The notes below the pieces were generated by a model, which saw nothing but the letters and a program-made list of their open reading frames with translations, made no database searches and was not told the DNA's origin. The position numbers and the translations under genes were made by a program. From Adhaeribacter radiodurans (lineage in GTDB: Bacteria > Bacteroidota > Bacteroidia > Cytophagales > Hymenobacteraceae), in NCBI RefSeq assembly GCF_014075995.1, contig NZ_CP055153.1, positions 248,001 to 312,000 of the forward strand: a stretch of 64,000 nt of DNA. Reading direction: 5' to 3'. Shown here piece after piece: positions 1-64,000 of this stretch (positions are counted from its first letter, which is position 1; the number at the start of each line of letters is the position of its first letter).

Positions 1-1470
1 CACAATGTTCCGGGCAGCTTCAGCAACCGCAATAGCGCAACCTTCCTCGGGGTTGGCATTTACGTAGCGGCTGTTGCAGTCAACGGTAATAGCAATGGCT
101 TTATCAGAACCTTTTACTTTTACAATGGCGGCATCGCTAGGGGAATTAGTAGTCATGGTAGCAGTTCCTACCATAGAGTCGTATTGCTGCGATACCCAGC
201 GCCGGGAACAAATATTGGGGTGTTGTACTAAATATTCGGCTATTTGCTTTAATTCGGCCGGAGAAGTGGGTTCAGTTACCTGGTCAATCTTAAATTTTAA
301 AGTCTCTTGGAAGTAAGCAGGCTCACGGTATTCGCGATGATATACGGGTGCTCCACCGCCTAATACTAAATCTTCCGCAGGTACGTCGGCTACCAGCTCG
401 TCGTGCAAATAATAGCGTAAACGTTTGGTATCCGTTACTACGGCAATCTGGGCGCAGTATAAATCCCATTTATCACAAATCTGATAAATTAAGTCTTCGG
501 CTCCTTTTTCCATTACTACCAGCATGCGCTCCTGGCTTTCGGAAAGTAAAATCTCGAAAGGTTGCATATTGGCTTGGCGCGTGGGTACTTTATCGAGCCA
601 TACATCCATGCCGCTTTCGCCTTTGGCGCTCATTTCGGAAGTAGAACATGTAATACCTGCTGCTCCCATGTCCTGCATGCCCACTACTTTACCAGTTTGC
701 AGCACTTCTAAGGTAGCTTCCAGTAGTAATTTTTCCTGAAAAGGGTCACCAACTTGTACCGAAGGCAATTTATCGGCGGAGGCTTCACTAATATCTTCTG
801 AGGCAAAAGTTGCCCCGTGAATACCATCTTTGCCCGTAGCAGAACCAATAATAAATACCGGATTACCTACTCCGTGCGCTGTAGCCGAAGCTGTTTGTCC
901 TACTTCCACAATTCCCGCCGAAAAAGCGTTAACCAATGGATTCACGTTGTAGCAATCATCAAAAAATAATTCGCCACCCACAGTTGGTATACCGAAAGCG
1001 TTACCATAATCGCCAATACCTTTTACTACACCACGCAGCAGTCGTTTGGTTTTATCACTAGCCAAATTACCGAAGCGCAAAGAGTTGAGTTGGGCAATAG
1101 GCCGGGCACCCATCGTAAAAATATCCCGGTTAATACCCCCAACTCCGGTAGCAGCACCTTGGTAAGGTTCAATGGCCGAAGGGTGATTATGCGATTCTAT
1201 TTTAAAGGAACAGGCTAAGCCGCCTCCGATATCCACCAAGCCGGCGTTTTCTTCGCCCGCTTTTGCTAGCATGTGCGGCGAATCTTTGGGCAAAGTTTTT
1301 AGCCAAACAATCGAATTTTTATAAGAGCAGTGTTCCGACCACATTACCGAAAAAACACTTAGTTCGGTGAAGTTGGGGACACGGCCCAGAATATCTTGAA
1401 TTTTTTGGAATTCTTCAGGTAGCAAACCCAGCTTTTTAGCAGTTTCTACGGTTGGGAGTTGTTGTTCCAC
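1..1470 (-). CDS. purL: Phosphoribosylformylglycinamidine synthase, PurL subunit (3' part missing)
   Basis: Converts FGAR, ATP and glutamine to FGAM in de novo purine synthesis. Reading the minus strand from a GTG at 1470 gives an uninterrupted frame to the left edge, about 490 of the usual ~740 residues. The N-terminus shows the family signature FTELSVFSVMWSEHCSYKNS, followed by KIESHNHPSAIEPYQGAATG and GGINRDIFTMGARPIAQLNS, which are the ATP/Mg-binding and central-loop motifs of small-type PurL. No in-frame ATG lies between the GTG and the intergenic region, so GTG is the best start. The gene is divergent from atpD. purK and purE lie 23 kb away, so purine genes are scattered here. Family assignment is very secure; only the C-terminal third is unseen. 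Confidence 0.95.
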   Translation of the reverse strand, partial: MEQQLPTVETAKKLGLLPEEFQKIQDILGRVPNFTELSVFSVMWSEHCSYKNSIVWLKTLPKDSPHMLAKAGEENAGLVDIGGGLACSFKIESHNHPSAIEPYQGAATGVGGINRDIFTMGARPIAQLNSLRFGNLASDKTKRLLRGVVKGIGDYGNAFGIPTVGGELFFDDCYNVNPLVNAFSAGIVEVGQTASATAHGVGNPVFIIGSATGKDGIHGATFASEDISEASADKLPSVQVGDPFQEKLLLEATLEVLQTGKVVGMQDMGAAGITCSTSEMSAKGESGMDVWLDKVPTRQANMQPFEILLSESQERMLVVMEKGAEDLIYQICDKWDLYCAQIAVVTDTKRLRYYLHDELVADVPAEDLVLGGGAPVYHREYREPAYFQETLKFKIDQVTEPTSPAELKQIAEYLVQHPNICSRRWVSQQYDSMVGTATMTTNSPSDAAIVKVKGSDKAIAITVDCNSRYVNANPEEGCAIAVAEAARNIV

Positions 1471-3422
<1,952 letters not shown>

Positions 3423-3429
3423 TTAATTT

Positions 3430-3506
3430 AGTTAAGAGTTAAAAGTTTAAGGTTATGAGTGAAAACTCGGGATAACTTTAAACTTTTAACTTTAAACGCA
3501 TAACTT
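3430..3506. repeat. Inverted heptamer array between atpD and atpC
   Basis: Right arm 3472-3506 is five in-phase 7-nt units built on TAAACTT/ATAACTT. Left arm 3430-3464 is five in-phase units of the complementary kind (AGTTAAG, AGTTTAA, GGTTATG). The arms pair over more than 20 bp with a short loop. The structure sits inside a presumed two-gene transcript, so it could set the atpD:atpC ratio by partial termination or processing (inference). Confidence 0.8.
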
Positions 3507-3512
3507 GAAAAA

Positions 3513-3758
3513 ATGTATTTAGAGATTATTACTCCTGATAAAAAAGTATTTGAAGGCGAAGTAGCGGGGGCGAAGTTTCCGGGTACCCAGGGTTCATTTG
3601 AAGTGTTAAATAACCACGCACCTATTATTAGCACCTTGGAGAACGGTGAGATTCGGATTACTACACCTACTGGTCAACAATTCTTTCAGGTGGATGGTGG
3701 AGTGGTAGAGGTGCTAAATAATAAAATTATAGTGCTAGCCGAATCCATTTCTGCATAA
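3513..3758 (+). CDS. atpC: F-type ATP synthase subunit epsilon (short form)
   Basis: Central-stalk subunit coupling gamma rotation to the c-ring. 81 residues, against about 135 in E. coli. The N-terminal beta-sandwich is complete (EIITPDKKVFEGEVAGAKFPG, NHAPIISTLENGEIRI) but the C-terminal two-helix domain, which in many bacteria inhibits ATP hydrolysis, is absent. This short form is common in Bacteroidota. It ends immediately before a strong terminator, closing the atpDC transcript. Confidence 0.95.
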   Translation: MYLEIITPDKKVFEGEVAGAKFPGTQGSFEVLNNHAPIISTLENGEIRITTPTGQQFFQVDGGVVEVLNNKIIVLAESISA

Positions 3759-3777
3759 ATAAGACCCAAGCACAAGT

Positions 3778-3820
3778 AAAATAAAGAACCTCATTCCAAA
3801 AGGATGAGGTTCTTTATTTT
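3778..3820 (+). terminator. atpC intrinsic terminator
   Basis: 17-bp stem of 3778-3794 with 3804-3820 and a 9-nt loop. The right arm ends in a T-rich run. The mirrored A-run means it could also act leftward. Confidence 0.85.
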
Positions 3821-4392
3821 ATAGCACTATAAAATTAGTTAGAGTTTAAATGAAATGCTTGTTTTAAATATATCGGGACTATACTTATACCAACAAAGTA
3901 AAAATTAGCCGGTTTATTTAACTAAGATGGATTATATAAATTAATGTATCATCAAATACTTAAACTTAAAAGTTATTCTCACTCGCCTGAACATACTTGC
4001 CTACTTAAGAGGAGATATATCCAGCAGGTTTTATAAACAAGATTGTCTGAAACCTAAATTAGGGAGGAGGAAAACTTTTAATCCATTTTGGAAGAAGCTA
4101 ACCAGCAGAAAAGAGAAACTTATAAAAACTAATTCGAGTTAATCCCTACTTCAACCAAGAAACTATTTTTTGACACTGCTCTAGCAGGCGCTGCGAACTA
4201 ATTAAATCTTTGCAGGAGAACGAACAAGAGAAGGGCATTGATGATGGCATTAGCCGGAATCTAGCTGGAAGGCAACCTTGTTTTGAGAACTTGTCGGGGT
4301 TGCTTATTCTTATAAGAGGTAATGAGGGCAATAAGGTATAACTTATAAAAGTAGTAAAGATTAGTCTTCAATCCTGGTTTAAACAGATTTTA
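3821..4392. other. Gene-free region between atpC and rplS
   Basis: About 570 nt between two terminators with no convincing gene. A plus-strand frame from about 4177 to 4341 reads some 54 codons without stop, but it follows a TGA and matches no family I recognise. It may be a remnant or chance. Confidence 0.45.
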
Positions 4393-4393
4393 A

Positions 4394-4435
4394 AACAAAA
4401 AAGCTCTGGTTCTTAAGAACCAGAGCTTTTTTGTT
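4394..4435. terminator. Bidirectional terminator, rplS 3' side
   Basis: Perfect 21-bp palindrome centred on 4414/4415, with GCTCTGGTTCTT-type arms flanked by A and T runs on both sides. It lies 50 nt beyond the rplS stop codon. Confidence 0.85.
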
Positions 4436-4484
4436 TATATAACAATTTAAGTACTTATCTAATCTGAAGATAAAAAAGTCTTAA

Positions 4485-4850
4485 TTAAGCAGTTTTAAAA
4501 CGACGCTCTTTGATTCTGGAAGCTTTACCAGAAAGACCACGCAGATAATATAAACGGGCTCTTCTTACTTTACCCCGACGAATAACTTCAATCTTTTCGA
4601 TGTTAGGGGATAATAATGGGAAAATACGCTCCAAACCAATTTGGTTAGATACCTTACGCACTGTAAAAGTTTCGCCGTTTGAATTTGGGTTTTTACGCTG
4701 AATAACTACTCCTTGAAACTGCTGAATCCGCTCTTTGTTACCTTCCCGGATTTTTACGTGGATATTAATGGTATCACCAGCCGCGAAATCAGGAATACCT
4801 GCCCGCTTTTCGTTGTATTCTTGTTGAATGAGGTCTAATAATTGGCTCAT
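4485..4850 (-). CDS. rplS: 50S ribosomal protein L19
   Basis: Structural protein at the 30S-50S interface. 121 residues, typical length, with the conserved [20 protein letters not shown] block, [21 protein letters not shown], and the basic C-terminus around [20 protein letters not shown]. It lies 225 nt below trmD and has its own -7 element (4894-4901), so it is probably transcribed separately from rpsP-rimM-trmD as well as by read-through. Confidence 0.97.
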
Positions 4851-4893
4851 GGCTCTTATAATGGATTATATCGTATCTTCAAAATTCGGACTG

Positions 4894-4901
4894 CAAAGAT
4901 A
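4894..4901 (-). promoter_or_regulatory. -7 promoter element of rplS
   Basis: TATCTTTG on the minus strand matches TAnnTTTG; the leader would be about 38 nt. No clear TTTG is seen 19-21 nt upstream. Confidence 0.6.
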
Positions 4902-4942
4902 GAGAAATTTTCAGATAAAAACAGTTATGATGTATTTTTTAA

Positions 4943-5010
4943 TTGATAATCAGTAATCAACAGCTAACAAACTACAAATAAAAGGTATAAGGATTAAATA
5001 ATTATCAATT
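4943..5010. repeat. Degenerate heptamer array between trmD and rplS
   Basis: 4943-4977 reads as five 7-nt units (TTGATAA, TCAGTAA, TCAACAG, CTAACAA, ACTACAA). AATTGATAAT at 4941-4950 is exactly inverted as ATTATCAATT at 5001-5010, so the ends can pair. More degenerate than the other arrays. Confidence 0.55.
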
Positions 5011-5075
5011 AGAAAGTACTATTGATGCCCACTTTTACTTTTCGTTTCTGAAGAACTGAAACTATAGCTAATTGC

Positions 5076-5750
5076 CTAATTTAGTAAATCTGGACGACGT
5101 TGTTGAGTACGGGCAACGGCTTGCTCAAAGCGCCATTGGTCAATTTTAGGCGTATCTCCTGATAGTAAAATACTTGGTACAGCCCACCCATTATAATCAG
5201 CCGGACGAGTATAAACCGGAGGGGCAAGTAAACCATCCTGAAAAGAATCAGTTAAAGCAGAAGATTCATCGTTTAAAACGCCGGGCAAAATCCGAATGAT
5301 GGCATCTGTTAAAACCGCCGCTCCCAACTCACCACCCGAAAGTACATAGTCTCCAATACTAATTTCGTGCGTTACAAAGTGCTCACGCACTCGTTCATCC
5401 ACGCCTTTGTAATGGCCACATAAAATGATAACGTTTTGCAGCAAGGAAAATCTATTTACCGTATTCTGGTTCAGCGTTACTCCATCAGGAGTCATGTAGA
5501 TAACGGCATCGTAGGAGCGCTGGGCTTTTAGTTGATCTAAGCACTTTGCAATGGGTTCAATCATCATAACCATGCCGGCTCCTCCGCCAAATGCATAATC
5601 ATCAATCTGGCCGTGTTTATTAATGGCAAATTGGCGTAAATCATGCACATGCACTTCAACTAAACCCTTTTGCTGAGCACGTTTTAAAATAGAGTGATTG
5701 AACGGGCTTTCCAGTAAATCGGGCTGGCAACTTATAATATCAAATCGCAT
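5076..5750 (-). CDS. trmD: tRNA (guanine-37-N1)-methyltransferase
   Basis: Methylates G37 of tRNAs reading CNN codons, preventing +1 frameshifting. 224 residues. SPOUT trefoil-knot motifs are present: [27 protein letters not shown], and [20 protein letters not shown], with the SAM-binding glycine-rich loop. The start overlaps the end of rimM by 11 nt, which indicates translational coupling in the rpsP-rimM-trmD operon. Confidence 0.96.
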
Positions 5751-6309
5751 CTTCGTCGCGTTCTTCCTCGGATGGATTACCAGGTTGAGTGTACACGTCT
5801 ACTAAACCTTCGGGCAGGTTCATGTATAACTTTTGTTCTGTTTTATCTGCCCGAATTATTAAATCTTCCTGCATGGGAATTAATACTTCCACACCTTTGT
5901 AGTCCATGGCTAGTAAATCCTGATGCGGTAACTCAAATAATTCTTTAATAACACCGAGTTCCCCTAAGGTTTCATCCACTATGGTATAGCCAATTAAATC
6001 ATGGTAGTAAAACTGATCTTCGTCGAGTTCCGGTAAAGAGTTGAGTGGGAGATACAACGATACGCCTTTTAATCTTTCGGCTTGCTCTATAGTATCCGTA
6101 TCTTCAAATTTAAGTAAAAAACGGCCTTTGGCTTGCGGGTCAATGGACTGAATAAAAAAAGGAACCAGTTTTCCGTTGATAAGCAGGAAAACTGATTCCA
6201 ATTCTTCGTAATCTTCCGGGTAATCTACATCAAAAAATGCAATTACCTGTCCTTTGATACCATGCGTCCGGAGGATGTAACCTAATTGGTAACAGGCATC
6301 AATGTTCAT
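5740..6309 (-). CDS. rimM: 16S rRNA processing protein RimM
   Basis: Ribosome-maturation factor that binds S19 during assembly of the 30S head. 189 residues. N-terminal RimM barrel ([20 protein letters not shown], residues about 6-25) and C-terminal PRC-type barrel ([20 protein letters not shown], then [20 protein letters not shown]). A short acidic tail ([11 protein letters not shown]) overlaps trmD. It starts 12 nt after rpsP, so the genes are co-transcribed. Confidence 0.95.
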
Positions 6310-6321
6310 GGTAAAAAATAA

Positions 6322-6855
6322 TTAAGCTTGTTCTTCTGCCGCAGGAGCTTCAGTTGCATCTTCAGCCGGGGCAGCTGGTTCTGCTGCTTTTGCAGCATCG
6401 GCAGCCCGTTTGCGAAGAGCTTCAGCCCGAGCTTCGTTAATTTTACGCTCGTTCTCTAAAGCAGTTTTAGCAGCATCTGATTTCTTCTGGCTCAAAGTAT
6501 CGCGTTTACCTTGGATTTTCGCTTCTTTCTCGTCTTTCCAGGTTTGGAATTTAGAATCAGCTTGTTCTTGAGTTATAGCGCCTTTGGCAACACCAATTTG
6601 TAAATGCTTTTTGAACAGTATTCCTGTATACGATAACATTGCTTTTACCGTATCTGTAGGTTGTGCACCATCCATTACCCACTTAAAAGCCTTATCCTGA
6701 TCGAAATTAATCGATGCTGGGTTCGTATTGGGGTTGTAAGTACCTAACTTCTCAATAAATTTACCATCACGTGGTGCTCTTGAGTCTGCTACAACAATAT
6801 CGTACATTGCAGCTTTTTTGCGGCCTCTGCGGGCCAGTCTGATTTTAACAGGCAT
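6322..6855 (-). CDS. rpsP: 30S ribosomal protein S16 with C-terminal extension
   Basis: Early-assembly protein of the small subunit. Residues 1 to about 80 are canonical S16 (MPVKIRLARRGRKKAAMYDI, RDGKFIEKLGTYNPNT). The protein then continues for about 95 residues, against a usual total of 80-90, in a charged helical segment ending in an Ala/Glu/Pro-rich tail (AAEPAAPAEDATEAPAAEEQ). Extended S16 is widespread in Bacteroidota; the function of the tail is unknown to me. First gene of the rpsP-rimM-trmD operon. Confidence 0.96.
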   Translation of the reverse strand: MPVKIRLARRGRKKAAMYDIVVADSRAPRDGKFIEKLGTYNPNTNPASINFDQDKAFKWVMDGAQPTDTVKAMLSYTGILFKKHLQIGVAKGAITQEQADSKFQTWKDEKEAKIQGKRDTLSQKKSDAAKTALENERKINEARAEALRKRAADAAKAAEPAAPAEDATEAPAAEEQA

Positions 6856-6910
6856 ATTATAAAACTAACGTTTGTTAAGCGCCGGAACCCGTCCGGCTTT
6901 TTTGAGTTTG

Positions 6911-6918
6911 CAAAGATA
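6911..6918 (-). promoter_or_regulatory. -7 promoter element of the rpsP operon
   Basis: TATCTTTG on the minus strand, a full match to TAnnTTTG. Start near 6904 gives a leader of about 49 nt. A GC-rich hairpin (GCCGG pairing with CCGGC, about 6881-6897) lies close to the start site and could be a leader structure. Confidence 0.65.
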
Positions 6919-6975
6919 AGGAATATTTTTATGAAAGTGGAAAGAGTGTGTAATTATTGAAGCTTTTTGCCTTAA

Positions 6976-7704
6976 TTATAACCAGAAGTGATACACGTTC
7001 TCCCGGTTTTTAAGAATAAAACCACTTTTCTCGTAAAACCGGCAAGCCGCCTGGTTACGTCTTTGTGTAGATACGAGTACTTGTTGGCATCCATAGGAGT
7101 AGAATTTATGCAAAGCAATTTCCAGTAATTGTGTTCCAATACCCTGCCGGCGATTTTGTTCCTCTACCGCAAACAAGCCGATTTGACCTGTTTTATTTTT
7201 TTCGCTTAAAGTAATAAAGCCAATAATTACGTCCTCCAGCCGATACACTACAACCTCGCGGGCTACTTTATTATTAATTGAATTTTGAAGCCAAGCGGTA
7301 TATAACTTCTCAAACTCCTGATTTTTAAAATTAGGATCTAGATTAAATCGGGAATAGACGCCGCTTTGTAAGGCTAATTGCTGCAAATCGGTGGGTAGTA
7401 CTGCATTGGAGTAAGATTGAATAGCGGCGTTTGTGTTATTAATTACTAAATGATTAGTCGAAAGCTGAGTAGTGTAGGTTACTTTTTCATCTGCTAACCA
7501 ACCCCCAGCTTGTTCGGCAACAATATTTAATAAAGTATTATCTGGATCTACTGACCAATAAACGAGGCGAAAGCCCTGTTGTTTTAAGTTTAAGAGCAGC
7601 TTTTCTAAATGAGCCGGGCTCATACTGGAGGAGGTAATACGAGCGACTTTATAACCAAAAGTGAAAGTATCCCAAGGTAAATGCTCGTAAAGGTTTTCCA
7701 CCAT
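6976..7704 (-). CDS. GNAT N-acetyltransferase, WecD/RffC-like
   Basis: Probably acetylates the amino group of a dTDP-4-amino-4,6-dideoxy sugar with acetyl-CoA. 242 residues. The N-terminal half contains the LPWDTFTFGYKVARI segment typical of TDP-fucosamine acetyltransferases. The C-terminal GNAT fold carries the acetyl-CoA loop RRQGIGTQLL followed by AACRFYEKSGF. It overlaps the upstream GT2 gene by one base (TAATG). A WecE-like aminotransferase, which would make its substrate, lies divergently 1.1 kb away. The sugar-specific role is inferred from this pairing. Confidence 0.8.
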   Translation of the reverse strand: MVENLYEHLPWDTFTFGYKVARITSSSMSPAHLEKLLLNLKQQGFRLVYWSVDPDNTLLNIVAEQAGGWLADEKVTYTTQLSTNHLVINNTNAAIQSYSNAVLPTDLQQLALQSGVYSRFNLDPNFKNQEFEKLYTAWLQNSINNKVAREVVVYRLEDVIIGFITLSEKNKTGQIGLFAVEEQNRRQGIGTQLLEIALHKFYSYGCQQVLVSTQRRNQAACRFYEKSGFILKNRENVYHFWL

Positions 7705-8630
7705 TAAATAATGACAGCTTTAAAATTTACTTTCTTCTCAATCTGATAGCATGGTTTATTTCTTTTGTTTCCGAATGTTTTAAATAAGTTGAAACCAATT
7801 ATGCTCAGAAAAAAAACTGAGCCAAGTAAAAAGATACCCCATGTGTAGGTTGTAGCAATTGGGAAATGATTTTGGGCATAAAGATTTACTAAAACAAGTA
7901 AAATTCCGGTAAGAAGCATAACTGAAATATCTATTTGCAGCGGGTTATAGCCGTTGAAAAATAAAACTGAGGCTGCCAATTTTATATTTTTCCCGAAACT
8001 GTAAGAGCTTTCTCCGGCAGGACGTTTTTGATGTTCAATCTCCAGAATAGCGCTACGGAAACCAACCTTTTGAACCATCATTGGAAAGTAATAAGCTCGA
8101 TCGTTTTTCTGACAAATAGCAGTAATTACATCGCGATGGTATAGACCGAAGTTACCAATGCGGCTATCAAATGGCAGGTTGGTTAGAAAAGTTAATACCC
8201 GATTAAAAACTTGCGAAAAAAAAATTTTCAGCCGAGAATGCTTCTTGTTGTTACGTTGGGCTAACACAATTTTATAACCTTCTCGGGCTTTTAAAAGCAT
8301 TTGGGGAATTTCGAGTGGATTGTCCTGTAGGTCGCAGTCTAGTACTACCACCCATTGCCCGGTACTAAATTTTAAACCGGCGCTAATAGCCCGATGCTGA
8401 CCAAAATTCCGGCTCAATTTAATACCTTTTACCTGCGGCCAACGTTTTGCATTTTGTTCAATTTTACTCCAGCCAGCATCCGGGCTGCCATCATCTACTA
8501 AAATAATTTCATAAGAAGAGGTTAAAGTCCGGAGAACCTGACTAATATTGGCTACCAATAAATCTACTAATTCTGCTGCCCCGTAAACCGGGCTTACAAC
8601 AGAAATAAAGGGAGTATTGGGTTCTGACAT
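7704..8630 (-). CDS. Family 2 glycosyltransferase with two C-terminal membrane helices (DPM/GtrB-like)
   Basis: Likely transfers a sugar from a nucleotide donor to polyprenyl phosphate at the inner membrane. About 308 residues from the ATG at 8630. GT-A motifs: ISVVSPVYGAAELV, IILVDDGSPD, VVLDCDLQDNP (DxD) and SRNFGQHRAISAG. Two hydrophobic helices follow near the C-terminus, as in GtrB/ArnC-type enzymes. An upstream TTG at 8651 is in frame, but a -7 element (8649-8656) overlaps it, which favours 8630. A downstream GT-C transferase (10027) could use the lipid-linked product (inference). Confidence 0.85.
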   Translation of the reverse strand: MSEPNTPFISVVSPVYGAAELVDLLVANISQVLRTLTSSYEIILVDDGSPDAGWSKIEQNAKRWPQVKGIKLSRNFGQHRAISAGLKFSTGQWVVVLDCDLQDNPLEIPQMLLKAREGYKIVLAQRNNKKHSRLKIFFSQVFNRVLTFLTNLPFDSRIGNFGLYHRDVITAICQKNDRAYYFPMMVQKVGFRSAILEIEHQKRPAGESSYSFGKNIKLAASVLFFNGYNPLQIDISVMLLTGILLVLVNLYAQNHFPIATTYTWGIFLLGSVFFLSIIGFNLFKTFGNKRNKPCYQIEKKVNFKAVII

Positions 8631-8648
8631 GCACAAAACTTGTTTTAC

Positions 8649-8656
8649 CAAAATTA
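8649..8656 (-). promoter_or_regulatory. -7 promoter element of the GT2/WecD-like pair
   Basis: TAATTTTG on the minus strand fits TAnnTTTG. Start near 8643 places the first usable codon at ATG 8630, which decides the start of the GT2 gene. Confidence 0.55.
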
Positions 8657-8834
8657 GTTAAAATTAAGTATAGGAAAAATGGAAGAAGTAGTTACTGGTT
8701 TTTATTAAAATGTTTTTCAATGCTTCAGGAAGTATTTATTATATACGTACGGGCTATTTTACTAATTGAATAACGATAACGTTTATGTGCTATTTTATTA
8801 TTAATAGCCTCCTTCATTAAACCAATCTGTTCTT

Positions 8835-9995
8835 GTGCAGCAAAACCAAAAGTATATTGTTCCATTTAATAAGCCTTTTTTAACGGGTAAAGAAACAGAA
8901 TACATACAACAAGCAGTAGCATCAGGTAAAATATCCGGCAATGGAATGTTTACGCAACAGTGCCAGAAATTTTTTGAAAAGCGTTACGGCTTTAAGAAAA
9001 CGCTGCTAACTTCTTCTGGTACGGATGCCTTAGAAATGGCAGCTCTGCTCCTAAATATTCAACCCGGCGACGAAGTTATTGTGCCAGCTTACACTTTTGT
9101 TTCTACTGCTAATGCTTTTGTGTTGCGCGGAGCTAAAATTGTGTTTGCCGATAGCAGCCCTCAGCATCCTAACCTGGATGTTACTAAACTGGAAAGTTTG
9201 ATTACGCCGCGTACCAAAGTTATTGTACCGGTTCATTACGCAGGTATAGCTTGTGATATGCAGCAAATCATGAGCATTGCTAAAAAGCATAATTTGTTTG
9301 TAGTAGAAGATGCGGCGCATGCATTAGATAGTTTTTATAAGGAGCCCAATGGTTTAGAAAAACCTTTAGGTAGTTTGGGGCATTTGGCTGCTTTTAGTTT
9401 TCACGAAACAAAAAATATTATTGCGGGTGAAGGCGGAATGCTGGTTATCAATGATAGTCAGTTTATTCAGCGGGCCGAAATTATTTGGGAGAAAGGTACT
9501 AACCGGGCAGCCTTTTTCCGTGATGAAATTGATAAATACGAATGGGTAGATGTGGGATCTTCTTTTCTGCCTTCAGAGATTATGGCTGCTTTCTTGTGGG
9601 CCCAGCTGGAAAATTTGGAAGTAATTCAAACTCGCCGGAAAGCTATCTGGACCACCTATCATGATTCTTTAAAGGAACTTGGCCAGCAAAATAAGTTGCA
9701 ATTACCTGTAATTCCTGCGTCGGCTACTAACAATGGTTTTGGTTATTACGTGCTATGTCAAAATTTAGCTCAGAGAACAGATATAATTCATTATCTGGAG
9801 CAAAAAGGAGTACTGGCTGTTTTTCATTATTTAGCTTTGCATAAAAGCCCTTTTTACCATCAGAAGCACGATGGCCGGGAACTTTCATGCGCCGACCGAT
9901 ACACTGATACTCTTTTACGGTTACCTTTTTATTATGATTTGCGCGACGAAGAAATTCAATTTATCTGTTTTCAGATTAAGCAATTTTTAGCGTAA
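8835..9995 (+). CDS. dTDP-4-amino-4,6-dideoxygalactose transaminase (WecE/RffA-like)
   Basis: PLP enzyme of the DegT/DnrJ/EryC1/StrS family that aminates C4 of dTDP-4-keto-6-deoxyglucose using glutamate. 386 residues from a GTG start. Nearly all WecE landmarks are present: VPFNKPFLTGKE, SGKISGNGMFTQQCQ, LLTSSGTDALEMAALLLNIQ, VPVHYAGIACDM, the DAAH motif, and SFHETKNIIAGEGG with the PLP lysine. No gene for making dTDP-4-keto-6-deoxyglucose (RmlAB) is nearby. Divergent from the GT2/WecD-like pair. Confidence 0.9.
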   Translation: MQQNQKYIVPFNKPFLTGKETEYIQQAVASGKISGNGMFTQQCQKFFEKRYGFKKTLLTSSGTDALEMAALLLNIQPGDEVIVPAYTFVSTANAFVLRGAKIVFADSSPQHPNLDVTKLESLITPRTKVIVPVHYAGIACDMQQIMSIAKKHNLFVVEDAAHALDSFYKEPNGLEKPLGSLGHLAAFSFHETKNIIAGEGGMLVINDSQFIQRAEIIWEKGTNRAAFFRDEIDKYEWVDVGSSFLPSEIMAAFLWAQLENLEVIQTRRKAIWTTYHDSLKELGQQNKLQLPVIPASATNNGFGYYVLCQNLAQRTDIIHYLEQKGVLAVFHYLALHKSPFYHQKHDGRELSCADRYTDTLLRLPFYYDLRDEEIQFICFQIKQFLA

Positions 9996-10026
9996 GATCT
10001 CAATTCTTTAGAAAAATGTTAAAATA

Positions 10027-11523
10027 TTAGGGAATACGCAGGAGCCTTAATTGTACCGAATCCTGGGCAACTTTCTGTTGCAATTCTAATGCTTGTTGGT
10101 ACGTAAAGCTGGTAAATTCGCTTTGGTCTAAATATAAAAACGGAGGAAGTAAACTTGGCTCCGGCCAGCTAACCAATGGCGGGATATCTTCTAAATTTTT
10201 GAACTTTCGAATATTAGCAGCTAAGTAGTAATCATCGAGCAAAACATAAAGATAGCCTCTGTTTTTTAAGTTAATTAATTGAGCTTCGTCAAATACGGGG
10301 GTTATTGTTATGCCAGCTTCTTGAGCATAAGGCGCAATGCCTAGTCCTGTGGTAGTTGCTATTTTGTTAATTTTTTGTTTTTGTAAGTAAGCTATTACGT
10401 GGGGGTAGTTGGTATGCGCGTAGGTATAAAATTCACGTTGCAGCACGAAGCCTTGGTAAACAATACTGAATAGTAATAAACTAAAAGTAATTTTTTGAGA
10501 TTGCAGTAATCGCAAACTACTAATAAGTGCGCAAGCATACATTAAACTATACACCAAAAATAAACCACGGGGGGCCTTTTGCAATACGTGCATTCCGGCC
10601 ACATACAGGTAAATAATTAAAAACAGATATCGGTAAATATTTATTGATTTGTTTTGTTTAAGCCCGAAAATTTGTTGCCGGAAAAGAAAGGGAAAAAGTA
10701 CTAATCCAACCAGCAACAGCGGGGACTCGAAGCGAAGAAAGTACCGTAAATAATAGAAGACATCGAAGTTAAAGAAACCTAACCGGGAGCCTGGAGTGGG
10801 TACTTTAAAATTGTAAAACAAATTGGCATACGCCGCCGGGAAACGATAAAAAGGTAATTCTACTAAAATTGCTATAAAGCCATAAAATACAAATGGCACA
10901 AGTAAAATGATAAAGCAGTAAAAAATGCTTCGGCTATTTACTATTTTATCAGCGTGAAGTAGCTCAATAACGAAAACAATCGGAAAAAGAAGTAAAAACT
11001 TATAATTAATGGTAAGCCCTAAAGCTAAAAGAATAATCACCTGAAAAAAGGCTTGGCTGCTTTGCTCCGTAAAGCGTTTGTAATACAGGGGTAAGAGGAG
11101 TGCGAATAAAAATAAACTAGGGGCTTCTATGGTGAAATACCGGCTATTGGCAGTTAAATAACCAGAAAAACCTGTGAAAAGTAAAAGTAAAAAGGTAAGA
11201 AAGGCGGATAAAGAAAATTGCTGCGCTATAAACCGAGTAAGGAGCAGAATGCTCAGAATATTAAATAAACTGTTAAGTAAGATATAAAGATGAAAATCTT
11301 TAAAAAATGGAGTAAAAACCGCATAAAATAAGAAAAAGGAGGGACTAGCATGCTGAAATAAATTTTCGAAATTGCCCCGGCCGATTTCCTGTACTATTTG
11401 CCAATTATGCGCAGAATCGTAATCGAAAAAACCAGTTTGCCAGATTAAATAGGTTTGAATGAAGAAGATAACTATCCCCACTATTAGGTAGCCAATATCA
11501 GGAAGAGATTTAATTTTCGGCAC
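10027..11523 (-). CDS. GT-C type membrane glycosyltransferase (GT39/PMT_2-like)
   Basis: 498-residue integral membrane protein with about ten hydrophobic segments. After the first helix it has FDYDSAHNW, the acidic motif in the first periplasmic loop of polyprenyl-phosphate-sugar-dependent GT-C enzymes. The soluble C-terminal ~110 residues would be periplasmic. Likely transfers a sugar from a lipid carrier to a surface acceptor; donor and acceptor cannot be read from sequence. GTG start. It stands alone on the strand, 31 nt beyond the 3' end of the convergent aminotransferase. Confidence 0.7.
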   Translation of the reverse strand: MPKIKSLPDIGYLIVGIVIFFIQTYLIWQTGFFDYDSAHNWQIVQEIGRGNFENLFQHASPSFFLFYAVFTPFFKDFHLYILLNSLFNILSILLLTRFIAQQFSLSAFLTFLLLLFTGFSGYLTANSRYFTIEAPSLFLFALLLPLYYKRFTEQSSQAFFQVIILLALGLTINYKFLLLFPIVFVIELLHADKIVNSRSIFYCFIILLVPFVFYGFIAILVELPFYRFPAAYANLFYNFKVPTPGSRLGFFNFDVFYYLRYFLRFESPLLLVGLVLFPFLFRQQIFGLKQNKSINIYRYLFLIIYLYVAGMHVLQKAPRGLFLVYSLMYACALISSLRLLQSQKITFSLLLFSIVYQGFVLQREFYTYAHTNYPHVIAYLQKQKINKIATTTGLGIAPYAQEAGITITPVFDEAQLINLKNRGYLYVLLDDYYLAANIRKFKNLEDIPPLVSWPEPSLLPPFLYLDQSEFTSFTYQQALELQQKVAQDSVQLRLLRIP

Positions 11524-11588
11524 CCTTTACTTAAATTTAGTAAGTAAAAATAGCGGAATTTCTTACTTGTTACTGTAATAAATACAAA

Positions 11589-11622
11589 TAAAAAAGTCTC
11601 TTCACGTGAGTAAAGAGACCTA
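11589..11622 (-). terminator. Intrinsic terminator of the desaturase gene
   Basis: Stem GTCTCTT (11596-11602) with AAGAGAC (11613-11619), followed on the minus strand by a T-run. Confidence 0.8.
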
Positions 11623-11645
11623 AAATAGTATAGTTTAGATTTTAA

Positions 11646-12380
11646 TTAGGCCCGAACCTTTTTTAAGCGAATAATCCGTAGTTTGTCTAAAGCCCAAATA
11701 ACCGGATAAGTAGGATCTAATTCCCACCATTTTACTCCAAAATTAACGCGATTTGGCAGCTTGTGGTGGTTATTTTGAAATAACTCACCCCCGGTTAAGA
11801 AATCGAAAAACAGGGAGTTACGGGATTTATCGTTATTATCAAAGTTTTGGTAACCGTATTTATGACCGCTCCAGTTAACAATAGCGCCATGGATAGGGCC
11901 CATTAAAAAATGAATTGGTAATAATAAGTACATCCACCATTGGGTAGCAAAAGCAATGTAAAAGAATACGTAAAAAGTACCCCAGCCAATCCGGGAGAAA
12001 TACGTGTCACCAAATCTTTCTAAAGCATCCCATAAAGGATAATTTCCTTCAAAACGAGCTTCGGCTTCCATTCTTTTGTGTAATACATTGTTGTAAATGT
12101 TTTTAGTTTTCCACATCATCGTAAAGGCATTATTCGAAAAATGCGGAGAATGCGGGTCTCTATCCGTATCAGAAAACGCATGGTGCATGCGGTGCAGAAT
12201 AGCATAAGCGCGCGGCGATAAAAACGAAGAACCTTGACCTATGTAGGTTAAAAAGAAAAAGAATTTTTCCCAAAACTTGTTCATCGTAAACATTTTATGG
12301 GCAGCATAACGATGCAGGTAAAAAGTTTGAACAAATAAAGATAAATACCAGTGCGCTACAAAAAATATGAGAATAGGCAT
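11646..12380 (-). CDS. Acyl-CoA/fatty-acid desaturase (SCD1-like)
   Basis: Di-iron membrane desaturase introducing a double bond into acyl chains, probably for membrane fluidity. 244 residues, short but complete. All histidine boxes are visible: HRYAAH (H23, H28), HRMHH (H63, H66, H67), H164, WSGH (H173) and NNHHK (H205, H206). Four hydrophobic segments surround them. Monocistronic, with its own terminator and a 155-nt AT-rich upstream region. Confidence 0.9.
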   Translation of the reverse strand: MPILIFFVAHWYLSLFVQTFYLHRYAAHKMFTMNKFWEKFFFFLTYIGQGSSFLSPRAYAILHRMHHAFSDTDRDPHSPHFSNNAFTMMWKTKNIYNNVLHKRMEAEARFEGNYPLWDALERFGDTYFSRIGWGTFYVFFYIAFATQWWMYLLLPIHFLMGPIHGAIVNWSGHKYGYQNFDNNDKSRNSLFFDFLTGGELFQNNHHKLPNRVNFGVKWWELDPTYPVIWALDKLRIIRLKKVRA

Positions 12381-12535
12381 GTTTGTTAATTGGAGGTATA
12401 CAAATTAAAACTACAGGTAAAAGGTTTAGTCTACAACAGTTCTGCGACTATTAAGTTCACAAAGCTACAACACCAAAATTTAAATTTTAAAATTTTAATA
12501 AAAAAATATACCAATGATGATGAAAATCATTATTA

Positions 12536-13237
12536 TTAACTCGTTTCTGGTAGCATATTTTTAAATAATGCCCAAGGATGGTTTTCCGGGGGTAAAGCTC
12601 TTACAAGCATTTTCTCCTGCCGGATTGGATGAATAAATTCGAGACTGTACGCGTGCAGGCAAATACTTTTATCGGGTAGTAAAGTAGGCGCTCCGTACTT
12701 AACATCGCCCACTATCGCACTTTTTTGAGTGGCTAACTGAACCCGAATTTGATGTGGCCTACCTGTTACTGGTTTTACCCGCAGCAAATAATAATCTTGT
12801 GCCTGGGTTATAATTTGGTAGCTTAACTCTGCCCGTAAACTTTTAGGTACTTCTTTCGTGTGAGCTTTGGAAATATTACGGCTTTCGTCCTTTGTTAACC
12901 AATGCACCAAATGTGCCTGCTCCGCTATGGGCTTACGAGCTGTTATAGCTAAATACGTTTTTTGGATTTTATTTTGTCGGAATAATTCATTTAATCGGGT
13001 AAGGGCTTTAGAAGTTTTGGCTAATAAAACCACTCCGCTCACAGGGCGGTCTAAACGGTGAACAACCCCGGCAAACACATTACCCGTTTTCTGATATTTT
13101 TCTTTTAAATATTGTTTAATTAGTTCAGATAAGGGAACATCACCGGTTTCGTCGCCTTGTACCAATAAACCAGCTGGCTTGTTAATTACAATTAAATGAT
13201 TGTCTTCGTACAATACTAATCGGCCAAAATCAGTCAT
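12536..13237 (-). CDS. RluA-family 23S rRNA/tRNA pseudouridine synthase
   Basis: Isomerises uridine to pseudouridine in RNA. About 233 residues from ATG 13237. Catalytic motif VVHRLDRPVSGVVLLAKTSK with the nucleophilic Asp, then the substrate-site segment RPHQIRVQLA. No S4 domain, so of the RluA/RluC catalytic-only kind; exact target unknown. The frame can be extended upstream to a TTG at 13303, but those codons are made of a heptamer repeat array (13247-13281) and have no family counterpart, so 13237 is preferred. Confidence 0.88.
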   Translation of the reverse strand: MTDFGRLVLYEDNHLIVINKPAGLLVQGDETGDVPLSELIKQYLKEKYQKTGNVFAGVVHRLDRPVSGVVLLAKTSKALTRLNELFRQNKIQKTYLAITARKPIAEQAHLVHWLTKDESRNISKAHTKEVPKSLRAELSYQIITQAQDYYLLRVKPVTGRPHQIRVQLATQKSAIVGDVKYGAPTLLPDKSICLHAYSLEFIHPIRQEKMLVRALPPENHPWALFKNMLPETS

Positions 13238-13246
13238 GTTTATTGA

Positions 13247-13281
13247 TTCACAGTCCACAGTCGATAGACCATAGACCATAG
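13247..13281. repeat. Heptamer array upstream of the RluA-type gene
   Basis: Five in-phase 7-nt units (TTCACAG, TCCACAG, TCGATAG, and ACCATAG twice). Same word family as the pair at 23133-23345. It sits directly before the start codon of the pseudouridine synthase. Confidence 0.8.
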
Positions 13282-13301
13282 TTTTAGTTAAGTCGAGGAT
13301 C

Positions 13302-13357
13302 AATTATTTATCCAATAAATAATTCTGTGGACAGACTTATTTATTGGATAAATAATT
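13302..13357. repeat. 21-bp perfect inverted repeat
   Basis: 13302-13322 and 13337-13357 are exact reverse complements (TATTTATTGGATAAATA-type arms) around a 14-nt loop. AT-rich, without a following T-run, so not a typical terminator. Lies between the panB 3' end and the RluA-type gene, next to two heptamer arrays. Confidence 0.85.
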
Positions 13358-13382
13358 ATAAAGGTAATTTACTATTTGTAAA

Positions 13383-13424
13383 ACCTTTCAACTTTATAAC
13401 CTGAAAATTGTAACCTGCAACTAA
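13383..13424. repeat. Heptamer array overlapping the panB 3' end
   Basis: TAACCTG at 13397 and again at 13411, spaced by exactly two units, with AACTTTA and CAACTAA in near-phase (one 1-nt slip). The last unit overlaps the panB stop codon. No inverted partner found nearby. Confidence 0.55.
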
Positions 13425-14239
13425 TACGCTTCTTCGGAGCTGGGGAAGTCCCGTGATTTTACATCTTTTATATAGTTGCTAACTGCATTCGTCATAATAT
13501 CGTGCAAGTCGGCGTAGCGCCGCAGAAAGCGTGGTTTAAATTCTTTAGTAATACCCAGTAAATCATGAGAGACAAGCACCTGACCATCTACGTGCGGTCC
13601 TGCGCCAATACCAATAACTGGAATCCGTAAACCTTCGGCTACTTTACGGGCCAGTTCCGAAGGTATTTTTTCGAGTACCAAGGCAAAACATCCTAATTCT
13701 TCGAGGAGCAGGGCATCTTCCAAAAGTTTTTGTGCTTCTTGTTCTTCTTTCGCCCGCACAGTATAGGTACCAAATTTATAAATCGATTGCGGTGTAAGAC
13801 CCAAGTGGCCCATTACCGGTACGCCGGCACTTAAAATCCGAACCACTGATTCTTTAATTTCGCTACCTCCTTCTAGTTTTATGGCGTGGGCGCCCGATTC
13901 TTTCATAATGCGGATAGCTGAACGCAAAGCCTCTGATGAATTGCCTTGATACGAGCCAAATGGTAAATCTACCACTACAAGTGCCCGCTTAACGCCGCGT
14001 ACTACTGATGAGGCATGATAAATCATTTGATCTAGGGTAATAGGGAGAGTGGTAGTATGACCGGCCATTACGTTCGAAGCTGAATCCCCGACCAGCAGCA
14101 CATCAATTCCTGCTCCGTCGAGAATAGTAGCCATCGAAAAATCGTAAGCCGTGAGCATCGATATCTTTTCACCGCGCTCCTTCATGGCCTGCAATTGGTG
14201 CGTGGTAATTAATTTGATATCTTTTTTATGAACAGACAT
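13421..14239 (-). CDS. panB: 3-methyl-2-oxobutanoate hydroxymethyltransferase
   Basis: First committed step of pantothenate synthesis: adds a hydroxymethyl group from methylene-THF to ketoisovalerate. 272 residues, normal length. Motifs: [40 protein letters not shown] (Mg-binding Asp), [23 protein letters not shown], and [21 protein letters not shown]. No panC or panD is nearby. The first ATG is used; family members begin at the same point. Confidence 0.96.
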
Positions 14240-14249
14240 GAGCAGGGGA

Positions 14250-14425
14250 ATTAAAATTAGAAATTATGCATTAGAAATTTCCTTAACTACTTTTTATAAA
14301 TTATGTTTCTTCCGGATTTTGCTATACCATTTAAGCAAAATAAAAGAGCCTCTTTCACTAACAGTAAAAGAGGCGTAATATTAAGCGTTAATTTCTAATT
14401 TTTAATTTCTAATTCATAATTTCTG
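14250..14425. repeat. Inverted heptamer arms flanking a terminator
   Basis: Left arm 14250-14281 has in-phase ATTAGAA, ATTATGC and ATTAGAA. Right arm 14393-14425 has the complementary TTCTAAT, TTTTAAT and TCATAAT. The lptD terminator stem (14348-14374) lies between the arms, so arms plus terminator could form one large branched hairpin. Confidence 0.8.
14343..14374 (-). terminator. Intrinsic terminator of the LptD-like gene
   Basis: GCCTCTTT (14348-14355) pairs with AAAGAGGC (14367-14374), followed on the minus strand by a T-rich tract. Confidence 0.75.
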
Positions 14426-14430
14426 TACTT

Positions 14431-17070
14431 CTAACGCCAGTTAATACCCCGGTTGCGACTTAATTTTAAATCGCGCAGAATAGAAGAACGGGCATTAATA
14501 TTAATGGAGTAAGATTGAAATTCACCAAACGGTACCCACGAAATGCTCATTTCCCAGCAATGTAGGTCGCGGTAAATATTCAGGCTGGTATAAGTCATTT
14601 TTTTATACTGAAAATCATAACCACTACTGTACGTAATCTTCCATTTCTCAGTAAGGTTAACTGAGCCGTCTATCCCCAGCGATTTAGAAATTTGTTCTTT
14701 GGTCTGGGAAGCAGGATTATCGAAGTAAGAAGCTGTAAAAGTAAAACTCAACGTCCACGGAATTTTAAAATCAACGTATTCGGCTACCAGGTTCTGGTTG
14801 GTTTCGAGCGAAGGCCGGTTGGTGCGGGGCGCCTGGTCTGTATTCTGACTGCCTTTCTTTAAAGCTTCTGGGTTTAATTCCATGCCCAGGTTTAGGTTGG
14901 CATTTACTAAACGAGCCAGTTTGCCATTGTTAAAACTGTACCGGTTTACTCGACGACCACTTTTACTAACCTCGTATGGGTCAAACACAGCATTCGAGAA
15001 CACATTTAATTTCTTAAATAACAAAGTCCGGAACTGCACATTTACGTTTTGCAACTGGAACGAGTCGGCGGCAAAATTATAACCCGAGGTAAGGCCTAAA
15101 TTGTCTATTAAACTTACTTTCTCGAAGGTGCTGGCAGTATCCGATTTACTTTTTACCTTCATTTCCACGTTGTTCGTTAAGCTAAAGTTCAGGTTACTTT
15201 GCATGAACGAAGTGGGAACGCCGTACAAATTGCGGTAAATAGGTAAATACTGAATCGGAATATTATTTTCGATATCCGGCCGACCTACCTGAATGGCCCG
15301 GGTATATTTCTTAGAAAAGTCTGGGTTGTAAGAGTAGCTAATGTTAGGCGTCATTAAGTGGCGGATAGCCTCTATTTTTTTTCCTTTAATAATGTACGTT
15401 CCGTAAATACGGGTACTCATACTGGTACTAGCTGAGTAGGTATACGCCCGGTAAAAGCCTTTTGTAGTATCTATTTGTACAGCATTTAAATCCCGGATGT
15501 AGTTATAATCAAATTTCTTAAAAAACCAGGTTTCGTTGTAACTCAAGCCGGGGGATAATTGAAAATACTTAAATACCCGTATACTGTTCATGGATATAGG
15601 TATGGAATGTTGAATACCGTAATCGGCATTGGCCAGTATGCGCCGGAAGTTTTTCCCGTTTAGTTTTAGAACAGTAGTAGCAGGAGTTCCTCCTACCAGG
15701 TTCGAAACCCCACTTAGCGTACTACGATCCAATTGGGTAGAAATTAAATTTCGCACATTACCACTATAACTAATAGCTATATCATCAAACCAGGTACCTG
15801 TGCCCGTTTTCTTAAACCATCTGAGCGGCGTTTGGCGGTTTACAGTAAAACTGGCATCCGGTAAAGTAAAGTTATGCACCCCCGTTTGCGTATTCATGTT
15901 GTGCAAAGCCGAAGCGGTAAAAGTAAGGGGTGAGGTAGGTTTCGCAAACTGGTACTGCACACTGGAGCTAAAAGTATTATTCAAGGCCAATGCCGGATTA
16001 TCGTAACGGTTCTGGCGGTTGTAAAACTGCGTACCGGCGTTTACGCTCGCCGACCATTTACCACCCGGCCGCAAGGTGGTAGGCGTATGGCTGGCCGTAA
16101 TCCAGAATGATTTAGGCTCCCGGTTAATATTGCCGGGCCCTAGAGTTGCTTCATTAGCTGCCGTAACCGGATTTTTATTGGCACTAAAACTCATACTAAT
16201 ATTACCCCGGTATTTATAACGCTTCAGGTACATCGATTGTAACTGAAGCCCGTAGCTTCCCAGCGAATAAATATCGCCGGTTAACCGCATGTCAATATTT
16301 TCGTTCAGTACGAAATAATAACCACCCTGGCGCAGGTAAAAGCCCCGCTGTCGCGCTTCGCCGAAGGTGGGAATTAGCAAGCCGGAACTCCGCTTTTTAG
16401 GCGTAGGGAAATAACCAAACAAGAAACCCAGCGGCGTAGGAATATCGCCAAATACCAGATTAAAGGGGCCTGAAAATATTTTCTTTCCGGGTATGGCTTT
16501 TATTTTAGAAGCATTAATATAAAAGTGCGGATGAGGCAAATCGCAGGTGGTATACTTAGAATGTACCCCGTACAAGGCATCGCCTTGGGTCTTTTTTATT
16601 ACTTCAGCGTGCAAAAAGCCTTCTCCCTGGCGGGTTACTACGTTGCGGATCTTTCCTTTTTTGGACTTAATGTTATAGGTAATCTGCTCGGCCTCATACG
16701 CTTCCGCATCGTCCTTAAAAACCGGAGTACCAAGTGCTTTACCCGTAGAATCTTTCGTGCCGATAGCCGTAACTAAATTGGTTTTATAGTCCAGTTGAGT
16801 AGTATGCGCCTTCAACGACATGGTGCCATATTCAATATTGGCATCGTTGTACATATTAACCAGCTTGTTTTGTACGTTTAAAACAATAGAATCTTTAGCG
16901 GTATACTTAATGGTAGTAACAATATCACCCTTAATAGAGTCTTGTTTTACGGTTGTGGAATCTAAGGTGATTTCGGCTGTTTGGGGTGTGGTGGTGCGGC
17001 CCGGCGTTTGTTGCGCCCAGGCATTAACCAACCCGGTTAAAGAAACCAAAAGGATAAAGAGTGGCCGCAA
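14431..17070 (-). CDS. LptD-like LPS-assembly outer-membrane protein
   Basis: Predicted to insert lipopolysaccharide into the outer leaflet. 879 residues. Signal peptide 1-19 ending in VNAWA. Residues about 60-200 form an OstA/LptA-like repeat domain (SLKAHTTQLDYKTNLVTAIG, AEQITYNIKSKKGKIRNVVT). The rest is a beta-barrel with alternating aromatic strands. The signature GLLIPTFGEARQRGFYLRQG is shared with Bacteroidota LptD proteins. Monocistronic, divergent from an amidase. I leave the symbol blank because these proteins diverge from proteobacterial LptD, but the role is likely. Confidence 0.85.
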   Translation of the reverse strand: MRPLFILLVSLTGLVNAWAQQTPGRTTTPQTAEITLDSTTVKQDSIKGDIVTTIKYTAKDSIVLNVQNKLVNMYNDANIEYGTMSLKAHTTQLDYKTNLVTAIGTKDSTGKALGTPVFKDDAEAYEAEQITYNIKSKKGKIRNVVTRQGEGFLHAEVIKKTQGDALYGVHSKYTTCDLPHPHFYINASKIKAIPGKKIFSGPFNLVFGDIPTPLGFLFGYFPTPKKRSSGLLIPTFGEARQRGFYLRQGGYYFVLNENIDMRLTGDIYSLGSYGLQLQSMYLKRYKYRGNISMSFSANKNPVTAANEATLGPGNINREPKSFWITASHTPTTLRPGGKWSASVNAGTQFYNRQNRYDNPALALNNTFSSSVQYQFAKPTSPLTFTASALHNMNTQTGVHNFTLPDASFTVNRQTPLRWFKKTGTGTWFDDIAISYSGNVRNLISTQLDRSTLSGVSNLVGGTPATTVLKLNGKNFRRILANADYGIQHSIPISMNSIRVFKYFQLSPGLSYNETWFFKKFDYNYIRDLNAVQIDTTKGFYRAYTYSASTSMSTRIYGTYIIKGKKIEAIRHLMTPNISYSYNPDFSKKYTRAIQVGRPDIENNIPIQYLPIYRNLYGVPTSFMQSNLNFSLTNNVEMKVKSKSDTASTFEKVSLIDNLGLTSGYNFAADSFQLQNVNVQFRTLLFKKLNVFSNAVFDPYEVSKSGRRVNRYSFNNGKLARLVNANLNLGMELNPEALKKGSQNTDQAPRTNRPSLETNQNLVAEYVDFKIPWTLSFTFTASYFDNPASQTKEQISKSLGIDGSVNLTEKWKITYSSGYDFQYKKMTYTSLNIYRDLHCWEMSISWVPFGEFQSYSININARSSILRDLKLSRNRGINWR

Positions 17071-17110
17071 AATGTGTGGTAAACGGTTCAGAATTAACTA
17101 GCTTTTTATA

Positions 17111-17118
17111 TATTTTTG
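17111..17118 (+). promoter_or_regulatory. Possible -7 element of the amidase gene
   Basis: TATTTTTG fits TAnnTTTG, 38 nt before the GTG start; no good upstream TTTG. Moderate support only. Confidence 0.4.
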
Positions 17119-17155
17119 CAAAGGTAATATCATTAGCTTTAATGTAACGTAAGTC

Positions 17156-17938
17156 GTGAGAAATATTGTTTTGTTTTTGTTGCCAGCGCTTATTTTTGTT
17201 TTTTCCGGTTTTAGTACCAATGCTCCTCGCCGCGATAATCGGGTACGTACAGTAGTGATTGATGCCGGCCACGGCGGGAAAGATCCGGGTAATATGGGCG
17301 GAACCAGCCGGGAAAAAGATATAGCGTTAAAAGTGGCGCTGCAAGTAGGTAATTATATTGAAGAAAACTTGCCCGATGTAAAAGTAATTTACACCCGTAA
17401 AACAAATGTATTCGTAGAATTAATTGACCGGGCCGGCATTGCTAACAAAAATAACGCGGATTTATTTATTTCTATTCATTGCAATTCCGGACCAAGTGCT
17501 GCTTATGGTACCGAAACGTTTACCATGGGGCTGCACACATCAGAGGGAAATTTAAAAGTAGCTAAGCGCGAAAATTCTGTTATCTTAAAAGAAGAAGGTT
17601 ACAAAGAAAACTACGACGGCTTTGATCCCAATTCACCTCAAAGTCATATTTTATTATCGTTGCGCCAAAGTGCTTACATGGATAACAGCCTGCGGTTTGC
17701 TCAAAAAGTAGAGCATCAGTTTGAAAATAAGATAAGCCGCAAAAGCCGCGGCGTAAAGCAAGCCGGCTTAATTGTACTCTGGAAATCAGCAATGCCCAGC
17801 GCTTTAATTGAAGTTGGATTTTTAACTAATCCCCAAGAAGAAAAATATCTAAACGATAAATTGGGGCAATCGTATATTGCATCAGGCATATACCGGGCTT
17901 TTAAAGAATACAAGCAAGAGCTCGAAGCCATGAACTAA
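17156..17938 (+). CDS. N-acetylmuramoyl-L-alanine amidase (Amidase_3)
   Basis: Zinc enzyme that removes stem peptides from peptidoglycan in the periplasm, typically in daughter-cell separation. 260 residues from a GTG start. Signal peptide 1 to about 22. Zinc ligands and catalytic residues: DAGHGGKDPG (His), ISIHCN (His), and ALIEVGFLTNPQE (Glu). The catalytic domain fills the protein; no AMIN or SPOR domain. It is followed after 20 nt by an MlaD-like gene, probably one transcript, so the operon is envelope-related. Confidence 0.92.
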   Translation: MRNIVLFLLPALIFVFSGFSTNAPRRDNRVRTVVIDAGHGGKDPGNMGGTSREKDIALKVALQVGNYIEENLPDVKVIYTRKTNVFVELIDRAGIANKNNADLFISIHCNSGPSAAYGTETFTMGLHTSEGNLKVAKRENSVILKEEGYKENYDGFDPNSPQSHILLSLRQSAYMDNSLRFAQKVEHQFENKISRKSRGVKQAGLIVLWKSAMPSALIEVGFLTNPQEEKYLNDKLGQSYIASGIYRAFKEYKQELEAMN

Positions 17939-17958
17939 TTCAAACTAATCTACACTGC

Positions 17959-18972
17959 GTGAAATTTGCAAAAGAAATAAAAGTAGGCTTATTGGCCGTG
18001 GTTGCCATTGTAATGCTGTATTTCGGGTACACCTTTCTTCGGGGAACCGATTTTTTCTCATCTAATACTACTTACTACGTTGAATACGACAGCGTTGACG
18101 GTTTAAATATTTCGGCTCCTATTGTATTAAACGGGGTGAAAATAGGTACCGTAAAGGATATGTTTATTCTGAAAGATAAGAATAATAAAATCCGGGTAAC
18201 TCTGGCCGTGGAGGATGATATAACCGTAGGCGATTCTACTATTGCCAGTTTATCGAACAGCGATTTGCTTGGGGGGAAAGCCATTACCTTTTTCTTGCGG
18301 CCAAATACTAAAACGTATACCGGTGGCGAAACCCTGACACCTTTCATTGAAAAAAGTATTACTGATATGCTTACCGCCAAGGCTATGCCGGTGCTAGGTA
18401 CCGTTGACTCTACTTTAATTAAATTAAATTCTTTTTTTAACGAAGATGCCAAGCGTAGTATTCAGGCTACAATTTTAAATACTCAGGCCACTACCGAAGC
18501 CGTTAAAAATTTAATGTTGGCTAATCAGCGTAACATTAACCAGATTACCACTAACATGGCCGATCTAACCTCATCATTAAAAAATACAGAAAAGAAATTT
18601 AGTAATTTAGCCAGTAACCTGAGCCAAATTACCGACACTTTAAAAAATACTCCTATTAACAGTACAGTGCGGCAGTTAAATGCTACCGTAACTGAAGCTC
18701 AGACCATGATTAAGAAGTTTAACCAGGATAGCGGTACCTTAGGTAAAATAATGAACGACGACTCGTTGTACCGCAACATGAATGCTTCTACCGAAAGCTT
18801 AAATGCTTTGCTACAGGACTTAAAGGCTAACCCGAAACGTTACGTGCATTTCTCGCTGATTGGCGGCGGTACCAAAATAAAACAAGCGGATAATGTAAGA
18901 TCGGCGGATAAAGTGCAGAATGCTACTACCGTAGAAAATACGCAAACAGTTGGCGAAGTAGGGAAAAAATAA
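17959..18972 (+). CDS. MlaD/MCE-domain lipid-transport protein
   Basis: Likely periplasmic lipid-binding subunit of an Mla-type phospholipid transporter. 337 residues from a GTG start. One N-terminal membrane helix (residues about 8-27), then an MCE domain (YYVEYDSVDGLNISAPIVLN, GVKIGTVKDM), followed by a long predicted helical region (about 130-290) and a polar tail. The permease and ATPase (MlaE, MlaF) are not adjacent. It shares an operon with the amidase and ends at a terminator. Confidence 0.9.
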   Translation: MKFAKEIKVGLLAVVAIVMLYFGYTFLRGTDFFSSNTTYYVEYDSVDGLNISAPIVLNGVKIGTVKDMFILKDKNNKIRVTLAVEDDITVGDSTIASLSNSDLLGGKAITFFLRPNTKTYTGGETLTPFIEKSITDMLTAKAMPVLGTVDSTLIKLNSFFNEDAKRSIQATILNTQATTEAVKNLMLANQRNINQITTNMADLTSSLKNTEKKFSNLASNLSQITDTLKNTPINSTVRQLNATVTEAQTMIKKFNQDSGTLGKIMNDDSLYRNMNASTESLNALLQDLKANPKRYVHFSLIGGGTKIKQADNVRSADKVQNATTVENTQTVGEVGKK

Positions 18973-18978
18973 GGATTC

Positions 18979-19093
18979 AAGTTTTAAATTCTACGTTTTA
19001 GGTTATATGTTCTACGTTACAGATTTTTGATTTTAACAAAATTTTGTTTGATTTTACCTACAACTTACAACCTATAAACTCTAACTTAAAAAT
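18979..19093. repeat. Heptamer arrays before the MlaD-gene terminator
   Basis: Left arm 18979-19027 is seven in-phase units (AAGTTTT, ACGTTTT, AGGTTAT, ATGTTCT, ACGTTAC and variants). Right arm 19059-19086 has the opposite orientation (TACAACT, TATAAAC, TCTAACT). The right arm abuts the terminator stem. Confidence 0.75.
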
Positions 19094-19115
19094 CCGCCAC
19101 CCGGCGGATTTTTTA
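19089..19115 (+). terminator. Intrinsic terminator of the amidase-MlaD operon
   Basis: AATCCGCC (19091-19098) pairs with GGCGGATT (19103-19110), followed by a T-run. Confidence 0.85.
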
Positions 19116-19134
19116 TATCATTCCAAATCTATGT

Positions 19135-20769
19135 ATGGAGCCTGATATTAACTTTAACAAAAACGATGACCTTTTAAAACAGCAGGTTTATCAGCTTACA
19201 AACCGGCTGAAGAAAGTTTACCTGGGCGGAGGAGCTAACCGCCTGCAAGCGCAGCGCGATAAAGGTAAATTAACCGCCCGGGAGCGAATACAGTACTTAT
19301 TAGATGAGGGAGCCGAATTTTTAGAAATTGGAGCTTTGGCTGGAGAAGACATGTACCCGGAACATGGCGGCTGCCCCAGTGCCGGCGTGGTAGTAGTAAT
19401 GGGTTACGTAAAAGGTAGGCAGTGCGTAGTAGTAGCCAACGATGCCAGCGTGAAAGCCGGAGCCTGGTTCCCAATAACTGCCAAAAAGAATCTGAGGGCT
19501 CAGGAAATTGCCATAGAAAACAAGCTTCCTATTATTTATTTAGTAGACAGCGCCGGCGTTTACTTGCCTATGCAGGACGAAATTTTCCCGGATAAAGAAC
19601 ATTTTGGCCGCATTTTCCGGAACAACGCCGTAATGTCGGCAATGGGCATTATTCAGATTTCGGCAATTATGGGAAGTTGCGTAGCGGGCGGAGCTTATTT
19701 ACCTATAATGTCGGACGAGGCCATGATTGTGGACCAGACGGGTTCAATTTTTTTGGCGGGTTCTTATTTAGTAAAAGCGGCTATTGGTGAATCGGTAGAT
19801 AACGAAACTTTAGGCGGTGCCACCACGCACAGCGAAATTTCCGGCGTAACCGATTATAAATTTCAAACGGATCAGGAATGTCTCGATGCAATCCGGAACA
19901 TTTTAGATAAAATTGGCGATAATCCTAAAGCTGGGTTCAACCGCGTTACACCTGCGCCTCCAAAACTAAACCCAGCCGAAATTTACGGTTTGCTGCCGGT
20001 TGATCGCGTGAAGCCTTATGATATGCTGGAAATAATCCGGCGTTTAGTAGATAACTCCGATTTTGAATCTTACAAAGAATTATACGGCCAAACTTTAATC
20101 TGCGGCCTGGCCCGGATAGATGGTTGGGCCATAGGCATTGTGGCCAATCAGCGGAAAATTGTAAAGTCTAAAAAAGGCGAAATGCAGATGGGTGGCGTTA
20201 TTTATTCCGATTCGGCTGATAAAGCTGCGCGTTTTATCATGAATTGTAACCAGAAAAAAATACCGCTGATTTTTCTACAGGATGTTTCCGGGTTTATGGT
20301 GGGTAGTAAAGCCGAGCACGGCGGTATTATTAAAGATGGCGCTAAAATGGTGAATGCCATGGCTAATTCGGTGGTGCCAAAATTTACATTTATTATTGGT
20401 AATTCTTACGGAGCGGGCAATTACGCCATGTGCGGCAAGGCTTACGACCCGCGTTTAATTTTTGCCTGGCCTACTGCCCAAATAGCTGTGATGAGCGGAG
20501 CCGCGGCAGCTAATACCTTATTACAAATTCAGATGGCTTCTTTAAAAAGCAAAGGAGAAACTATTACTCCTGCAGCCGAGAAAGAATTACTGGAGAAAAT
20601 TACTTCCAGTTATAACGAACAGCTTTCTCCGTACTACGCGGCAGCCCGCTTGTGGGTAGATGGCATTATTGATCCTTTGGAAACCCGGCAGGTAATTTCG
20701 CTGGGCATTGCGGCAGCTAACCAGGCACCTATTGAAAAGCCGTTTAACGTGGGAATTATTCAAACCTAA
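19135..20769 (+). CDS. Acyl-CoA carboxylase carboxyltransferase (beta) subunit
   Basis: Transfers the carboxyl group from biotin to an acyl-CoA. 544 residues with paired crotonase-like carboxyltransferase domains. Closest in pattern to methylcrotonyl-CoA carboxylase beta: KLTARERIQYLLDEG, GGAYLPIMSDEAMIVD, LQDVSGFMVGSKAEHGGI, and GNSYGAGNYAMCGKAYDPR. Substrate (methylcrotonyl-, propionyl- or geranyl-CoA) cannot be fixed from motifs alone. No biotin carboxylase or biotin-carrier gene is adjacent. Heptamer arrays follow the stop. Confidence 0.88.
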   Translation: MEPDINFNKNDDLLKQQVYQLTNRLKKVYLGGGANRLQAQRDKGKLTARERIQYLLDEGAEFLEIGALAGEDMYPEHGGCPSAGVVVVMGYVKGRQCVVVANDASVKAGAWFPITAKKNLRAQEIAIENKLPIIYLVDSAGVYLPMQDEIFPDKEHFGRIFRNNAVMSAMGIIQISAIMGSCVAGGAYLPIMSDEAMIVDQTGSIFLAGSYLVKAAIGESVDNETLGGATTHSEISGVTDYKFQTDQECLDAIRNILDKIGDNPKAGFNRVTPAPPKLNPAEIYGLLPVDRVKPYDMLEIIRRLVDNSDFESYKELYGQTLICGLARIDGWAIGIVANQRKIVKSKKGEMQMGGVIYSDSADKAARFIMNCNQKKIPLIFLQDVSGFMVGSKAEHGGIIKDGAKMVNAMANSVVPKFTFIIGNSYGAGNYAMCGKAYDPRLIFAWPTAQIAVMSGAAAANTLLQIQMASLKSKGETITPAAEKELLEKITSSYNEQLSPYYAAARLWVDGIIDPLETRQVISLGIAAANQAPIEKPFNVGIIQT

Positions 20770-20773
20770 AATA

Positions 20774-21032
20774 ATTAGAAATTAAAAATTAGAAATTATG
20801 AATTTAGAGTTCTGACTTTCTGATTTTTTTATAACTATATAGTTGTTAGTGGATTATATTTTTAATACTTGCTTTAATCTTATTATTTTACTCTACTAAT
20901 AGAAATTCTATTATCCAGACAGCAACAAAAAGGAAACATAACGTTTAATTAAATTTGTTAAGATGAATTAAAAGTTAGAAAACGGGATAAATTTAATTTC
21001 TAATTTCTAATTCATAATTTCTAATTCATATT
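20774..21032. repeat. Inverted heptamer arms between carboxylase and SirB1-type genes
   Basis: Left arm 20774-20808: five in-phase units (ATTAGAA, ATTAAAA, ATTATGA, ATTTAGA). Right arm 20991-21032: six in-phase complementary units (TTCTAAT, TCATAAT, TCATATT). The arms are about 180 nt apart and share their word with 14250-14425. The right arm ends 10 nt before the next start codon. Confidence 0.85.
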
Positions 21033-21041
21033 TTACAAAGC

Positions 21042-21965
21042 GTGACAAATCAAGAAATAAAAGCATTAATATCTTTACTCGACGATGAGGACCTGGAAAT
21101 AGCGGAACACGTAGAAGAAAAAATTGTGTCGTTGGGTGAGCCGGTAATTCCTTTTCTGGAAGAGCATTGGGAAGAAAGTATTAACCCTGAGGTGCAGAAA
21201 AAAATTGAAGATCTGATTCATAAATTACAATATGAATTGCTTTATAGCCGGTTGGCTAACTGGAAAAAGAACGGTGCCGAAAGTTTAATAGAGGGCATGT
21301 GGCTGGTTAATACCTACCAATATCCAGATGCGGATCTGGCCAATATTAATAAAACTTTAGATCAAATTTATTACGAAGCCTGGTTGCACATAAAACCAGA
21401 TATGCATCCCTACGATCAGATTAAGGCGTTGAACCACGTATTATTTCGGTTGTATAAGTTTTCGGCCAATACTAAAAATTTTCATTCGCCGGCTAATTCT
21501 ATGCTGCACCTGGCCCTGGAAACGCAACGCGGTAATCCTTTAACTTTGTGCGTTATTTATTTAACCATTGCGCAAAAACTAGGCTTACCGGTATACGGAG
21601 TAAATTTGCCAAACTTATTTATTCTAACTTATAAGAATAAAAAAGATGGTTACCAGTTTTACATTAATGTGTATAACCGGGGACTTATTTTATCGAAGAC
21701 TGATATTGATTCGTATATTTTGCAGTTAAACCTGCACCCGGTAGATATTTTTTACGAACCTTGCTCTAACCTGGATATTGTAAAACGAGCCTTGCGGAAT
21801 TTAGCTGTTTCGTTTGAGAAATTAAACGAACCCGAAAAAGCAACTGAAGTTAATAAATTACTCGACTCTATTGTCGACGATGGCGGAATTACCATTCGAA
21901 AGCAACCCGATGAGGAAGAAGACGAAGAAAACTCAGATAACGAAGAAGAGGACGATTCTGTTTAA
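21042..21965 (+). CDS. SirB1-family transglutaminase-like/TPR protein
   Basis: 307 residues from a GTG start. The core matches the SirB1/transglutaminase-like family: LNHVLFRLYKFSAN, the diagnostic RGNPLTLCVIYLTIAQKLGL, and YGVNLPNLFILTYKN. The N-terminal ~70 residues are helical and acidic, HEAT-like. The C-terminus has a TPR-like segment and then a very acidic tail (DEEEDEENSDNEEEDDSV). Biochemical function of the family is not established. Monocistronic, with its own terminator. Confidence 0.8.
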   Translation: MTNQEIKALISLLDDEDLEIAEHVEEKIVSLGEPVIPFLEEHWEESINPEVQKKIEDLIHKLQYELLYSRLANWKKNGAESLIEGMWLVNTYQYPDADLANINKTLDQIYYEAWLHIKPDMHPYDQIKALNHVLFRLYKFSANTKNFHSPANSMLHLALETQRGNPLTLCVIYLTIAQKLGLPVYGVNLPNLFILTYKNKKDGYQFYINVYNRGLILSKTDIDSYILQLNLHPVDIFYEPCSNLDIVKRALRNLAVSFEKLNEPEKATEVNKLLDSIVDDGGITIRKQPDEEEDEENSDNEEEDDSV

Positions 21966-21980
21966 AATAACTTAATTAAC

Positions 21981-22013
21981 AAAAGAGCCGCTACCAAGAG
22001 CGGCTCTTTTGTT
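21981..22013 (+). terminator. Intrinsic terminator of the SirB1-type gene
   Basis: 12-bp stem AAAAGAGCCGCT (21981-21992) with 21999-22010, then a T-rich run. It may also serve convergent hemE. Confidence 0.85.
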
Positions 22014-22054
22014 TGTAGGAATTAATTATTAATCTTGAATTGGTACCTGTTTAT

Positions 22055-23110
22055 TTAAGTAATAGTTACCGGTGTGTTAATTTTACTGGAATATTCTTTT
22101 ACGGTATCTATAAAGCATTTTACTTTTTCCGGATCGGTATCCGGGTAAACGCCGTGGCCCAGATTGGCAATGTGCCGGGTAGGTCCAAACGCTTGCAACA
22201 TGGCTATTGTTTCCTGGCGAATACTGTCGAAGGAACCGTATAAAGCGCAGGGATCTAAATTGCCTTGCAAAGTTTTACTATTTCCAACGGTAGCGCGGGC
22301 TTCAGCAATGTTACTATTCCAATCCAAGCCAATGGTATGGCAATTTAATTGGGCAAAATCCGCCAAAGCAAAAAAAGCACCTTTCGCAAAAACGGTAATA
22401 GGTACTGTTGGAATAGCTTCGCAAATACGGGAAATGTAACGGGTCGAAAATTCGCGATAGTGCGTCGGGGGTAAAATACCCGCCCACGAGTCAAAAATCT
22501 GCAGCATGGCGGCTCCGGCCTCTACCTGGGCTTGCAAATAATTAATGGTTACGGTGGTAATTTTATCGAGTAAAGTATGCGCAAGTTCCGGCGAAGTGTA
22601 CAGGAGTTTGCGGGCTTTGGAAAAAGTTTTAGAACCACTGCCTTCTACCATATAAGCCAGAATAGTCCAGGGGGCACCGGCAAAACCAATTAAAGGCACC
22701 CGGCCATTCAAAGCTCGTTTGGTTATCCGGATGGCTTCGTACACGTAATGCAGTTGGTAATGAGCCTCGTCTACACGTAGTTGCTTAACATCATCTAAGG
22801 TTTGGATGGTTTTAGGAAAAATAGGGCCGCGTTGCTCCAGCATTTCGTACGAACAGCCCATGGCTTCGGGAACTACTAGAATATCTGAAAAAATAATAGC
22901 GGCGTCTACTCCCAGAATATCTACCGGTTGAATAGTTACTTCTGAAGCTAATTCGGGGGTTTCCACTAATTCTTTAAATCCGCTCACGCTATTCCGAACC
23001 GCCCGGTATTCTGGTAAAATCCGGCCCGCTTGCCGCATGAGCCAAACAGGGGTACGCTCGGTAGGCTCGCCGGTGGCAGCCCGTAAAATTAAATCGTTCT
23101 TTAACTCCAT
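22055..23110 (-). CDS. hemE: Uroporphyrinogen III decarboxylase
   Basis: Decarboxylates uroporphyrinogen III to coproporphyrinogen III in haem synthesis. 351 residues, usual length. Signatures: [19 protein letters not shown], the substrate Asp in [38 protein letters not shown], and [15 protein letters not shown] -7 element (23115-23122) lies so close to the ATG that the transcript may be nearly leaderless. hemJ, the other haem gene, is 36 kb away. Confidence 0.97.
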
Positions 23111-23114
23111 TCAG

Positions 23115-23122
23115 CAAAGGTA
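23115..23122 (-). promoter_or_regulatory. -7 promoter element of hemE, possibly leaderless
   Basis: TACCTTTG on the minus strand fits TAnnTTTG and ends 5 nt before the hemE ATG, so transcription would start at or next to the start codon. The -33 region falls inside the heptamer array. Confidence 0.5.
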
Positions 23123-23132
23123 ATACAATTCG

Positions 23133-23345
23133 TTCATAGTCGATAGTCCATGGTCAACAGGCTATAGATAAAAGAATATAGTTGATGGTTGCTGGTTTAA
23201 AATAATGTGGCCCAAAGCTTTTTAAAAATAGTAGGCCTATTTTATTAAAATTGTGAAGCGCTGTTTAAAATAAATCATCTCTTTTTTAACCATCCAACAA
23301 ATTTATCCTGAATTCTATGGACTGTGGACTATCGACCATGGACTA
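23133..23345. repeat. Inverted heptamer arms between MarC-type gene and hemE
   Basis: Left arm 23133-23167: five in-phase units (TTCATAG, TCGATAG, TCCATGG, TCAACAG, GCTATAG). Right arm 23315-23345: complementary units (CTATGGA, CTGTGGA, CTATCGA, CCATGGA). Same word family as 13247-13281. The arms span nearly the entire intergenic region. Confidence 0.85.
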
Positions 23346-23347
23346 AA

Positions 23348-23965
23348 TTATTTAAACAAAGCAATAAGAGCCGAAGTAATGAAGTTTACGCCGAGCGACA
23401 GCACAATAAAACCCATAATTTTAGATAAAGCTTCTAAACCGGCCTTGCCCATTATTTTTATCAGCGTAGGTGAAAATATTAAAATATAGTAGGTAGGAAT
23501 GGCTAGTAAAATAATGGCAAGAATAATCAGGCTCATATCCAGGTAAGAAAGCGATTGGGTAAATAAACCAATACTTACTGCTATTGCTCCTGGTCCCGAC
23601 AGCATCGGCATTGCTAATGGGGTAAAGGAAATATCGGGTTTGCTAATACTTTCTTCTACCGCATCTTTCGAAACTTTACGGCCCGCATCGGATTTAGTGG
23701 TTAATAAATCGGCACCGGCTTTCAGAATCATAATACCACCGGCAATGCGCAAATCATGAATGCGTAAACCAAAAAAGTTAAGAATGTACTGGCCAGCCAG
23801 AAAAAATACCGTTAAAATTCCTATCATGTAAAAGCAAGCTTTCAGGGCTTGTTGCCGCCGCCGGGCTGGAGTATCGTCTTGAGTAAGCGTCAGGAAAACC
23901 GGCATTGCTCCAAAAGGGTTTACCACCGAAAATAGAGCAGAAAAAGTAGCCAGTAAGATTTCCAT
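23348..23965 (-). CDS. MarC-family (UPF0056) integral membrane protein
   Basis: 205 residues with six hydrophobic segments. Family landmarks: VNPFGAMPVFLTLT near the N-terminus, AGGIMILKAGADLL, and PLAMPMLSGPGAIAVSIGLF. Despite the historic name, a role in antibiotic resistance is not supported and the substrate is unknown. Monocistronic. Confidence 0.9.
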   Translation of the reverse strand: MEILLATFSALFSVVNPFGAMPVFLTLTQDDTPARRRQQALKACFYMIGILTVFFLAGQYILNFFGLRIHDLRIAGGIMILKAGADLLTTKSDAGRKVSKDAVEESISKPDISFTPLAMPMLSGPGAIAVSIGLFTQSLSYLDMSLIILAIILLAIPTYYILIFSPTLIKIMGKAGLEALSKIMGFIVLSLGVNFITSALIALFK

Positions 23966-24114
23966 CGGGATTTTTTATAAATTACTTTTAAGTAGCAATA
24001 GTATAATTTATTTGGCACATACGGTTGTTCCTGCGTCTTGTTTTTTATTCTGATTGCTTGAATATTGCCTTTTTTACGGGTTATCGAAAAATAAAAGCTA
24101 GATAAAAATTATAA

Positions 24115-24135
24115 GGATGCTAAAATTTTGCATCC
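24115..24135. promoter_or_regulatory. Near-perfect palindrome upstream of purK
   Basis: GGATGC (24115-24120) is inverted as GCATCC (24130-24135) with a near-palindromic AT centre. It lies about 23 nt above the purK -7 element, a plausible operator position. No regulator can be assigned. Confidence 0.35.
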
Positions 24136-24157
24136 TCGGCAACTTAATTAAATTGCT

Positions 24158-24165
24158 TACTTTTG
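24158..24165 (+). promoter_or_regulatory. -7 promoter element of purKE
   Basis: TACTTTTG fits TAnnTTTG, 25 nt before the purK ATG. TTTG at 24127-24130 is 27 nt upstream, longer than the usual spacer. Confidence 0.5.
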
Positions 24166-24190
24166 TCTTACTAAAAAAATAATACGTTAG

Positions 24191-25321
24191 ATGCAAGGAG
24201 AAACCAGACTCGGTATTTTGGGCGGTGGCCAGTTAGGCCGCATGCTATTACAAGCCGGGATTGATTTAAATATTTATACGTTAGTATTAGACCCGGATCG
24301 GGAAGCACCCTGTAAATCGTTGTGTAATGAATTTCACGTGGGCAGTTTTGCTGAATATGATACCGTGTATACGTTCGGGAAAAAATGTGATGTTGTAACT
24401 ATCGAAATTGAACACGTAAATACCGCTGCTTTGCTGCGTTTAAAGCAGGAAGGTGTTCGCGTATTCCCGGAACCGGAAGTAATTAAAGTTATTCAGGATA
24501 AAGGCTCCCAAAAAGAGTTTTACCAACAGCATTCTATCCCAACGGCTGAGTTTCGCTTATTGCAGGATAAAACCGAACTAGCGCAGCAAGAAGCATTTCT
24601 GCCGGCGTTTCAAAAATTACGCACCTTAGGTTACGATGGCCGGGGAGTAACCAGAATTACCAGTTCTGCCGATTTTACCAAAGGATTTGAAGCCCCTTCG
24701 GTACTGGAAAAATTAGTAGATTACGAAAAAGAACTGGCGGTGCTGGTAGCCCGTAATGAAAGAGGCGAAGTAAGCTGCTTTCCGGTAGTAGAGTTAGTGT
24801 TTCATCCGGTTCATAACCTGGTAGATTATTTGTTTGCTCCGGCTGCTATTTCCGCCGAAATTGGCCAAAAAGCTCAGGAAATTGCCAAGCAAGTAATTCA
24901 AGCCTTTAACATGACGGGTTTATTGGCCGTAGAAATGTTTTTGACCAAAGGCGGGCAAATTTTAGTAAATGAAGTAGCACCCCGGCCGCATAATAGCGGC
25001 CATCATACTTTTAAGGCCAACTTAACGTCGCAGTTTGAGCAGCATTTGCGGGCAATATTAAATTTGCCATTGGGTGATACCCAAGAACACAGTGCGGCAG
25101 TAATGCTGAATTTACTCGGCGAACCCGGATTTTCGGGCGAAGCAAAATACGAAGGTTTGCAGCAGGCGCTGGCTGTTCCGGGGGTAAGTATTCATTTATA
25201 CGGTAAAAAATTTACCCGACCAGCCCGCAAGATGGGGCACGTAACTATTACCGCTACTACCGTAGCCGAGGCTACCCAAAAAGCGAACAATATTAAAGAA
25301 GTGATAAAAGTAAAAGCATGA
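24191..25321 (+). CDS. purK: 5-(carboxyamino)imidazole ribonucleotide synthase
   Basis: ATP-grasp enzyme that carboxylates AIR to N5-CAIR with bicarbonate and ATP in purine synthesis. 376 residues. N-terminal [14 protein letters not shown], the linker [23 protein letters not shown]-grasp core [12 protein letters not shown] and [17 protein letters not shown], and metal-binding [14 protein letters not shown]. Overlaps purE by 4 nt (ATGA), so translation is coupled. Confidence 0.96.
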
Positions 25322-25851
25322 CCGAAGTATCCGGAACTAACCACACGACTCCCCTGGTAGGCATTATAATGGGAAGTCAGTCTGATTTAAAAGTTATGGA
25401 ATTAGCCGCCGAAATATTAGAGCAAATGGCAGTGCCATTTGAACTAACCATTGTTTCGGCACACCGCACGCCGCACCGCATGGTAGAATATGCCGAGAAT
25501 GCCCGTAAAAGGGGTTTACGCGTAATAATAGCCGGAGCCGGCGGAGCCGCACATTTGCCAGGTATGGTGGCGGCGTTAACTACCATTCCGGTAATTGGGG
25601 TACCCATTAAATCTACTAATTCTATCGATGGTTGGGATTCTATGTTATCTATCCTGCAAATGCCCAGCGGTATTCCGGTGGCTACAGTAGCTTTAAACGG
25701 AGCTCAAAATGCCGGTTTACTGGCCGCTCAAATTTTAGGAACGTATAATGCCGCCATTGCAGACCGTTTAGAGAAACACCGGAACTCGTTACGCGAAAAA
25801 GTAATGCGCTCCGTACAGGAACTCCGCCGCGGCGATCGCGACGATGATTAA
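25318..25851 (+). CDS. purE: N5-CAIR mutase (PurE class I)
   Basis: Moves the carboxyl group of N5-CAIR to give CAIR, acting directly after PurK. 177 residues. Motifs: [36 protein letters not shown] with the catalytic His, and [21 protein letters not shown] class I (mutase) enzyme agrees with the presence of purK. The charged C-terminal tail ([11 protein letters not shown]) is slightly longer than usual. Confidence 0.96.
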
Positions 25852-25993
25852 AACTTTGTTGCAAATTGCTAAAAGATTACCTTTTTTATTTGCCGGGGCT
25901 AACAATTGCGGATAGAACATTCCCACTATTGGGTAGAACAAGAATTTATCTAGTTCTTGTAAAGCCAAACTTTTAGTAAATTTTTCAGAATAA

Positions 25994-27862
25994 CTAAGGT
26001 TTAATTTGCCAGCTATATAATTCCAGATTTTGGTAGCGCCCTACGTGTTGTAAGCGATGTTTCTGCACAAAAGTGCGTCCGGCATTAAAAAGAATTTTTG
26101 CGTTTTTGTAGGTCGTTTTGGTGTATATATTTTGTTTGCCATTATAGTAACTAGTATCAATGGCTACCAAAATAGGCTTTTGATTTAACTTTTGAAGAAT
26201 AGCTGGATTTACGTTACCGCTAGTAATTGTTTCATAAAAAGCTTTTACCTGAGTAGTTGCTGACCGCGACATATTACTAGCCATTAAGGGTAACTGGGTG
26301 CGCAGAGAAAGTTGTACCGTTTCCAGGAAAAAAGGATTATCTACTGTAAAGTAATAATTCTCGTTTTCGCAACCAATGTGATAGTAAGGAAGTGGTAAAA
26401 TAGCCTGAAAATGCGTAAGCTTCCAATTGGCTTTTAAAAAAGGTTGATCTTGAGTAGTTGTAGTTGGTAAAGTTAACAGATACAGGTTCTTTCGGTAGTA
26501 AATCTGAATATACAACATATCCAGCAAGGCTAATCCAATAAAAGAATAACGGGCTAGTTGCGCCAAACCTTTGCGGGTATTATTTGCCAGAAATTGGTCG
26601 TATAAGTAAATAATCCAGAAATTTATAAACCAGAAAAAAAACCAACCAAACCGGCCTAATTGCCTGAATTGGGTAAAGCTAACGCTTACGTGTTTTAAGT
26701 AGCGGAATACATTAAAGTAGTTATTGATGCCATTATCTTTTTCGGCGAAATGAAATTTATCGCCCGGAGCTATACATAAACAGCAAAGAGCCGCAAAAGC
26801 AAATAGTAAAAAAAAGTGCTTTATCTGAGTAGAATTCTGATTTTTAGTGGTTTTAACGGGTTTGTAAATTAGGCGAGCAAGCAGTAATAGTACGCCTGCG
26901 CCAATAACAAAGCTGCCTATATAGGCGTTAGATTCAATTCCGAATTCGTATAAAAGCAGATTTTTAAGCCGCAAAAAAGAACCTATTTCTGCAATAAAAT
27001 AAGGGGTAAATAAGGCATTTAAAAATAGTTTAGTAGTCTCTGCATCATAACCACCGGCTCCGGATTCGCGCAAAGCATAATACCCATCCAAAAATCGAAT
27101 TAGAGAATAAACAATAATTAAAGGTACTAACAGGGCTGTGGCACTCCATTGGAGTAGTAGCTTGTAATTAGTTTGTTGCCGAAAAGCTTGAATAAGCCAG
27201 GCAGTACAAAAGAAACCAACAAAAACCAACGCCACCGGCAGATAATACAAATGCAGAAAGGAACAGATAATTAGGATCGGAATAAACCAATACAGCTCCT
27301 GAATAATATTTTTACCACTATAAAATTTTTGATAGCTGCGCAGTAAAAATAAAATAGTTATTAATAATACAAACGCGAAACTTAGATTATAGTGGCCAAT
27401 TTCCAAGCGAAATATCTGAGGATGAATCCAGGGAAGTACCAGGCTAAAGAAAAAAATTAGTAAATTATTATGGATGAGTCGCTTTAATATTAAGTAAACT
27501 AAAACAGAACTGAGGAGAATACCACTCAATAAAAATAAATGGAAAAGAAGTAGGCTATGGTCCGTTACATCCAGAATATAATAAGAAAACAGCTTTACCG
27601 CTAAGGCAAAAATGGGGGTATTATCGGTATATAAAAGGTACTCACCAAAAGGATAATTAAATTGTTCGAACTTTAATAAGCCTTGCTCAAAAGGTTGTTT
27701 TAGGTAAGCCAGGTAGGTAAAATAATTTTTGGCCCCATCGCCGTTAATTTGAAATAAATAATGATTAGGGTGTAACAGTAAGGGGCTAAACGTAACACCT
27801 ACCAGTAATACTTGGGTAAGAATTATAAAACATAAAGTACGGTACTTTCGGTGTAGCCTCAT
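25994..27862 (-). CDS. Large polytopic membrane protein, probable GT-C glycosyltransferase
   Basis: 622 residues with about 11-13 hydrophobic segments. After helix 1 an acidic/polar loop reads INGDGAKNYFTYLAYLKQ, resembling the first-loop acidic motif of GT-C enzymes, followed by FNYPFGEYLLYTDNTPI. The C-terminal ~150 residues are soluble and probably periplasmic. It is directly downstream (34 nt) of a GT2 gene on the same strand. The GT2 could make the polyprenyl-phosphate sugar that this protein uses (inference). No named family recognised. Confidence 0.55.
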   Translation of the reverse strand: MRLHRKYRTLCFIILTQVLLVGVTFSPLLLHPNHYLFQINGDGAKNYFTYLAYLKQPFEQGLLKFEQFNYPFGEYLLYTDNTPIFALAVKLFSYYILDVTDHSLLLFHLFLLSGILLSSVLVYLILKRLIHNNLLIFFFSLVLPWIHPQIFRLEIGHYNLSFAFVLLITILFLLRSYQKFYSGKNIIQELYWFIPILIICSFLHLYYLPVALVFVGFFCTAWLIQAFRQQTNYKLLLQWSATALLVPLIIVYSLIRFLDGYYALRESGAGGYDAETTKLFLNALFTPYFIAEIGSFLRLKNLLLYEFGIESNAYIGSFVIGAGVLLLLARLIYKPVKTTKNQNSTQIKHFFLLFAFAALCCLCIAPGDKFHFAEKDNGINNYFNVFRYLKHVSVSFTQFRQLGRFGWFFFWFINFWIIYLYDQFLANNTRKGLAQLARYSFIGLALLDMLYIQIYYRKNLYLLTLPTTTTQDQPFLKANWKLTHFQAILPLPYYHIGCENENYYFTVDNPFFLETVQLSLRTQLPLMASNMSRSATTQVKAFYETITSGNVNPAILQKLNQKPILVAIDTSYYNGKQNIYTKTTYKNAKILFNAGRTFVQKHRLQHVGRYQNLELYSWQIKP

Positions 27863-27896
27863 GCTAGGTTAATGAAGGAAAGCTTTTTGAAAAAGG

Positions 27897-28625
27897 TTAT
27901 TTTTTAATCAGGTATTTTGCTTTTGCTAAGGTTAATTTTAATAAACTAATTACCTCCATTGTTAAAATTCTCCAGCCCATTTTCTGAAAAATTGTTCCGG
28001 ATTGCAGTTGAACCAGTACAGGCAGTAGCTTAACATCCGGATTTTGAGCTGCCAGGAAAATGAATTCTAAATCAAATAAATACCGGTTTATTTTTGTCCG
28101 AAGAAATACTTGCCGCCCTTTTTTATTAAAGCCTTTTAATCCGCATTGAGTGTCTGTAACGGGTAAATTCAGAAAATACTGATTTAGTACTTGAAGGAAT
28201 TTCGAAATAATTGTACGGTTTTGAGTAAGACTGGAGTAATAATATTTATCACGAACACCAACTACAATATCATTTTCCGGGCTAATCAGAGCATTATATA
28301 GTTGAATAAAACTTTTGATACTGTAAGGAAAATCAACATCGGTGTAAATACATAAATCATGTTTAGCCTCTTGAACCCCTCTTCGTAAAGCATAACCTTT
28401 GCCTTGATTTTGATGATAAGATATAAAGGTGAAATTAGGCAGCGTTTGTTTTAGCAGATCCAAATCCCCTGGTTTTACTCCAGAAATAGAGCCATCATTT
28501 ACTAAAATAATAAATATTTCAGTATCGGGTAAAGATTGCTTTAGCAGATAAATAGTATGGATTATATTTTCTTTCCACCCAACCGAAGGATTATAGCAAG
28601 GAAGTATAAGATCAAGTTGAGGCAT
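27897..28625 (-). CDS. Family 2 glycosyltransferase (DPM1-like)
   Basis: 242 residues. GT-A motifs: LILPCYNPSVGWKENI, IILVNDGSISG, the contact loop NQGKGYALRRGVQEA, and TDVDFPYSI (DxD). Then VTDTQCGLKGFNKKGRQVF and FDLEFIFLAAQ, both typical of dolichyl/polyprenyl-phosphate sugar synthases. Weak hydrophobic C-terminal helix only. Forms a two-gene unit with the GT-C protein at 25994. Confidence 0.85.
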   Translation of the reverse strand: MPQLDLILPCYNPSVGWKENIIHTIYLLKQSLPDTEIFIILVNDGSISGVKPGDLDLLKQTLPNFTFISYHQNQGKGYALRRGVQEAKHDLCIYTDVDFPYSIKSFIQLYNALISPENDIVVGVRDKYYYSSLTQNRTIISKFLQVLNQYFLNLPVTDTQCGLKGFNKKGRQVFLRTKINRYLFDLEFIFLAAQNPDVKLLPVLVQLQSGTIFQKMGWRILTMEVISLLKLTLAKAKYLIKK

Positions 28626-28730
28626 GTATAAAATAATATTAATAAACTTTCTCCTTGAATGATCAGTAACGAGAGAGTATTGGCGTAGGTAACTTCGCCT
28701 ATAAACAAATATAGTATTTCAGGAAAGTTT

Positions 28731-29384
28731 ATGGTTTACAGTTCCGAGATCAGATGGTTTTTTAATTCCCTTTCTGAAGTTTCTCCCGTTCAAAAATGGT
28801 TTAACACACAGCAAAAATTTTTCTCTGGTCAATGGGACCGGGCCGATATTTATTTATGGCAACCCGATTTAAAAACTCATAGTGTTAAAATAAGAGAAGG
28901 CAAGATAGAAGTAAAAATTTTACTTATTGATAGGGGAGTAGTAACTATTAACCATAAAAGTTCGGGCATTGGCAACGATTGGGTAAAATACAGCTTCGAG
29001 CTGAAAGAATCGGATGCGGAAAATAAAGCTTTACTAGAACAATTTAGCCAAACAACTGTAGAAACGAATGAAAGCCTTTGGGTGCGGGTAGATAAAGAGC
29101 GCTTATTAGTAAAATTCTCTTTAGATGAATTGAATGATACACTTTCTATTACACCGGAAGATTTCTGGCCGAACGAAGGGTGCGGCGTAGAATTAACTAA
29201 AATTAAGGTAAATCAACAAGAATATTATACTTTCGGTCTGGAAGCTTTTAGTAAAACCAAGCAAGAAAAGCGGAACTTAGATCGGGTTTTAAACCACGTG
29301 TTTACCGAAATACAACTCAATAACTTACGCTCAGATCAATCGCATTCTTATCCGGTATTTTTAGCAAATCTTTTTGAGGCTTAA
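28731..29384 (+). CDS. Conserved hypothetical protein, possible CYTH-like fold
   Basis: 217 residues, no signal peptide or membrane segment. It opens with SSEIRWFFNSL and continues with alternating charged strands (KTHSVKIREGKIEVKILLID, SLWVRVDKERLLVKFSL). The E-I-R start and beta-rich charged pattern resemble CYTH/triphosphate tunnel enzymes, but the full ExExK motif is not evident, so this is a guess. Late Trp/Tyr motifs (PEDFWPNEGCGVELTKIKVN) are unassigned. Divergent from the GT2 gene, monocistronic. Confidence 0.6.
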   Translation: MVYSSEIRWFFNSLSEVSPVQKWFNTQQKFFSGQWDRADIYLWQPDLKTHSVKIREGKIEVKILLIDRGVVTINHKSSGIGNDWVKYSFELKESDAENKALLEQFSQTTVETNESLWVRVDKERLLVKFSLDELNDTLSITPEDFWPNEGCGVELTKIKVNQQEYYTFGLEAFSKTKQEKRNLDRVLNHVFTEIQLNNLRSDQSHSYPVFLANLFEA

Positions 29385-29472
29385 AGTATTTCTTACGCTT
29401 GATTTCTTCCGGTACCTGTTCGCAAAATGCTCTGTAAACCTTTAAACCTTGGAAATAAAAATATTGGTTGCT

Positions 29473-30351
29473 TTATTTTTCCTGCCGAAACTGTTCCGGA
29501 GTTTTTCCGGTATGTTTCTTAAAGAATCGGCCGAAGTATGAATTATCAAAATAACCTAACTCAGCGGCAATTTGGGTAATGGTAAGCGGCGAATGAATTA
29601 ATAAGCGCCGGGCTTCTAAAATAATCCGGTCTTGTATAAGGCTAGAAGTAGTTTTGCCAAATGTGTTTTTAGAAGCTTCGTTTAACTGTTTCTCGGTAAT
29701 ATTTAACTTTTCGGCGTAAAAGCTTACGGGTTGGTGTTCTTTAAAATGCTTTTCCAAAAAAGTGTCCAGCTGTTGCCAAAGCGATTGGCTCGCGTTTGCG
29801 ACATCCGGATCGGGTTGTTGTTCTAAATAAGCCCGGTGTAACCTGATAAGTAAAATAGTTAAGTAATTCCGAACAACCTCTTGCCACTTATAATCAGACT
29901 GAAGGTATTCTTGCTCCATACTTTCTATGATGGTGGTAGTGGGTAGCAAATGCTCGTTGGGTAGAGCAAGTAACGGCCGGTTTAGTAACATATTAAAGAA
30001 AGGATAGCGGTAAACTTCTAGCTGATCTGGCTGCAAACGATAAAAGTCCAGGTTAAAGAACAAAATGTAACCAGCCGAATCGGCGGAGAGTTGCCAGGCA
30101 TGCACCTGGCCCGGACTAAGGAAAAATGCGGTTTGTGGAGCTACCGGATACGTTTTAAAATCAATGGTATGCGTACCGGTACCTTGAGTAATTAAAAGAA
30201 TAATAAAAAAATCGTGCTTATGGGGCGTCTGAATAAAAGCGTGTTCCTGTAAATGTTTTTCAAAACGGTTTAAATAAAAATCAGGTTTCTTCGAAATACC
30301 TGTTTTCTCAAAGTCTTGAATGTTATAAAGAGGTAAAGATTTATTCGGCAT
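29473..30351 (-). CDS. AraC-family transcriptional regulator
   Basis: About 292 residues from ATG 30351 (a TTG three codons earlier is in frame but less likely). N-terminal cupin-like sensing domain (HKHDFFIILLITQGTGTHTI, FFLSPGQVHAWQL) and C-terminal double helix-turn-helix from about residue 190, with ITQIAAELGYFDNSYFGRFF and HTGKTPEQFRQ. Cupin-AraC regulators of this type often respond to sugars or small organic molecules. The neighbouring DUF983 gene is on the same strand upstream, so no target is obvious. Confidence 0.92.
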   Translation of the reverse strand: MPNKSLPLYNIQDFEKTGISKKPDFYLNRFEKHLQEHAFIQTPHKHDFFIILLITQGTGTHTIDFKTYPVAPQTAFFLSPGQVHAWQLSADSAGYILFFNLDFYRLQPDQLEVYRYPFFNMLLNRPLLALPNEHLLPTTTIIESMEQEYLQSDYKWQEVVRNYLTILLIRLHRAYLEQQPDPDVANASQSLWQQLDTFLEKHFKEHQPVSFYAEKLNITEKQLNEASKNTFGKTTSSLIQDRIILEARRLLIHSPLTITQIAAELGYFDNSYFGRFFKKHTGKTPEQFRQEK

Positions 30352-30439
30352 ATTAAACAATTTACATCGCTTAAATATACCGAAATTAACCTATTACCAA
30401 ATTGGAGCTGCCAACCCCTAAATATTTACTAATTCCTTT

Positions 30440-30835
30440 TTATTTTTTAACAATCAATTGGCAAGGGCCTTCATAATGAATAAAAATATTAATCCATAAG
30501 GCTCGGGATAAACGAAAAGTAATGGGCAGCAAACCCACCACAATTACCAAAATGGTAACCGCCACCATAGTAGTAGTTACTTCTTTTACTAAAAAGCTTA
30601 ACCCAAATATTACGGCTAAAAAGATAGCCGTGCTAAAAGCGTAGCTAACAAACATAGCACCATAGTAATAGCCTGGTTCTGGTTCAAAGCTTTGGCCGCA
30701 ACAAGAACAATGAGAGTGCATATCGGAAAACTGACGGCTATATAAAGTTCCTGCCGGAAACATGCGTCCTTCGCGGCAACGCGGACATTTTGCCGTTATT
30801 ACACTATTTAACCACGTTTGCTTATAACTAGTCAT
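30440..30835 (-). CDS. DUF983 membrane protein with zinc-ribbon-like cysteines
   Basis: 131 residues. N-terminal AKCPRCREGRMF and HCSCCGQSFEPEPGYYYGAM form a CxxC...CxxC metal-binding knuckle, followed by two membrane helices. The cysteine pattern with the G-Y-Y-Y-G motif defines DUF983. Function unknown. A -7 element (30874-30881) precedes it. Confidence 0.88.
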   Translation of the reverse strand: MTSYKQTWLNSVITAKCPRCREGRMFPAGTLYSRQFSDMHSHCSCCGQSFEPEPGYYYGAMFVSYAFSTAIFLAVIFGLSFLVKEVTTTMVAVTILVIVVGLLPITFRLSRALWINIFIHYEGPCQLIVKK

Positions 30836-31239
30836 TGTTTTACCTATTAATTGTACAGCGTTATTTTATGCTACAAAAATAGAGTAGGTAGGGGCTTGGT
30901 TTATGGGACAAAAACTACCTTCTGTGGTAATTTTTAGCTTGGGTTTATTAAAAGGTTTGCCCTAAGGTAAATAATGCGGGGTAACTCTTACCAGTAGCTA
31001 TTACGTTAAAACAATCCGTTTTCAGGTGTAGAAAATTGCCCGACAATAGTCATAATAACTGGAAATGCTGTTTTTAAGGCTGGCGTTCTGTTTCATAAGA
31101 TGACCGTTAGCCTGGGTTTAAGTGAGCAGCGCGCTGATTTAGTGTTATTTAATAGAAAAACTTCCGGCAAAAAACAGAATCATAGAATGAATTATCCCGT
31201 AAACGTAACATCATAATTTATAAACTTACCCAAGAAACT
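30836..31239. other. DUF983-SDR divergent intergenic region
   Basis: 404 nt with no coding signal. A minus-strand -7 element TATTTTTG at 30874-30881 fits the DUF983 gene. No strong hairpin or array was seen. Confidence 0.5.
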
Positions 31240-32040
31240 ATGAATGCAAAACAAAGTAAAATAGCATTAATAACAGGCGCATCCAGCGGCATAGGCTTTG
31301 AGCTAACCCGCTGCTTTGCCCGCGATGGTTACGGTGTTATCATGACGGCCCATTACCCCGATAAATTAACGGAAGCAGCTCAGAAAATTCAGCAAGAATT
31401 TCCGGAAGTTCTGGTAGATACCATTGCCTGCGATTTAAGTAAGGATGGAGCGGCTCAGCAACTTTATCAACAAGTGCAGCAACGCGGCCACCAGATTGAA
31501 TTTTTAGTAAACAACGCTGGCTTTGGCGAACGCGGCTCTTTCCTGGAAACGGATCTGCAAAAAGAAATCGCTCTTATTCACCTGAACATTATTGCCCTGG
31601 TAGCGTTAACTAAGTTCTTTGCCCAGGATATGGTAAAACGCGGCTCAGGTAAAATATTGCAATTAGGTTCGGTAGCCTCGTTTATTCCGCATCCTTTATT
31701 GTCGGTTTACGCCGCTTCTAAAGCCTTTATTCTTTCGTTTACCGAGGCTTTGCAAGTTGAATTAAAGGATACCGGTATTTCTTTAACCCTTTTGTGTCCG
31801 CCGCCTACGGAAACTAACTTTTTTGAAGTAGCGCACATGGAAAATACTAAAATTGCTAATTCTTCGCAGGTACAATCGCCGGTAGATGTAGCCGAAGAAG
31901 GTTACAAAGGATTAATGAATGGCGATGCCCGGGTATTACCAACGTTTGTGGCCAAAATGTACGCCGCTCAAGGTATTACTTTGCCCGATGCGTGGAATGC
32001 AGCCATGACCAAAAAACAATTAGAAAACGTAAAAGAATAA
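31240..32040 (+). CDS. Short-chain dehydrogenase/reductase (first of tandem pair)
   Basis: 266 residues, classical SDR. NAD(P)-binding TGASSGIGFEL near the N-terminus, VNNAGFGERG, catalytic Ser in LQLGSVASFIPHP and YxxxK in SVYAASKAFILSF. Resembles DltE/YqjQ-type SDRs; substrate unknown. The adjacent SDR (32098) is clearly a duplicate with near-identical motif order. A small terminator separates them, so they may be transcribed independently. Confidence 0.92.
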   Translation: MNAKQSKIALITGASSGIGFELTRCFARDGYGVIMTAHYPDKLTEAAQKIQQEFPEVLVDTIACDLSKDGAAQQLYQQVQQRGHQIEFLVNNAGFGERGSFLETDLQKEIALIHLNIIALVALTKFFAQDMVKRGSGKILQLGSVASFIPHPLLSVYAASKAFILSFTEALQVELKDTGISLTLLCPPPTETNFFEVAHMENTKIANSSQVQSPVDVAEEGYKGLMNGDARVLPTFVAKMYAAQGITLPDAWNAAMTKKQLENVKE

Positions 32041-32048
32041 AACAATAT

Positions 32049-32079
32049 AGCTCCTGGATTCGTACCGGGAGCTTTTTCA
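32049..32079 (+). terminator. Terminator between the tandem SDR genes
   Basis: AGCTCCTGG (32049-32057) pairs with CCGGGAGCT (32065-32073) with one G-U pair, then a T-run. Confidence 0.75.
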
Positions 32080-32097
32080 TTTAAATCAAAAATAACT

Positions 32098-33174
32098 ATG
32101 GAAACGGTACAAAATCAAACAGTATTAATAACCGGCGCTTCTAGTGGCATTGGGTTCGAACTAGCCCGTTTATTTGCCCGCGATAATTACCACATTATTA
32201 TGGTAGCGCACCACGTCGATAAACTGGATCATGCGGCCTGGCAATTGCAAAGTGAGTTTAGTAATGTAAGGCTAAATACCATTGCAATAGATTTAAGTAA
32301 AGACGATGCCCCCAGCCGCTTGTTCAACCACGTGCAGCAACAAGGCTGGCAGATAAATGTATTGGTTAACAACGCCGGCTTTGGCGAATATGGTCTTTTT
32401 GCAGAATCAAATCTGGAGAAAGAATTAGCCATGATTCACCTGAATATTATTGCGCTGGTACATCTTACTAAATTGTTTTTGCCTTACTTGCTCAACCAGG
32501 GCTCCGGCAAAATATTACAGGTAGGTTCGGTAGCTTCTTTTACTCCTACTCCTTTGCAATCTGTATATGGGGCTACCAAGGCATTTATTTTATCTTTTAG
32601 CGAAGCTTTGCAGGAAGAATTAAAAGACTCCCCGGTATCAGTAACAATTCTTTGTCCACCGGCCACCGATACTAACTTTTTTAACGTGGCCGGTGCCCAG
32701 AACAGTAAAATAGCTCAAGGCGATTTAGCAACTCCCGAAGAAGTAGCCAGTACAGCTTACAAAGCTTTATTGGCCGGCGACAAACGCGCCGTACCAACCT
32801 TTAAAGCCAAAATTCAGGTAGCGCAAAGTGCCATTCTACCCGATGCGTTAAATGCTACGCTCATGCACAAGCAATCGGAAGAGACTACCAAGCCAAAGAA
32901 ATCTTCGTCTAAAAAAACAAGTACTACTACAGTTGTTTCTGAAAGTGCTGCTTTACCCGTAACAGAAGCGCCGGCCCCGGTTACTGCCACCCGCAAGAGA
33001 AGTACCAAGAGTAGTTCTGTTACTAATTTAGATTCTGCGGCAGCTTCGGTGGCGGCTATAGACCCTACAATTGCCGCAACCGGCTTAACAGCAGATAATC
33101 TAACGGCATCTAATACAGAGGCAATTCCAACACCCGCTTCTAAACCAAAAAGAAGTACCAAGAAAACGCAGTAA
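32098..33174 (+). CDS. Short-chain dehydrogenase with basic, low-complexity C-terminal tail
   Basis: 358 residues. Residues 1 to about 262 repeat the SDR fold of its neighbour (TGASSGIGFELARLF, VNNAGFGEYGLF, SVASFTPTP, YGATKAFILSF). The last ~95 residues are a Lys/Ser/Thr/Ala-rich disordered tail with basic clusters (KPKKSSSKKTS, TRKRSTKSSS, KPKRSTKKTQ), absent from the paralogue and unusual for SDRs. The tail resembles histone H1-like or nucleoid-binding tails in composition, so DNA/RNA or surface association is possible but unproven. Ends at a strong terminator. Confidence 0.9.
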   Translation: METVQNQTVLITGASSGIGFELARLFARDNYHIIMVAHHVDKLDHAAWQLQSEFSNVRLNTIAIDLSKDDAPSRLFNHVQQQGWQINVLVNNAGFGEYGLFAESNLEKELAMIHLNIIALVHLTKLFLPYLLNQGSGKILQVGSVASFTPTPLQSVYGATKAFILSFSEALQEELKDSPVSVTILCPPATDTNFFNVAGAQNSKIAQGDLATPEEVASTAYKALLAGDKRAVPTFKAKIQVAQSAILPDALNATLMHKQSEETTKPKKSSSKKTSTTTVVSESAALPVTEAPAPVTATRKRSTKSSSVTNLDSAAASVAAIDPTIAATGLTADNLTASNTEAIPTPASKPKRSTKKTQ

Positions 33175-33205
33175 GAAAGTAAATTTAATTCCTTACTAAT
33201 TTTAT

Positions 33206-33244
33206 GTAAAAAAGCTTCCGGTTACTATCCGGAAGCTTTTTTAC
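33206..33244 (+). terminator. Intrinsic terminator after the second SDR
   Basis: 16-bp stem 33206-33221 with 33229-33244 (AAGCTTCCGG-type arms), 7-nt loop, T-run. Confidence 0.88.
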
Positions 33245-33354
33245 ATTCTGGCCACTTGTAGTATGCAGTACTAAAAAATAATAAACCAGATAGGTATAAA
33301 ACTAAAAAATATCCTCCTGAAATTTAGTAGCTTACCAAATAAGCTGAAACAACC

Positions 33355-33837
33355 ATGGAAATTGAAAACCAGATACCAGGAGGTGGTTTAGAACCACTTC
33401 GGTCAGAGTTGCAGGTAACTGCCCAAATGCGAAACTATTTACTGTTAACAGCAAAATGGACTCACTTTCTTTCAATTGTCGGGTTTATATTTATTGGCCT
33501 GATGGTAATTGGGGCATTTACTTTTGGCGCAATTATGCATTCTATGATGGCGAACTTTCCCGGTGCTCCCACCAGTATACCCGGCGGTTCCAGTGTAGTC
33601 ATGACCATTTACCTGCTGTTCTTTGCTGTTCTCTATTTCTTTCCTACGCTGTACTTATACCAATTTTCGGCTAAAACCAAGGCCGCCCTTTTGTACGGCG
33701 AGGAGTTAAACTTAGCTTTTGCTTTTTCCCGTCTAAAGTCCTTTTTTAAATTTTGGGGTATATTTCTGATAGTAATTCTGATTTTCTACGGACTTATTTT
33801 TATTGGTTATACCATTGGTTCTTCTTTTATAAGGTAA
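33355..33837 (+). CDS. DUF5362-like membrane protein
   Basis: 160 residues with four hydrophobic segments and no signal peptide. The segment LNLAFAFSRLKSFFKFWGIF near the C-terminus and the YLYQFSAKTKAAL motif are typical of the small Bacteroidota DUF5362 family. Function unknown. Monocistronic, followed by a large inverted repeat. Confidence 0.7.
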   Translation: MEIENQIPGGGLEPLRSELQVTAQMRNYLLLTAKWTHFLSIVGFIFIGLMVIGAFTFGAIMHSMMANFPGAPTSIPGGSSVVMTIYLLFFAVLYFFPTLYLYQFSAKTKAALLYGEELNLAFAFSRLKSFFKFWGIFLIVILIFYGLIFIGYTIGSSFIR

Positions 33838-33847
33838 CTCATCTGCC

Positions 33848-34057
33848 TGCGGGACCTCCCCTAAGAACAGGGAAGGAGAAACTGCATGATGGGTTAAATT
33901 CCATTTTAACTCGTATAGAGGTTTGTTTTACAAAAGCTTAAAACACCTCAAAACCCAGATGTTTAATTCTGCTAGAATTATCTTAATCAATGTCGTAATG
34001 GCTTTCTTTTAAGAAAATTAGCGGCCTCTTCTCTCCTGTTTTTAGGGGAGGTCCCGT
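33848..34057. repeat. Pair of inverted GC-rich arms downstream of the DUF5362 gene
   Basis: Left arm 33848-33880 and right arm 34028-34057 are inverted copies sharing GGGACCTCCCCTAA and most of the flanking bases. They enclose about 150 nt without a gene, including a weak inner hairpin (GAGGT to ACCTC). A related single arm lies at 40058-40090. The enclosed length and matched ends resemble a short non-autonomous element, but no transposase or target duplication is visible. Confidence 0.7.
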
Positions 34058-34202
34058 AGGGGGAGGGTACAGTCAAAATGTCCTGAAAGTACAAATTTCC
34101 CTGAAAATATACCGCCATTATTTCCGGATTTAAACCTAAATAGCCCTTGGAGAGTAATTTGATAATAATAGATCAAAACAGTGAGCGTAGGAAAATAGAG
34201 CT

Positions 34203-36821
34203 ATGAACTTTAATAATTATACCATCAAATCGCAGGAAGCCATCCAGAAAGCAACTGAAATTGCGGGTGGTAACCAGCAACAGGTCGTGGAAACCGGTCA
34301 TATACTAAAAGGCATTCTCCAGACCGACGAAAATGTGATTACGTTTTTGGTAAAGAAGTTAGGTATCAACCAAAATATACTTACCAACAAACTGGACGAA
34401 ATCGTTGACAAATATCCGATGGTAAGTGGCGGAAGCCCTTACTTAAGTAATGATGCGGCGGCAGCTTTACAAAAAGCTACCTCTTACCTGAAAGAATTTA
34501 AAGACGAATACGTTGCCATTGAGCATATATTATTGGGTATTTTGGCAGGTCGCGATAACGTAGCTGGCTTGTTAAAAGACGTAGGCTTTAATGAAAAGCA
34601 TTTAAAAGCGGCTATTAAAGAATTACGTGGGGGCGAAAAAGTTACTGACCAAAACGCCGAAACCAAATACAACTCGCTTAAGAAATATTCAAAAAACCTG
34701 AACGAGCTGGCTCAATCCGGTAAAATAGACCCCGTAATTGGCCGTGACGAAGAAATCCGGCGGGTATTGCAGATTTTATCGCGTCGTACTAAAAACAACC
34801 CGGTGTTATTAGGTGAACCCGGAGTAGGTAAAACCGCCATCGTGGAAGGTCTAGCCCAGCGCATTGTTTCCGGCGACGTGCCCGAGAACTTAAAATCTAA
34901 AACTTTAATGAGTTTGGATATGGGTTTACTCGTGGCGGGTGCTAAATATAAAGGGGAATTTGAAGAGCGTTTAAAAGCCGTAATTAAAGAAGTAACCGAT
35001 TCCGAAGGCGAAATTATTCTCTTCATCGACGAGATGCATACTTTAATTGGTGCCGGTGGTGGCGGTGAAAGCGCAATGGATGCCGCAAATTTACTAAAAC
35101 CAGCTTTGGCCCGCGGCGAATTACATGCTATTGGTGCCACCACTTTAAAAGAATATCAAAAATACATCGAGAAAGATAAAGCATTAGAGCGCCGGTTCCA
35201 GGCCGTATCAGTCGATGAACCAAGCATACCGGATGCCATTTCTATCATGCGGGGAATAAAAGATAAATACGAATTGCACCACGGTGTTCGCATTAAAGAC
35301 GATGCCATTATTGCTTCGGTAGAGTTATCGAGCCGGTATATATCCGACCGTTTTTTGCCCGATAAAGCCATCGACTTAATGGACGAAGCAGCAGCTAAAT
35401 TACGCATTGAGATTGACTCTTTACCGGTGGAACTCGACGAAATTCAGCGCCGCATTATGCAGCTGGAAATCGAACGCGAAGCCATTCGCCGGGAAAACGA
35501 TAAAGATAAGGAAACTGTTTTATCCCGGGAAATTGCCGATTTAAGTGGCAAACGGGATGACCTGAAAGCTAAATGGCAAAACGAAAAGCAGGTTATTGAA
35601 GGCATCCAGAAGCAAAAAGAGCTGATTGAGCAATTTAAACTGGAAGCCGACCAAGCCGAACGGCAAGGTGATTACGGCCGGGTTGCCGAGCTACGTTACG
35701 GTAAAATTACCGAGGCCGAGCAGAAATTAAAAGAACTGCAACAGCAGGTAGAAGCGAATCAGGATGGTAACCCCATGCTGAAAGAAGAAGTAACCGCCGA
35801 AGATATTGCCGAAGTAGTCGCCAAGTGGACCGGTATTCCGGTAAGTAAAATGCTGCAAAGCGACCGCGAAAAACTGCTGCACCTGGAAGAAGAGTTAGGT
35901 AAACGGGTAGCTGGTCAGGAAGAAGCCATTGCAGCAATATCGGATGCGGTTCGCCGGAGCCGGGCGGGTTTACAAGATCCTAAACGGCCGATTGGTTCGT
36001 TTATTTTCCTGGGGACTACTGGAGTGGGTAAAACCGAATTAGCTAAAGCACTGGCCGATTTCTTGTTTAACGACGAGAACAACATGGTGCGGATTGATAT
36101 GAGTGAATATCAGGAACGCCACGCGGTAAGCCGTTTAATTGGGGCGCCTCCGGGTTACGTGGGTTACGATGAAGGTGGTCAGTTAACCGAAGCCGTTCGC
36201 CGGAAACCTTACAGCGTAATTTTGCTGGATGAAATTGAGAAAGCGCATCCGGATGTATTTAACATTTTGTTGCAAGTGCTGGATGATGGCCGCTTAACCG
36301 ATAATAAAGGTCGGGTAGCAAATTTTAAAAATACCATCATTATCATGACTTCTAACATTGGTGCGCATATTATCCAAAGTAATTTTGCCGAAATGGAAGA
36401 TTACAACCGTGAGCAAGTAATTGAGCGAACCAAAGACGAGGTGTTTGAATTGCTAAAACAAACCGTACGTCCTGAGTTTTTGAACCGGATTGACGAGTTG
36501 ATCATGTTCCGTCCGTTAAGTCAGAATGAATTACGCAAGATTGTTACCATTCAATTCAAGCATATTCAGGACCGTTTAGCTGAATCTGGTATCCGTCTGG
36601 AAGCTACCGACGAAGTTCTGGATTACCTCGGTGAACTGGGTTACGATCCGCAATTTGGAGCCCGTCCGCTGAAACGCGTATTGCAGACTCGGATTTTGAA
36701 CGAGTTATCGAAAGCCATCTTGTCGGGTGAAATCCGGAAAGATGCGGTAGTAGAAGCCGTTCTGGAAGATGACCGTATTAGATTTAACAATATTGATATC
36801 GAAATTCCGATAGGTGAATAA
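34203..36821 (+). CDS. clpB: ATP-dependent disaggregase ClpB
   Basis: Hexameric AAA+ chaperone that threads aggregated proteins, working with DnaK (encoded 1.2 kb downstream). 872 residues: Clp N-domain (1 to about 150), AAA-1 with Walker A GEPGVGKT at 204-211 and [10 protein letters not shown], coiled-coil M domain (about 410-530), AAA-2 with Walker A GTTGVGKT at 604-611, and pore loop GYVGYDEGG. No ClpP-binding loop expected. Ends at a strong terminator. Confidence 0.98.
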
Positions 36822-36841
36822 GGTGTTAAGCTAATAAAGAA

Positions 36842-36868
36842 GAGCCCGGTTCTGCCGGGCTTTTTTGT
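36842..36868 (+). terminator. clpB intrinsic terminator
   Basis: AGCCCGG (36843-36849) pairs with CCGGGCT (36855-36861), then six T. Confidence 0.85.
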
Positions 36869-37092
36869 TTTAAGTAGTAAAACTTATTCTGATAAATTTA
36901 TGACCAAGAATTTGTTATTTCGAACCCACCAGAAAAATCTAAATTTTAAAAAATGAAGTTTTGATACATGTTTCGATAATCTCAACATGACTTTAATTTC
37001 TAAAATTGGTTAAGGCTACGCTGCTCAATAATCCGTATAATTTCAGAAGTAATAGAAGCAACTTTTATCTTAAAATAATTAATCCATTTATT

Positions 37093-37668
37093 TTGTTCAC
37101 CTATATTGTCATTAACAAACCGTACGAAGTATTAACCCAATTTACCGACGAAAACGGGCGCGCCACCCTCAAAGATTTTGTACCAGTACCGCATATTTAC
37201 CCGGTTGGCCGTTTGGATTATGACAGTGAAGGATTGGTTTTGTTAACCGATGATAAAGCCTTGCAGCATCGTCTCTCCGACCCTAAATTTAAAATTGAAA
37301 AGACGTATTGGGTGCAGGTAGAAAACATTCCGGATGAAAATGCTTTATTACAATTGCGGAAAGGTATTTTTTTAAAGAATGTTAAAACGGCTCCGGCTAA
37401 AGCTACGCTTCTTCAGCCAGCACCAACTGTTTGGGAACGCAGCAAACCTATCCGGTTCCGGCAAAATATCCCAACGAGTTGGTTACAAATTTCATTAACC
37501 CAAGGCATGAACCGGCAAGTTCGCAAAATGACTGCCGCCGTCGGCTTTCCAACCCTCCGGCTTATTCGGGTAAGTATTGGCACTTTTCAAATAGGCAAAT
37601 TAGCTCCTGGCGAATGGCGCCACTTAACCCCCGAGGAAGTAAAAACGCTGAAACGAGGCTCTCGTTAA
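37093..37668 (+). CDS. RluE-type 23S rRNA pseudouridine synthase
   Basis: RsuA/RluE family; likely makes the 2457-region pseudouridine in 23S rRNA. The core runs from YIVINKPYEVLTQFTDENGR through the catalytic IYPVGRLDYDSEGLVLLTDD to LTQGMNRQVRKMTAAVGFPT. No S4 domain, as in RluE. No ATG lies at the N-terminus; a TTG at 37093 fits family starts (about 191 residues), while a TTG at 37006 would add 29 residues with no family counterpart. Start therefore uncertain. Confidence 0.85.
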   Translation: MFTYIVINKPYEVLTQFTDENGRATLKDFVPVPHIYPVGRLDYDSEGLVLLTDDKALQHRLSDPKFKIEKTYWVQVENIPDENALLQLRKGIFLKNVKTAPAKATLLQPAPTVWERSKPIRFRQNIPTSWLQISLTQGMNRQVRKMTAAVGFPTLRLIRVSIGTFQIGKLAPGEWRHLTPEEVKTLKRGSR

Positions 37669-38011
37669 TCAATGAAAAAACATCTATCGCGAACGCCTAC
37701 CCCAGAAAAGAATACCAGGTAGTTGTTATTTAAGGATCTGGATAAATTAGTTAATTTACTAGAGCTGAAGGGTATTTTCCTGATAAAATCAGCCAACCAC
37801 CGACACATTTGCCCGTTTAAGCATAAAACTGCTGAAAACCATGTACTAATCCGGCATATTCTGGCGGACAAAAATTTAAGTATGAAATCATTGAAAATTG
37901 CAAAATGACAATATGTCACAAATTACACCTTAAAAGTTGGTTGGCATATCCCTTGTTATTAAAGCAGTAACAATTACTGAACAGGATTTCTAAAATAAAC
38001 ATAAATATAAA
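37669..38011. other. Gene-free region upstream of dnaK
   Basis: 343 nt. Short overlapping frames exist on both strands but none looks like a protein. TGACA-ATA-TGTCA at 37905-37917 is a short inverted repeat about 95 nt before dnaK and could be an operator. Confidence 0.4.
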
Positions 38012-39967
38012 ATGGGAAAAATAATAGGCATTGACTTAGGAACTACCAACTCGTGCGTGGCTGTAATGGAGGGTAATGAGCCGGTAGTAATTCCGAACAG
38101 TGAAGGTCGCCGGACTACTCCTTCGATTGTGGCTTTCCTGGATAATGGTAATGGCGAACGGAAAGTAGGTGACCCAGCTAAACGCCAGGCCATCACTAAC
38201 CCTAAAAATACCATCGCTTCTATTAAGCGTTTCATGGGTCGGGGCTACTCTGAAGTAGCTTCTGAGTTAAAGAACGTATCGTACGAAGTAGTACAAGGCA
38301 GCAATAATACCGTGCGGGTTAAAATTGGCGATCGCCAGTATACTCCACAAGAAATTTCGGCAATGGTTTTGCAAAAAATGAAGCAAACCGCCGAAGATTA
38401 TTTAGGTACCAGCGTTAGTGAAGCCGTTATTACCGTACCGGCTTACTTTAACGATGCGCAGCGCCAGGCTACTAAAGAAGCCGGTGCAATTGCGGGTTTA
38501 GATGTAAAACGTATTATTAACGAGCCTACTGCCGCGGCGTTAGCTTACGGTCTTGATAAAAAACATAAAGATCAAAAAATTGCTGTTTACGATTTAGGTG
38601 GTGGTACATTCGATATCTCTATCCTGGAATTAGGCGACGGCGTTTTTGAAGTACTTTCTACCAATGGAGATACGCATTTAGGTGGTGATGACTTTGACCA
38701 GGTAATTATTAACTGGTTAGCCGATGAATTTACATCGGAAGAAAACATGGACTTGCGTACTGACCCCATGGCTTTGCAGCGTTTGAAAGAAGCCGCTGAA
38801 AAAGCGAAAGTGGAGTTATCCAGCTCACAGGAAACTGAAATTAACTTGCCGTACATCACTGCTACGCAAACTGGTCCGAAACACTTAGTACGTAAATTAA
38901 GCCGTGCTAAATTCGAGCAGTTAGCCGATACTTTGGTTCGTCGTTCGATGGATCCGGTTCGTCAGGCTCTAAAAGATGCTGGTGTGAGTACGAATGATAT
39001 CGACGAAGTAATCTTAGTTGGTGGTTCTACCCGTATTCCGCGCATTCAGGAAGAAGTAGAAAAATTCTTTGGTAAGAAACCTTCTAAAGGTGTAAACCCG
39101 GACGAAGTAGTAGCGATTGGTGCTGCTATTCAAGGTGGGGTATTAACCGGTGAAGTAAAAGATGTGTTGCTGTTAGATGTAACGCCGCTTTCACTAGGTA
39201 TCGAAACTATGGGTGGCGTAATGACTAAACTCATCGAATCGAATACCACTATTCCTACTAAAAAGTCCGAGACTTTCTCGACTGCTTCGGATAACCAGCC
39301 AAGTGTGGAAATTCACGTGTTGCAAGGCGAACGCCCAATGGCCCGCGATAACCGTACGATTGGCCGGTTCCACTTAGCCGATATTCCGCCAGCTCCCCGG
39401 GGTGTACCGCAAATCGAAGTAACTTTCGATATTGATGCCAACGGTATTCTGCACGTATCAGCCCGTGATAAAGGTACTGGTAAAGAGCAAAAAATCCGGA
39501 TCGAAGCTTCATCTGGTTTATCGGAAGCCGAAATCGAACGCATGCGCCAGGAAGCGGCCGCTAACGCGGATGCTGACCGCGCGGCGAAAGAGCAGGTAGA
39601 AAAATTAAATACTGCCGACTCTATGCTGTTCCAGACCGAGAAACAGTTGAAAGAATACGGCGATAAACTGTCTGCTGGTAACAAAACGGCTATTGAAAGT
39701 GCTTTAGCTGAATTACGTACGGCTCACGGTAACAAAGACGTAGCTGCCATCGATACTGCTATTAATAACCTGAACAACGCTTGGCAAGCTGCTTCGCAGG
39801 AAATGTACGCGGCTACTGGCGGTAACCCAGGTGCGGGTGCTGACCCAGGTGCTGGATTTGGTGGTCAAGGCCAAGGCGGTCCGCAAGGGGACTCGTCCCA
39901 AAATGGTAATGGTGCTGCTGATCACGTAACTGACGTAGACTACGAAGAAGTAGACGGTAACAAGTAA
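38012..39967 (+). CDS. dnaK: Hsp70 chaperone DnaK
   Basis: ATP-driven chaperone for nascent and misfolded proteins. 651 residues: ATPase domain ([16 protein letters not shown] at the N-terminus, [32 protein letters not shown]), linker [18 protein letters not shown], substrate-binding domain, then a C-terminal Gly/Gln-rich tail and acidic end ([11 protein letters not shown]). No dnaJ or grpE is adjacent, as is common in Bacteroidota. Monocistronic with terminator. Confidence 0.98.
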
Positions 39968-39989
39968 TATACCTCCTCTCTATATATCC

Positions 39990-40025
39990 AAAGCCTTCCT
40001 GATTTTTCAGGAAGGCTTTTTTGTT
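39990..40025 (+). terminator. dnaK intrinsic terminator
   Basis: 13-bp stem 39990-40002 with 40007-40019 (AAGCCTTCC-type arms), 4-nt loop, T-run. Confidence 0.88.
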
Positions 40026-40632
40026 TTAAAGTAATTTTTCGGATGTGGTTACACTAATTTCCCGTTTTGAATAGGGAGGGATTGTGGTGGCTGATTTTTA
40101 CTTTAGAATGCCTTTATATAAATGATATACAATTTGTTATGCGTTATATGTTTGCTTTTAGTAAGAAGTGCTTACAATAAAATGCAAGTAAATGGGCGGG
40201 AATTTCAGTAGCAAATATTTTAATTGATTTTGGCACTTTAAAAACGGCATATACTTCAGTTACGCAACGCTCTATTTCTAACGTAAGTCCTTTCAATAAA
40301 AAACGGGAGAATTGAGAAAGGTACCCGCTTCCTTTCGCTTACTAATCGGCAAAAAAACATTCGGCAAAAGTAAAAATTTACGCAACTTCATCGACCCATT
40401 TGTTTTACCAAGACAGTATAATCAGTTAAGGGATTCTCCCGAAAGTTAAGCTTTACCGTCACGTAGTAGAACTAAGAACCAGGGTGCCGAAATATAAATC
40501 ATCGCGGAATATACCTTATGCAGAGCAAATGAAAGATTAGATGTGGGCTTCGGGCAACGAACCCTTGTTCGTATACGCTTTTAATAAATGTAGTTTTTAT
40601 TTAAATCTCTAGTAATTAACGAGGATTGGTTT
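40026..40632. other. Gene-free region between dnaK and the 7TM kinase
   Basis: About 600 nt without a recognisable gene. 40058-40090 carries an arm related to the GC-rich inverted repeat at 33848-34057. The remainder has no obvious frame, hairpin or promoter. Confidence 0.5.
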
Positions 40633-42519
40633 TTAAATGTCTATTACTGGATATTCTTCAAGAATTATAGGCATTGAAATTTTAATTTCAGTTTTTTTAA
40701 AAGTACTGGTGATAAAAAACTGACCGCCTACTTCTTCGGCTCGTTTACGCATGTAGTTTATTCCGTTAATACGTTTGGTATTTGCCAGATCAAACCCACC
40801 GCCATTATCTGTAATAGTAAGTACCAGGTTAGGAATTTGAGTTGCCAATCGCACGTCTATCCGGGTGGCACAGGCGTATTTTAAGGCATTATTAATAGCT
40901 TCCTGAGTAATGTAAAACAAATGCTGCGCTACTAGCGGCGATAGTTCCGGAGCCGTAGCAGTTGATAAAAATTCCCAGTTGAGTACCGGATTTTCCCGGC
41001 CTTCCCAAAGCTTATGCAAAAAGTTTTGGAGCCGGTTGGCAAAACTACTTACCGAAAGCCTTTTTTGGTCTAGTACCCAAATAGTTTCCCGGAGCATTTG
41101 GATAGTTCCCCGGGTGAAATCGGCCAGACGATGTGTTTGTTCCTGAAATTCGCCGGAAGTACGGCGAACAAGGGAATCGAGGCGCAAAACAATATGGGTG
41201 AGCTGAGATCCAATACTATCGTGAAGGTCGCGAGCCATCCGTTCGCGTTGGCCTTGCAACTGTTCTTTCGATTCCCGGATAACTTTCTGGCGGTACAACC
41301 ACCCAATAGTAATAATAGTAATTTCAGTAACCAAAGCAAGCCGAAACAAAAGCATATCCGGCAAAATGTGGGGCAAAAGACCGGTGTTTTCTAAAAATTT
41401 AGTAAAAAAGTAAACTAAAAGCATAACCAGTTGCGAACACAGGAGCAACCAAGCCGGTTGAAACCCTTGCCGGAGAGCATGCCGAAGGTAACTTATCCAG
41501 ATAAGTGCTGCTACCAAGGCAACGAGTAAACCCAAGCGGTAAACAAACCGAAGAAGAACCAGATGTTCGTTTAAACTGGCAAACTGGGCCAAGTCGATAA
41601 ACACAATCAATAACAAACATAACCACCACGGATTAATGCGCAACCACCAATGCGGTGCCTGTTTAGAAATATGTAAAAAGCGACGGCTAAATAACAATAA
41701 AAAGCATAAGCCTAGGCTCAATAAATAATGATTAGTAATAGGATTTACTTGTTGCTGTATAACGGCAGGTAGAAAAATTCCCCAGCCATCATTCAGAAGC
41801 GCGTACAGGGCAAGGCTAAAAATATAACCGGCAAAGTACACGTAAATGCGCCGGGGATAAAAACCAAAACGGATTACGGTAATACCTAAAGTCATGGTTA
41901 TCATGCCCACAAACAAAGCCCAGTGCCAGTCAACGTACCGCATGTGCCACCAAAAAGCAGCAGGCTGCCAATATTGCACCGCAAATTTTAAACTGAAGCC
42001 AGGTTTTACATACCCCCGAATATAAACCTGGTACGCTTGATTTGCCTCGAGGGGTAAAGTAAACAAGTAATAACGATGCTCGTTAGGATTATGGCTGCTA
42101 TGCGGCAGGCGCCAGTAGCCGGTAGTTGGGTATTTTTTTACTAAATCATTTTTAGTAAACAACCATACCTGCACCGTATCTATAAAGGGAGTCTGGAGTT
42201 CTAGTTTTACTTCCTGCGCGCGCAAACTATAAATTTGGGAAACTACCCAACCCGAACGGCCTTTACTGCCAAAGTTAACTGCTGAAACGGGCTGCCAATG
42301 GCGCAAGGGTATATTCTGCGCTTGCTCTAACGTAATACGCGAATCCGGATCTGGTAATTGGTGCAACGCCAAAACGCGCACGGGTTCCGTTACCTGAGTT
42401 TTTCTTCCATTCTGCCCATACACCGGTTTCAAAAAAGCATGCGTCAGCAGGCTACCCAAAAATAGTAGCCACCAAATAAGTTTCCGGTGATAACTCTCGG
42501 GTTCGATAGGGTTTACCAA
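40633..42519 (-). CDS. 7TMR-DISM sensor histidine kinase
   Basis: 628 residues. Possible signal peptide (about 14-35), periplasmic DISMED2-type beta-sandwich (about 45-185), seven membrane helices (about 198-410), then a HisKA_3 domain with phosphoacceptor H433 in ARDLHDSIGSQL and an ATPase domain (NNALKYA, DNGGGFD, then MRKRAEEVGGQF). NarL-type kinases normally pair with LuxR-type response regulators; none is adjacent. The predicted start is a TTG, so the exact N-terminus is uncertain. Periplasmic ligand unknown. Confidence 0.88.
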   Translation of the reverse strand: MVNPIEPESYHRKLIWWLLFLGSLLTHAFLKPVYGQNGRKTQVTEPVRVLALHQLPDPDSRITLEQAQNIPLRHWQPVSAVNFGSKGRSGWVVSQIYSLRAQEVKLELQTPFIDTVQVWLFTKNDLVKKYPTTGYWRLPHSSHNPNEHRYYLFTLPLEANQAYQVYIRGYVKPGFSLKFAVQYWQPAAFWWHMRYVDWHWALFVGMITMTLGITVIRFGFYPRRIYVYFAGYIFSLALYALLNDGWGIFLPAVIQQQVNPITNHYLLSLGLCFLLLFSRRFLHISKQAPHWWLRINPWWLCLLLIVFIDLAQFASLNEHLVLLRFVYRLGLLVALVAALIWISYLRHALRQGFQPAWLLLCSQLVMLLVYFFTKFLENTGLLPHILPDMLLFRLALVTEITIITIGWLYRQKVIRESKEQLQGQRERMARDLHDSIGSQLTHIVLRLDSLVRRTSGEFQEQTHRLADFTRGTIQMLRETIWVLDQKRLSVSSFANRLQNFLHKLWEGRENPVLNWEFLSTATAPELSPLVAQHLFYITQEAINNALKYACATRIDVRLATQIPNLVLTITDNGGGFDLANTKRINGINYMRKRAEEVGGQFFITSTFKKTEIKISMPIILEEYPVIDI

Positions 42520-42583
42520 AAAAAAATCTAGACAAAAGAAAACTTGGTTTTGGATTAATAAAACGTAATAATTTAATGTGCCT

Positions 42584-43015
42584 TTAAGGAGTTAAGAAAA
42601 AACGTGCAGCTACATGACTGTGGAAGTTAGAGGTAACATCGTACGTTTCCGAGTCAAAATCTTTGTTATAAGGTTCGGTTACATCATAGGCTTCGGTAGA
42701 TAACACAAGCTGCATGCCGGTAAGCGGAGCAATATTCTTCACCCGGAAAGGATTCGTCATACGGACTTCTCCATCCTGCACGTTCGCAAATAAACAATCG
42801 AATAAATTATTGCCGTCTTCAAAACTAAACAGCCGGTTATTTACAATCATTACCCGCAGGTTAATAGTAACGCCTCTTTCCGGTACAGGTCTAATATTAA
42901 AGCGTATGTGCATGCGGTAATGGTTCGATAAACCAAACTCGTTTTCTTCTGACAGGTGAATTGCCACAATTTGCTGTGGACTTATAAATTGAATTTCGGT
43001 GTATATGGTTGCCAT
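42584..43015 (-). CDS. Hypothetical protein
   Basis: 143 residues, not recognised. No signal peptide or membrane helix. Beta-rich pattern with many Phe/Val/Arg strands (RMHIRFNIRPVPERGVTINL) and a C-terminal segment NFHSHVAARFFLTP. Codon use resembles neighbours. It lies 64 nt upstream of the 7TM kinase gene on the same strand, so the two could be co-transcribed. Confidence 0.65.
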   Translation of the reverse strand: MATIYTEIQFISPQQIVAIHLSEENEFGLSNHYRMHIRFNIRPVPERGVTINLRVMIVNNRLFSFEDGNNLFDCLFANVQDGEVRMTNPFRVKNIAPLTGMQLVLSTEAYDVTEPYNKDFDSETYDVTSNFHSHVAARFFLTP

Positions 43016-43594
43016 ATAACGGGGTAATCTTGGTTAGTTTAGTTAGTGTTGGTACTGGTTCGGGTAGAGTTTAATGGCATTTATAAAACTCGGAGAAATA
43101 ATTGCACTCCATTTCTTTTATACATCCGGCGAAGAGGTAAATTGTTACTGGTTTAAGAAGAAAATTTTAGCAAAATTTTGCTTTAAATAAATGTATGCTT
43201 TCGCGCAAAGCCCGGTATGTATCTTATAATAGTCTTATTTATCGGGCATTTTTAGGAAATAAATAGAAGAAATTAAGAAAAAAAGCGATTTTAAAAGCTT
43301 AACGGGCTTATTCCTTCATGTTTACTTTTGAGCAGATAAAGTACTTAGAAGTACGGATTGCTACCCGAGGAGAATAGCCCTGCAGAGACAAGAAAAAAGT
43401 AAATTTTTTACTAAAACTAATTAGAAGATGAGAGGCAAAGGCCCGAAATAGGTTGCGCCTTTCGGGCCAAGCCATAAAGGAAGGAAAGATAGCAGGAGAG
43501 AGTTGCCTGCTGAGAGGGAAAAGTTTAATTCAGAGTTATTTAAAATTTTAATTATTTAATCTGCAGAATTTATATAATCTAGTTTATCTGCGAT
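43016..43594. other. Gene-free region with competing hairpins
   Basis: 579 nt without a gene. GGCCCGAAA (43440-43448) pairs with TTTCGGGCC (43460-43468). AAAGGC (43437-43442) can instead pair with GCCTTT (43457-43462). The two stems overlap and exclude each other. No T-run follows. Confidence 0.5.
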
Positions 43595-44404
43595 TTAGAT
43601 TAGTTTATGGTTAAAGGCGAGCTGGATTAAGCCGCTTGTATTAGGAGCATTGGTTTTTTCGATCATTTTCTGCCGGTGTGTATTAACCGTATGAAAACTT
43701 ATGCTAAGCATATCCGCAATAATTTTGCTGCTGTAGCCATCGGCAATTAATTTGAGTACTTCTTTTTCACGTTTGCTCAATAACGCTTCGAACGGCGATG
43801 GTTCTTCTTCCTCAGTGGAGGTAGAGGTACACACCAGGCAGGTTTCATTTTGCGGCGATATTACCGAGGCAGTTAAACCTTCGTTTTTTTTCCAGTCGGT
43901 TATATCGGTGCAAACGCCCAATATATACCGTACACTGCCACGTTTATCGGTTTGCAAAATGGTGTTTTGTTCCAGCAGCCGGGCGTATGAGCCATTGGCT
44001 TTCTGTAGGCGGTAATCGCAATTAAAGCGGTACTCCTGGCGTTGGCTGGCGGGTAAAGCCAGTAAAAATTCCCATACTTGCCGCATAAGTCGCCATAAGT
44101 GAGTGGCATCCTCTGCGTGTACCCGGTCTTTGGCGAACTTCATTCCTCCTTGCAGCCATTCTTCGGGGGCATAACCAAGTAAACGTTGAATATTACTACT
44201 CACGAAAACGTATTTTTTCGTGCGCAAATCAAAAATCCAGGTAATGCAGGGGCTAATGGTTAAGGTTGGTGTGTTCGGTACCAGGTGCTGAAAGCTGGTA
44301 TCATCCAGTTCGGGGGAGTAAGGTTGGCTTTGCCATAGTTGTACTAATTCTCCGTATGACTTGCTGGGAGAGCGGCGGCTCATGGAAGTGGGTAATTTTT
44401 TCAT
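43595..44404 (-). CDS. PAS-LuxR transcriptional regulator
   Basis: 269 residues. PAS fold at about 55-175 (TWIFDLRTKKYVFVSSNIQR, LLGYAPEEWL, and the PAC end YILGVCTDITDWKKN). LuxR/GerE helix-turn-helix at the C-terminus (LSKREKEVLKLIADGYSSKI, SFHTVNTHRQKM). A cytoplasmic one-component regulator; ligand unknown. No receiver domain. Monocistronic. Confidence 0.88.
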   Translation of the reverse strand: MKKLPTSMSRRSPSKSYGELVQLWQSQPYSPELDDTSFQHLVPNTPTLTISPCITWIFDLRTKKYVFVSSNIQRLLGYAPEEWLQGGMKFAKDRVHAEDATHLWRLMRQVWEFLLALPASQRQEYRFNCDYRLQKANGSYARLLEQNTILQTDKRGSVRYILGVCTDITDWKKNEGLTASVISPQNETCLVCTSTSTEEEEPSPFEALLSKREKEVLKLIADGYSSKIIADMLSISFHTVNTHRQKMIEKTNAPNTSGLIQLAFNHKLI

Positions 44405-44707
44405 GGCATAAAATCATTAGAAAGAACAAACCTGACTGTCTGGTGCTGTTTCGCCGGACAGAACAAAGCTCATTTTTTATTAATGACCAAACAAGGTGAA
44501 GGTAAACACCAGGAGGCAGTGATTTTTTGAAAAAAGATTCCGTAAGTTCACTGGTGAAAGAGGATGATTTTCAGGAAGTTTAATGGGAAAAATCACGTAC
44601 TTTTAAGTAAAAGAGAAGCTTAAATTAGCGGCAGATTAAGCACCTTACTTCTCGGTGCTTATTAATTGAGTAAGTAACAGCAGTTTCACCTTAATTCTAT
44701 AATTAAC
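44405..44707. other. Divergent intergenic region with a hairpin
   Basis: 303 nt. TAAGCACC (44637-44644) pairs with GGTGCTTA (44654-44661), about 45 nt before the next start codon. Possible leader element; no gene. Confidence 0.45.
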
Positions 44708-45103
44708 ATGGCCGACAAAAACGCAAAACCTTCCGCTATTACTCAAGGTTGTACCAACTTTCGCAATTATTTAAGAGACGATCTAAAAGTAGAGAACTTT
44801 CAGGAGTTTATTTTTACTTACAGTTTTCCTTTAGAAGAGATAGAGGATTTAAAAAAGAAAGCACAGGCAGCCGGTAAGGAGCCCGTTTCGATCCGACTTT
44901 ATTACGGCTGCAACCAAGACGGCTCCAATCATAAATTGCACATGTCGTTGCTGGATAAAAACCTGGAAGTTATTGTAGATTCTACCGAACTGACTAATGA
45001 ATTGCACAACTTCGCCATGCCTGCTGGTATTGCGGTAGCCGCAGAAAGAAAATGCCCGCCCGGTGGTACCATTAACGACCGTTTAGTAAGCGACGTGTTT
45101 TAA
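44708..45103 (+). CDS. Conserved hypothetical protein with C-terminal CPPGG motif
   Basis: 131 residues, cytoplasmic. Resembles a group of small Bacteroidota proteins with N-terminal TNFRNYLRDDLKVENFQEFI, a central SIRLYYGCNQDGSNHKLHMS and an end with RKCPPGG. No function known to me. Possibly in an operon with the downstream membrane sensor genes, but a hairpin lies between them. Confidence 0.65.
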   Translation: MADKNAKPSAITQGCTNFRNYLRDDLKVENFQEFIFTYSFPLEEIEDLKKKAQAAGKEPVSIRLYYGCNQDGSNHKLHMSLLDKNLEVIVDSTELTNELHNFAMPAGIAVAAERKCPPGGTINDRLVSDVF

Positions 45104-45193
45104 CAGATAATAAAATAGTTTAAAGCCATAGTTTTAATAAGTTACTGGCATTAAATTTCTCCCCTCTCTCGGGTAAATACAATCCATATATTA

Positions 45194-45224
45194 GCTAACC
45201 GGACGTTTAAACAGCCCGGTTAGC
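45194..45224. terminator. Hairpin between 44708 gene and sensor operon
   Basis: 9-bp stem GCTAACCGG (45194-45202) with 45216-45224 and a 13-nt loop, followed by a C/T-rich stretch. Weak terminator or leader. Confidence 0.45.
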
Positions 45225-45276
45225 AACCCTTTTCCTATTGTGTCTTTAAGCTTTATCAGATGCCGGTAGTCGTAAT

Positions 45277-45930
45277 ATGATCGATGTTTATTTAAATATT
45301 TCTTTCTTAATTGTTATTCTGGGCCTGTTCTTTCTAAAAGGAAAACAGCTTACGCAAGAGCAGAAAATTATTGGGTTTATTGTGCTGGTAACTCTGCCTT
45401 TTGAGTTATATGCGGGTTACTTACAGTCGTTTACCATTAACAACTTGTTTGTTTATCATATTCTAATTCCCATTCAATACGGCTTTTATGCCTACATTTA
45501 TTACTGTTACATAGAATTTAAAATAATCAAGAAGTTGATTTTAATTTCTATAGCGTTGGTAATAGGAGCGTCCGTTTTCTTAGCATTTACCATTCAACCT
45601 CCCGATACCTATAATTCTTACGTTATTATTCTTACTAATTTTTTTCTATGTATATGGGTACTAACTTATTACCGGCAGCTTTTCGTGCAGTTAAAAATAA
45701 CTGATTTAAAAATGGAGCCATTGTTCTGGATTAGCAACGGCTTATTGTTATTTGCCTTAGGCGATTTTTTTGTGGAGGGGTTAATGAAAGCGTTATTAGA
45801 TCAATCGTTACGGATGGCGCGTTGGAATTATTACTACATTTATTTACCCTTGCTATGCACGCTTTACATTACTTTTATTATATCGTTTTTGTGCCGAGAT
45901 ATTTTTAGTAAGCCTAAATTAAGTGTATAA
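45277..45930 (+). CDS. Polytopic membrane protein of a sensor operon
   Basis: 217 residues with about seven hydrophobic helices and short loops; no signal peptide. It ends 2 nt before the histidine kinase start, so it is translationally linked. Similar 7TM + kinase + response-regulator triplets occur in Bacteroidota, suggesting that this protein senses a membrane signal for the kinase (inference). No named family recognised. Confidence 0.75.
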   Translation: MIDVYLNISFLIVILGLFFLKGKQLTQEQKIIGFIVLVTLPFELYAGYLQSFTINNLFVYHILIPIQYGFYAYIYYCYIEFKIIKKLILISIALVIGASVFLAFTIQPPDTYNSYVIILTNFFLCIWVLTYYRQLFVQLKITDLKMEPLFWISNGLLLFALGDFFVEGLMKALLDQSLRMARWNYYYIYLPLLCTLYITFIISFLCRDIFSKPKLSV

Positions 45931-45932
45931 AC

Positions 45933-46724
45933 ATGGCCGATATTTCTATCATTATTGCGGGCGGCACCATTATTTTTCTGTTAACTGCAGGCTTTATTAT
46001 ATCTTTATTTTATTCGTACAATCAACGTTTAATTGCCTATCTGAAAGAAAAAGAAGAACTTAAAATTATTTTTCAGAATGAAAAACTTAAAGCCCAACTG
46101 GAAATGCAGGAACAAACCTTTCATAGTATTTCCCAGGAAATCCACGACAATATCGGCCAGATTCTTTCCCTTACTAGGCTTAATATCAGTACGATTAAAC
46201 CGGACGATTATGCGGCTACCGAACATAAAATTACTGCCAGTAAAGAACTCCTAGACCAAGCCATTGAAGACCTGCGCGATTTATCTAAAAGGTTAAACAC
46301 CCAATTTGTTACGCAGCAGAGCTTATCGGCCTCGCTCCGGTTCCAACTAAATCTGATTCAGAAAGCCGGTTATCATACCACCTCCTTAGAGGTACACGGC
46401 GAGGAAGAGGCTCACCTGGACCCGGAAAAGAAACTAATTGTTTTCCGGATTGCGCAGGAAGCTTTAAATAACGTTTTAAAACATGCCGATGCCAAACATA
46501 TTTTGGTAGTGCTGGTTTATCTGCCCGATAAAACTATTTTAAGTATTAAAGACGATGGCCACGGCTTTGAAGTAGCTGAAAAAGTAGATGCCGAAGTTCC
46601 GGTGAAAGGCATTGGTACGTATAATATGTATTACCGGGCCCGCCTGATTGGTGCCGAGTTTAGTTTGCAAAGCCAGCAAGGCGAAGGTACTTTGGCGCAT
46701 CTGGTATTACCAGCCACCTCTTAA
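45933..46724 (+). CDS. HisKA_3 sensor histidine kinase
   Basis: 263 residues. One N-terminal membrane helix (about 5-28), a short coiled coil, phosphoacceptor H71 in SISQEIHDNIGQ, and a HATPase domain (VFRIAQEALNNVLKHADAKH, SIKDDGHGFE, GIGTYNMYYRARLIGAEFSL). NarL/DesK-type kinase. No extracellular sensor domain of its own, so it may use the upstream membrane protein. The response regulator starts 10 nt after its stop. Confidence 0.92.
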   Translation: MADISIIIAGGTIIFLLTAGFIISLFYSYNQRLIAYLKEKEELKIIFQNEKLKAQLEMQEQTFHSISQEIHDNIGQILSLTRLNISTIKPDDYAATEHKITASKELLDQAIEDLRDLSKRLNTQFVTQQSLSASLRFQLNLIQKAGYHTTSLEVHGEEEAHLDPEKKLIVFRIAQEALNNVLKHADAKHILVVLVYLPDKTILSIKDDGHGFEVAEKVDAEVPVKGIGTYNMYYRARLIGAEFSLQSQQGEGTLAHLVLPATS

Positions 46725-46734
46725 ACCCATTTGT

Positions 46735-47385
46735 ATGCAAGCCAGCAAAGATAAAAAAGTTGTTTTAGTAGACGACCACAAGCTGTTCCGGAAAGGAATG
46801 GTGGAGTTGGTGAATGGTTTTGCGGGTTACTCGGTAGTGTGGGAAGCGGAAAATGGCCGCGATTTTATTCAGAAGCTAATACCCCAGGATTTACCGGATG
46901 TGGTACTTTTAGATATTAGTATGCCCGTGATGGATGGTTTTGAAACGGCGCAGTGGATGGAGCAACGTTACCCCGAGGTAAAATTGCTGGCCTTATCCAT
47001 GCACAACGATAACGAAACTATTAAACGAATGCTCAAGTCGGGAGTAAACGGGTATGTTTTAAAAAATGCCGATCCCGCCGAACTCCGCCTGGCTCTCCAA
47101 ACTTTAGAAGAAGAAGGATCTTATTATTCTACTCGGGTTACGGCTATTTTAATTGAAGACTTGCATAAACCCAAAAAAGTAAAAGTAGAACTCAGCGAAC
47201 GCGAAACTGAATTCCTAAAGTTAGCCTGTACTGAGTTGTGTTACAAAGCTTTTGCCCCCATTTTAAAAGTGCATCCGCGGGTGGTGGAGGCTATTCGGGA
47301 AGGGTTATTTAAAAAATTACAGGTAGAGTCGAGGGTAGGATTGGTTTTGTATGCGATTAAAAATGGGATTTTTAAAGTGGAATAA
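46735..47385 (+). CDS. NarL/LuxR-type response regulator
   Basis: 216 residues from ATG 46735. A longer frame from 46648 lies inside the kinase gene and is rejected. Receiver domain with acidic pair D13/D14, phosphorylation site D60 in VVLLDISMP and K110 in NGYVLKN. C-terminal LuxR helix-turn-helix (SERETEFLKLACTELCYKA to FKKLQVES). Partner of the upstream kinase; target genes unknown. Confidence 0.92.
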   Translation: MQASKDKKVVLVDDHKLFRKGMVELVNGFAGYSVVWEAENGRDFIQKLIPQDLPDVVLLDISMPVMDGFETAQWMEQRYPEVKLLALSMHNDNETIKRMLKSGVNGYVLKNADPAELRLALQTLEEEGSYYSTRVTAILIEDLHKPKKVKVELSERETEFLKLACTELCYKAFAPILKVHPRVVEAIREGLFKKLQVESRVGLVLYAIKNGIFKVE

Positions 47386-47896
47386 GGACACTGCTCATTG
47401 TATTTTCCTGAAAAAAGTAAATTGTAGCTGAAGGAATGATTCGCTTTATTCTTTGAAGGCTTTTCAAGTCTCTAGGAGCAGTACTGATGCGTTTCAACTG
47501 CCTAAGTTTGCCTCATGGCCGGCGGGCCTCGTTTAGCTCTCTCGCACTCGCTATCCTTCCTTTCCTCCTTATGTCGGAATTCTGCTGCGCAGGATCAGAA
47601 CCTTAGAAGGCCCTCCACAGCCAAACTGGTGTCAGTTTTTTTAATTCTTACTATGGCATTCTTATTATGGCGCGGAAGTTTCTTCCGTGTCATGCTTTTA
47701 AACTACTTTAGGTATTTTGTAAAGCGTTCCTGTTAGCCCACTATCTTGCCAGCATGAACAGTATAGACACGAAAGTAAATCCGCGACATAGCATGGGTTC
47801 TTTTGGGATACGCGGTAAACTTTGTTTTTTATATTATGCTACGCCACTTTTCTGAACATCGGATAGCTAATAAGTTTTCTGAATTCAAATTGGTAT
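47386..47896. other. Gene-free region with an atypical GC-rich block
   Basis: About 510 nt downstream of the response regulator. 47500-47640 is GC-richer than its surroundings and holds a frame (47515-47736) that I judge not to be a real gene. A short stem CGGAA/TTCCG lies near 47679-47693. It may be a relic of a mobile element, but no ends or transposase are visible. Confidence 0.4.
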
Positions 47897-47938
47897 TAGT
47901 TGCTTGTTGCTAGAAGCTAGCTTAGGTTCTCTGTTTGT
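47897..47938. repeat. Heptamer array before the beta-barrel gene 3' end
   Basis: In-phase units TAGTTGC, TTGTTGC, TAGAAGC, TAGCTTA, GGTTCTC and TGTTTGT. The first two match the word at 50835-50881. No inverted partner nearby. Confidence 0.65.
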
Positions 47939-48036
47939 TTTATTTGGTGATTTTACTTTTAGTACCTGTTTGGTTACGACTTAAAGTATTTCCATTACGA
48001 ACCCGATTTTGGGAAAATTGGCTTGAAGTTCCAGGA

Positions 48037-49056
48037 TTAAGGACTGGGTACACCCAAGGTCGGCAGTACGTATTTTACGGTGATGCCTACGTCTATTCGT
48101 TTGGCAAAGTCTTTTGTTTCGGAAATTTTGTTGGTCAGATCACTAGACTCGATGAACAGCCCACCAGCTACTTTACTTTTCGGAAATAAATAAAACCCTA
48201 GGCCTGCTTTGTAAACGGAGTATTCATTTATTCGCTTCAGGCGGCCGTAACCGTGTAAGGCAAAGTTAATTTCGGAAGCGGGCGTAATATAATGTACTGC
48301 GTCTAAGCTGTAAGTATGTACAATGTTGGTAGTGTAAGCGCCGGAAAAAGCATCTACTTCTTCTTCAAAAATTCGACTGGTTTGCCCCGTTATTGGATCG
48401 GTAATAATAGTTTGCTGCTTAAAATTTACTGGGGTGAGTTCATCGATATTATTTACCCGGCCTACATCCCAGGAGGCACCCAAAGAAGTAGCGCCACCAA
48501 TAAGTACGATATAAGCCAATTGCGTGGAATAACCTCTAAATCTTTCCTGAAATAACTGCTCGTCGAAAACCCGGGAAGCGTCAAACAAAGTGTAGTTAGC
48601 TACTTGTCCGCCAATCCGTAGGGTTAACCAATCTTCGATGGCTATTTGGCGGGCACCGTGCAATACCGGTTCGCCGGTTTTACTAATGGCCGGAAAAAGC
48701 AGCGAGCGTTGACCGGCAAATAAACTGGCCGATGTACCGGGCGTAAAACTACCGTAACTAAATAAATTACTTAAACCACCGGCCGCTGTACCGGCTACTG
48801 TAATTCCCCAGAAAAAGCGATTGCGTTTTAGCGGAGCCGTAAAGTTTTCCTGCGAAGCCGACCTAGAATAAAAATACTGAAAGCGGATGCTGCTGTTTTC
48901 GGTGTTTACTCCAAAATAGCCTAGAGGCGCAATAATGGAAGTTCGGCCTTCGCCATCTTCAAAAATAGGCTGAAACGTTTGGGCTTGACCTTTAAAACTG
49001 AGCAAGGCTAAAAATAAAAGCATGCCCAAACAACCAGAGTAAAATTTCTTCATCAT
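48037..49056 (-). CDS. Exported beta-barrel-like protein
   Basis: 339 residues. Signal peptide 1 to about 25 (MMKKFYSGCLGMLLFLALLS, then GQAQ). The remainder has alternating polar/aromatic strands and ends with VGITVKYVLPTLGVPSP, compatible with an outer-membrane barrel. Not assigned to a known family. It starts 6 nt after the stop of the 97-residue gene at 49063, so it belongs to the nuclease operon. Confidence 0.7.
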   Translation of the reverse strand: MMKKFYSGCLGMLLFLALLSFKGQAQTFQPIFEDGEGRTSIIAPLGYFGVNTENSSIRFQYFYSRSASQENFTAPLKRNRFFWGITVAGTAAGGLSNLFSYGSFTPGTSASLFAGQRSLLFPAISKTGEPVLHGARQIAIEDWLTLRIGGQVANYTLFDASRVFDEQLFQERFRGYSTQLAYIVLIGGATSLGASWDVGRVNNIDELTPVNFKQQTIITDPITGQTSRIFEEEVDAFSGAYTTNIVHTYSLDAVHYITPASEINFALHGYGRLKRINEYSVYKAGLGFYLFPKSKVAGGLFIESSDLTNKISETKDFAKRIDVGITVKYVLPTLGVPSP

Positions 49057-49062
49057 AAAAGA

Positions 49063-49356
49063 TTAAAATTTAATTGATCCTCTTACCGCCGAATACCCTT
49101 TTTCAATCACTCCTCGAATGGGTTCCGGGGTGATGTCTTTATCGTCGAGCAAAATCTTTAAACTCCAGGTAGTTTTATTCCAACCGGTACAATGCACATA
49201 GTAATCTAATTCGCCATCGATTGGAAAATCGTTAATAGCAATGCGGTACACGTTGTCCAGGGTGCGGGTAAGCGCAATAACGTACCCTTCCAGTTTAAAC
49301 AACTGCAAGGTAGCTTCGGTACTTAATTCTACGGATACTTTATACGTTTGGGACAT
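49063..49356 (-). CDS. Hypothetical protein in the nuclease operon
   Basis: 97 residues, no signal peptide or membrane segment. Beta-rich small protein (MSQTYKVSVELSTEATLQLF, YVHCTGWNKTTWSLKILLDD). No family recognised. Between a NUC-family nuclease (87 nt upstream) and an exported protein (6 nt downstream); an immunity or accessory role is conceivable but unsupported. Confidence 0.65.
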   Translation of the reverse strand: MSQTYKVSVELSTEATLQLFKLEGYVIALTRTLDNVYRIAINDFPIDGELDYYVHCTGWNKTTWSLKILLDDKDITPEPIRGVIEKGYSAVRGSIKF

Positions 49357-49443
49357 GGTTAAACAGGATTTAAACTTTCGTTAGCGTTACTCTACTGTTA
49401 ATTTGAATATTAATCTAGTCCGGAATTATTGTTCTCTAAAAGA

Positions 49444-50403
49444 TTAAACAACTAAGTTGGAAATACGGTAACCAAGCTCGGTAAATGCCTTTGGAGTAGC
49501 AACGCGGGCATTGATGTCTACTTCTTCCAGCACCAATTTAATAGGTCGGCTGTCCAGGTAAACATCTTGCGCGGGAGGCAAAGTTAGTTTCGTTAGCTCT
49601 TCGATGGTAGCAATATTTACCTGGTAAGTTTCGGCATCTTCGAACTCCATAAACCGTTCAGTAGCAAAAGCAGTGGCTTCTACAGCTTCGGATTTTACTA
49701 TTTTAGCTTTCCGGAGTAGTTTTTCCTGACCCATTAAAAAACCAACCCGGTTTAATTGCTGATTATCTTTCGTGAATATTACTACTTTCCAGAACAAGGT
49801 GGGTAGTTGAACTTCTCTGCCCAGTACTTTCGTAACAAACACCGGATCGGATGGGCGCAGCACTGGGCCCGTAAATACAGCAATGCGTAAATTATTGGGT
49901 ACGCTTTCGGTATGCAGAATGTAATTTTCTAAATCAGCCCATATTTGTTGGTTTAATTCGGCCCGTTGCGGTACCGCGTTAGTAAAATAGAATGTGGTAT
50001 CGGCTGCGGCCCTGGCTTCTAAAGTGGTTTGTCCCCACTGCACATCTTCGCGCTTGGTCATGTGGCCTTTATCAAAATCACTTTTTCGGGCTTTATACAA
50101 TTCCTCACCCCATTGGTGCGCATAATCTATGCGACTGTCTTTGCGCCAGTTATCGGTCCGGGATACTTTTTTAAACAAACCGCCATCAATGTTGCTTGCC
50201 ACAAAATAAGGAAATCCGCGGCTTTGGCTTAAGACCAGACTGTAGTTAATATAATTCGCTAGGTTATTGGTGGTGCCTGTTACCGGAGCTAAATCGGCTT
50301 GTTGTTCTGCTTGTAAGCGAGGCAACGGTAACGGTAATTCCGGATGAATAAAAGCTTCTGAATAACCCTTGTAGTTCTCTAAATTTGCCATAAAACTGTC
50401 CAT
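49444..50403 (-). CDS. DNA/RNA non-specific endonuclease (NUC/EndA family)
   Basis: 319 residues. Catalytic motif DKGHM at 111-115, a variant of the DRGH box with general-base His114. It is followed by the metal-binding TNAVPQRAELNQQIWADLE with the conserved N-x-Q-x-N pattern and W-x-x-LE. The His-Me finger fold is otherwise complete. Unlike most NUC enzymes it lacks a signal peptide; the N-terminus (MDSFMANLENYKGYSE) is polar, so the enzyme appears cytoplasmic or is exported by another route. Adjacent to an M4 protease and its inhibitor. Substrate and safety mechanism unknown. Confidence 0.85.
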   Translation of the reverse strand: MDSFMANLENYKGYSEAFIHPELPLPLPRLQAEQQADLAPVTGTTNNLANYINYSLVLSQSRGFPYFVASNIDGGLFKKVSRTDNWRKDSRIDYAHQWGEELYKARKSDFDKGHMTKREDVQWGQTTLEARAAADTTFYFTNAVPQRAELNQQIWADLENYILHTESVPNNLRIAVFTGPVLRPSDPVFVTKVLGREVQLPTLFWKVVIFTKDNQQLNRVGFLMGQEKLLRKAKIVKSEAVEATAFATERFMEFEDAETYQVNIATIEELTKLTLPPAQDVYLDSRPIKLVLEEVDINARVATPKAFTELGYRISNLVV

Positions 50404-50431
50404 TGCCTTAACTGAATAGCAATACTTAAAT

Positions 50432-50746
50432 TCAGGAGCGTGTTTCTTTTTGCTTTTGATTTAAGTAGTTTAATAAATTGTGGAGTGGCGGCTCTATTTC
50501 CGTATCCTGAAGCTGAATCAAGTGCTGTTGATCTTGACTTTCTACCCGGATGGTATATTTTTTCTGATCAGCTCCAAAGGTAGATTCCGGCTGCTGGTTG
50601 GGTAAATTAAAAAAATTAGCTGCGTGAATGAGCTGGTGCAGGTGATCGGCTTCTTCGGGAGGGAGTTGTTCGCTATTTAACTCCAAAGGCTTATTCAACC
50701 CCGGAAAAAAGCCAAATCCACCTTCGGGTTTAAAGTAAACTTTCAT
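50432..50746 (-). CDS. Emfourin-like protealysin inhibitor
   Basis: 104 residues, no signal peptide. The pattern MKVYFKPEGGFGFFPGLNKP, LPPEEADHLHQLIHAANFF, then ADQKKYTIRVE and a hydrophobic C-terminal helix matches emfourin, the proteinaceous inhibitor encoded beside protealysin in Serratia. The neighbouring gene is a protealysin-like protease, which strongly supports this call. 28 nt separate it from the downstream nuclease gene. Confidence 0.75.
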   Translation of the reverse strand: MKVYFKPEGGFGFFPGLNKPLELNSEQLPPEEADHLHQLIHAANFFNLPNQQPESTFGADQKKYTIRVESQDQQHLIQLQDTEIEPPLHNLLNYLNQKQKETRS

Positions 50747-50834
50747 GGTTGATATAGTTAGGTGGGCGTTCTTCTAAAGATAAGATTTTACAACCAGCAT
50801 TTGGGCAAAACAAACCACATATTTAGAAGTACAA

Positions 50835-50881
50835 TACCTGCTGGTGGCTGTTATTAGTTTAGCAACAAGCACCAGCAAGTA
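50835..50881. repeat. Heptamer hairpin between protease and inhibitor genes
   Basis: Left arm TACCTGC, TGGTGGC, TGTTATT (50835-50855); right arm AGCAACA, AGCACCA, GCAAGTA (50861-50881). These are three in-phase units each that pair with few mismatches and a 5-nt loop. Same word as 47897-47938. Confidence 0.8.
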
Positions 50882-50973
50882 AGAAAGTTACGCGTCTACT
50901 ATTCAGATTTTGATCAACCCGGAACAAGCTAAAATTAAAATCAGAATTTGTACGATAAAGTTACTTGGCTGCT

Positions 50974-52053
50974 TTAAACAGCTAGGGATATACCAACCTG
51001 GCTCCAGGCTTTAGTTATGGCTTCTTCTACGTTAAAGCGCTTCGCATTCTCGATGGTTAATTCGGCAAACCGTTGAAAAGTAGCATTCGATTTTAAGCGG
51101 GCATCAATTAATGTCTCGTACCAAACCCGACCGGCTTTTTCCCAGGCCTTACCGCCAATGGCCGTTGCAGCCAGGTAAAAAGCATGGTTCGGAATACCAG
51201 AATTAATGTGCACACCGCCATTATCTTCGAAAGTATTCACAAAATCTTTCATGTGTTTGGGCTGGGGGTCTTTGCCTAATACCGGATCGTTGTAGGCGCT
51301 GCCTGGGTCTTTCATCGACCGGATTGCTGCTGGGTTACCGTTGGTGCCTTTTACTTTATCGGTAAATAATTCAGCTCCAATCAGCCAGTCGGCCTCATCA
51401 GCGCTTTGTTTTAAGGCGTATTGCTTTACTAAAGAGCCAAACACATCCGATACCGACTCGTTTAGTGCTCCGGATTGGCCGGAATACATAAGTTGAGCTT
51501 CGTCTTCGGTAACGCCGTGGGTGAGTTCGTGCGCAATTACGTCCAGCGAAAGGGTAAACCGGTTAAATAATTCGTTATCGCCGTCGCCGAAAACCATGCG
51601 TTGGCCGTCCCAGAAAGCATTGGCGTAATCTTCTCCAAAATGGACGGTGCCGTTCATCGGCATACCTTCGTCATCAATGGAATTACGCTTAAATTGCTCC
51701 CAGAAAAAGTCGTACGTAGCACCTAAACCATCGTAGGCTTCATCAACAGCCGGATCGCCGGAGGGTTTACTGCCTTCGGCCCGTACGGTTTTGCCCGGTA
51801 AAGTTTGCGATTGCTCCGCCGAAAAAATGGTACGTTGTTTATCACCGGCTACTAAAAAAGCCGCTGGTCGCTTCCGACCAAAAATCGGACTTACCCGCGT
51901 GCCCGAACGTAAATTCCGGAAAGTCATATCGCCACTTAAAGCCTTTAGAGCAACAGAACGCTGATGATCGTTGCCCTTTTCGGCCAAAGCCCGCAAAATG
52001 TAAGGCGGTAAAATACAAAAGATAGAATGCCGGTGTGAATGAATTTGCGCCAT
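50974..52053 (-). CDS. Protealysin-like M4 metallopeptidase
   Basis: Zinc protease of the thermolysin family, 359 residues. Short PLP-type propeptide (1 to about 50) with the conserved CILPPYILRALAEKG motif and no signal peptide, unlike secreted thermolysins. Catalytic HELTH at 175-179, third zinc ligand in GALNESVSD, and late motif VHINSGIPNHAFYL. Protealysins are made cytoplasmically and self-process. The emfourin-like inhibitor lies downstream after a hairpin. Confidence 0.9.
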   Translation of the reverse strand: MAQIHSHRHSIFCILPPYILRALAEKGNDHQRSVALKALSGDMTFRNLRSGTRVSPIFGRKRPAAFLVAGDKQRTIFSAEQSQTLPGKTVRAEGSKPSGDPAVDEAYDGLGATYDFFWEQFKRNSIDDEGMPMNGTVHFGEDYANAFWDGQRMVFGDGDNELFNRFTLSLDVIAHELTHGVTEDEAQLMYSGQSGALNESVSDVFGSLVKQYALKQSADEADWLIGAELFTDKVKGTNGNPAAIRSMKDPGSAYNDPVLGKDPQPKHMKDFVNTFEDNGGVHINSGIPNHAFYLAATAIGGKAWEKAGRVWYETLIDARLKSNATFQRFAELTIENAKRFNVEEAITKAWSQVGISLAV

Positions 52054-52227
52054 TATTTTAGTTTTTAAACAGATATTTCAGTTAAGCTAAAATTACCAAA
52101 AAGCAAACTTGCTTTCGGATATTGGTTGTAGTAACATACTGGTTTCTGGCTATAATGTTCTGGAATAATCTTTAATTTACCAAAATAATTAGTAAAAAAG
52201 CTAAAATTTTTAGTTTAAGTAAATTTG

Positions 52228-52767
52228 CTATTTCTTATTAGATCTAATTTCCATTAACTGCGCAATTGTTTGAAGTTTAACGGTGCTTTCTTCAAGTTTC
52301 TTGATTTCTTCTTCTAAATCGGAAGGCCGGGTAGCTAAAGTTGGTTCGGCCGTGATGGTGGTTCGGCCAGGTGATTTGACTTTTGCTTCTATGGCCAAAG
52401 TCGCTGTTCTGGCTTCGGTGAGTGCTTCCTAGGCTTCTTGTAAAACTTTAAGCGTAAAACCGTTTGAAGGCGAAAAAGATAACTCACTGAGTTTGGGTAA
52501 TACTAAAAGAAATAGTAAGAGTCCGGTACCCAGCAAAAAGTAAGGATACGCCGATTCGCGGTTGTTTCTAAGATCTTGGGCATACGAGGTATTCCGTTTA
52601 GAAATAGGATGAAGTAAATATTTATTGGGAGTAAGTACTGGAGAAACAATATTATTTTCCTGGGCGTACAAATTTTTAATCAGAACTTCATTTGATAATA
52701 ACATCGACGTTCCCAGAATTAAAATCAGAATAGGTATGACCAGAAGTCCCCGGTAGTAATGAACCAT
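52228..52767 (-). pseudogene. Membrane/coiled-coil protein gene with in-frame TAG
   Basis: The frame begins MVHYYRGLLVIPILILILGT, has two hydrophobic helices (about 8-28 and 75-95), then meets TAG at 52431-52429 after 112 codons. It continues without other stops for 66 codons (EALTEARTATLAIEAKVK, SDLEEEIKKLEESTVKLQT) to a true stop at 52228. The downstream part is coding-like and coiled-coil in character, so this looks like one 179-codon gene with a single nonsense change, a translational read-through site, or a sequencing error. Upstream of and on the same strand as the protease gene. Confidence 0.65.
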
Positions 52768-52900
52768 GTGTTTTTAATTTATTTCTTCCCAAAATCAATT
52801 TTACGCAAAAAAGTAATTTTTTGTGCGTTATAATAGGTTAATGCTGCTTATAATAGCCAATTAGCCTGGTTCTGGAAATAAATAACAACATTATTTACTA

Positions 52901-52934
52901 AAAAAGCCCTTCCGGAATACCAGAAGGGCTTTTG
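52901..52934 (-). terminator. Terminator of the TonB-dependent receptor gene
   Basis: 11-bp stem AAAAGCCCTTC (52902-52912) with 52923-52933; T-run on the minus-strand side. Confidence 0.85.
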
Positions 52935-52977
52935 TTTTTCATAGTTTTATTTAAGTACAGTTTTATTTCAGTAGCTT

Positions 52978-55419
52978 TTAATTGCCGCCGGCCCGGTTCA
53001 ACTCTTCCAGGTTAGTATTGCGTTTTTTGGCTTCAAATTTTTCGCCTTTGTTAAAGTTGTAGCGCAGGTTTAAGCGCAAGCTGCGTTGGGCAAAATATTG
53101 ATTTATTTCATTTACGTTACCGTTTACATTAGATGTGCCGGCAAAACGGCGGGTCCGGAAAATATCGGTTACGTTAGCTGATACTTCTAATTTCTTGTTT
53201 AAGAAAGAGCGTTTTAAGCCGGCATCTACGGCCCAGCTTTGTTTGATTTGATACGCCGCATAAACCCGTGGGCCGCGGTAATCCAGGTTTACTTCTAAGC
53301 GCCAATCGCGGGGTAACTGAATATTGTTCGACGATTGCCCATACACGAAAAATTGCTCGTTACGGATAGCTTGATCTGAAATAGCAATAGTGTAACTCTG
53401 ATAGCCTACGGTAAGGTTATTATTCATATCCCATTTAGGCGTAATTTTAATGGGGGCCACCAAAGCGGCATTTATATCTTTAAATTGGTCGCCGTTGCGT
53501 TGCTGAAATACCATTGTATTATTGGCGTTGTTTTGTACTGGTACTTCGGCCATAAAATCCTGGGTATCAGCGTAGCCGATGCTCAACGAGTAAGTGTCTT
53601 TTAACGATTGGGTTACCTGGAACGAATGGGTATATTGAGGTCGTAAATACGGATTGCCTTGCGCCGATGTGTAAGGGTCGATGTAGAAGACAAAAGGATT
53701 TAAATTACCATAATAAGGCCGGTTAATGCGGCGGCTATAGTTATAAGTTACTTTATAATCTTTATTTACCTGCTGCATCAAAAATATGCTCGGGAACCAA
53801 TTAAGGTAATTACGGCTATTTACTGAATCTTTAGTAATGGATTTACCTTCGGAAATGGTTTTCTCGGCGCGTAAACCGCCCTGTATTTTCCATTTTTCGC
53901 CTAAGCTAGTACTGAAGTTAGCATAGGCCGCGTAAATGTTTTCGCGGTAAATGAAATGATTGCTGCGGGTAAAATCCTTTATTAGTTGCTCATCTGCTAC
54001 CTGAAAAAATCGTAAATCATTATCCGACACCACGTGGCTGGCCTTGGCACCGGCTTCGAGTTTGGTTTTTTTTGTAAAAGGTTTGGTATAATCTACTTTA
54101 GCGGAATAAATATTAAAACTGCTGGGGTTATCATTGGCTAAATCTACCAGACTATCTGGCCGAACTTTATTTAAATAGCTAAACTGGTTGGCATAAGTTG
54201 CCTCGTCGTGGTCGTAAATCCGGACAAAATCTAAATCGGCAGCCAGGGTGGTGCCCAAGGTATCTAATTTGCCGAGATAATGCGCGTTAACGGTGCCATT
54301 TGCAAACTTGCCCTGCACCCGATTATTCGTGAATACCCGCTTATTATCCTGTACCTGCGGATGAAACTCACTCAAGTCAGAACGGAAATTGGTATTCATA
54401 TCCTGGTAATAAATGTTTGCCATTACTCCAATACTGTGTTTTTGATTGATGTCGTAATCTGTACCCAACCGGAAGGAAGGAGCCTGGCGGATACCTTTTT
54501 CTTTGGCGGTTTGTTTAAACTGGGTGCTGCTTTCAGGAGAGTTAAATTCCCGGTACAAGCGGGCATCGCGGATGAATATGCGGCGGGCAAAATCGGCATT
54601 TACAAACGAGTTCCATTTGCCTTTTTTCACGTTCAGGTTGCCGCCCATAGAGTACGCGTTCCAGTTGTTGTACTGGTATCCGCCGTAAATACTGCCGTTT
54701 ATGCCGCTAAGCGTATTCTTTTTTAAATTTATGTTAATAATTCCGGCGGTACCTTCGGCGTCGTACTTAGCCGATGGATTCGTAATTAATTCCAGGTCTT
54801 TTAAGTTTTCGGCGGCCATGCCTTGCAACATGGTTTGAAGTTCTTTGCCCGATAAATAAGTCAGTTTTCCATCAATCATAATCCGCACGCCCGACTTGCC
54901 ATTTAACTGAATATTGCCATCCTGATCGACAAACACGCCCGGTGATTTTAGTAAAACATCATAAGCGGTGTTACCCGTAGAAAGCGCCGTACCTTCAATA
55001 CTCACTACCATTTTATCCGGATGATTAGTAATAGTAGGTCGCAGTGCTTGTACGTTTACTTCTTTTAAAACTTGGGTGTCTTCTTTTAGAGTTAAAGTGC
55101 CGAAATCTTTGCTGGGGGTGCTATTGGTAAGTTCAAAAGGAGTTTCTGTTTGCGTGTACCCGATGGCACTTACGCGTAACAGGTATTGCCCGGTAGCCGG
55201 AGCTTTAATTTTAAAATTACCATTTGCTTCCGAAATTCCTCCGTTAACTATCGTCTTACTAGCGGCTTGTACCACTGCCACAGTTGCATAACCCACAATA
55301 GTACCCTTCGCATCTTTTAAAGTACCGGTTAAAAAATTATTATTTTGAGCTATTACCGGAGGTTGGCCAACGATTATTATCCCAATGGTAAATAATAAAA
55401 GTCTGAATATATTTTTCAT
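52978..55419 (-). CDS. TonB-dependent receptor-like outer-membrane protein
   Basis: 813 residues. Signal peptide 1 to about 24, carboxypeptidase-regulatory-like domain (about 28-115), TonB plug (about 120-230, with VDQDGNIQLNGKSGVRIMID), then a long beta-barrel of the OMP_b-brl_3 type ending in LRLNLRYNFNKGEKFE. Probably imports a ligand or is a signalling receptor; no SusD partner adjacent, so not a classical glycan utilisation locus. Monocistronic. Confidence 0.92.
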   Translation of the reverse strand: MKNIFRLLLFTIGIIIVGQPPVIAQNNNFLTGTLKDAKGTIVGYATVAVVQAASKTIVNGGISEANGNFKIKAPATGQYLLRVSAIGYTQTETPFELTNSTPSKDFGTLTLKEDTQVLKEVNVQALRPTITNHPDKMVVSIEGTALSTGNTAYDVLLKSPGVFVDQDGNIQLNGKSGVRIMIDGKLTYLSGKELQTMLQGMAAENLKDLELITNPSAKYDAEGTAGIININLKKNTLSGINGSIYGGYQYNNWNAYSMGGNLNVKKGKWNSFVNADFARRIFIRDARLYREFNSPESSTQFKQTAKEKGIRQAPSFRLGTDYDINQKHSIGVMANIYYQDMNTNFRSDLSEFHPQVQDNKRVFTNNRVQGKFANGTVNAHYLGKLDTLGTTLAADLDFVRIYDHDEATYANQFSYLNKVRPDSLVDLANDNPSSFNIYSAKVDYTKPFTKKTKLEAGAKASHVVSDNDLRFFQVADEQLIKDFTRSNHFIYRENIYAAYANFSTSLGEKWKIQGGLRAEKTISEGKSITKDSVNSRNYLNWFPSIFLMQQVNKDYKVTYNYSRRINRPYYGNLNPFVFYIDPYTSAQGNPYLRPQYTHSFQVTQSLKDTYSLSIGYADTQDFMAEVPVQNNANNTMVFQQRNGDQFKDINAALVAPIKITPKWDMNNNLTVGYQSYTIAISDQAIRNEQFFVYGQSSNNIQLPRDWRLEVNLDYRGPRVYAAYQIKQSWAVDAGLKRSFLNKKLEVSANVTDIFRTRRFAGTSNVNGNVNEINQYFAQRSLRLNLRYNFNKGEKFEAKKRNTNLEELNRAGGN

Positions 55420-55994
55420 GGTTTTATAAGGTAACGCGGTTTGAAATTTACTTTTTCTGCTGCTGTTTCTGTTTGGGATAATCTAAAAAATGGAACCCCA
55501 AGTGGATGAACAGCACAAACATAATAAAAGGTACTATGTAAAGCAAGGTACTAAGTGACAAATAGTATTATATATTTTTATAAAGTGTGTTTTTAGCTCA
55601 TAAAACTAGTTTTTAGGTAAAAAATATTTTTGAACAAGCCGAAATTTTGCTAAAAAGCAGGAAGGAGACTTAAAGAATGAGAACTAAAGTGAAAGAACGA
55701 AACAAACCTGTCAACGAAGCGAATCTTAATTTGAGAGCGCAGGGATGAATAAAAGTAAATCTTAAATAAAGTAGAAGGTAAATAGCTCAGTAGCAATAAA
55801 ATGAAATTGTATAAATTTAATTCAGTAAATATTAGATACTAAGTAAAGTGCAATTTATAATTTATAGAATGCACATGCAGGTTCAGGATTTTAGTTATTT
55901 AAAATGCTTCTTGTTAATTTAATCCATTCTTTATAAATTAGTGATTTACAATTAATTTAGGTTCTTATATTTGAATAAAATTTACTATTAATGC
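55420..55994. other. Gene-free region upstream of the GAF gene
   Basis: 575 AT-rich nt with no gene. A plus-strand -7 element TATATTTG at 55966-55973 precedes the GAF gene. No arrays recognised. Confidence 0.5.
55966..55973 (+). promoter_or_regulatory. -7 promoter element of the GAF gene
   Basis: TATATTTG, full match to TAnnTTTG, 21 nt before the ATG. Confidence 0.55.
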
Positions 55995-56741
55995 ATGACC
56001 ACGCTCCATTACAACACTGCTCACACATTGGAAGTTGATAAAGAAAATTTACGGTTACAAGCTCTGAATAAGTATAATATATTAGATACTCCCGCAGAGG
56101 AAGAGTTCGATCATATAGTAACTTTGGCTTCTTTTATCTGCGGTACTCCTATATCTTTGATTAGCCTGATTTCAGATAAACGTCAGTGGTTTAAAGCTAA
56201 ACTAGGAATTACAGAAGCCGAAACTCCGCGTGAACTATCTTTTTGCCAGTACGCTATTCAAAGCGATGATATTCTGGAAATACCCGATACCTTAGGCGAC
56301 ATCCGGTTTTACAGTAATCCCTTCGTTACCGGAAATCCTAATATCCGCTATTATGCTGGCGCACCTCTTGTTACTAATGAGGGAAATAGGCTGGGTACTT
56401 TATGCGTGATAGATACAGTACCGCGCGAACTTTCCGAAGCTCAGAAAATGGCCCTGGCAACTTTATCGGAACAGGTGGTAGCGCACTTAGAATTACGCCT
56501 GAAAAAGCAGGAAGTTGAAGAAGAGAAGCAACAACTTAAAGTTGTAAATCAGAGGTTGGATGAGGTAATGACTTTTGTGAATAAGCAATTACCGGATTCT
56601 ATCCGCGATTTGCAAAAGGCAGCAGAGCAGCTTTCGCAGGATGAAGAAAATAACAACTGCCTAGAATCTGAAAGTGTCCGGTTAGTAAAAAATAATATCT
56701 CTAACCTCCAGAATATCTTAGCTAAAATACAGCAGGGTTAA
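55995..56741 (+). CDS. GAF-domain protein
   Basis: 248 residues. The GAF domain covers about 25-170 (LNKYNILDTPAEEEFDHIV, SLISDKRQWFKAKLGI, FCQYAIQSDDILEIPDT, and YAGAPLVTNEGNRLGTLCVID). This type is usually fused to histidine kinases or cyclases, but here only a coiled coil and helical tail follow, so no output domain is visible. Possibly a stand-alone redox/ligand sensor acting on another protein. Monocistronic. Confidence 0.88.
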   Translation: MTTLHYNTAHTLEVDKENLRLQALNKYNILDTPAEEEFDHIVTLASFICGTPISLISLISDKRQWFKAKLGITEAETPRELSFCQYAIQSDDILEIPDTLGDIRFYSNPFVTGNPNIRYYAGAPLVTNEGNRLGTLCVIDTVPRELSEAQKMALATLSEQVVAHLELRLKKQEVEEEKQQLKVVNQRLDEVMTFVNKQLPDSIRDLQKAAEQLSQDEENNNCLESESVRLVKNNISNLQNILAKIQQG

Positions 56742-57067
56742 CCTCTAAGAAGAATGGTAGCAGGTTAATTAAGTAAATTGGCAGAACTAATTTACTATAT
56801 TGAATGCGGAGATTATTATAGTATAGTTTAAGGACTCAATTTCTTTACTCCAGAAAAGTCTAACATCCAGTAGCTTGATACTTGTATCTTTTTACTTATT
56901 TGTGTTTTAATAAAATTAATTTCTCAGGCTGAAATTTTAAATTTTGAAGGCGGGCGCTTAAGAGAATGAATCTTAAGCGCCCGCCTTCAAAATTTTTGTT
57001 AAAACGGACAACCTTTATCCCGAAAAGAAACTAAAAGTGTCGAAAGCTATTGCAAAAGCGCTACGCC
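56742..57067. other. Intergenic region with a 24-bp stem
   Basis: 326 nt; its main content is the palindrome at 56939-56995. No coding signal. Confidence 0.5.
56939..56995 (+). terminator. 24-bp perfect hairpin, possible terminator
   Basis: 56939-56962 and 56972-56995 are exact reverse complements (GAAGGCGGGCGCTTAAG-type arms) with a 9-nt loop and flanking A/T runs. It lies 200 nt after the GAF gene and 72 nt before the next start, farther from a stop codon than usual. Confidence 0.7.
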
Positions 57068-58144
57068 ATGAATCATTTATTTAGTCCGCTCCAAATAAAA
57101 TCACTTACTTTTAAAAATAGGGTAGTTGTATCGCCGATGTGCCAGTATTCCAGTACGGATGGTTTTGCCAATGACTGGCATTTGGTACATTTAGGCAGCC
57201 GCGCTGTGGGTGGTGCCGCCCTGGTAATTGCCGAAGCAACAGCTGTAAACCCCGAAGGACGTATTACTCCTTATGATCTTGGCATCTGGAAAGATGAGCA
57301 TATTGAGTTTTTACAACGTATTACTTCTTTTATTCACCAGCAAGGTTCAGTAGCGGGTATTCAGTTAGCTCATGCCGGCCGCAAAGCCAGCCGCAACGCT
57401 CCCTGGATGGGTTCTCAACTTTTATCGCCCGATGAAGGTGGTTGGGAAAACATAATGGCTCCTAGCCCCATACCCGTAAGTGAAGACTTACCTGCACCCG
57501 TAGAACTTACTTTAGACCAGATCCGGCAAGTAGTAGCAGATTTTAAAGCCGCAGCCAGTCGCGCTTTAACAGCCGGTTTTAAAGTCATTGAAATTCATGG
57601 AGCCCACGGTTATTTACTGCACGAGTTTGTATCGCCGCTTACCAACCAGCGCACCGATGAATACGGCGGCTCCTTTGAGAACCGAACTCGGTTCATCCGG
57701 GAAGTTGTACAAGCGGTGCAGGAAGTATGGCCATCGGATTTGCCGTTGTTTGTCCGTCTTTCTGCTACTGATTGGGTGCCCGACGAGAACTCCTGGAAAC
57801 TGGAAGATTCTATAACATTAGCGAGCCAGTTAAAAGACTTAGGGGTAGATTTGATTGATTGTTCGTCGGGTGGGAATGTACCGGTGCAGCAGATTAAACC
57901 AGGGCCGGGTTACCAAACTCCCTTTGCGCAAGCTATCCGGGAGCAGGCGGGCATTTTAACCGGAGCCGTTGGTTTAATTACCTCTTCCTTGCAAGCCGAT
58001 CATATTATCCGGACGGGGCAGGCTGATACTGTTATTATTGCCCGGGAGTTTTTACGTGATCCTTATTTTCCTTTAACAGCTGCTTCGGAGTTGCACCAGC
58101 CTATCACCTGGCCGGTACAATACGAACGAGCCAAACCCCGCTGA
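57068..58144 (+). CDS. NADH:flavin oxidoreductase, Old Yellow Enzyme family (YqjM-like)
   Basis: FMN-dependent ene-reductase acting on alpha,beta-unsaturated carbonyls. 358 residues from ATG 57068; an upstream TTG at 57050 is unlikely. YqjM-class marks: C25 in SPMCQYSS, HAGRKAS, EIHGAHGYLLHEF with the two substrate His, and LTNQRTDEYGGSFENRTRF. Monocistronic; the heptamer hairpin follows at its 3' end. Confidence 0.93.
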   Translation: MNHLFSPLQIKSLTFKNRVVVSPMCQYSSTDGFANDWHLVHLGSRAVGGAALVIAEATAVNPEGRITPYDLGIWKDEHIEFLQRITSFIHQQGSVAGIQLAHAGRKASRNAPWMGSQLLSPDEGGWENIMAPSPIPVSEDLPAPVELTLDQIRQVVADFKAAASRALTAGFKVIEIHGAHGYLLHEFVSPLTNQRTDEYGGSFENRTRFIREVVQAVQEVWPSDLPLFVRLSATDWVPDENSWKLEDSITLASQLKDLGVDLIDCSSGGNVPVQQIKPGPGYQTPFAQAIREQAGILTGAVGLITSSLQADHIIRTGQADTVIIAREFLRDPYFPLTAASELHQPITWPVQYERAKPR

Positions 58145-58151
58145 AAGATGC

Positions 58152-58222
58152 TTACCAATTATCATTTACCATTTACCAGAACAAAAATTGGTAAATGGTA
58201 AATGATAGTTGGTAAATGAAAT
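58152..58222. repeat. Heptamer hairpin between convergent OYE and nfi genes
   Basis: Left arm 58152-58179: TTACCAA, TTATCAT, TTACCAT, TTACCAG. Right arm 58188-58222: TTGGTAA, ATGGTAA, ATGATAG, TTGGTAA, ATGAAAT. All in phase, forming a long stem with an 8-nt loop. Occupies almost the whole gap and may act as a bidirectional terminator. Confidence 0.85.
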
Positions 58223-58225
58223 TAT

Positions 58226-58900
58226 TTAACGTACTTCTGCTTTAAATACTTCGGCATAATGGTCGGCAAGTCGGGTAGGTTCTGGTAGTTTATGTTTGCG
58301 GGTAGTAGCCAAGGCAATTTGGGTAGCAGTTTCCAGGTCGAGTAGGTGGCCCGCCGAAGCAAAAACCGGTTTTACTTTTTCTTTGGTACGAATAGCATTG
58401 GCAATGTGCTCGTTCCGGTGCACAACCGGACTTATGGAACCTTGCTGCGGGCCTGGCATTTCAAATTTGCCTACCAGTATTTCTTTAGCCAAACCCATGG
58501 TTGGTTTCTGTAATTCAACGCCCAAAAAACTGGCAATGCCCATACGGCGCGGGTGCGAGATTCCATGCCCGTCTACCATAATTAAATCAGGTTTTTGCGT
58601 GAGCTTTTTGTACGCTTCGAGCAAATTAGGCGCTTCCCGGAAGGCCAAAAATCCTGGTACGTACGGCAGTTCTACGGCGCCATAATGCCACACTTTTTCC
58701 AGAATTTCCAGATCCGGATACCGCAGCAATACAAACACCGATAAGATATTTTCCCCGATAAAAGAAGAATCGCAACCGGCTATGGTAGTTATAGTACAAT
58801 CCGGTTTTTGCAGTATTACTTGCTTTTGTAATTCGTTCTGGCGAGCAGTAAGCGTTTTGATTAATTCCGGATCAACTGGCGGGTGGTTGTAGTAAGCCAT
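58226..58900 (-). CDS. nfi: Endonuclease V
   Basis: Repairs deaminated bases, nicking DNA (or RNA) one nucleotide 3' of inosine. 224 residues. Active-site residues align by number with the Thermotoga enzyme: D44, Y80 and E89 in PYVPGFLAFREAP, D110 and H116 in VDGHGISHPRRMGIASF, and K139. All metal ligands are present. Convergent with the OYE gene; 44 nt downstream of hemJ on the same strand. Confidence 0.95.
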   Translation of the reverse strand: MAYYNHPPVDPELIKTLTARQNELQKQVILQKPDCTITTIAGCDSSFIGENILSVFVLLRYPDLEILEKVWHYGAVELPYVPGFLAFREAPNLLEAYKKLTQKPDLIMVDGHGISHPRRMGIASFLGVELQKPTMGLAKEILVGKFEMPGPQQGSISPVVHRNEHIANAIRTKEKVKPVFASAGHLLDLETATQIALATTRKHKLPEPTRLADHYAEVFKAEVR

Positions 58901-58944
58901 AAGTTTTCTTTTAAAGGCTTTACGTAAATCCGCGATTCTGATTA

Positions 58945-59472
58945 CTACCTGGCCCGGAGTTTTTTATAAATCCGGATAGCCAGCATCAAGATTATTGCAA
59001 ACAAAATTAAACCAGCAACTCCCCACAAAAAGCTGATGCTGTTTTTTAACACAACCAAAAATACAATGCTTACCAAAAAAAGAGTGGCTACTTCGTTCCA
59101 GATGCGGAGCTGCGTGGAAGTTTGCTTTACTTCGCCGTGTTGGTGTTGTTTAAATATTCTATGACAGCTAAAATGATACAGAAATAAACCCACTACAAAA
59201 CCTAATTTTACTATTAGCCAGTTCGGCAGACTCCCGTACAGGTAAAACATCCAAGAGCCGAAAATTAGAGTAAGTACCGCAGAAGGCCAGGTAATACCAT
59301 ACCAAAGCCGCTTTTGCATTACTTTTAATTGCGTTTGCAGAATAGTTTTTTCCGGTTCGGGTTTCTCAGTGGCTTCGGCGAAGTAAATAAACAAACGCAC
59401 AATGTAAAACAGGCCGGCGAACCAGGTAACTACAAAAATAATGTGCAGCGATTTAATGTATAAATAAGTCAC
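58945..59472 (-). CDS. hemJ: HemJ-type protoporphyrinogen IX oxidase
   Basis: Membrane haem-biosynthesis enzyme oxidising protoporphyrinogen to protoporphyrin. 175 residues from a GTG start, four to five membrane helices. Family signature YIKSLHIIFVVTWFAGLFYI with the conserved His near the N-terminus, and LRIWNEVATLFLV. HemJ occurs in many bacteria lacking HemG/HemY. Upstream of nfi, possibly co-transcribed. Confidence 0.88.
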   Translation of the reverse strand: MTYLYIKSLHIIFVVTWFAGLFYIVRLFIYFAEATEKPEPEKTILQTQLKVMQKRLWYGITWPSAVLTLIFGSWMFYLYGSLPNWLIVKLGFVVGLFLYHFSCHRIFKQHQHGEVKQTSTQLRIWNEVATLFLVSIVFLVVLKNSISFLWGVAGLILFAIILMLAIRIYKKLRAR

Positions 59473-59690
59473 GCAACAAAATTAAGCAGCCTTGCATTAC
59501 TTACCAACTAAACCAATAACTAAACCCTTTGTGCTCCACTTTTCGGAGGTATAATTGATAAAAAGTACTTTAGTTAGATAAACAGCTAAGTCTCCTTACG
59601 CTTTCAGGGTTCTATCCATTTTGCCCTTGCAACCTTTTAAGCCCGCGAAGACTCTCCTTAATAAACTATGAAACAAAATTATTATAAACC

Positions 59691-60500
59691 ATGCGCCGTA
59701 CTACCTTACAATTACATCTATCCATATTATTGAGCTTGCTTTTTTTTACTGCCTGTACCTCCGACGATGCCGTTGACCCTATTCCGGATACAAAAGTTTT
59801 AGTATTATCGAAAGTTATTTTTGCCGGGGTAGATACCATTAAATACCAATACAATGCGCAAAAGCGTTTAACCAAGGCCCGTTACTCCGCCGAACGTACC
59901 CCAACCGCTAACCGGTATTACAGAGAGTATGAGTATGATGAGGCTGGGCGTTTAACTAAAAGCCATTTTAAATTAATAAACGGCGACGAACTCAGTTACT
60001 TTACCTACACCTACACCAACAATCGGCTTACCAAAATTTCTTATTATAACCGGCCACAACCGCTAGGGGAGTTTAACCACGAATACGATAACGTAATAGA
60101 ATACAACAGCCAGAATCAGATAACGAAATTACTAACCTATCAGCCGGAATTACCTACTACCATTCATCGCTACACGGTTTACACCTATAATGCCGCAGGT
60201 AATGTGGTTAAATTAATGGATTACTTAAACAGCGAATCCGGACCAGTTAACGATTATACCGTAGAGTATACCTACGACAATAAAATTAATCCTTACCAAA
60301 ATGCCGTACAAATAGGGATTGGAGCCGAAATTTTGTCGAGTAACAACATTCTCCAGCAAAAAGAAACCTATCCGCTGTCTGGTCAGACCAAAATTACTAC
60401 GCATACTTATACCTACAATACAACTGGTTTGCCCGTTAAAGACACCAGAAAGAGCGATACCAACACTTTTGATGTGGTAAATGAATATACGTATTTGTAA
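59691..60500 (+). CDS. RHS/YD-repeat-like lipoprotein
   Basis: 269 residues. Lipoprotein signal with lipobox FFTAC at about 18-22, then YD-type beta repeats (YQYNAQKRLTKARYS, YEYDEAGRLTKSHFK, YTYNAAGNVVKLMDY, YTYNTTGLPVKDTRK). Repeats of this kind fold as curved beta-sheets in RHS proteins and in DUF4595-like lipoproteins. No toxin or core domain. Surface location likely; partner unknown. Confidence 0.8.
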   Translation: MRRTTLQLHLSILLSLLFFTACTSDDAVDPIPDTKVLVLSKVIFAGVDTIKYQYNAQKRLTKARYSAERTPTANRYYREYEYDEAGRLTKSHFKLINGDELSYFTYTYTNNRLTKISYYNRPQPLGEFNHEYDNVIEYNSQNQITKLLTYQPELPTTIHRYTVYTYNAAGNVVKLMDYLNSESGPVNDYTVEYTYDNKINPYQNAVQIGIGAEILSSNNILQQKETYPLSGQTKITTHTYTYNTTGLPVKDTRKSDTNTFDVVNEYTYL

Positions 60501-60523
60501 AAGTAAATTCTGAAGATAAAAGT

Positions 60524-60556
60524 AAAAGCCGCTACCCTAAAAAGTAGCGGCTTTTT
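60524..60556 (+). terminator. Intrinsic terminator of the lipoprotein gene
   Basis: 12-bp stem AAAAGCCGCTAC (60524-60535) with 60544-60555, 8-nt loop, T-run. Confidence 0.88.
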
Positions 60557-60560
60557 TGTT

Positions 60561-63205
<2,645 letters not shown>

Positions 63206-63214
63206 TAGTAAAAT

Positions 63215-63270
63215 AAAAATAGTAAAAAGGCTGTCTGAGTTCTAAATCAGACAGCCTTTTTACTATTTTT
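63215..63270. terminator. Strong bidirectional terminator after icd
   Basis: 24-bp perfect stem 63215-63238 with 63247-63270 (AAAGGCTGTCTGA-type arms), 8-nt loop, A/T runs on both sides. Serves icd and convergent manC. Confidence 0.9.
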
Positions 63271-63315
63271 AGTAAATACTTTAACTTATTTACACTGTTA
63301 AGCGGCCTGATAAAT

Positions 63316-64000
63316 TTAAATAAAATTCAGACCTTTCTTATTTTTTGCATCCGCTAGAAAATCTTTTACCCGTTGCTCATCTTTCTTTGGGCAAATCATG
63401 AGTACGTTGTCGTACTCGGCAATAATAAAATCGTGTAAACCATCTATTACTACTAAGCGCTCCTGCGGTGTTTTTACAATGCAGTTGGTAGTATCGTACA
63501 ACATTACTTCTCCATCAATTACATTGCCTTGCGGATCTTTGTCGCCAATAGCATATAAGGAATTCCAGGTACCCAAGTCGGACCAACCAAAATTGCTGGG
63601 CAGCATGTATACGTTACCTGCTTTTTCCATAATACCGTAGTCGATGGAAATATTACGGCAGTGCGAATAAGCCCGGTTTATAAAAGTGCTTTCTTCTTCG
63701 GTATTAAAAACTGAAATACCTTCATCAAAAATTTCGGTTATTTCCGGTAAAAATTCATGGAACGCCCGCATAATGGTTTGTACATTCCAGATAAAAATAC
63801 CGGCATTCCACACAAAGTCCCCACTATCCAGAAAAACCTTTGCAATTTCTAAATTAGGCTTTTCGGTAAAAGTTTTTACTTTTTTCAACTCGTTACCTTC
63901 TTCAATATATTGAATGTATCCGTAATTGGTATCAGGTCGGCTAGGGGTAATTCCTAAGGTAATCAGAATATCGGCTTTGGTGGCTTCATCTAAAGCTTTT
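63316..64000 (-). CDS. manC: Mannose-1-phosphate guanylyltransferase (5' part missing)
   Basis: Makes GDP-mannose from mannose-1-phosphate and GTP for surface glycans. The frame runs off the right edge; about 228 C-terminal codons are seen. Motifs: ITLGITPSRPDTNYGYIQ, VKTFTEKPNLE, FVWNAGIFIWN, SIDYGIMEK, and SNFGWSDLGTWNSLY. The end of the protein (ADAKNKKGLNFI) lacks the C-terminal cupin/PMI domain of bifunctional enzymes, so it is monofunctional. Confidence 0.93.
   Translation of the reverse strand, partial: KALDEATKADILITLGITPSRPDTNYGYIQYIEEGNELKKVKTFTEKPNLEIAKVFLDSGDFVWNAGIFIWNVQTIMRAFHEFLPEITEIFDEGISVFNTEEESTFINRAYSHCRNISIDYGIMEKAGNVYMLPSNFGWSDLGTWNSLYAIGDKDPQGNVIDGEVMLYDTTNCIVKTPQERLVVIDGLHDFIIAEYDNVLMICPKKDEQRVKDFLADAKNKKGLNFI

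Follow-up and report, generated by a model that had tools for sequence, protein, structure and literature searches.

Why should spacers of one bacterial chromosome carry short series of 7-nt units whose word changes from place to place while the period does not? A sequence-only reading of the 64-kb window (the whole stretch of DNA analysed here) had listed eleven such sites, seven of them with arms in opposite orientation, and had likened them to the STRRs of cyanobacteria, period-7 repeats for which slippage has been proposed. Comparison of each site with 1000 dinucleotide shuffles left eight solid (p ≤0.005; sites beginning at 3430, 13247, 13383, 14250, 18979, 20774, 23133 and 58152) and one borderline, a weak GTTGCTT/GTTGCTA repeat without assigned strand in the spacer at 47897–47938 (lag-7 score 8.1, p 0.013). 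The other two, 4943–5010 (p 0.117) and 50835–50881 (p 0.157), were not above the shuffles; in the spacer orthologous to 4851–5075, an array is detected in sister genome G003 and similar units are seen by eye in G004. Opposite arms proved clear by complementarity at six sites rather than seven (3430, 14250, 18979, 20774, 23133 and 58152; scores 14.0 to 24.8).

At the first of these, GTTAAGA/GTTAAAA units (3430–3454, plus strand, lag-7 score 11.1) lie 7 nt past the stop of an ATP synthase alpha/beta-family gene, and their inverted partner of AACTTTA units (3473–3510, minus strand, lag-7/14 score 14.8) ends 2 nt ahead of the next called start codon; the orthologous pair in G003 has a different word in both arms (GTTGTTG / AACAACC). 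The ATTAGAA/ATTATGC arm at 14256–14279 (plus, score 10.0) faces TAATTTC units at 14388–14424 (minus, score 18.4, inverted partner score 18.8), which lie 6 nt from the stop of an LptD-family gene, and inspection by eye finds both arms in the six genomes of the genus that were compared. Three nucleotides past a stop codon, GTTTTAA/GTTCTAC units (18976–19019, plus, score 11.2, inverted partner score 14.0) are followed by ACCTACA/ACTTACA units (19056–19084, minus, score 10.5) directly upstream of a terminator-like hairpin; arrays are present here in the host genome (G000) and G003, and none is visible by eye in G001, G004, G005 or G007. The ATTAGAA/ATTAAAA arm at 20770–20819 (plus, score 16.0, inverted partner score 23.2) begins at the stop codon of a carboxyltransferase gene, and the opposing TAATTTC/TAATTCA arm (20994–21034, minus, score 20.1) lies 7 nt ahead of the next called start codon. 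Among the 52 own-genome matches listed for spacer 20770–21041 (40 of 104 candidates scored), the 51 non-self matches cover the arms only, without the loop. Near the start of a minus-strand gene, GTCGATA/GTCCATG units (23136–23197, plus; score 9.0, under the count threshold of 10) face CTATGGA/CTATCGA units 2 nt from a stop codon (23315–23345, minus, score 10.5, inverted partner score 15.8); similar arrays are seen by eye in G003 and G004, and weaker ones in G007. The last pair forms a hairpin in a convergent spacer, with TTACCAT units at 58152–58178 (plus, score 13.1, inverted partner score 24.8) and TGGTAAA units at 58186–58219 (minus, score 10.8), 6 nt from the stop of an endonuclease V-family gene.

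The two remaining solid sites are single arrays. CACAGTC/GATAGAC units at 13247–13281 (plus; lag-7 score 16.8, equalled by 0 of 1000 shuffles) lie at the 5′ end of a minus-strand gene and fall within the longest reading (TTG start) of ORF 12536–13303, of which they are probably the leader. A degenerate array at 13383–13424 (minus; lag-14 score 8.4, p 0.005) touches the stop of a ketopantoate hydroxymethyltransferase gene; by eye, its position holds AACCTGC/AACTTAT-type units in G003, G007 and G004 and AACAATT-type units in G005.

The reading hinged on an excess of lag-7 periodicity over shuffled spacers and of inverted arms beyond the window, and both are found. Across 1075 spacers (300 kb) in 1.664 Mb of the same chromosome, that of an Adhaeribacter-like member of the Bacteroidota, with five shuffles as the control, lag-7 arrays at thresholds 10/13/16 numbered 70/30/8 against 5.2/0.8/0 in shuffled sequence, with 47/22/8 at lag 14 and 23/7/2 at lag 21. 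Excesses at other lags were smaller: 15/5/3 versus 7.4/1/0 (lag 8), 14/7/3 versus 5/0.6/0 (lag 16), 11/2/0 versus 2.6/0.2/0 (lag 11) and 11/1/0 versus 4.6/0/0 (lag 9). The sole strongly over-represented spacer periodicity in the 1.66 Mb is that of 7 nt, together with its multiples at 14 and 21. In 400 kb of the distant relative G036, there was no lag-7 excess at threshold 13, with one array. The strict phase ascribed to the units is indeed found inside the arrays, but the detector itself selects lag 7 or 14.

The words turned out to vary less freely than had been described: the period is constant and the non-core positions change, but an in-phase core, (R)GTT, is common to the words of the host genome, and the remaining four positions vary. 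Core columns mismatch at 0.118 at lag 7, versus 0.402 in other columns, and in 200 column-permuted controls the mismatch of the top three columns never fell below 0.177. The core carries 4.75 bits, compared with at most 4.01 in 200 random-orientation controls and at most 3.30 in 200 column-permuted ones, whereas neighbouring units in near-border arrays show 29–57% differences per non-core column. One L086 array switches from GTGGTGA to GTTTGCA to GTGAAAA, with GT staying in phase. Tandem 7-nt units above chance and mainly between genes place the arrays with simple-sequence repeats of the LSSR/STRR kind, but they are not near-perfect copies of a single word, adjacent units diverging outside the core.

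Arrays sit at gene borders and follow a strand rule. In the 1.66 Mb, 20 of 86 arrays lie no more than 5 nt from a 3′ border, where 3.8 would be expected, and 14 are equally close to a 5′ border (3.2 expected); 39 of the 48 spacers with near-border arrays have a single one. Divergent spacers are poor in them (2 of 346 5′ borders versus 27 of 734 in tandem spacers). Read inward from the border, G exceeds C in 48 of 57 near-border arrays (C exceeds G in 8, one is equal), or in 42 spacers against 6 when counted per spacer; the pair at 58152 is an exception. GTT is conserved at lag 7 in this reading in 33 of the 57 and AAC in one, so that the inward strand usually has an (R)GTT core every 7 nt. The rule recurs in G003 (19 of 19 near-border arrays) and in 80 named Bacteroidota loci, where 27 loci hold 41 near-border arrays, 36 with G above C and 5 the reverse; across these wider loci the RTT-core score is directionless (17 forward, 16 reverse, 8 ties). 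Border position, one prevailing strand rule and a shared core are additions to the earlier description. Its proposal of a single generating process is supported, in that the word classes have the period, the prevailing inward strand and the core in common.

Each element is one array, or an inverted pair, of a few degenerate heptamers, often at a gene edge, and the arms of two-armed spacers mostly match each other and not those of other spacers. An inverted partner in the same spacer (score ≥14) was found for 23 of 87 arrays, both arms counted, against 4.6 expected from other array spacers and against three direct copies. In 15 spacers (13 of the host, two orthologues in G003) whose arms were picked by periodicity and position only, mean duplex energy was −20.9 kcal/mol between own arms and −9.5 with other spacers' arms; two of them, 528580 and 4623338, showed no advantage of own over foreign arms in pairing. 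A stem maintained for perfect pairing should have its units in mirrored order, for which there is no clear support: by letters p was 0.60 (26 pairs); by energy it was 0.0023 in pairs preselected for complementarity, a biased set, and 0.075 in the 15 spacers free of this preselection, 10 of which went the expected way.

Comparison with relatives shows rapid turnover. Of 116 spacers orthologous between the host and G003, 91 have no array in either, 7 and 10 have one on one side and 8 share one; in one orthologous spacer the word is replaced in both arms together. Unit similarity at distances 1–5 is 0.58, 0.63, 0.57, 0.46 and 0.34 (n = 185, 128, 74, 31 and 14), and 0.34 between arrays. One orthologous array, counted by eye, apparently differs by 7 nt. 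Of the two mechanisms suggested earlier, slippage is compatible with the decay of similarity with distance and with the apparent 7-nt difference; templated addition by a polymerase or reverse transcriptase is not borne out. Slippage between strains was not observed directly, arrays being present in both genomes at only 8 of the 116 spacers.

Our preferred reading, to which we give a probability of roughly 0.4, is that the elements are fast-evolving, hairpin-forming simple sequences rewritten in 7-nt steps by slippage while their arms are kept matched. Replication slippage would grow, shrink and rewrite the arrays in 7-nt (and 14-nt) steps, and what holds both arms to one word may be template switching between them (quasi-palindrome correction), selection for pairing, or the two combined, such that the stem would outlast the drift of its word. 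Long RNA or DNA hairpins would survive just outside coding sequence, where they may do least harm or bring some benefit. Weighing against it are the poorly supported mirroring, the two spacers with unmatched arms, the many border spacers with a single array, stems without sense-strand preference and the missing lag-7 excess in G036. Nor would the shared core and the inward rule be expected from neutral slippage alone; they may come from a preference of a polymerase, from a binding factor or from selection acting on the stem's 5′ arm.

A DNA- or RNA-binding factor might instead read the directional (R)GTT core once per 7 nt at gene borders, in an insulator, anti-antisense or translation-related role, with words varying because only the core is read. 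This would account for the conservation of the core over word classes, for word changes that spare it (in the rewritten orthologous spacer and in L086) and for the recurrence of the strand rule in G003 and the Bacteroidota loci; we nevertheless consider it somewhat doubtful, given that the candidate factor is hypothetical, that matching of arms in cis is left unexplained, that arrays come and go rapidly among sisters and that the RTT-core score has no direction in the wider loci. Terminators or stabilisers of mRNA 3′ ends, the presumed role of REPs, are suggested by the many arrays directly past stop codons and by the RNA folds of the two spacers folded, both far below shuffles (the 90-nt spacer 3423–3512, z −7.25; 58145–58225, a 28-bp stem, z −9.82). 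Such a role is unlikely, because arrays occur with similar frequency at 5′ and 3′ borders, array pairs may by eye enclose or precede terminator-like hairpins, the divergent spacer 532801 has an array with an inverted partner, and stems show no sense-strand preference (among 21 tandem pairs, sense was stronger in 8 and antisense in 12).

Two further explanations seem very improbable to us. Ends or scars of mobile elements of the REP/BIME or MITE kind, moved by a Y1/RAYT-type transposase, would fit the 22 of 87 arrays in the 1.66 Mb that match another spacer at least 25 nt past the array (some merely reaching the hairpin's other arm), an 'alpha' element whose conserved body adjoins GTTGTTC-type arrays, and four Y1_Tnp matches in the genome. 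This reading is already weakened: 65 of the 87 arrays have no such extended match in the spacers searched, a beta palindrome family shows GTT arrays by eye at only 4 of 17 places, and in the four Y1 loci, each of about 3.2 kb, the only lag-7 segments are two short ones in L146, AAAGTAAAAAGTAAAA and AAATTTTAAATTTTAAA. The linkage to and dependence on a Y1 transposase that mark REP/BIME elements were not found: the genome's own Y1 loci have no clear heptamer array, and in G036, G091 and G137, which lack a Y1_Tnp match, overlapping matches to the RGTT pattern number 26, 33 and 163, versus 0, 0 and 17 in reversed controls. Telomere-like templated addition, in which the two sides of a break in a spacer would have G-strand heptamers added to their 3′ ends from a single template before being joined as gene-(GTTnnnn)n ... 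(nnnnAAC)n-gene, would cover the period, the core, the inward strand, arms alike in word but poorly mirrored, and the joint change of word in both arms along with a new loop. Yet border arrays are few in divergent spacers, and the loops of 14240–14430 and 20770–21041 share sequence with sisters, something not expected from one healed break; we know of no telomere-like adding enzyme in these bacteria.

Elements of this kind are already known: heptanucleotide repeats, the P6b hairpins of Nostoc trnL, and the Xanthomonas and Anabaena repeats with their border and strand bias. The STRR analogy was right in kind, the last two being closer. In P6b of the Nostoc trnL (tRNA-Leu UAA) intron, as described in PMC3488679 and PMC4476775, degenerate heptanucleotides (Class I TDNGATT, Class II NNTGAGT) pair on both sides of the stem, as in the host arrays; copy number shifts by units, and one motif class is replaced by the other, at times over the whole region. 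P6b is one place within a group I intron, whereas the host arrays, with paired degenerate arms in all but two of the 15 spacers, occupy many unrelated spacers. The 64-kb window has no match to a tRNA or an Rfam family, so that its arrays do not lie in a tRNA-Leu intron.

The GGGAATC / GGGGA(C/T)T repeats (also written GGGGAYT) of Xanthomonas and Anabaena are described as intergenic, mostly 0–50 bp from ORFs, on the coding strand past stops and the non-coding strand ahead of starts, rarer where neighbouring genes diverge, differing in length and sequence among related species, and including inverted repeats with possible stem-loops (PMC4692102). Host arrays share their border proximity and identical inward G-strand rule, but those words are G-rich and quadruplex-forming whereas the host has many words, with four GG runs in 3 of 57 near-border arrays and three GGG runs in none. 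TAACTGA direct repeats, according to PMC4679880, lie just upstream of start codons in Beggiatoaceae, Cyanobacteria and some Bacteroidetes; in F. litoralis 12 of 14 sets are intergenic and forward ahead of a start, with one reversed directly past a stop, and other heptamer repeats accompany TAACTGA in spacers of Gramella, Aequorivita and Elizabethkingia. The reverse complement holds AGTTA, comparable to the (R)GTT core, but that account follows a single word in mostly direct repeats (in the BOGUAY genome related heptamers are seldom repeated, with one indirect repeat against 169 direct sets), unlike the many words and inverted arms of the host. The long simple sequence repeats of Mrazek 2007, as cited in PMC4679880 and PMC4692102, share period 7 and a proposed slippage origin but are long series of one unit, and the border rule, shared core and cis-matched arms go unmentioned in the citing passages.

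It is improbable, though conceivable, that one oriented process, common to Bacteroidota and, from print, to Xanthomonas, Anabaena and Beggiatoaceae, lays heptamers with the G-bearing strand (RGTT-like core) 5′ to 3′ from gene into spacer, acting like telomere-style templated addition or a direction-reading gene-border factor, with single-word repeats as special cases. Earlier heptamer repeats were mostly reported and explained word by word, through slippage, quadruplexes or a translational regulator. What is new here is the presence of many words in one genome under one border and strand rule, with a common in-phase core and often cis-matched arms, so no single-word or quadruplex explanation can cover the host arrays. 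They extend a little-studied class of bacterial repeat, and the question 'why seven?' becomes a testable one: what makes or reads a directional GTT core every seven bases at gene edges?

Spacers of the A. radiodurans genome are enriched in tandem arrays of a few degenerate heptamers. In 300 kb of spacer sequence (1,075 spacers within 1.664 Mb of chromosome), a lag of 7 yielded 70, 30 and 8 arrays at three thresholds, compared with 5.2, 0.8 and 0 in five dinucleotide shuffles, so the periodicity proposed in the sequence-only reading is present. At the same thresholds, the multiples of seven stood out (47, 22 and 8 arrays at lag 14; 23, 7 and 2 at lag 21), lags 8, 9, 11 and 16 were slightly raised, and the remaining lags were raised little or not at all. 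A scan of 864 kb placed 34 lag-7 arrays in 149 kb of non-coding DNA and 5 in the coding remainder. Of the 11 sites that had been picked out from the sequence of the window, eight proved significant, one was borderline and two were not significant. A detector that selects for lags 7 and 14, run at threshold 10, supplied our main set of 87 arrays, which are distributed over 70 spacers. Elsewhere, the sister genome G003 of the same genus gave 8 arrays at lag 7 versus 4 at lag 8 (540 kb), and the Bacteroidota genome G110 gave 5 at lag 7 and 1 or less at every other lag except 14 (100 kb); 400 kb of the distant relative G036 showed no lag-7 excess at threshold 13 (1 array versus 2 at lag 8). G110 also contains long perfect AGTTTAG and GTTGTTG arrays (G110:C1:870900–871001 and 876132–876205), which look like fresh, undegraded members. 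In the window, two near-perfect 14-mers (ATTCTTACTATGGC) lie at 47644–47671, within a spacer and without border character.

The window (G000:C2:248001–312000, where G000 is the A. radiodurans genome) has 40.5% GC and belongs to a 6.94-Mb genome in two contigs. Of its 20 scanned proteins, 18 have a Pfam match, and many are ordinary core enzymes. The carboxyltransferase at 19135–20769 is present in six of the eight genomes of the genus, including our own (85–93% identity in the other five), and its nearest relative among the 80 named Bacteroidota loci kept is that of Adhaeribacter aerolatus (85% identity). An Rfam search of the window at gathering thresholds detected no known RNA family.

Arrays cluster at gene borders. 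Of the 86 arrays that could be placed, 20 were at most 5 nt from a 3′ border and 14 equally close to a 5′ border, compared with 3.8 and 3.2 expected when positions were randomized within their spacers (maxima of 13 and 9 in 1,000 draws), the 5′ borders being approximate because genes were called by ORF length. Array-bearing spacers were found at 0.27 and 0.32 per kb in tandem, 0.18 in convergent and 0.10 in divergent intergenic regions, and 5′ borders had a near-border array (within 20 nt) in 27 of 734 tandem but only 2 of 346 divergent cases (Fisher P = 0.002). Fixed sequence other than genes can also bound arrays: by eye, arrays occupy the interval between a stop codon and a terminator-like hairpin at 18973–19134, and in G003 an array follows a conserved block adjoining the gene at 4850.

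We oriented the 57 near-border arrays, from 48 spacers, inward from gene to spacer, and found that 48 had more G than C, 8 had more C than G and 1 was equal. Because paired arms are not independent, we also counted by spacer, and the rule held (42 versus 6, P = 1 × 10⁻⁷). It was strongest at 5′ borders (27 G-rich, 1 C-rich, 1 equal) and weaker at 3′ borders (21 versus 7). Among triplets conserved at lag 7, GTT occurred inward in 33 of the 57 arrays and AAC in 1; the corresponding counts for AGT and ACT were 22 and 0. Gene-adjacent base composition could in principle impose such a skew, and array-free 5′ borders do lean the same way, more mildly (507 versus 257), so the 5′ bias is partly background; array-free 3′ borders, however, are nearly even (372 versus 328), which argues against composition as the source of the rule. 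The TTACCAT hairpin at 58152–58219 breaks it.

The rule extends beyond this genome. All 19 near-border arrays of G003, several of them orthologous to arrays in A. radiodurans, are G-rich inward (GTT in 9, AAC in 0), and the named loci contributed 41 near-border arrays from 27 loci, 36 G-rich and 5 C-rich, or 26 and 3 once Hymenobacteraceae, identified by record title, were removed. The small samples from G036 (400 kb; 4 G-rich, 2 C-rich, 1 equal; GTT 3, AAC 0) and G110 (100 kb; 4 G-rich, 1 equal; GTT 4, AAC 1) agree only weakly. What the wider loci share is a strand that carries G and is poor in C (AAG, AGT, AGA, TAG) rather than GTT itself: a score for an RTT core, with a template picked after the arrays had been seen, gave 48 forward and 4 reverse in our genome, but was directionless near borders in the wider loci (17 forward, 16 reverse, 8 ties), where only the excess of G over C held.

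The heptamers had been described as changing words of constant period. The words do differ, but they vary around a common in-phase core: aligning the 57 arrays by phase gave A/G-G-T-T-(A/T/G)-n-(A/T) with 4.75 bits, compared with at most 4.01 bits in 200 random-orientation and at most 3.30 bits in 200 column-permuted controls. Mismatch at lag 7 was 0.118 in the three core columns and 0.402 in the others, and even the best-conserved columns in permuted controls stayed at or above 0.177. Given this, ATTAGAA, GTTAAGA, GTTGCAG, GTTGTTC, GTCCATA and GTATTAA are variations on the core and not arbitrary words. Four exact copies of RGTTnnn gave 95 overlapping matches in our genome versus 2 for the reversed pattern. 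Across 148 genomes of the phylum, again counting overlapping matches, 79 had at least one and many had none, and the reversed control scored higher in some, so RGTT is not a universal core. Among the highest counts were those of G093, G120 and G143 (354, 143 and 145), from a family (f22) outside the window's class, of which another member, G151, had none. After a stop codon in Mucilaginibacter flavus (L086, 9627–9713), the word changes blockwise (GTGGTGA five times, GTTTGCA five times, GTGAAAA, GTGCAAA) and GT stays in phase throughout.

Arms are matched within their own spacers. An inverted partner (score at least 14) was present in the same spacer for 23 of the 87 arrays; the expectation derived from other spacers with arrays was 4.6, and direct copies numbered 3. 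This bears out, over 1.66 Mb of chromosome, the excess of inverted arms that had been suspected. In 15 spacers picked by periodicity and position only (13 from our genome and two G003 orthologues), mean duplex energy was −20.9 kcal/mol for own arms and −9.5 kcal/mol for arms from different spacers, although own arms paired no better than foreign ones in two. The two spacers that were folded, 3423–3512 and 58145–58225, gave z-scores of −7.25 and −9.82. Simple fold-back copying should leave unit order mirrored between arms, but order is at best weakly mirrored (P = 0.60 by letters, P = 0.0023 on biased pairs and P = 0.075 on pairs chosen without that bias), and such copying is not clearly supported. 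Selection on a sense-strand RNA through G–U pairs was set aside, as neither strand was favoured; quadruplexes fail because most arrays have too few G runs.

A mobile element with a common loop is likewise unsupported for most arrays. Matches to spacer 20770–21041 elsewhere in the genome were restricted to its arms (40 of 104 candidates scored), and in the 1.66 Mb searched, a spacer–spacer match reached 25 nt past the array for 22 of 87; most arrays thus share no body beyond the array itself among these spacers. Nor are Y1/RAYT genes required. In some cases an array sits against a dispersed body, 'alpha', or beside a REP-like palindrome, 'beta'; mobile pieces are therefore associated with part of the arrays without accounting for the arrays as such. 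The alpha element (about 110–130 nt, with a conserved body; G000:C2 937612–937716 (+), 939848–939988 (−) and others) was aligned in seven copies, has further matches in G003, and in several copies adjoins a GTTGTTC-type array. The REP-like nested palindrome (about 145 nt; GCGAGCGTCCTCGCTCGTG ... CACGAGCGAGGACGCTCGC) occurs at 17 places in 1.66 Mb, namely G000:C2 4407317, 4536663, 4602327 and 14 others, some partial, with GTT heptamers flanking four by eye. Another palindromic repeat (TATGGCGCGGATTTACTTCC ... GGAAGTAAATCCGCGCCATA) lies at G000:C2 4005840–4006020 and 4369641–4370065, and in G003.

Turnover between the sisters is rapid. Among 116 orthologous spacers of at least 30 nt (threshold 9.5), 91 had no array, 10 had one only in A. 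radiodurans, 7 only in G003 and 8 in both. In the ATP synthase spacer, whose flanking genes share 96% mean identity, both arms are GTTAAGA-type in A. radiodurans and GTTGTTG-type in G003, and the loops differ. The left array at 944032 differs by one unit, as counted by eye. At 14240–14430, ATTAGAA-type arms are recognizable in the six genus genomes compared, with short blocks common to their loops. Within arrays, unit similarity declines with distance down to the between-array level, the values at distances 1 and 2 being inflated by the detector.

Among the simple repeats of bacteria, heptamers occur in excess, and slippage has been put forward for them (Mrazek 2007, cited by PMC4679880 and PMC4692102); degenerate heptanucleotides pair across the P6b stem of Nostoc trnL, where motif classes replace each other (excerpts of PMC3488679 and PMC4476775). 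The G-rich heptamers of Xanthomonas and Anabaena follow the same inward rule as here: they are found close to ORFs, on the coding strand downstream of stop codons and on the non-coding strand upstream of start codons (PMC4692102). TAACTGA repeats lie before starts and, in F. litoralis, reversed after one stop, a placement that agrees with this rule, and other heptamer repeats accompany them in some Bacteroidetes (passages of PMC4679880). None of the titles and abstracts displayed among the hits of our literature searches described, for spacers of Bacteroidota, an inward rule for many words, a core common to them or arms matched in cis. None of the explanations considered fully covers both the common core and the inward strand; the arrays are best, if tentatively, read as slippage-rewritten hairpins at gene edges (probability about 0.4). 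Whatever their origin, these heptamer arrays are a real, widespread and fast-evolving repeat system.
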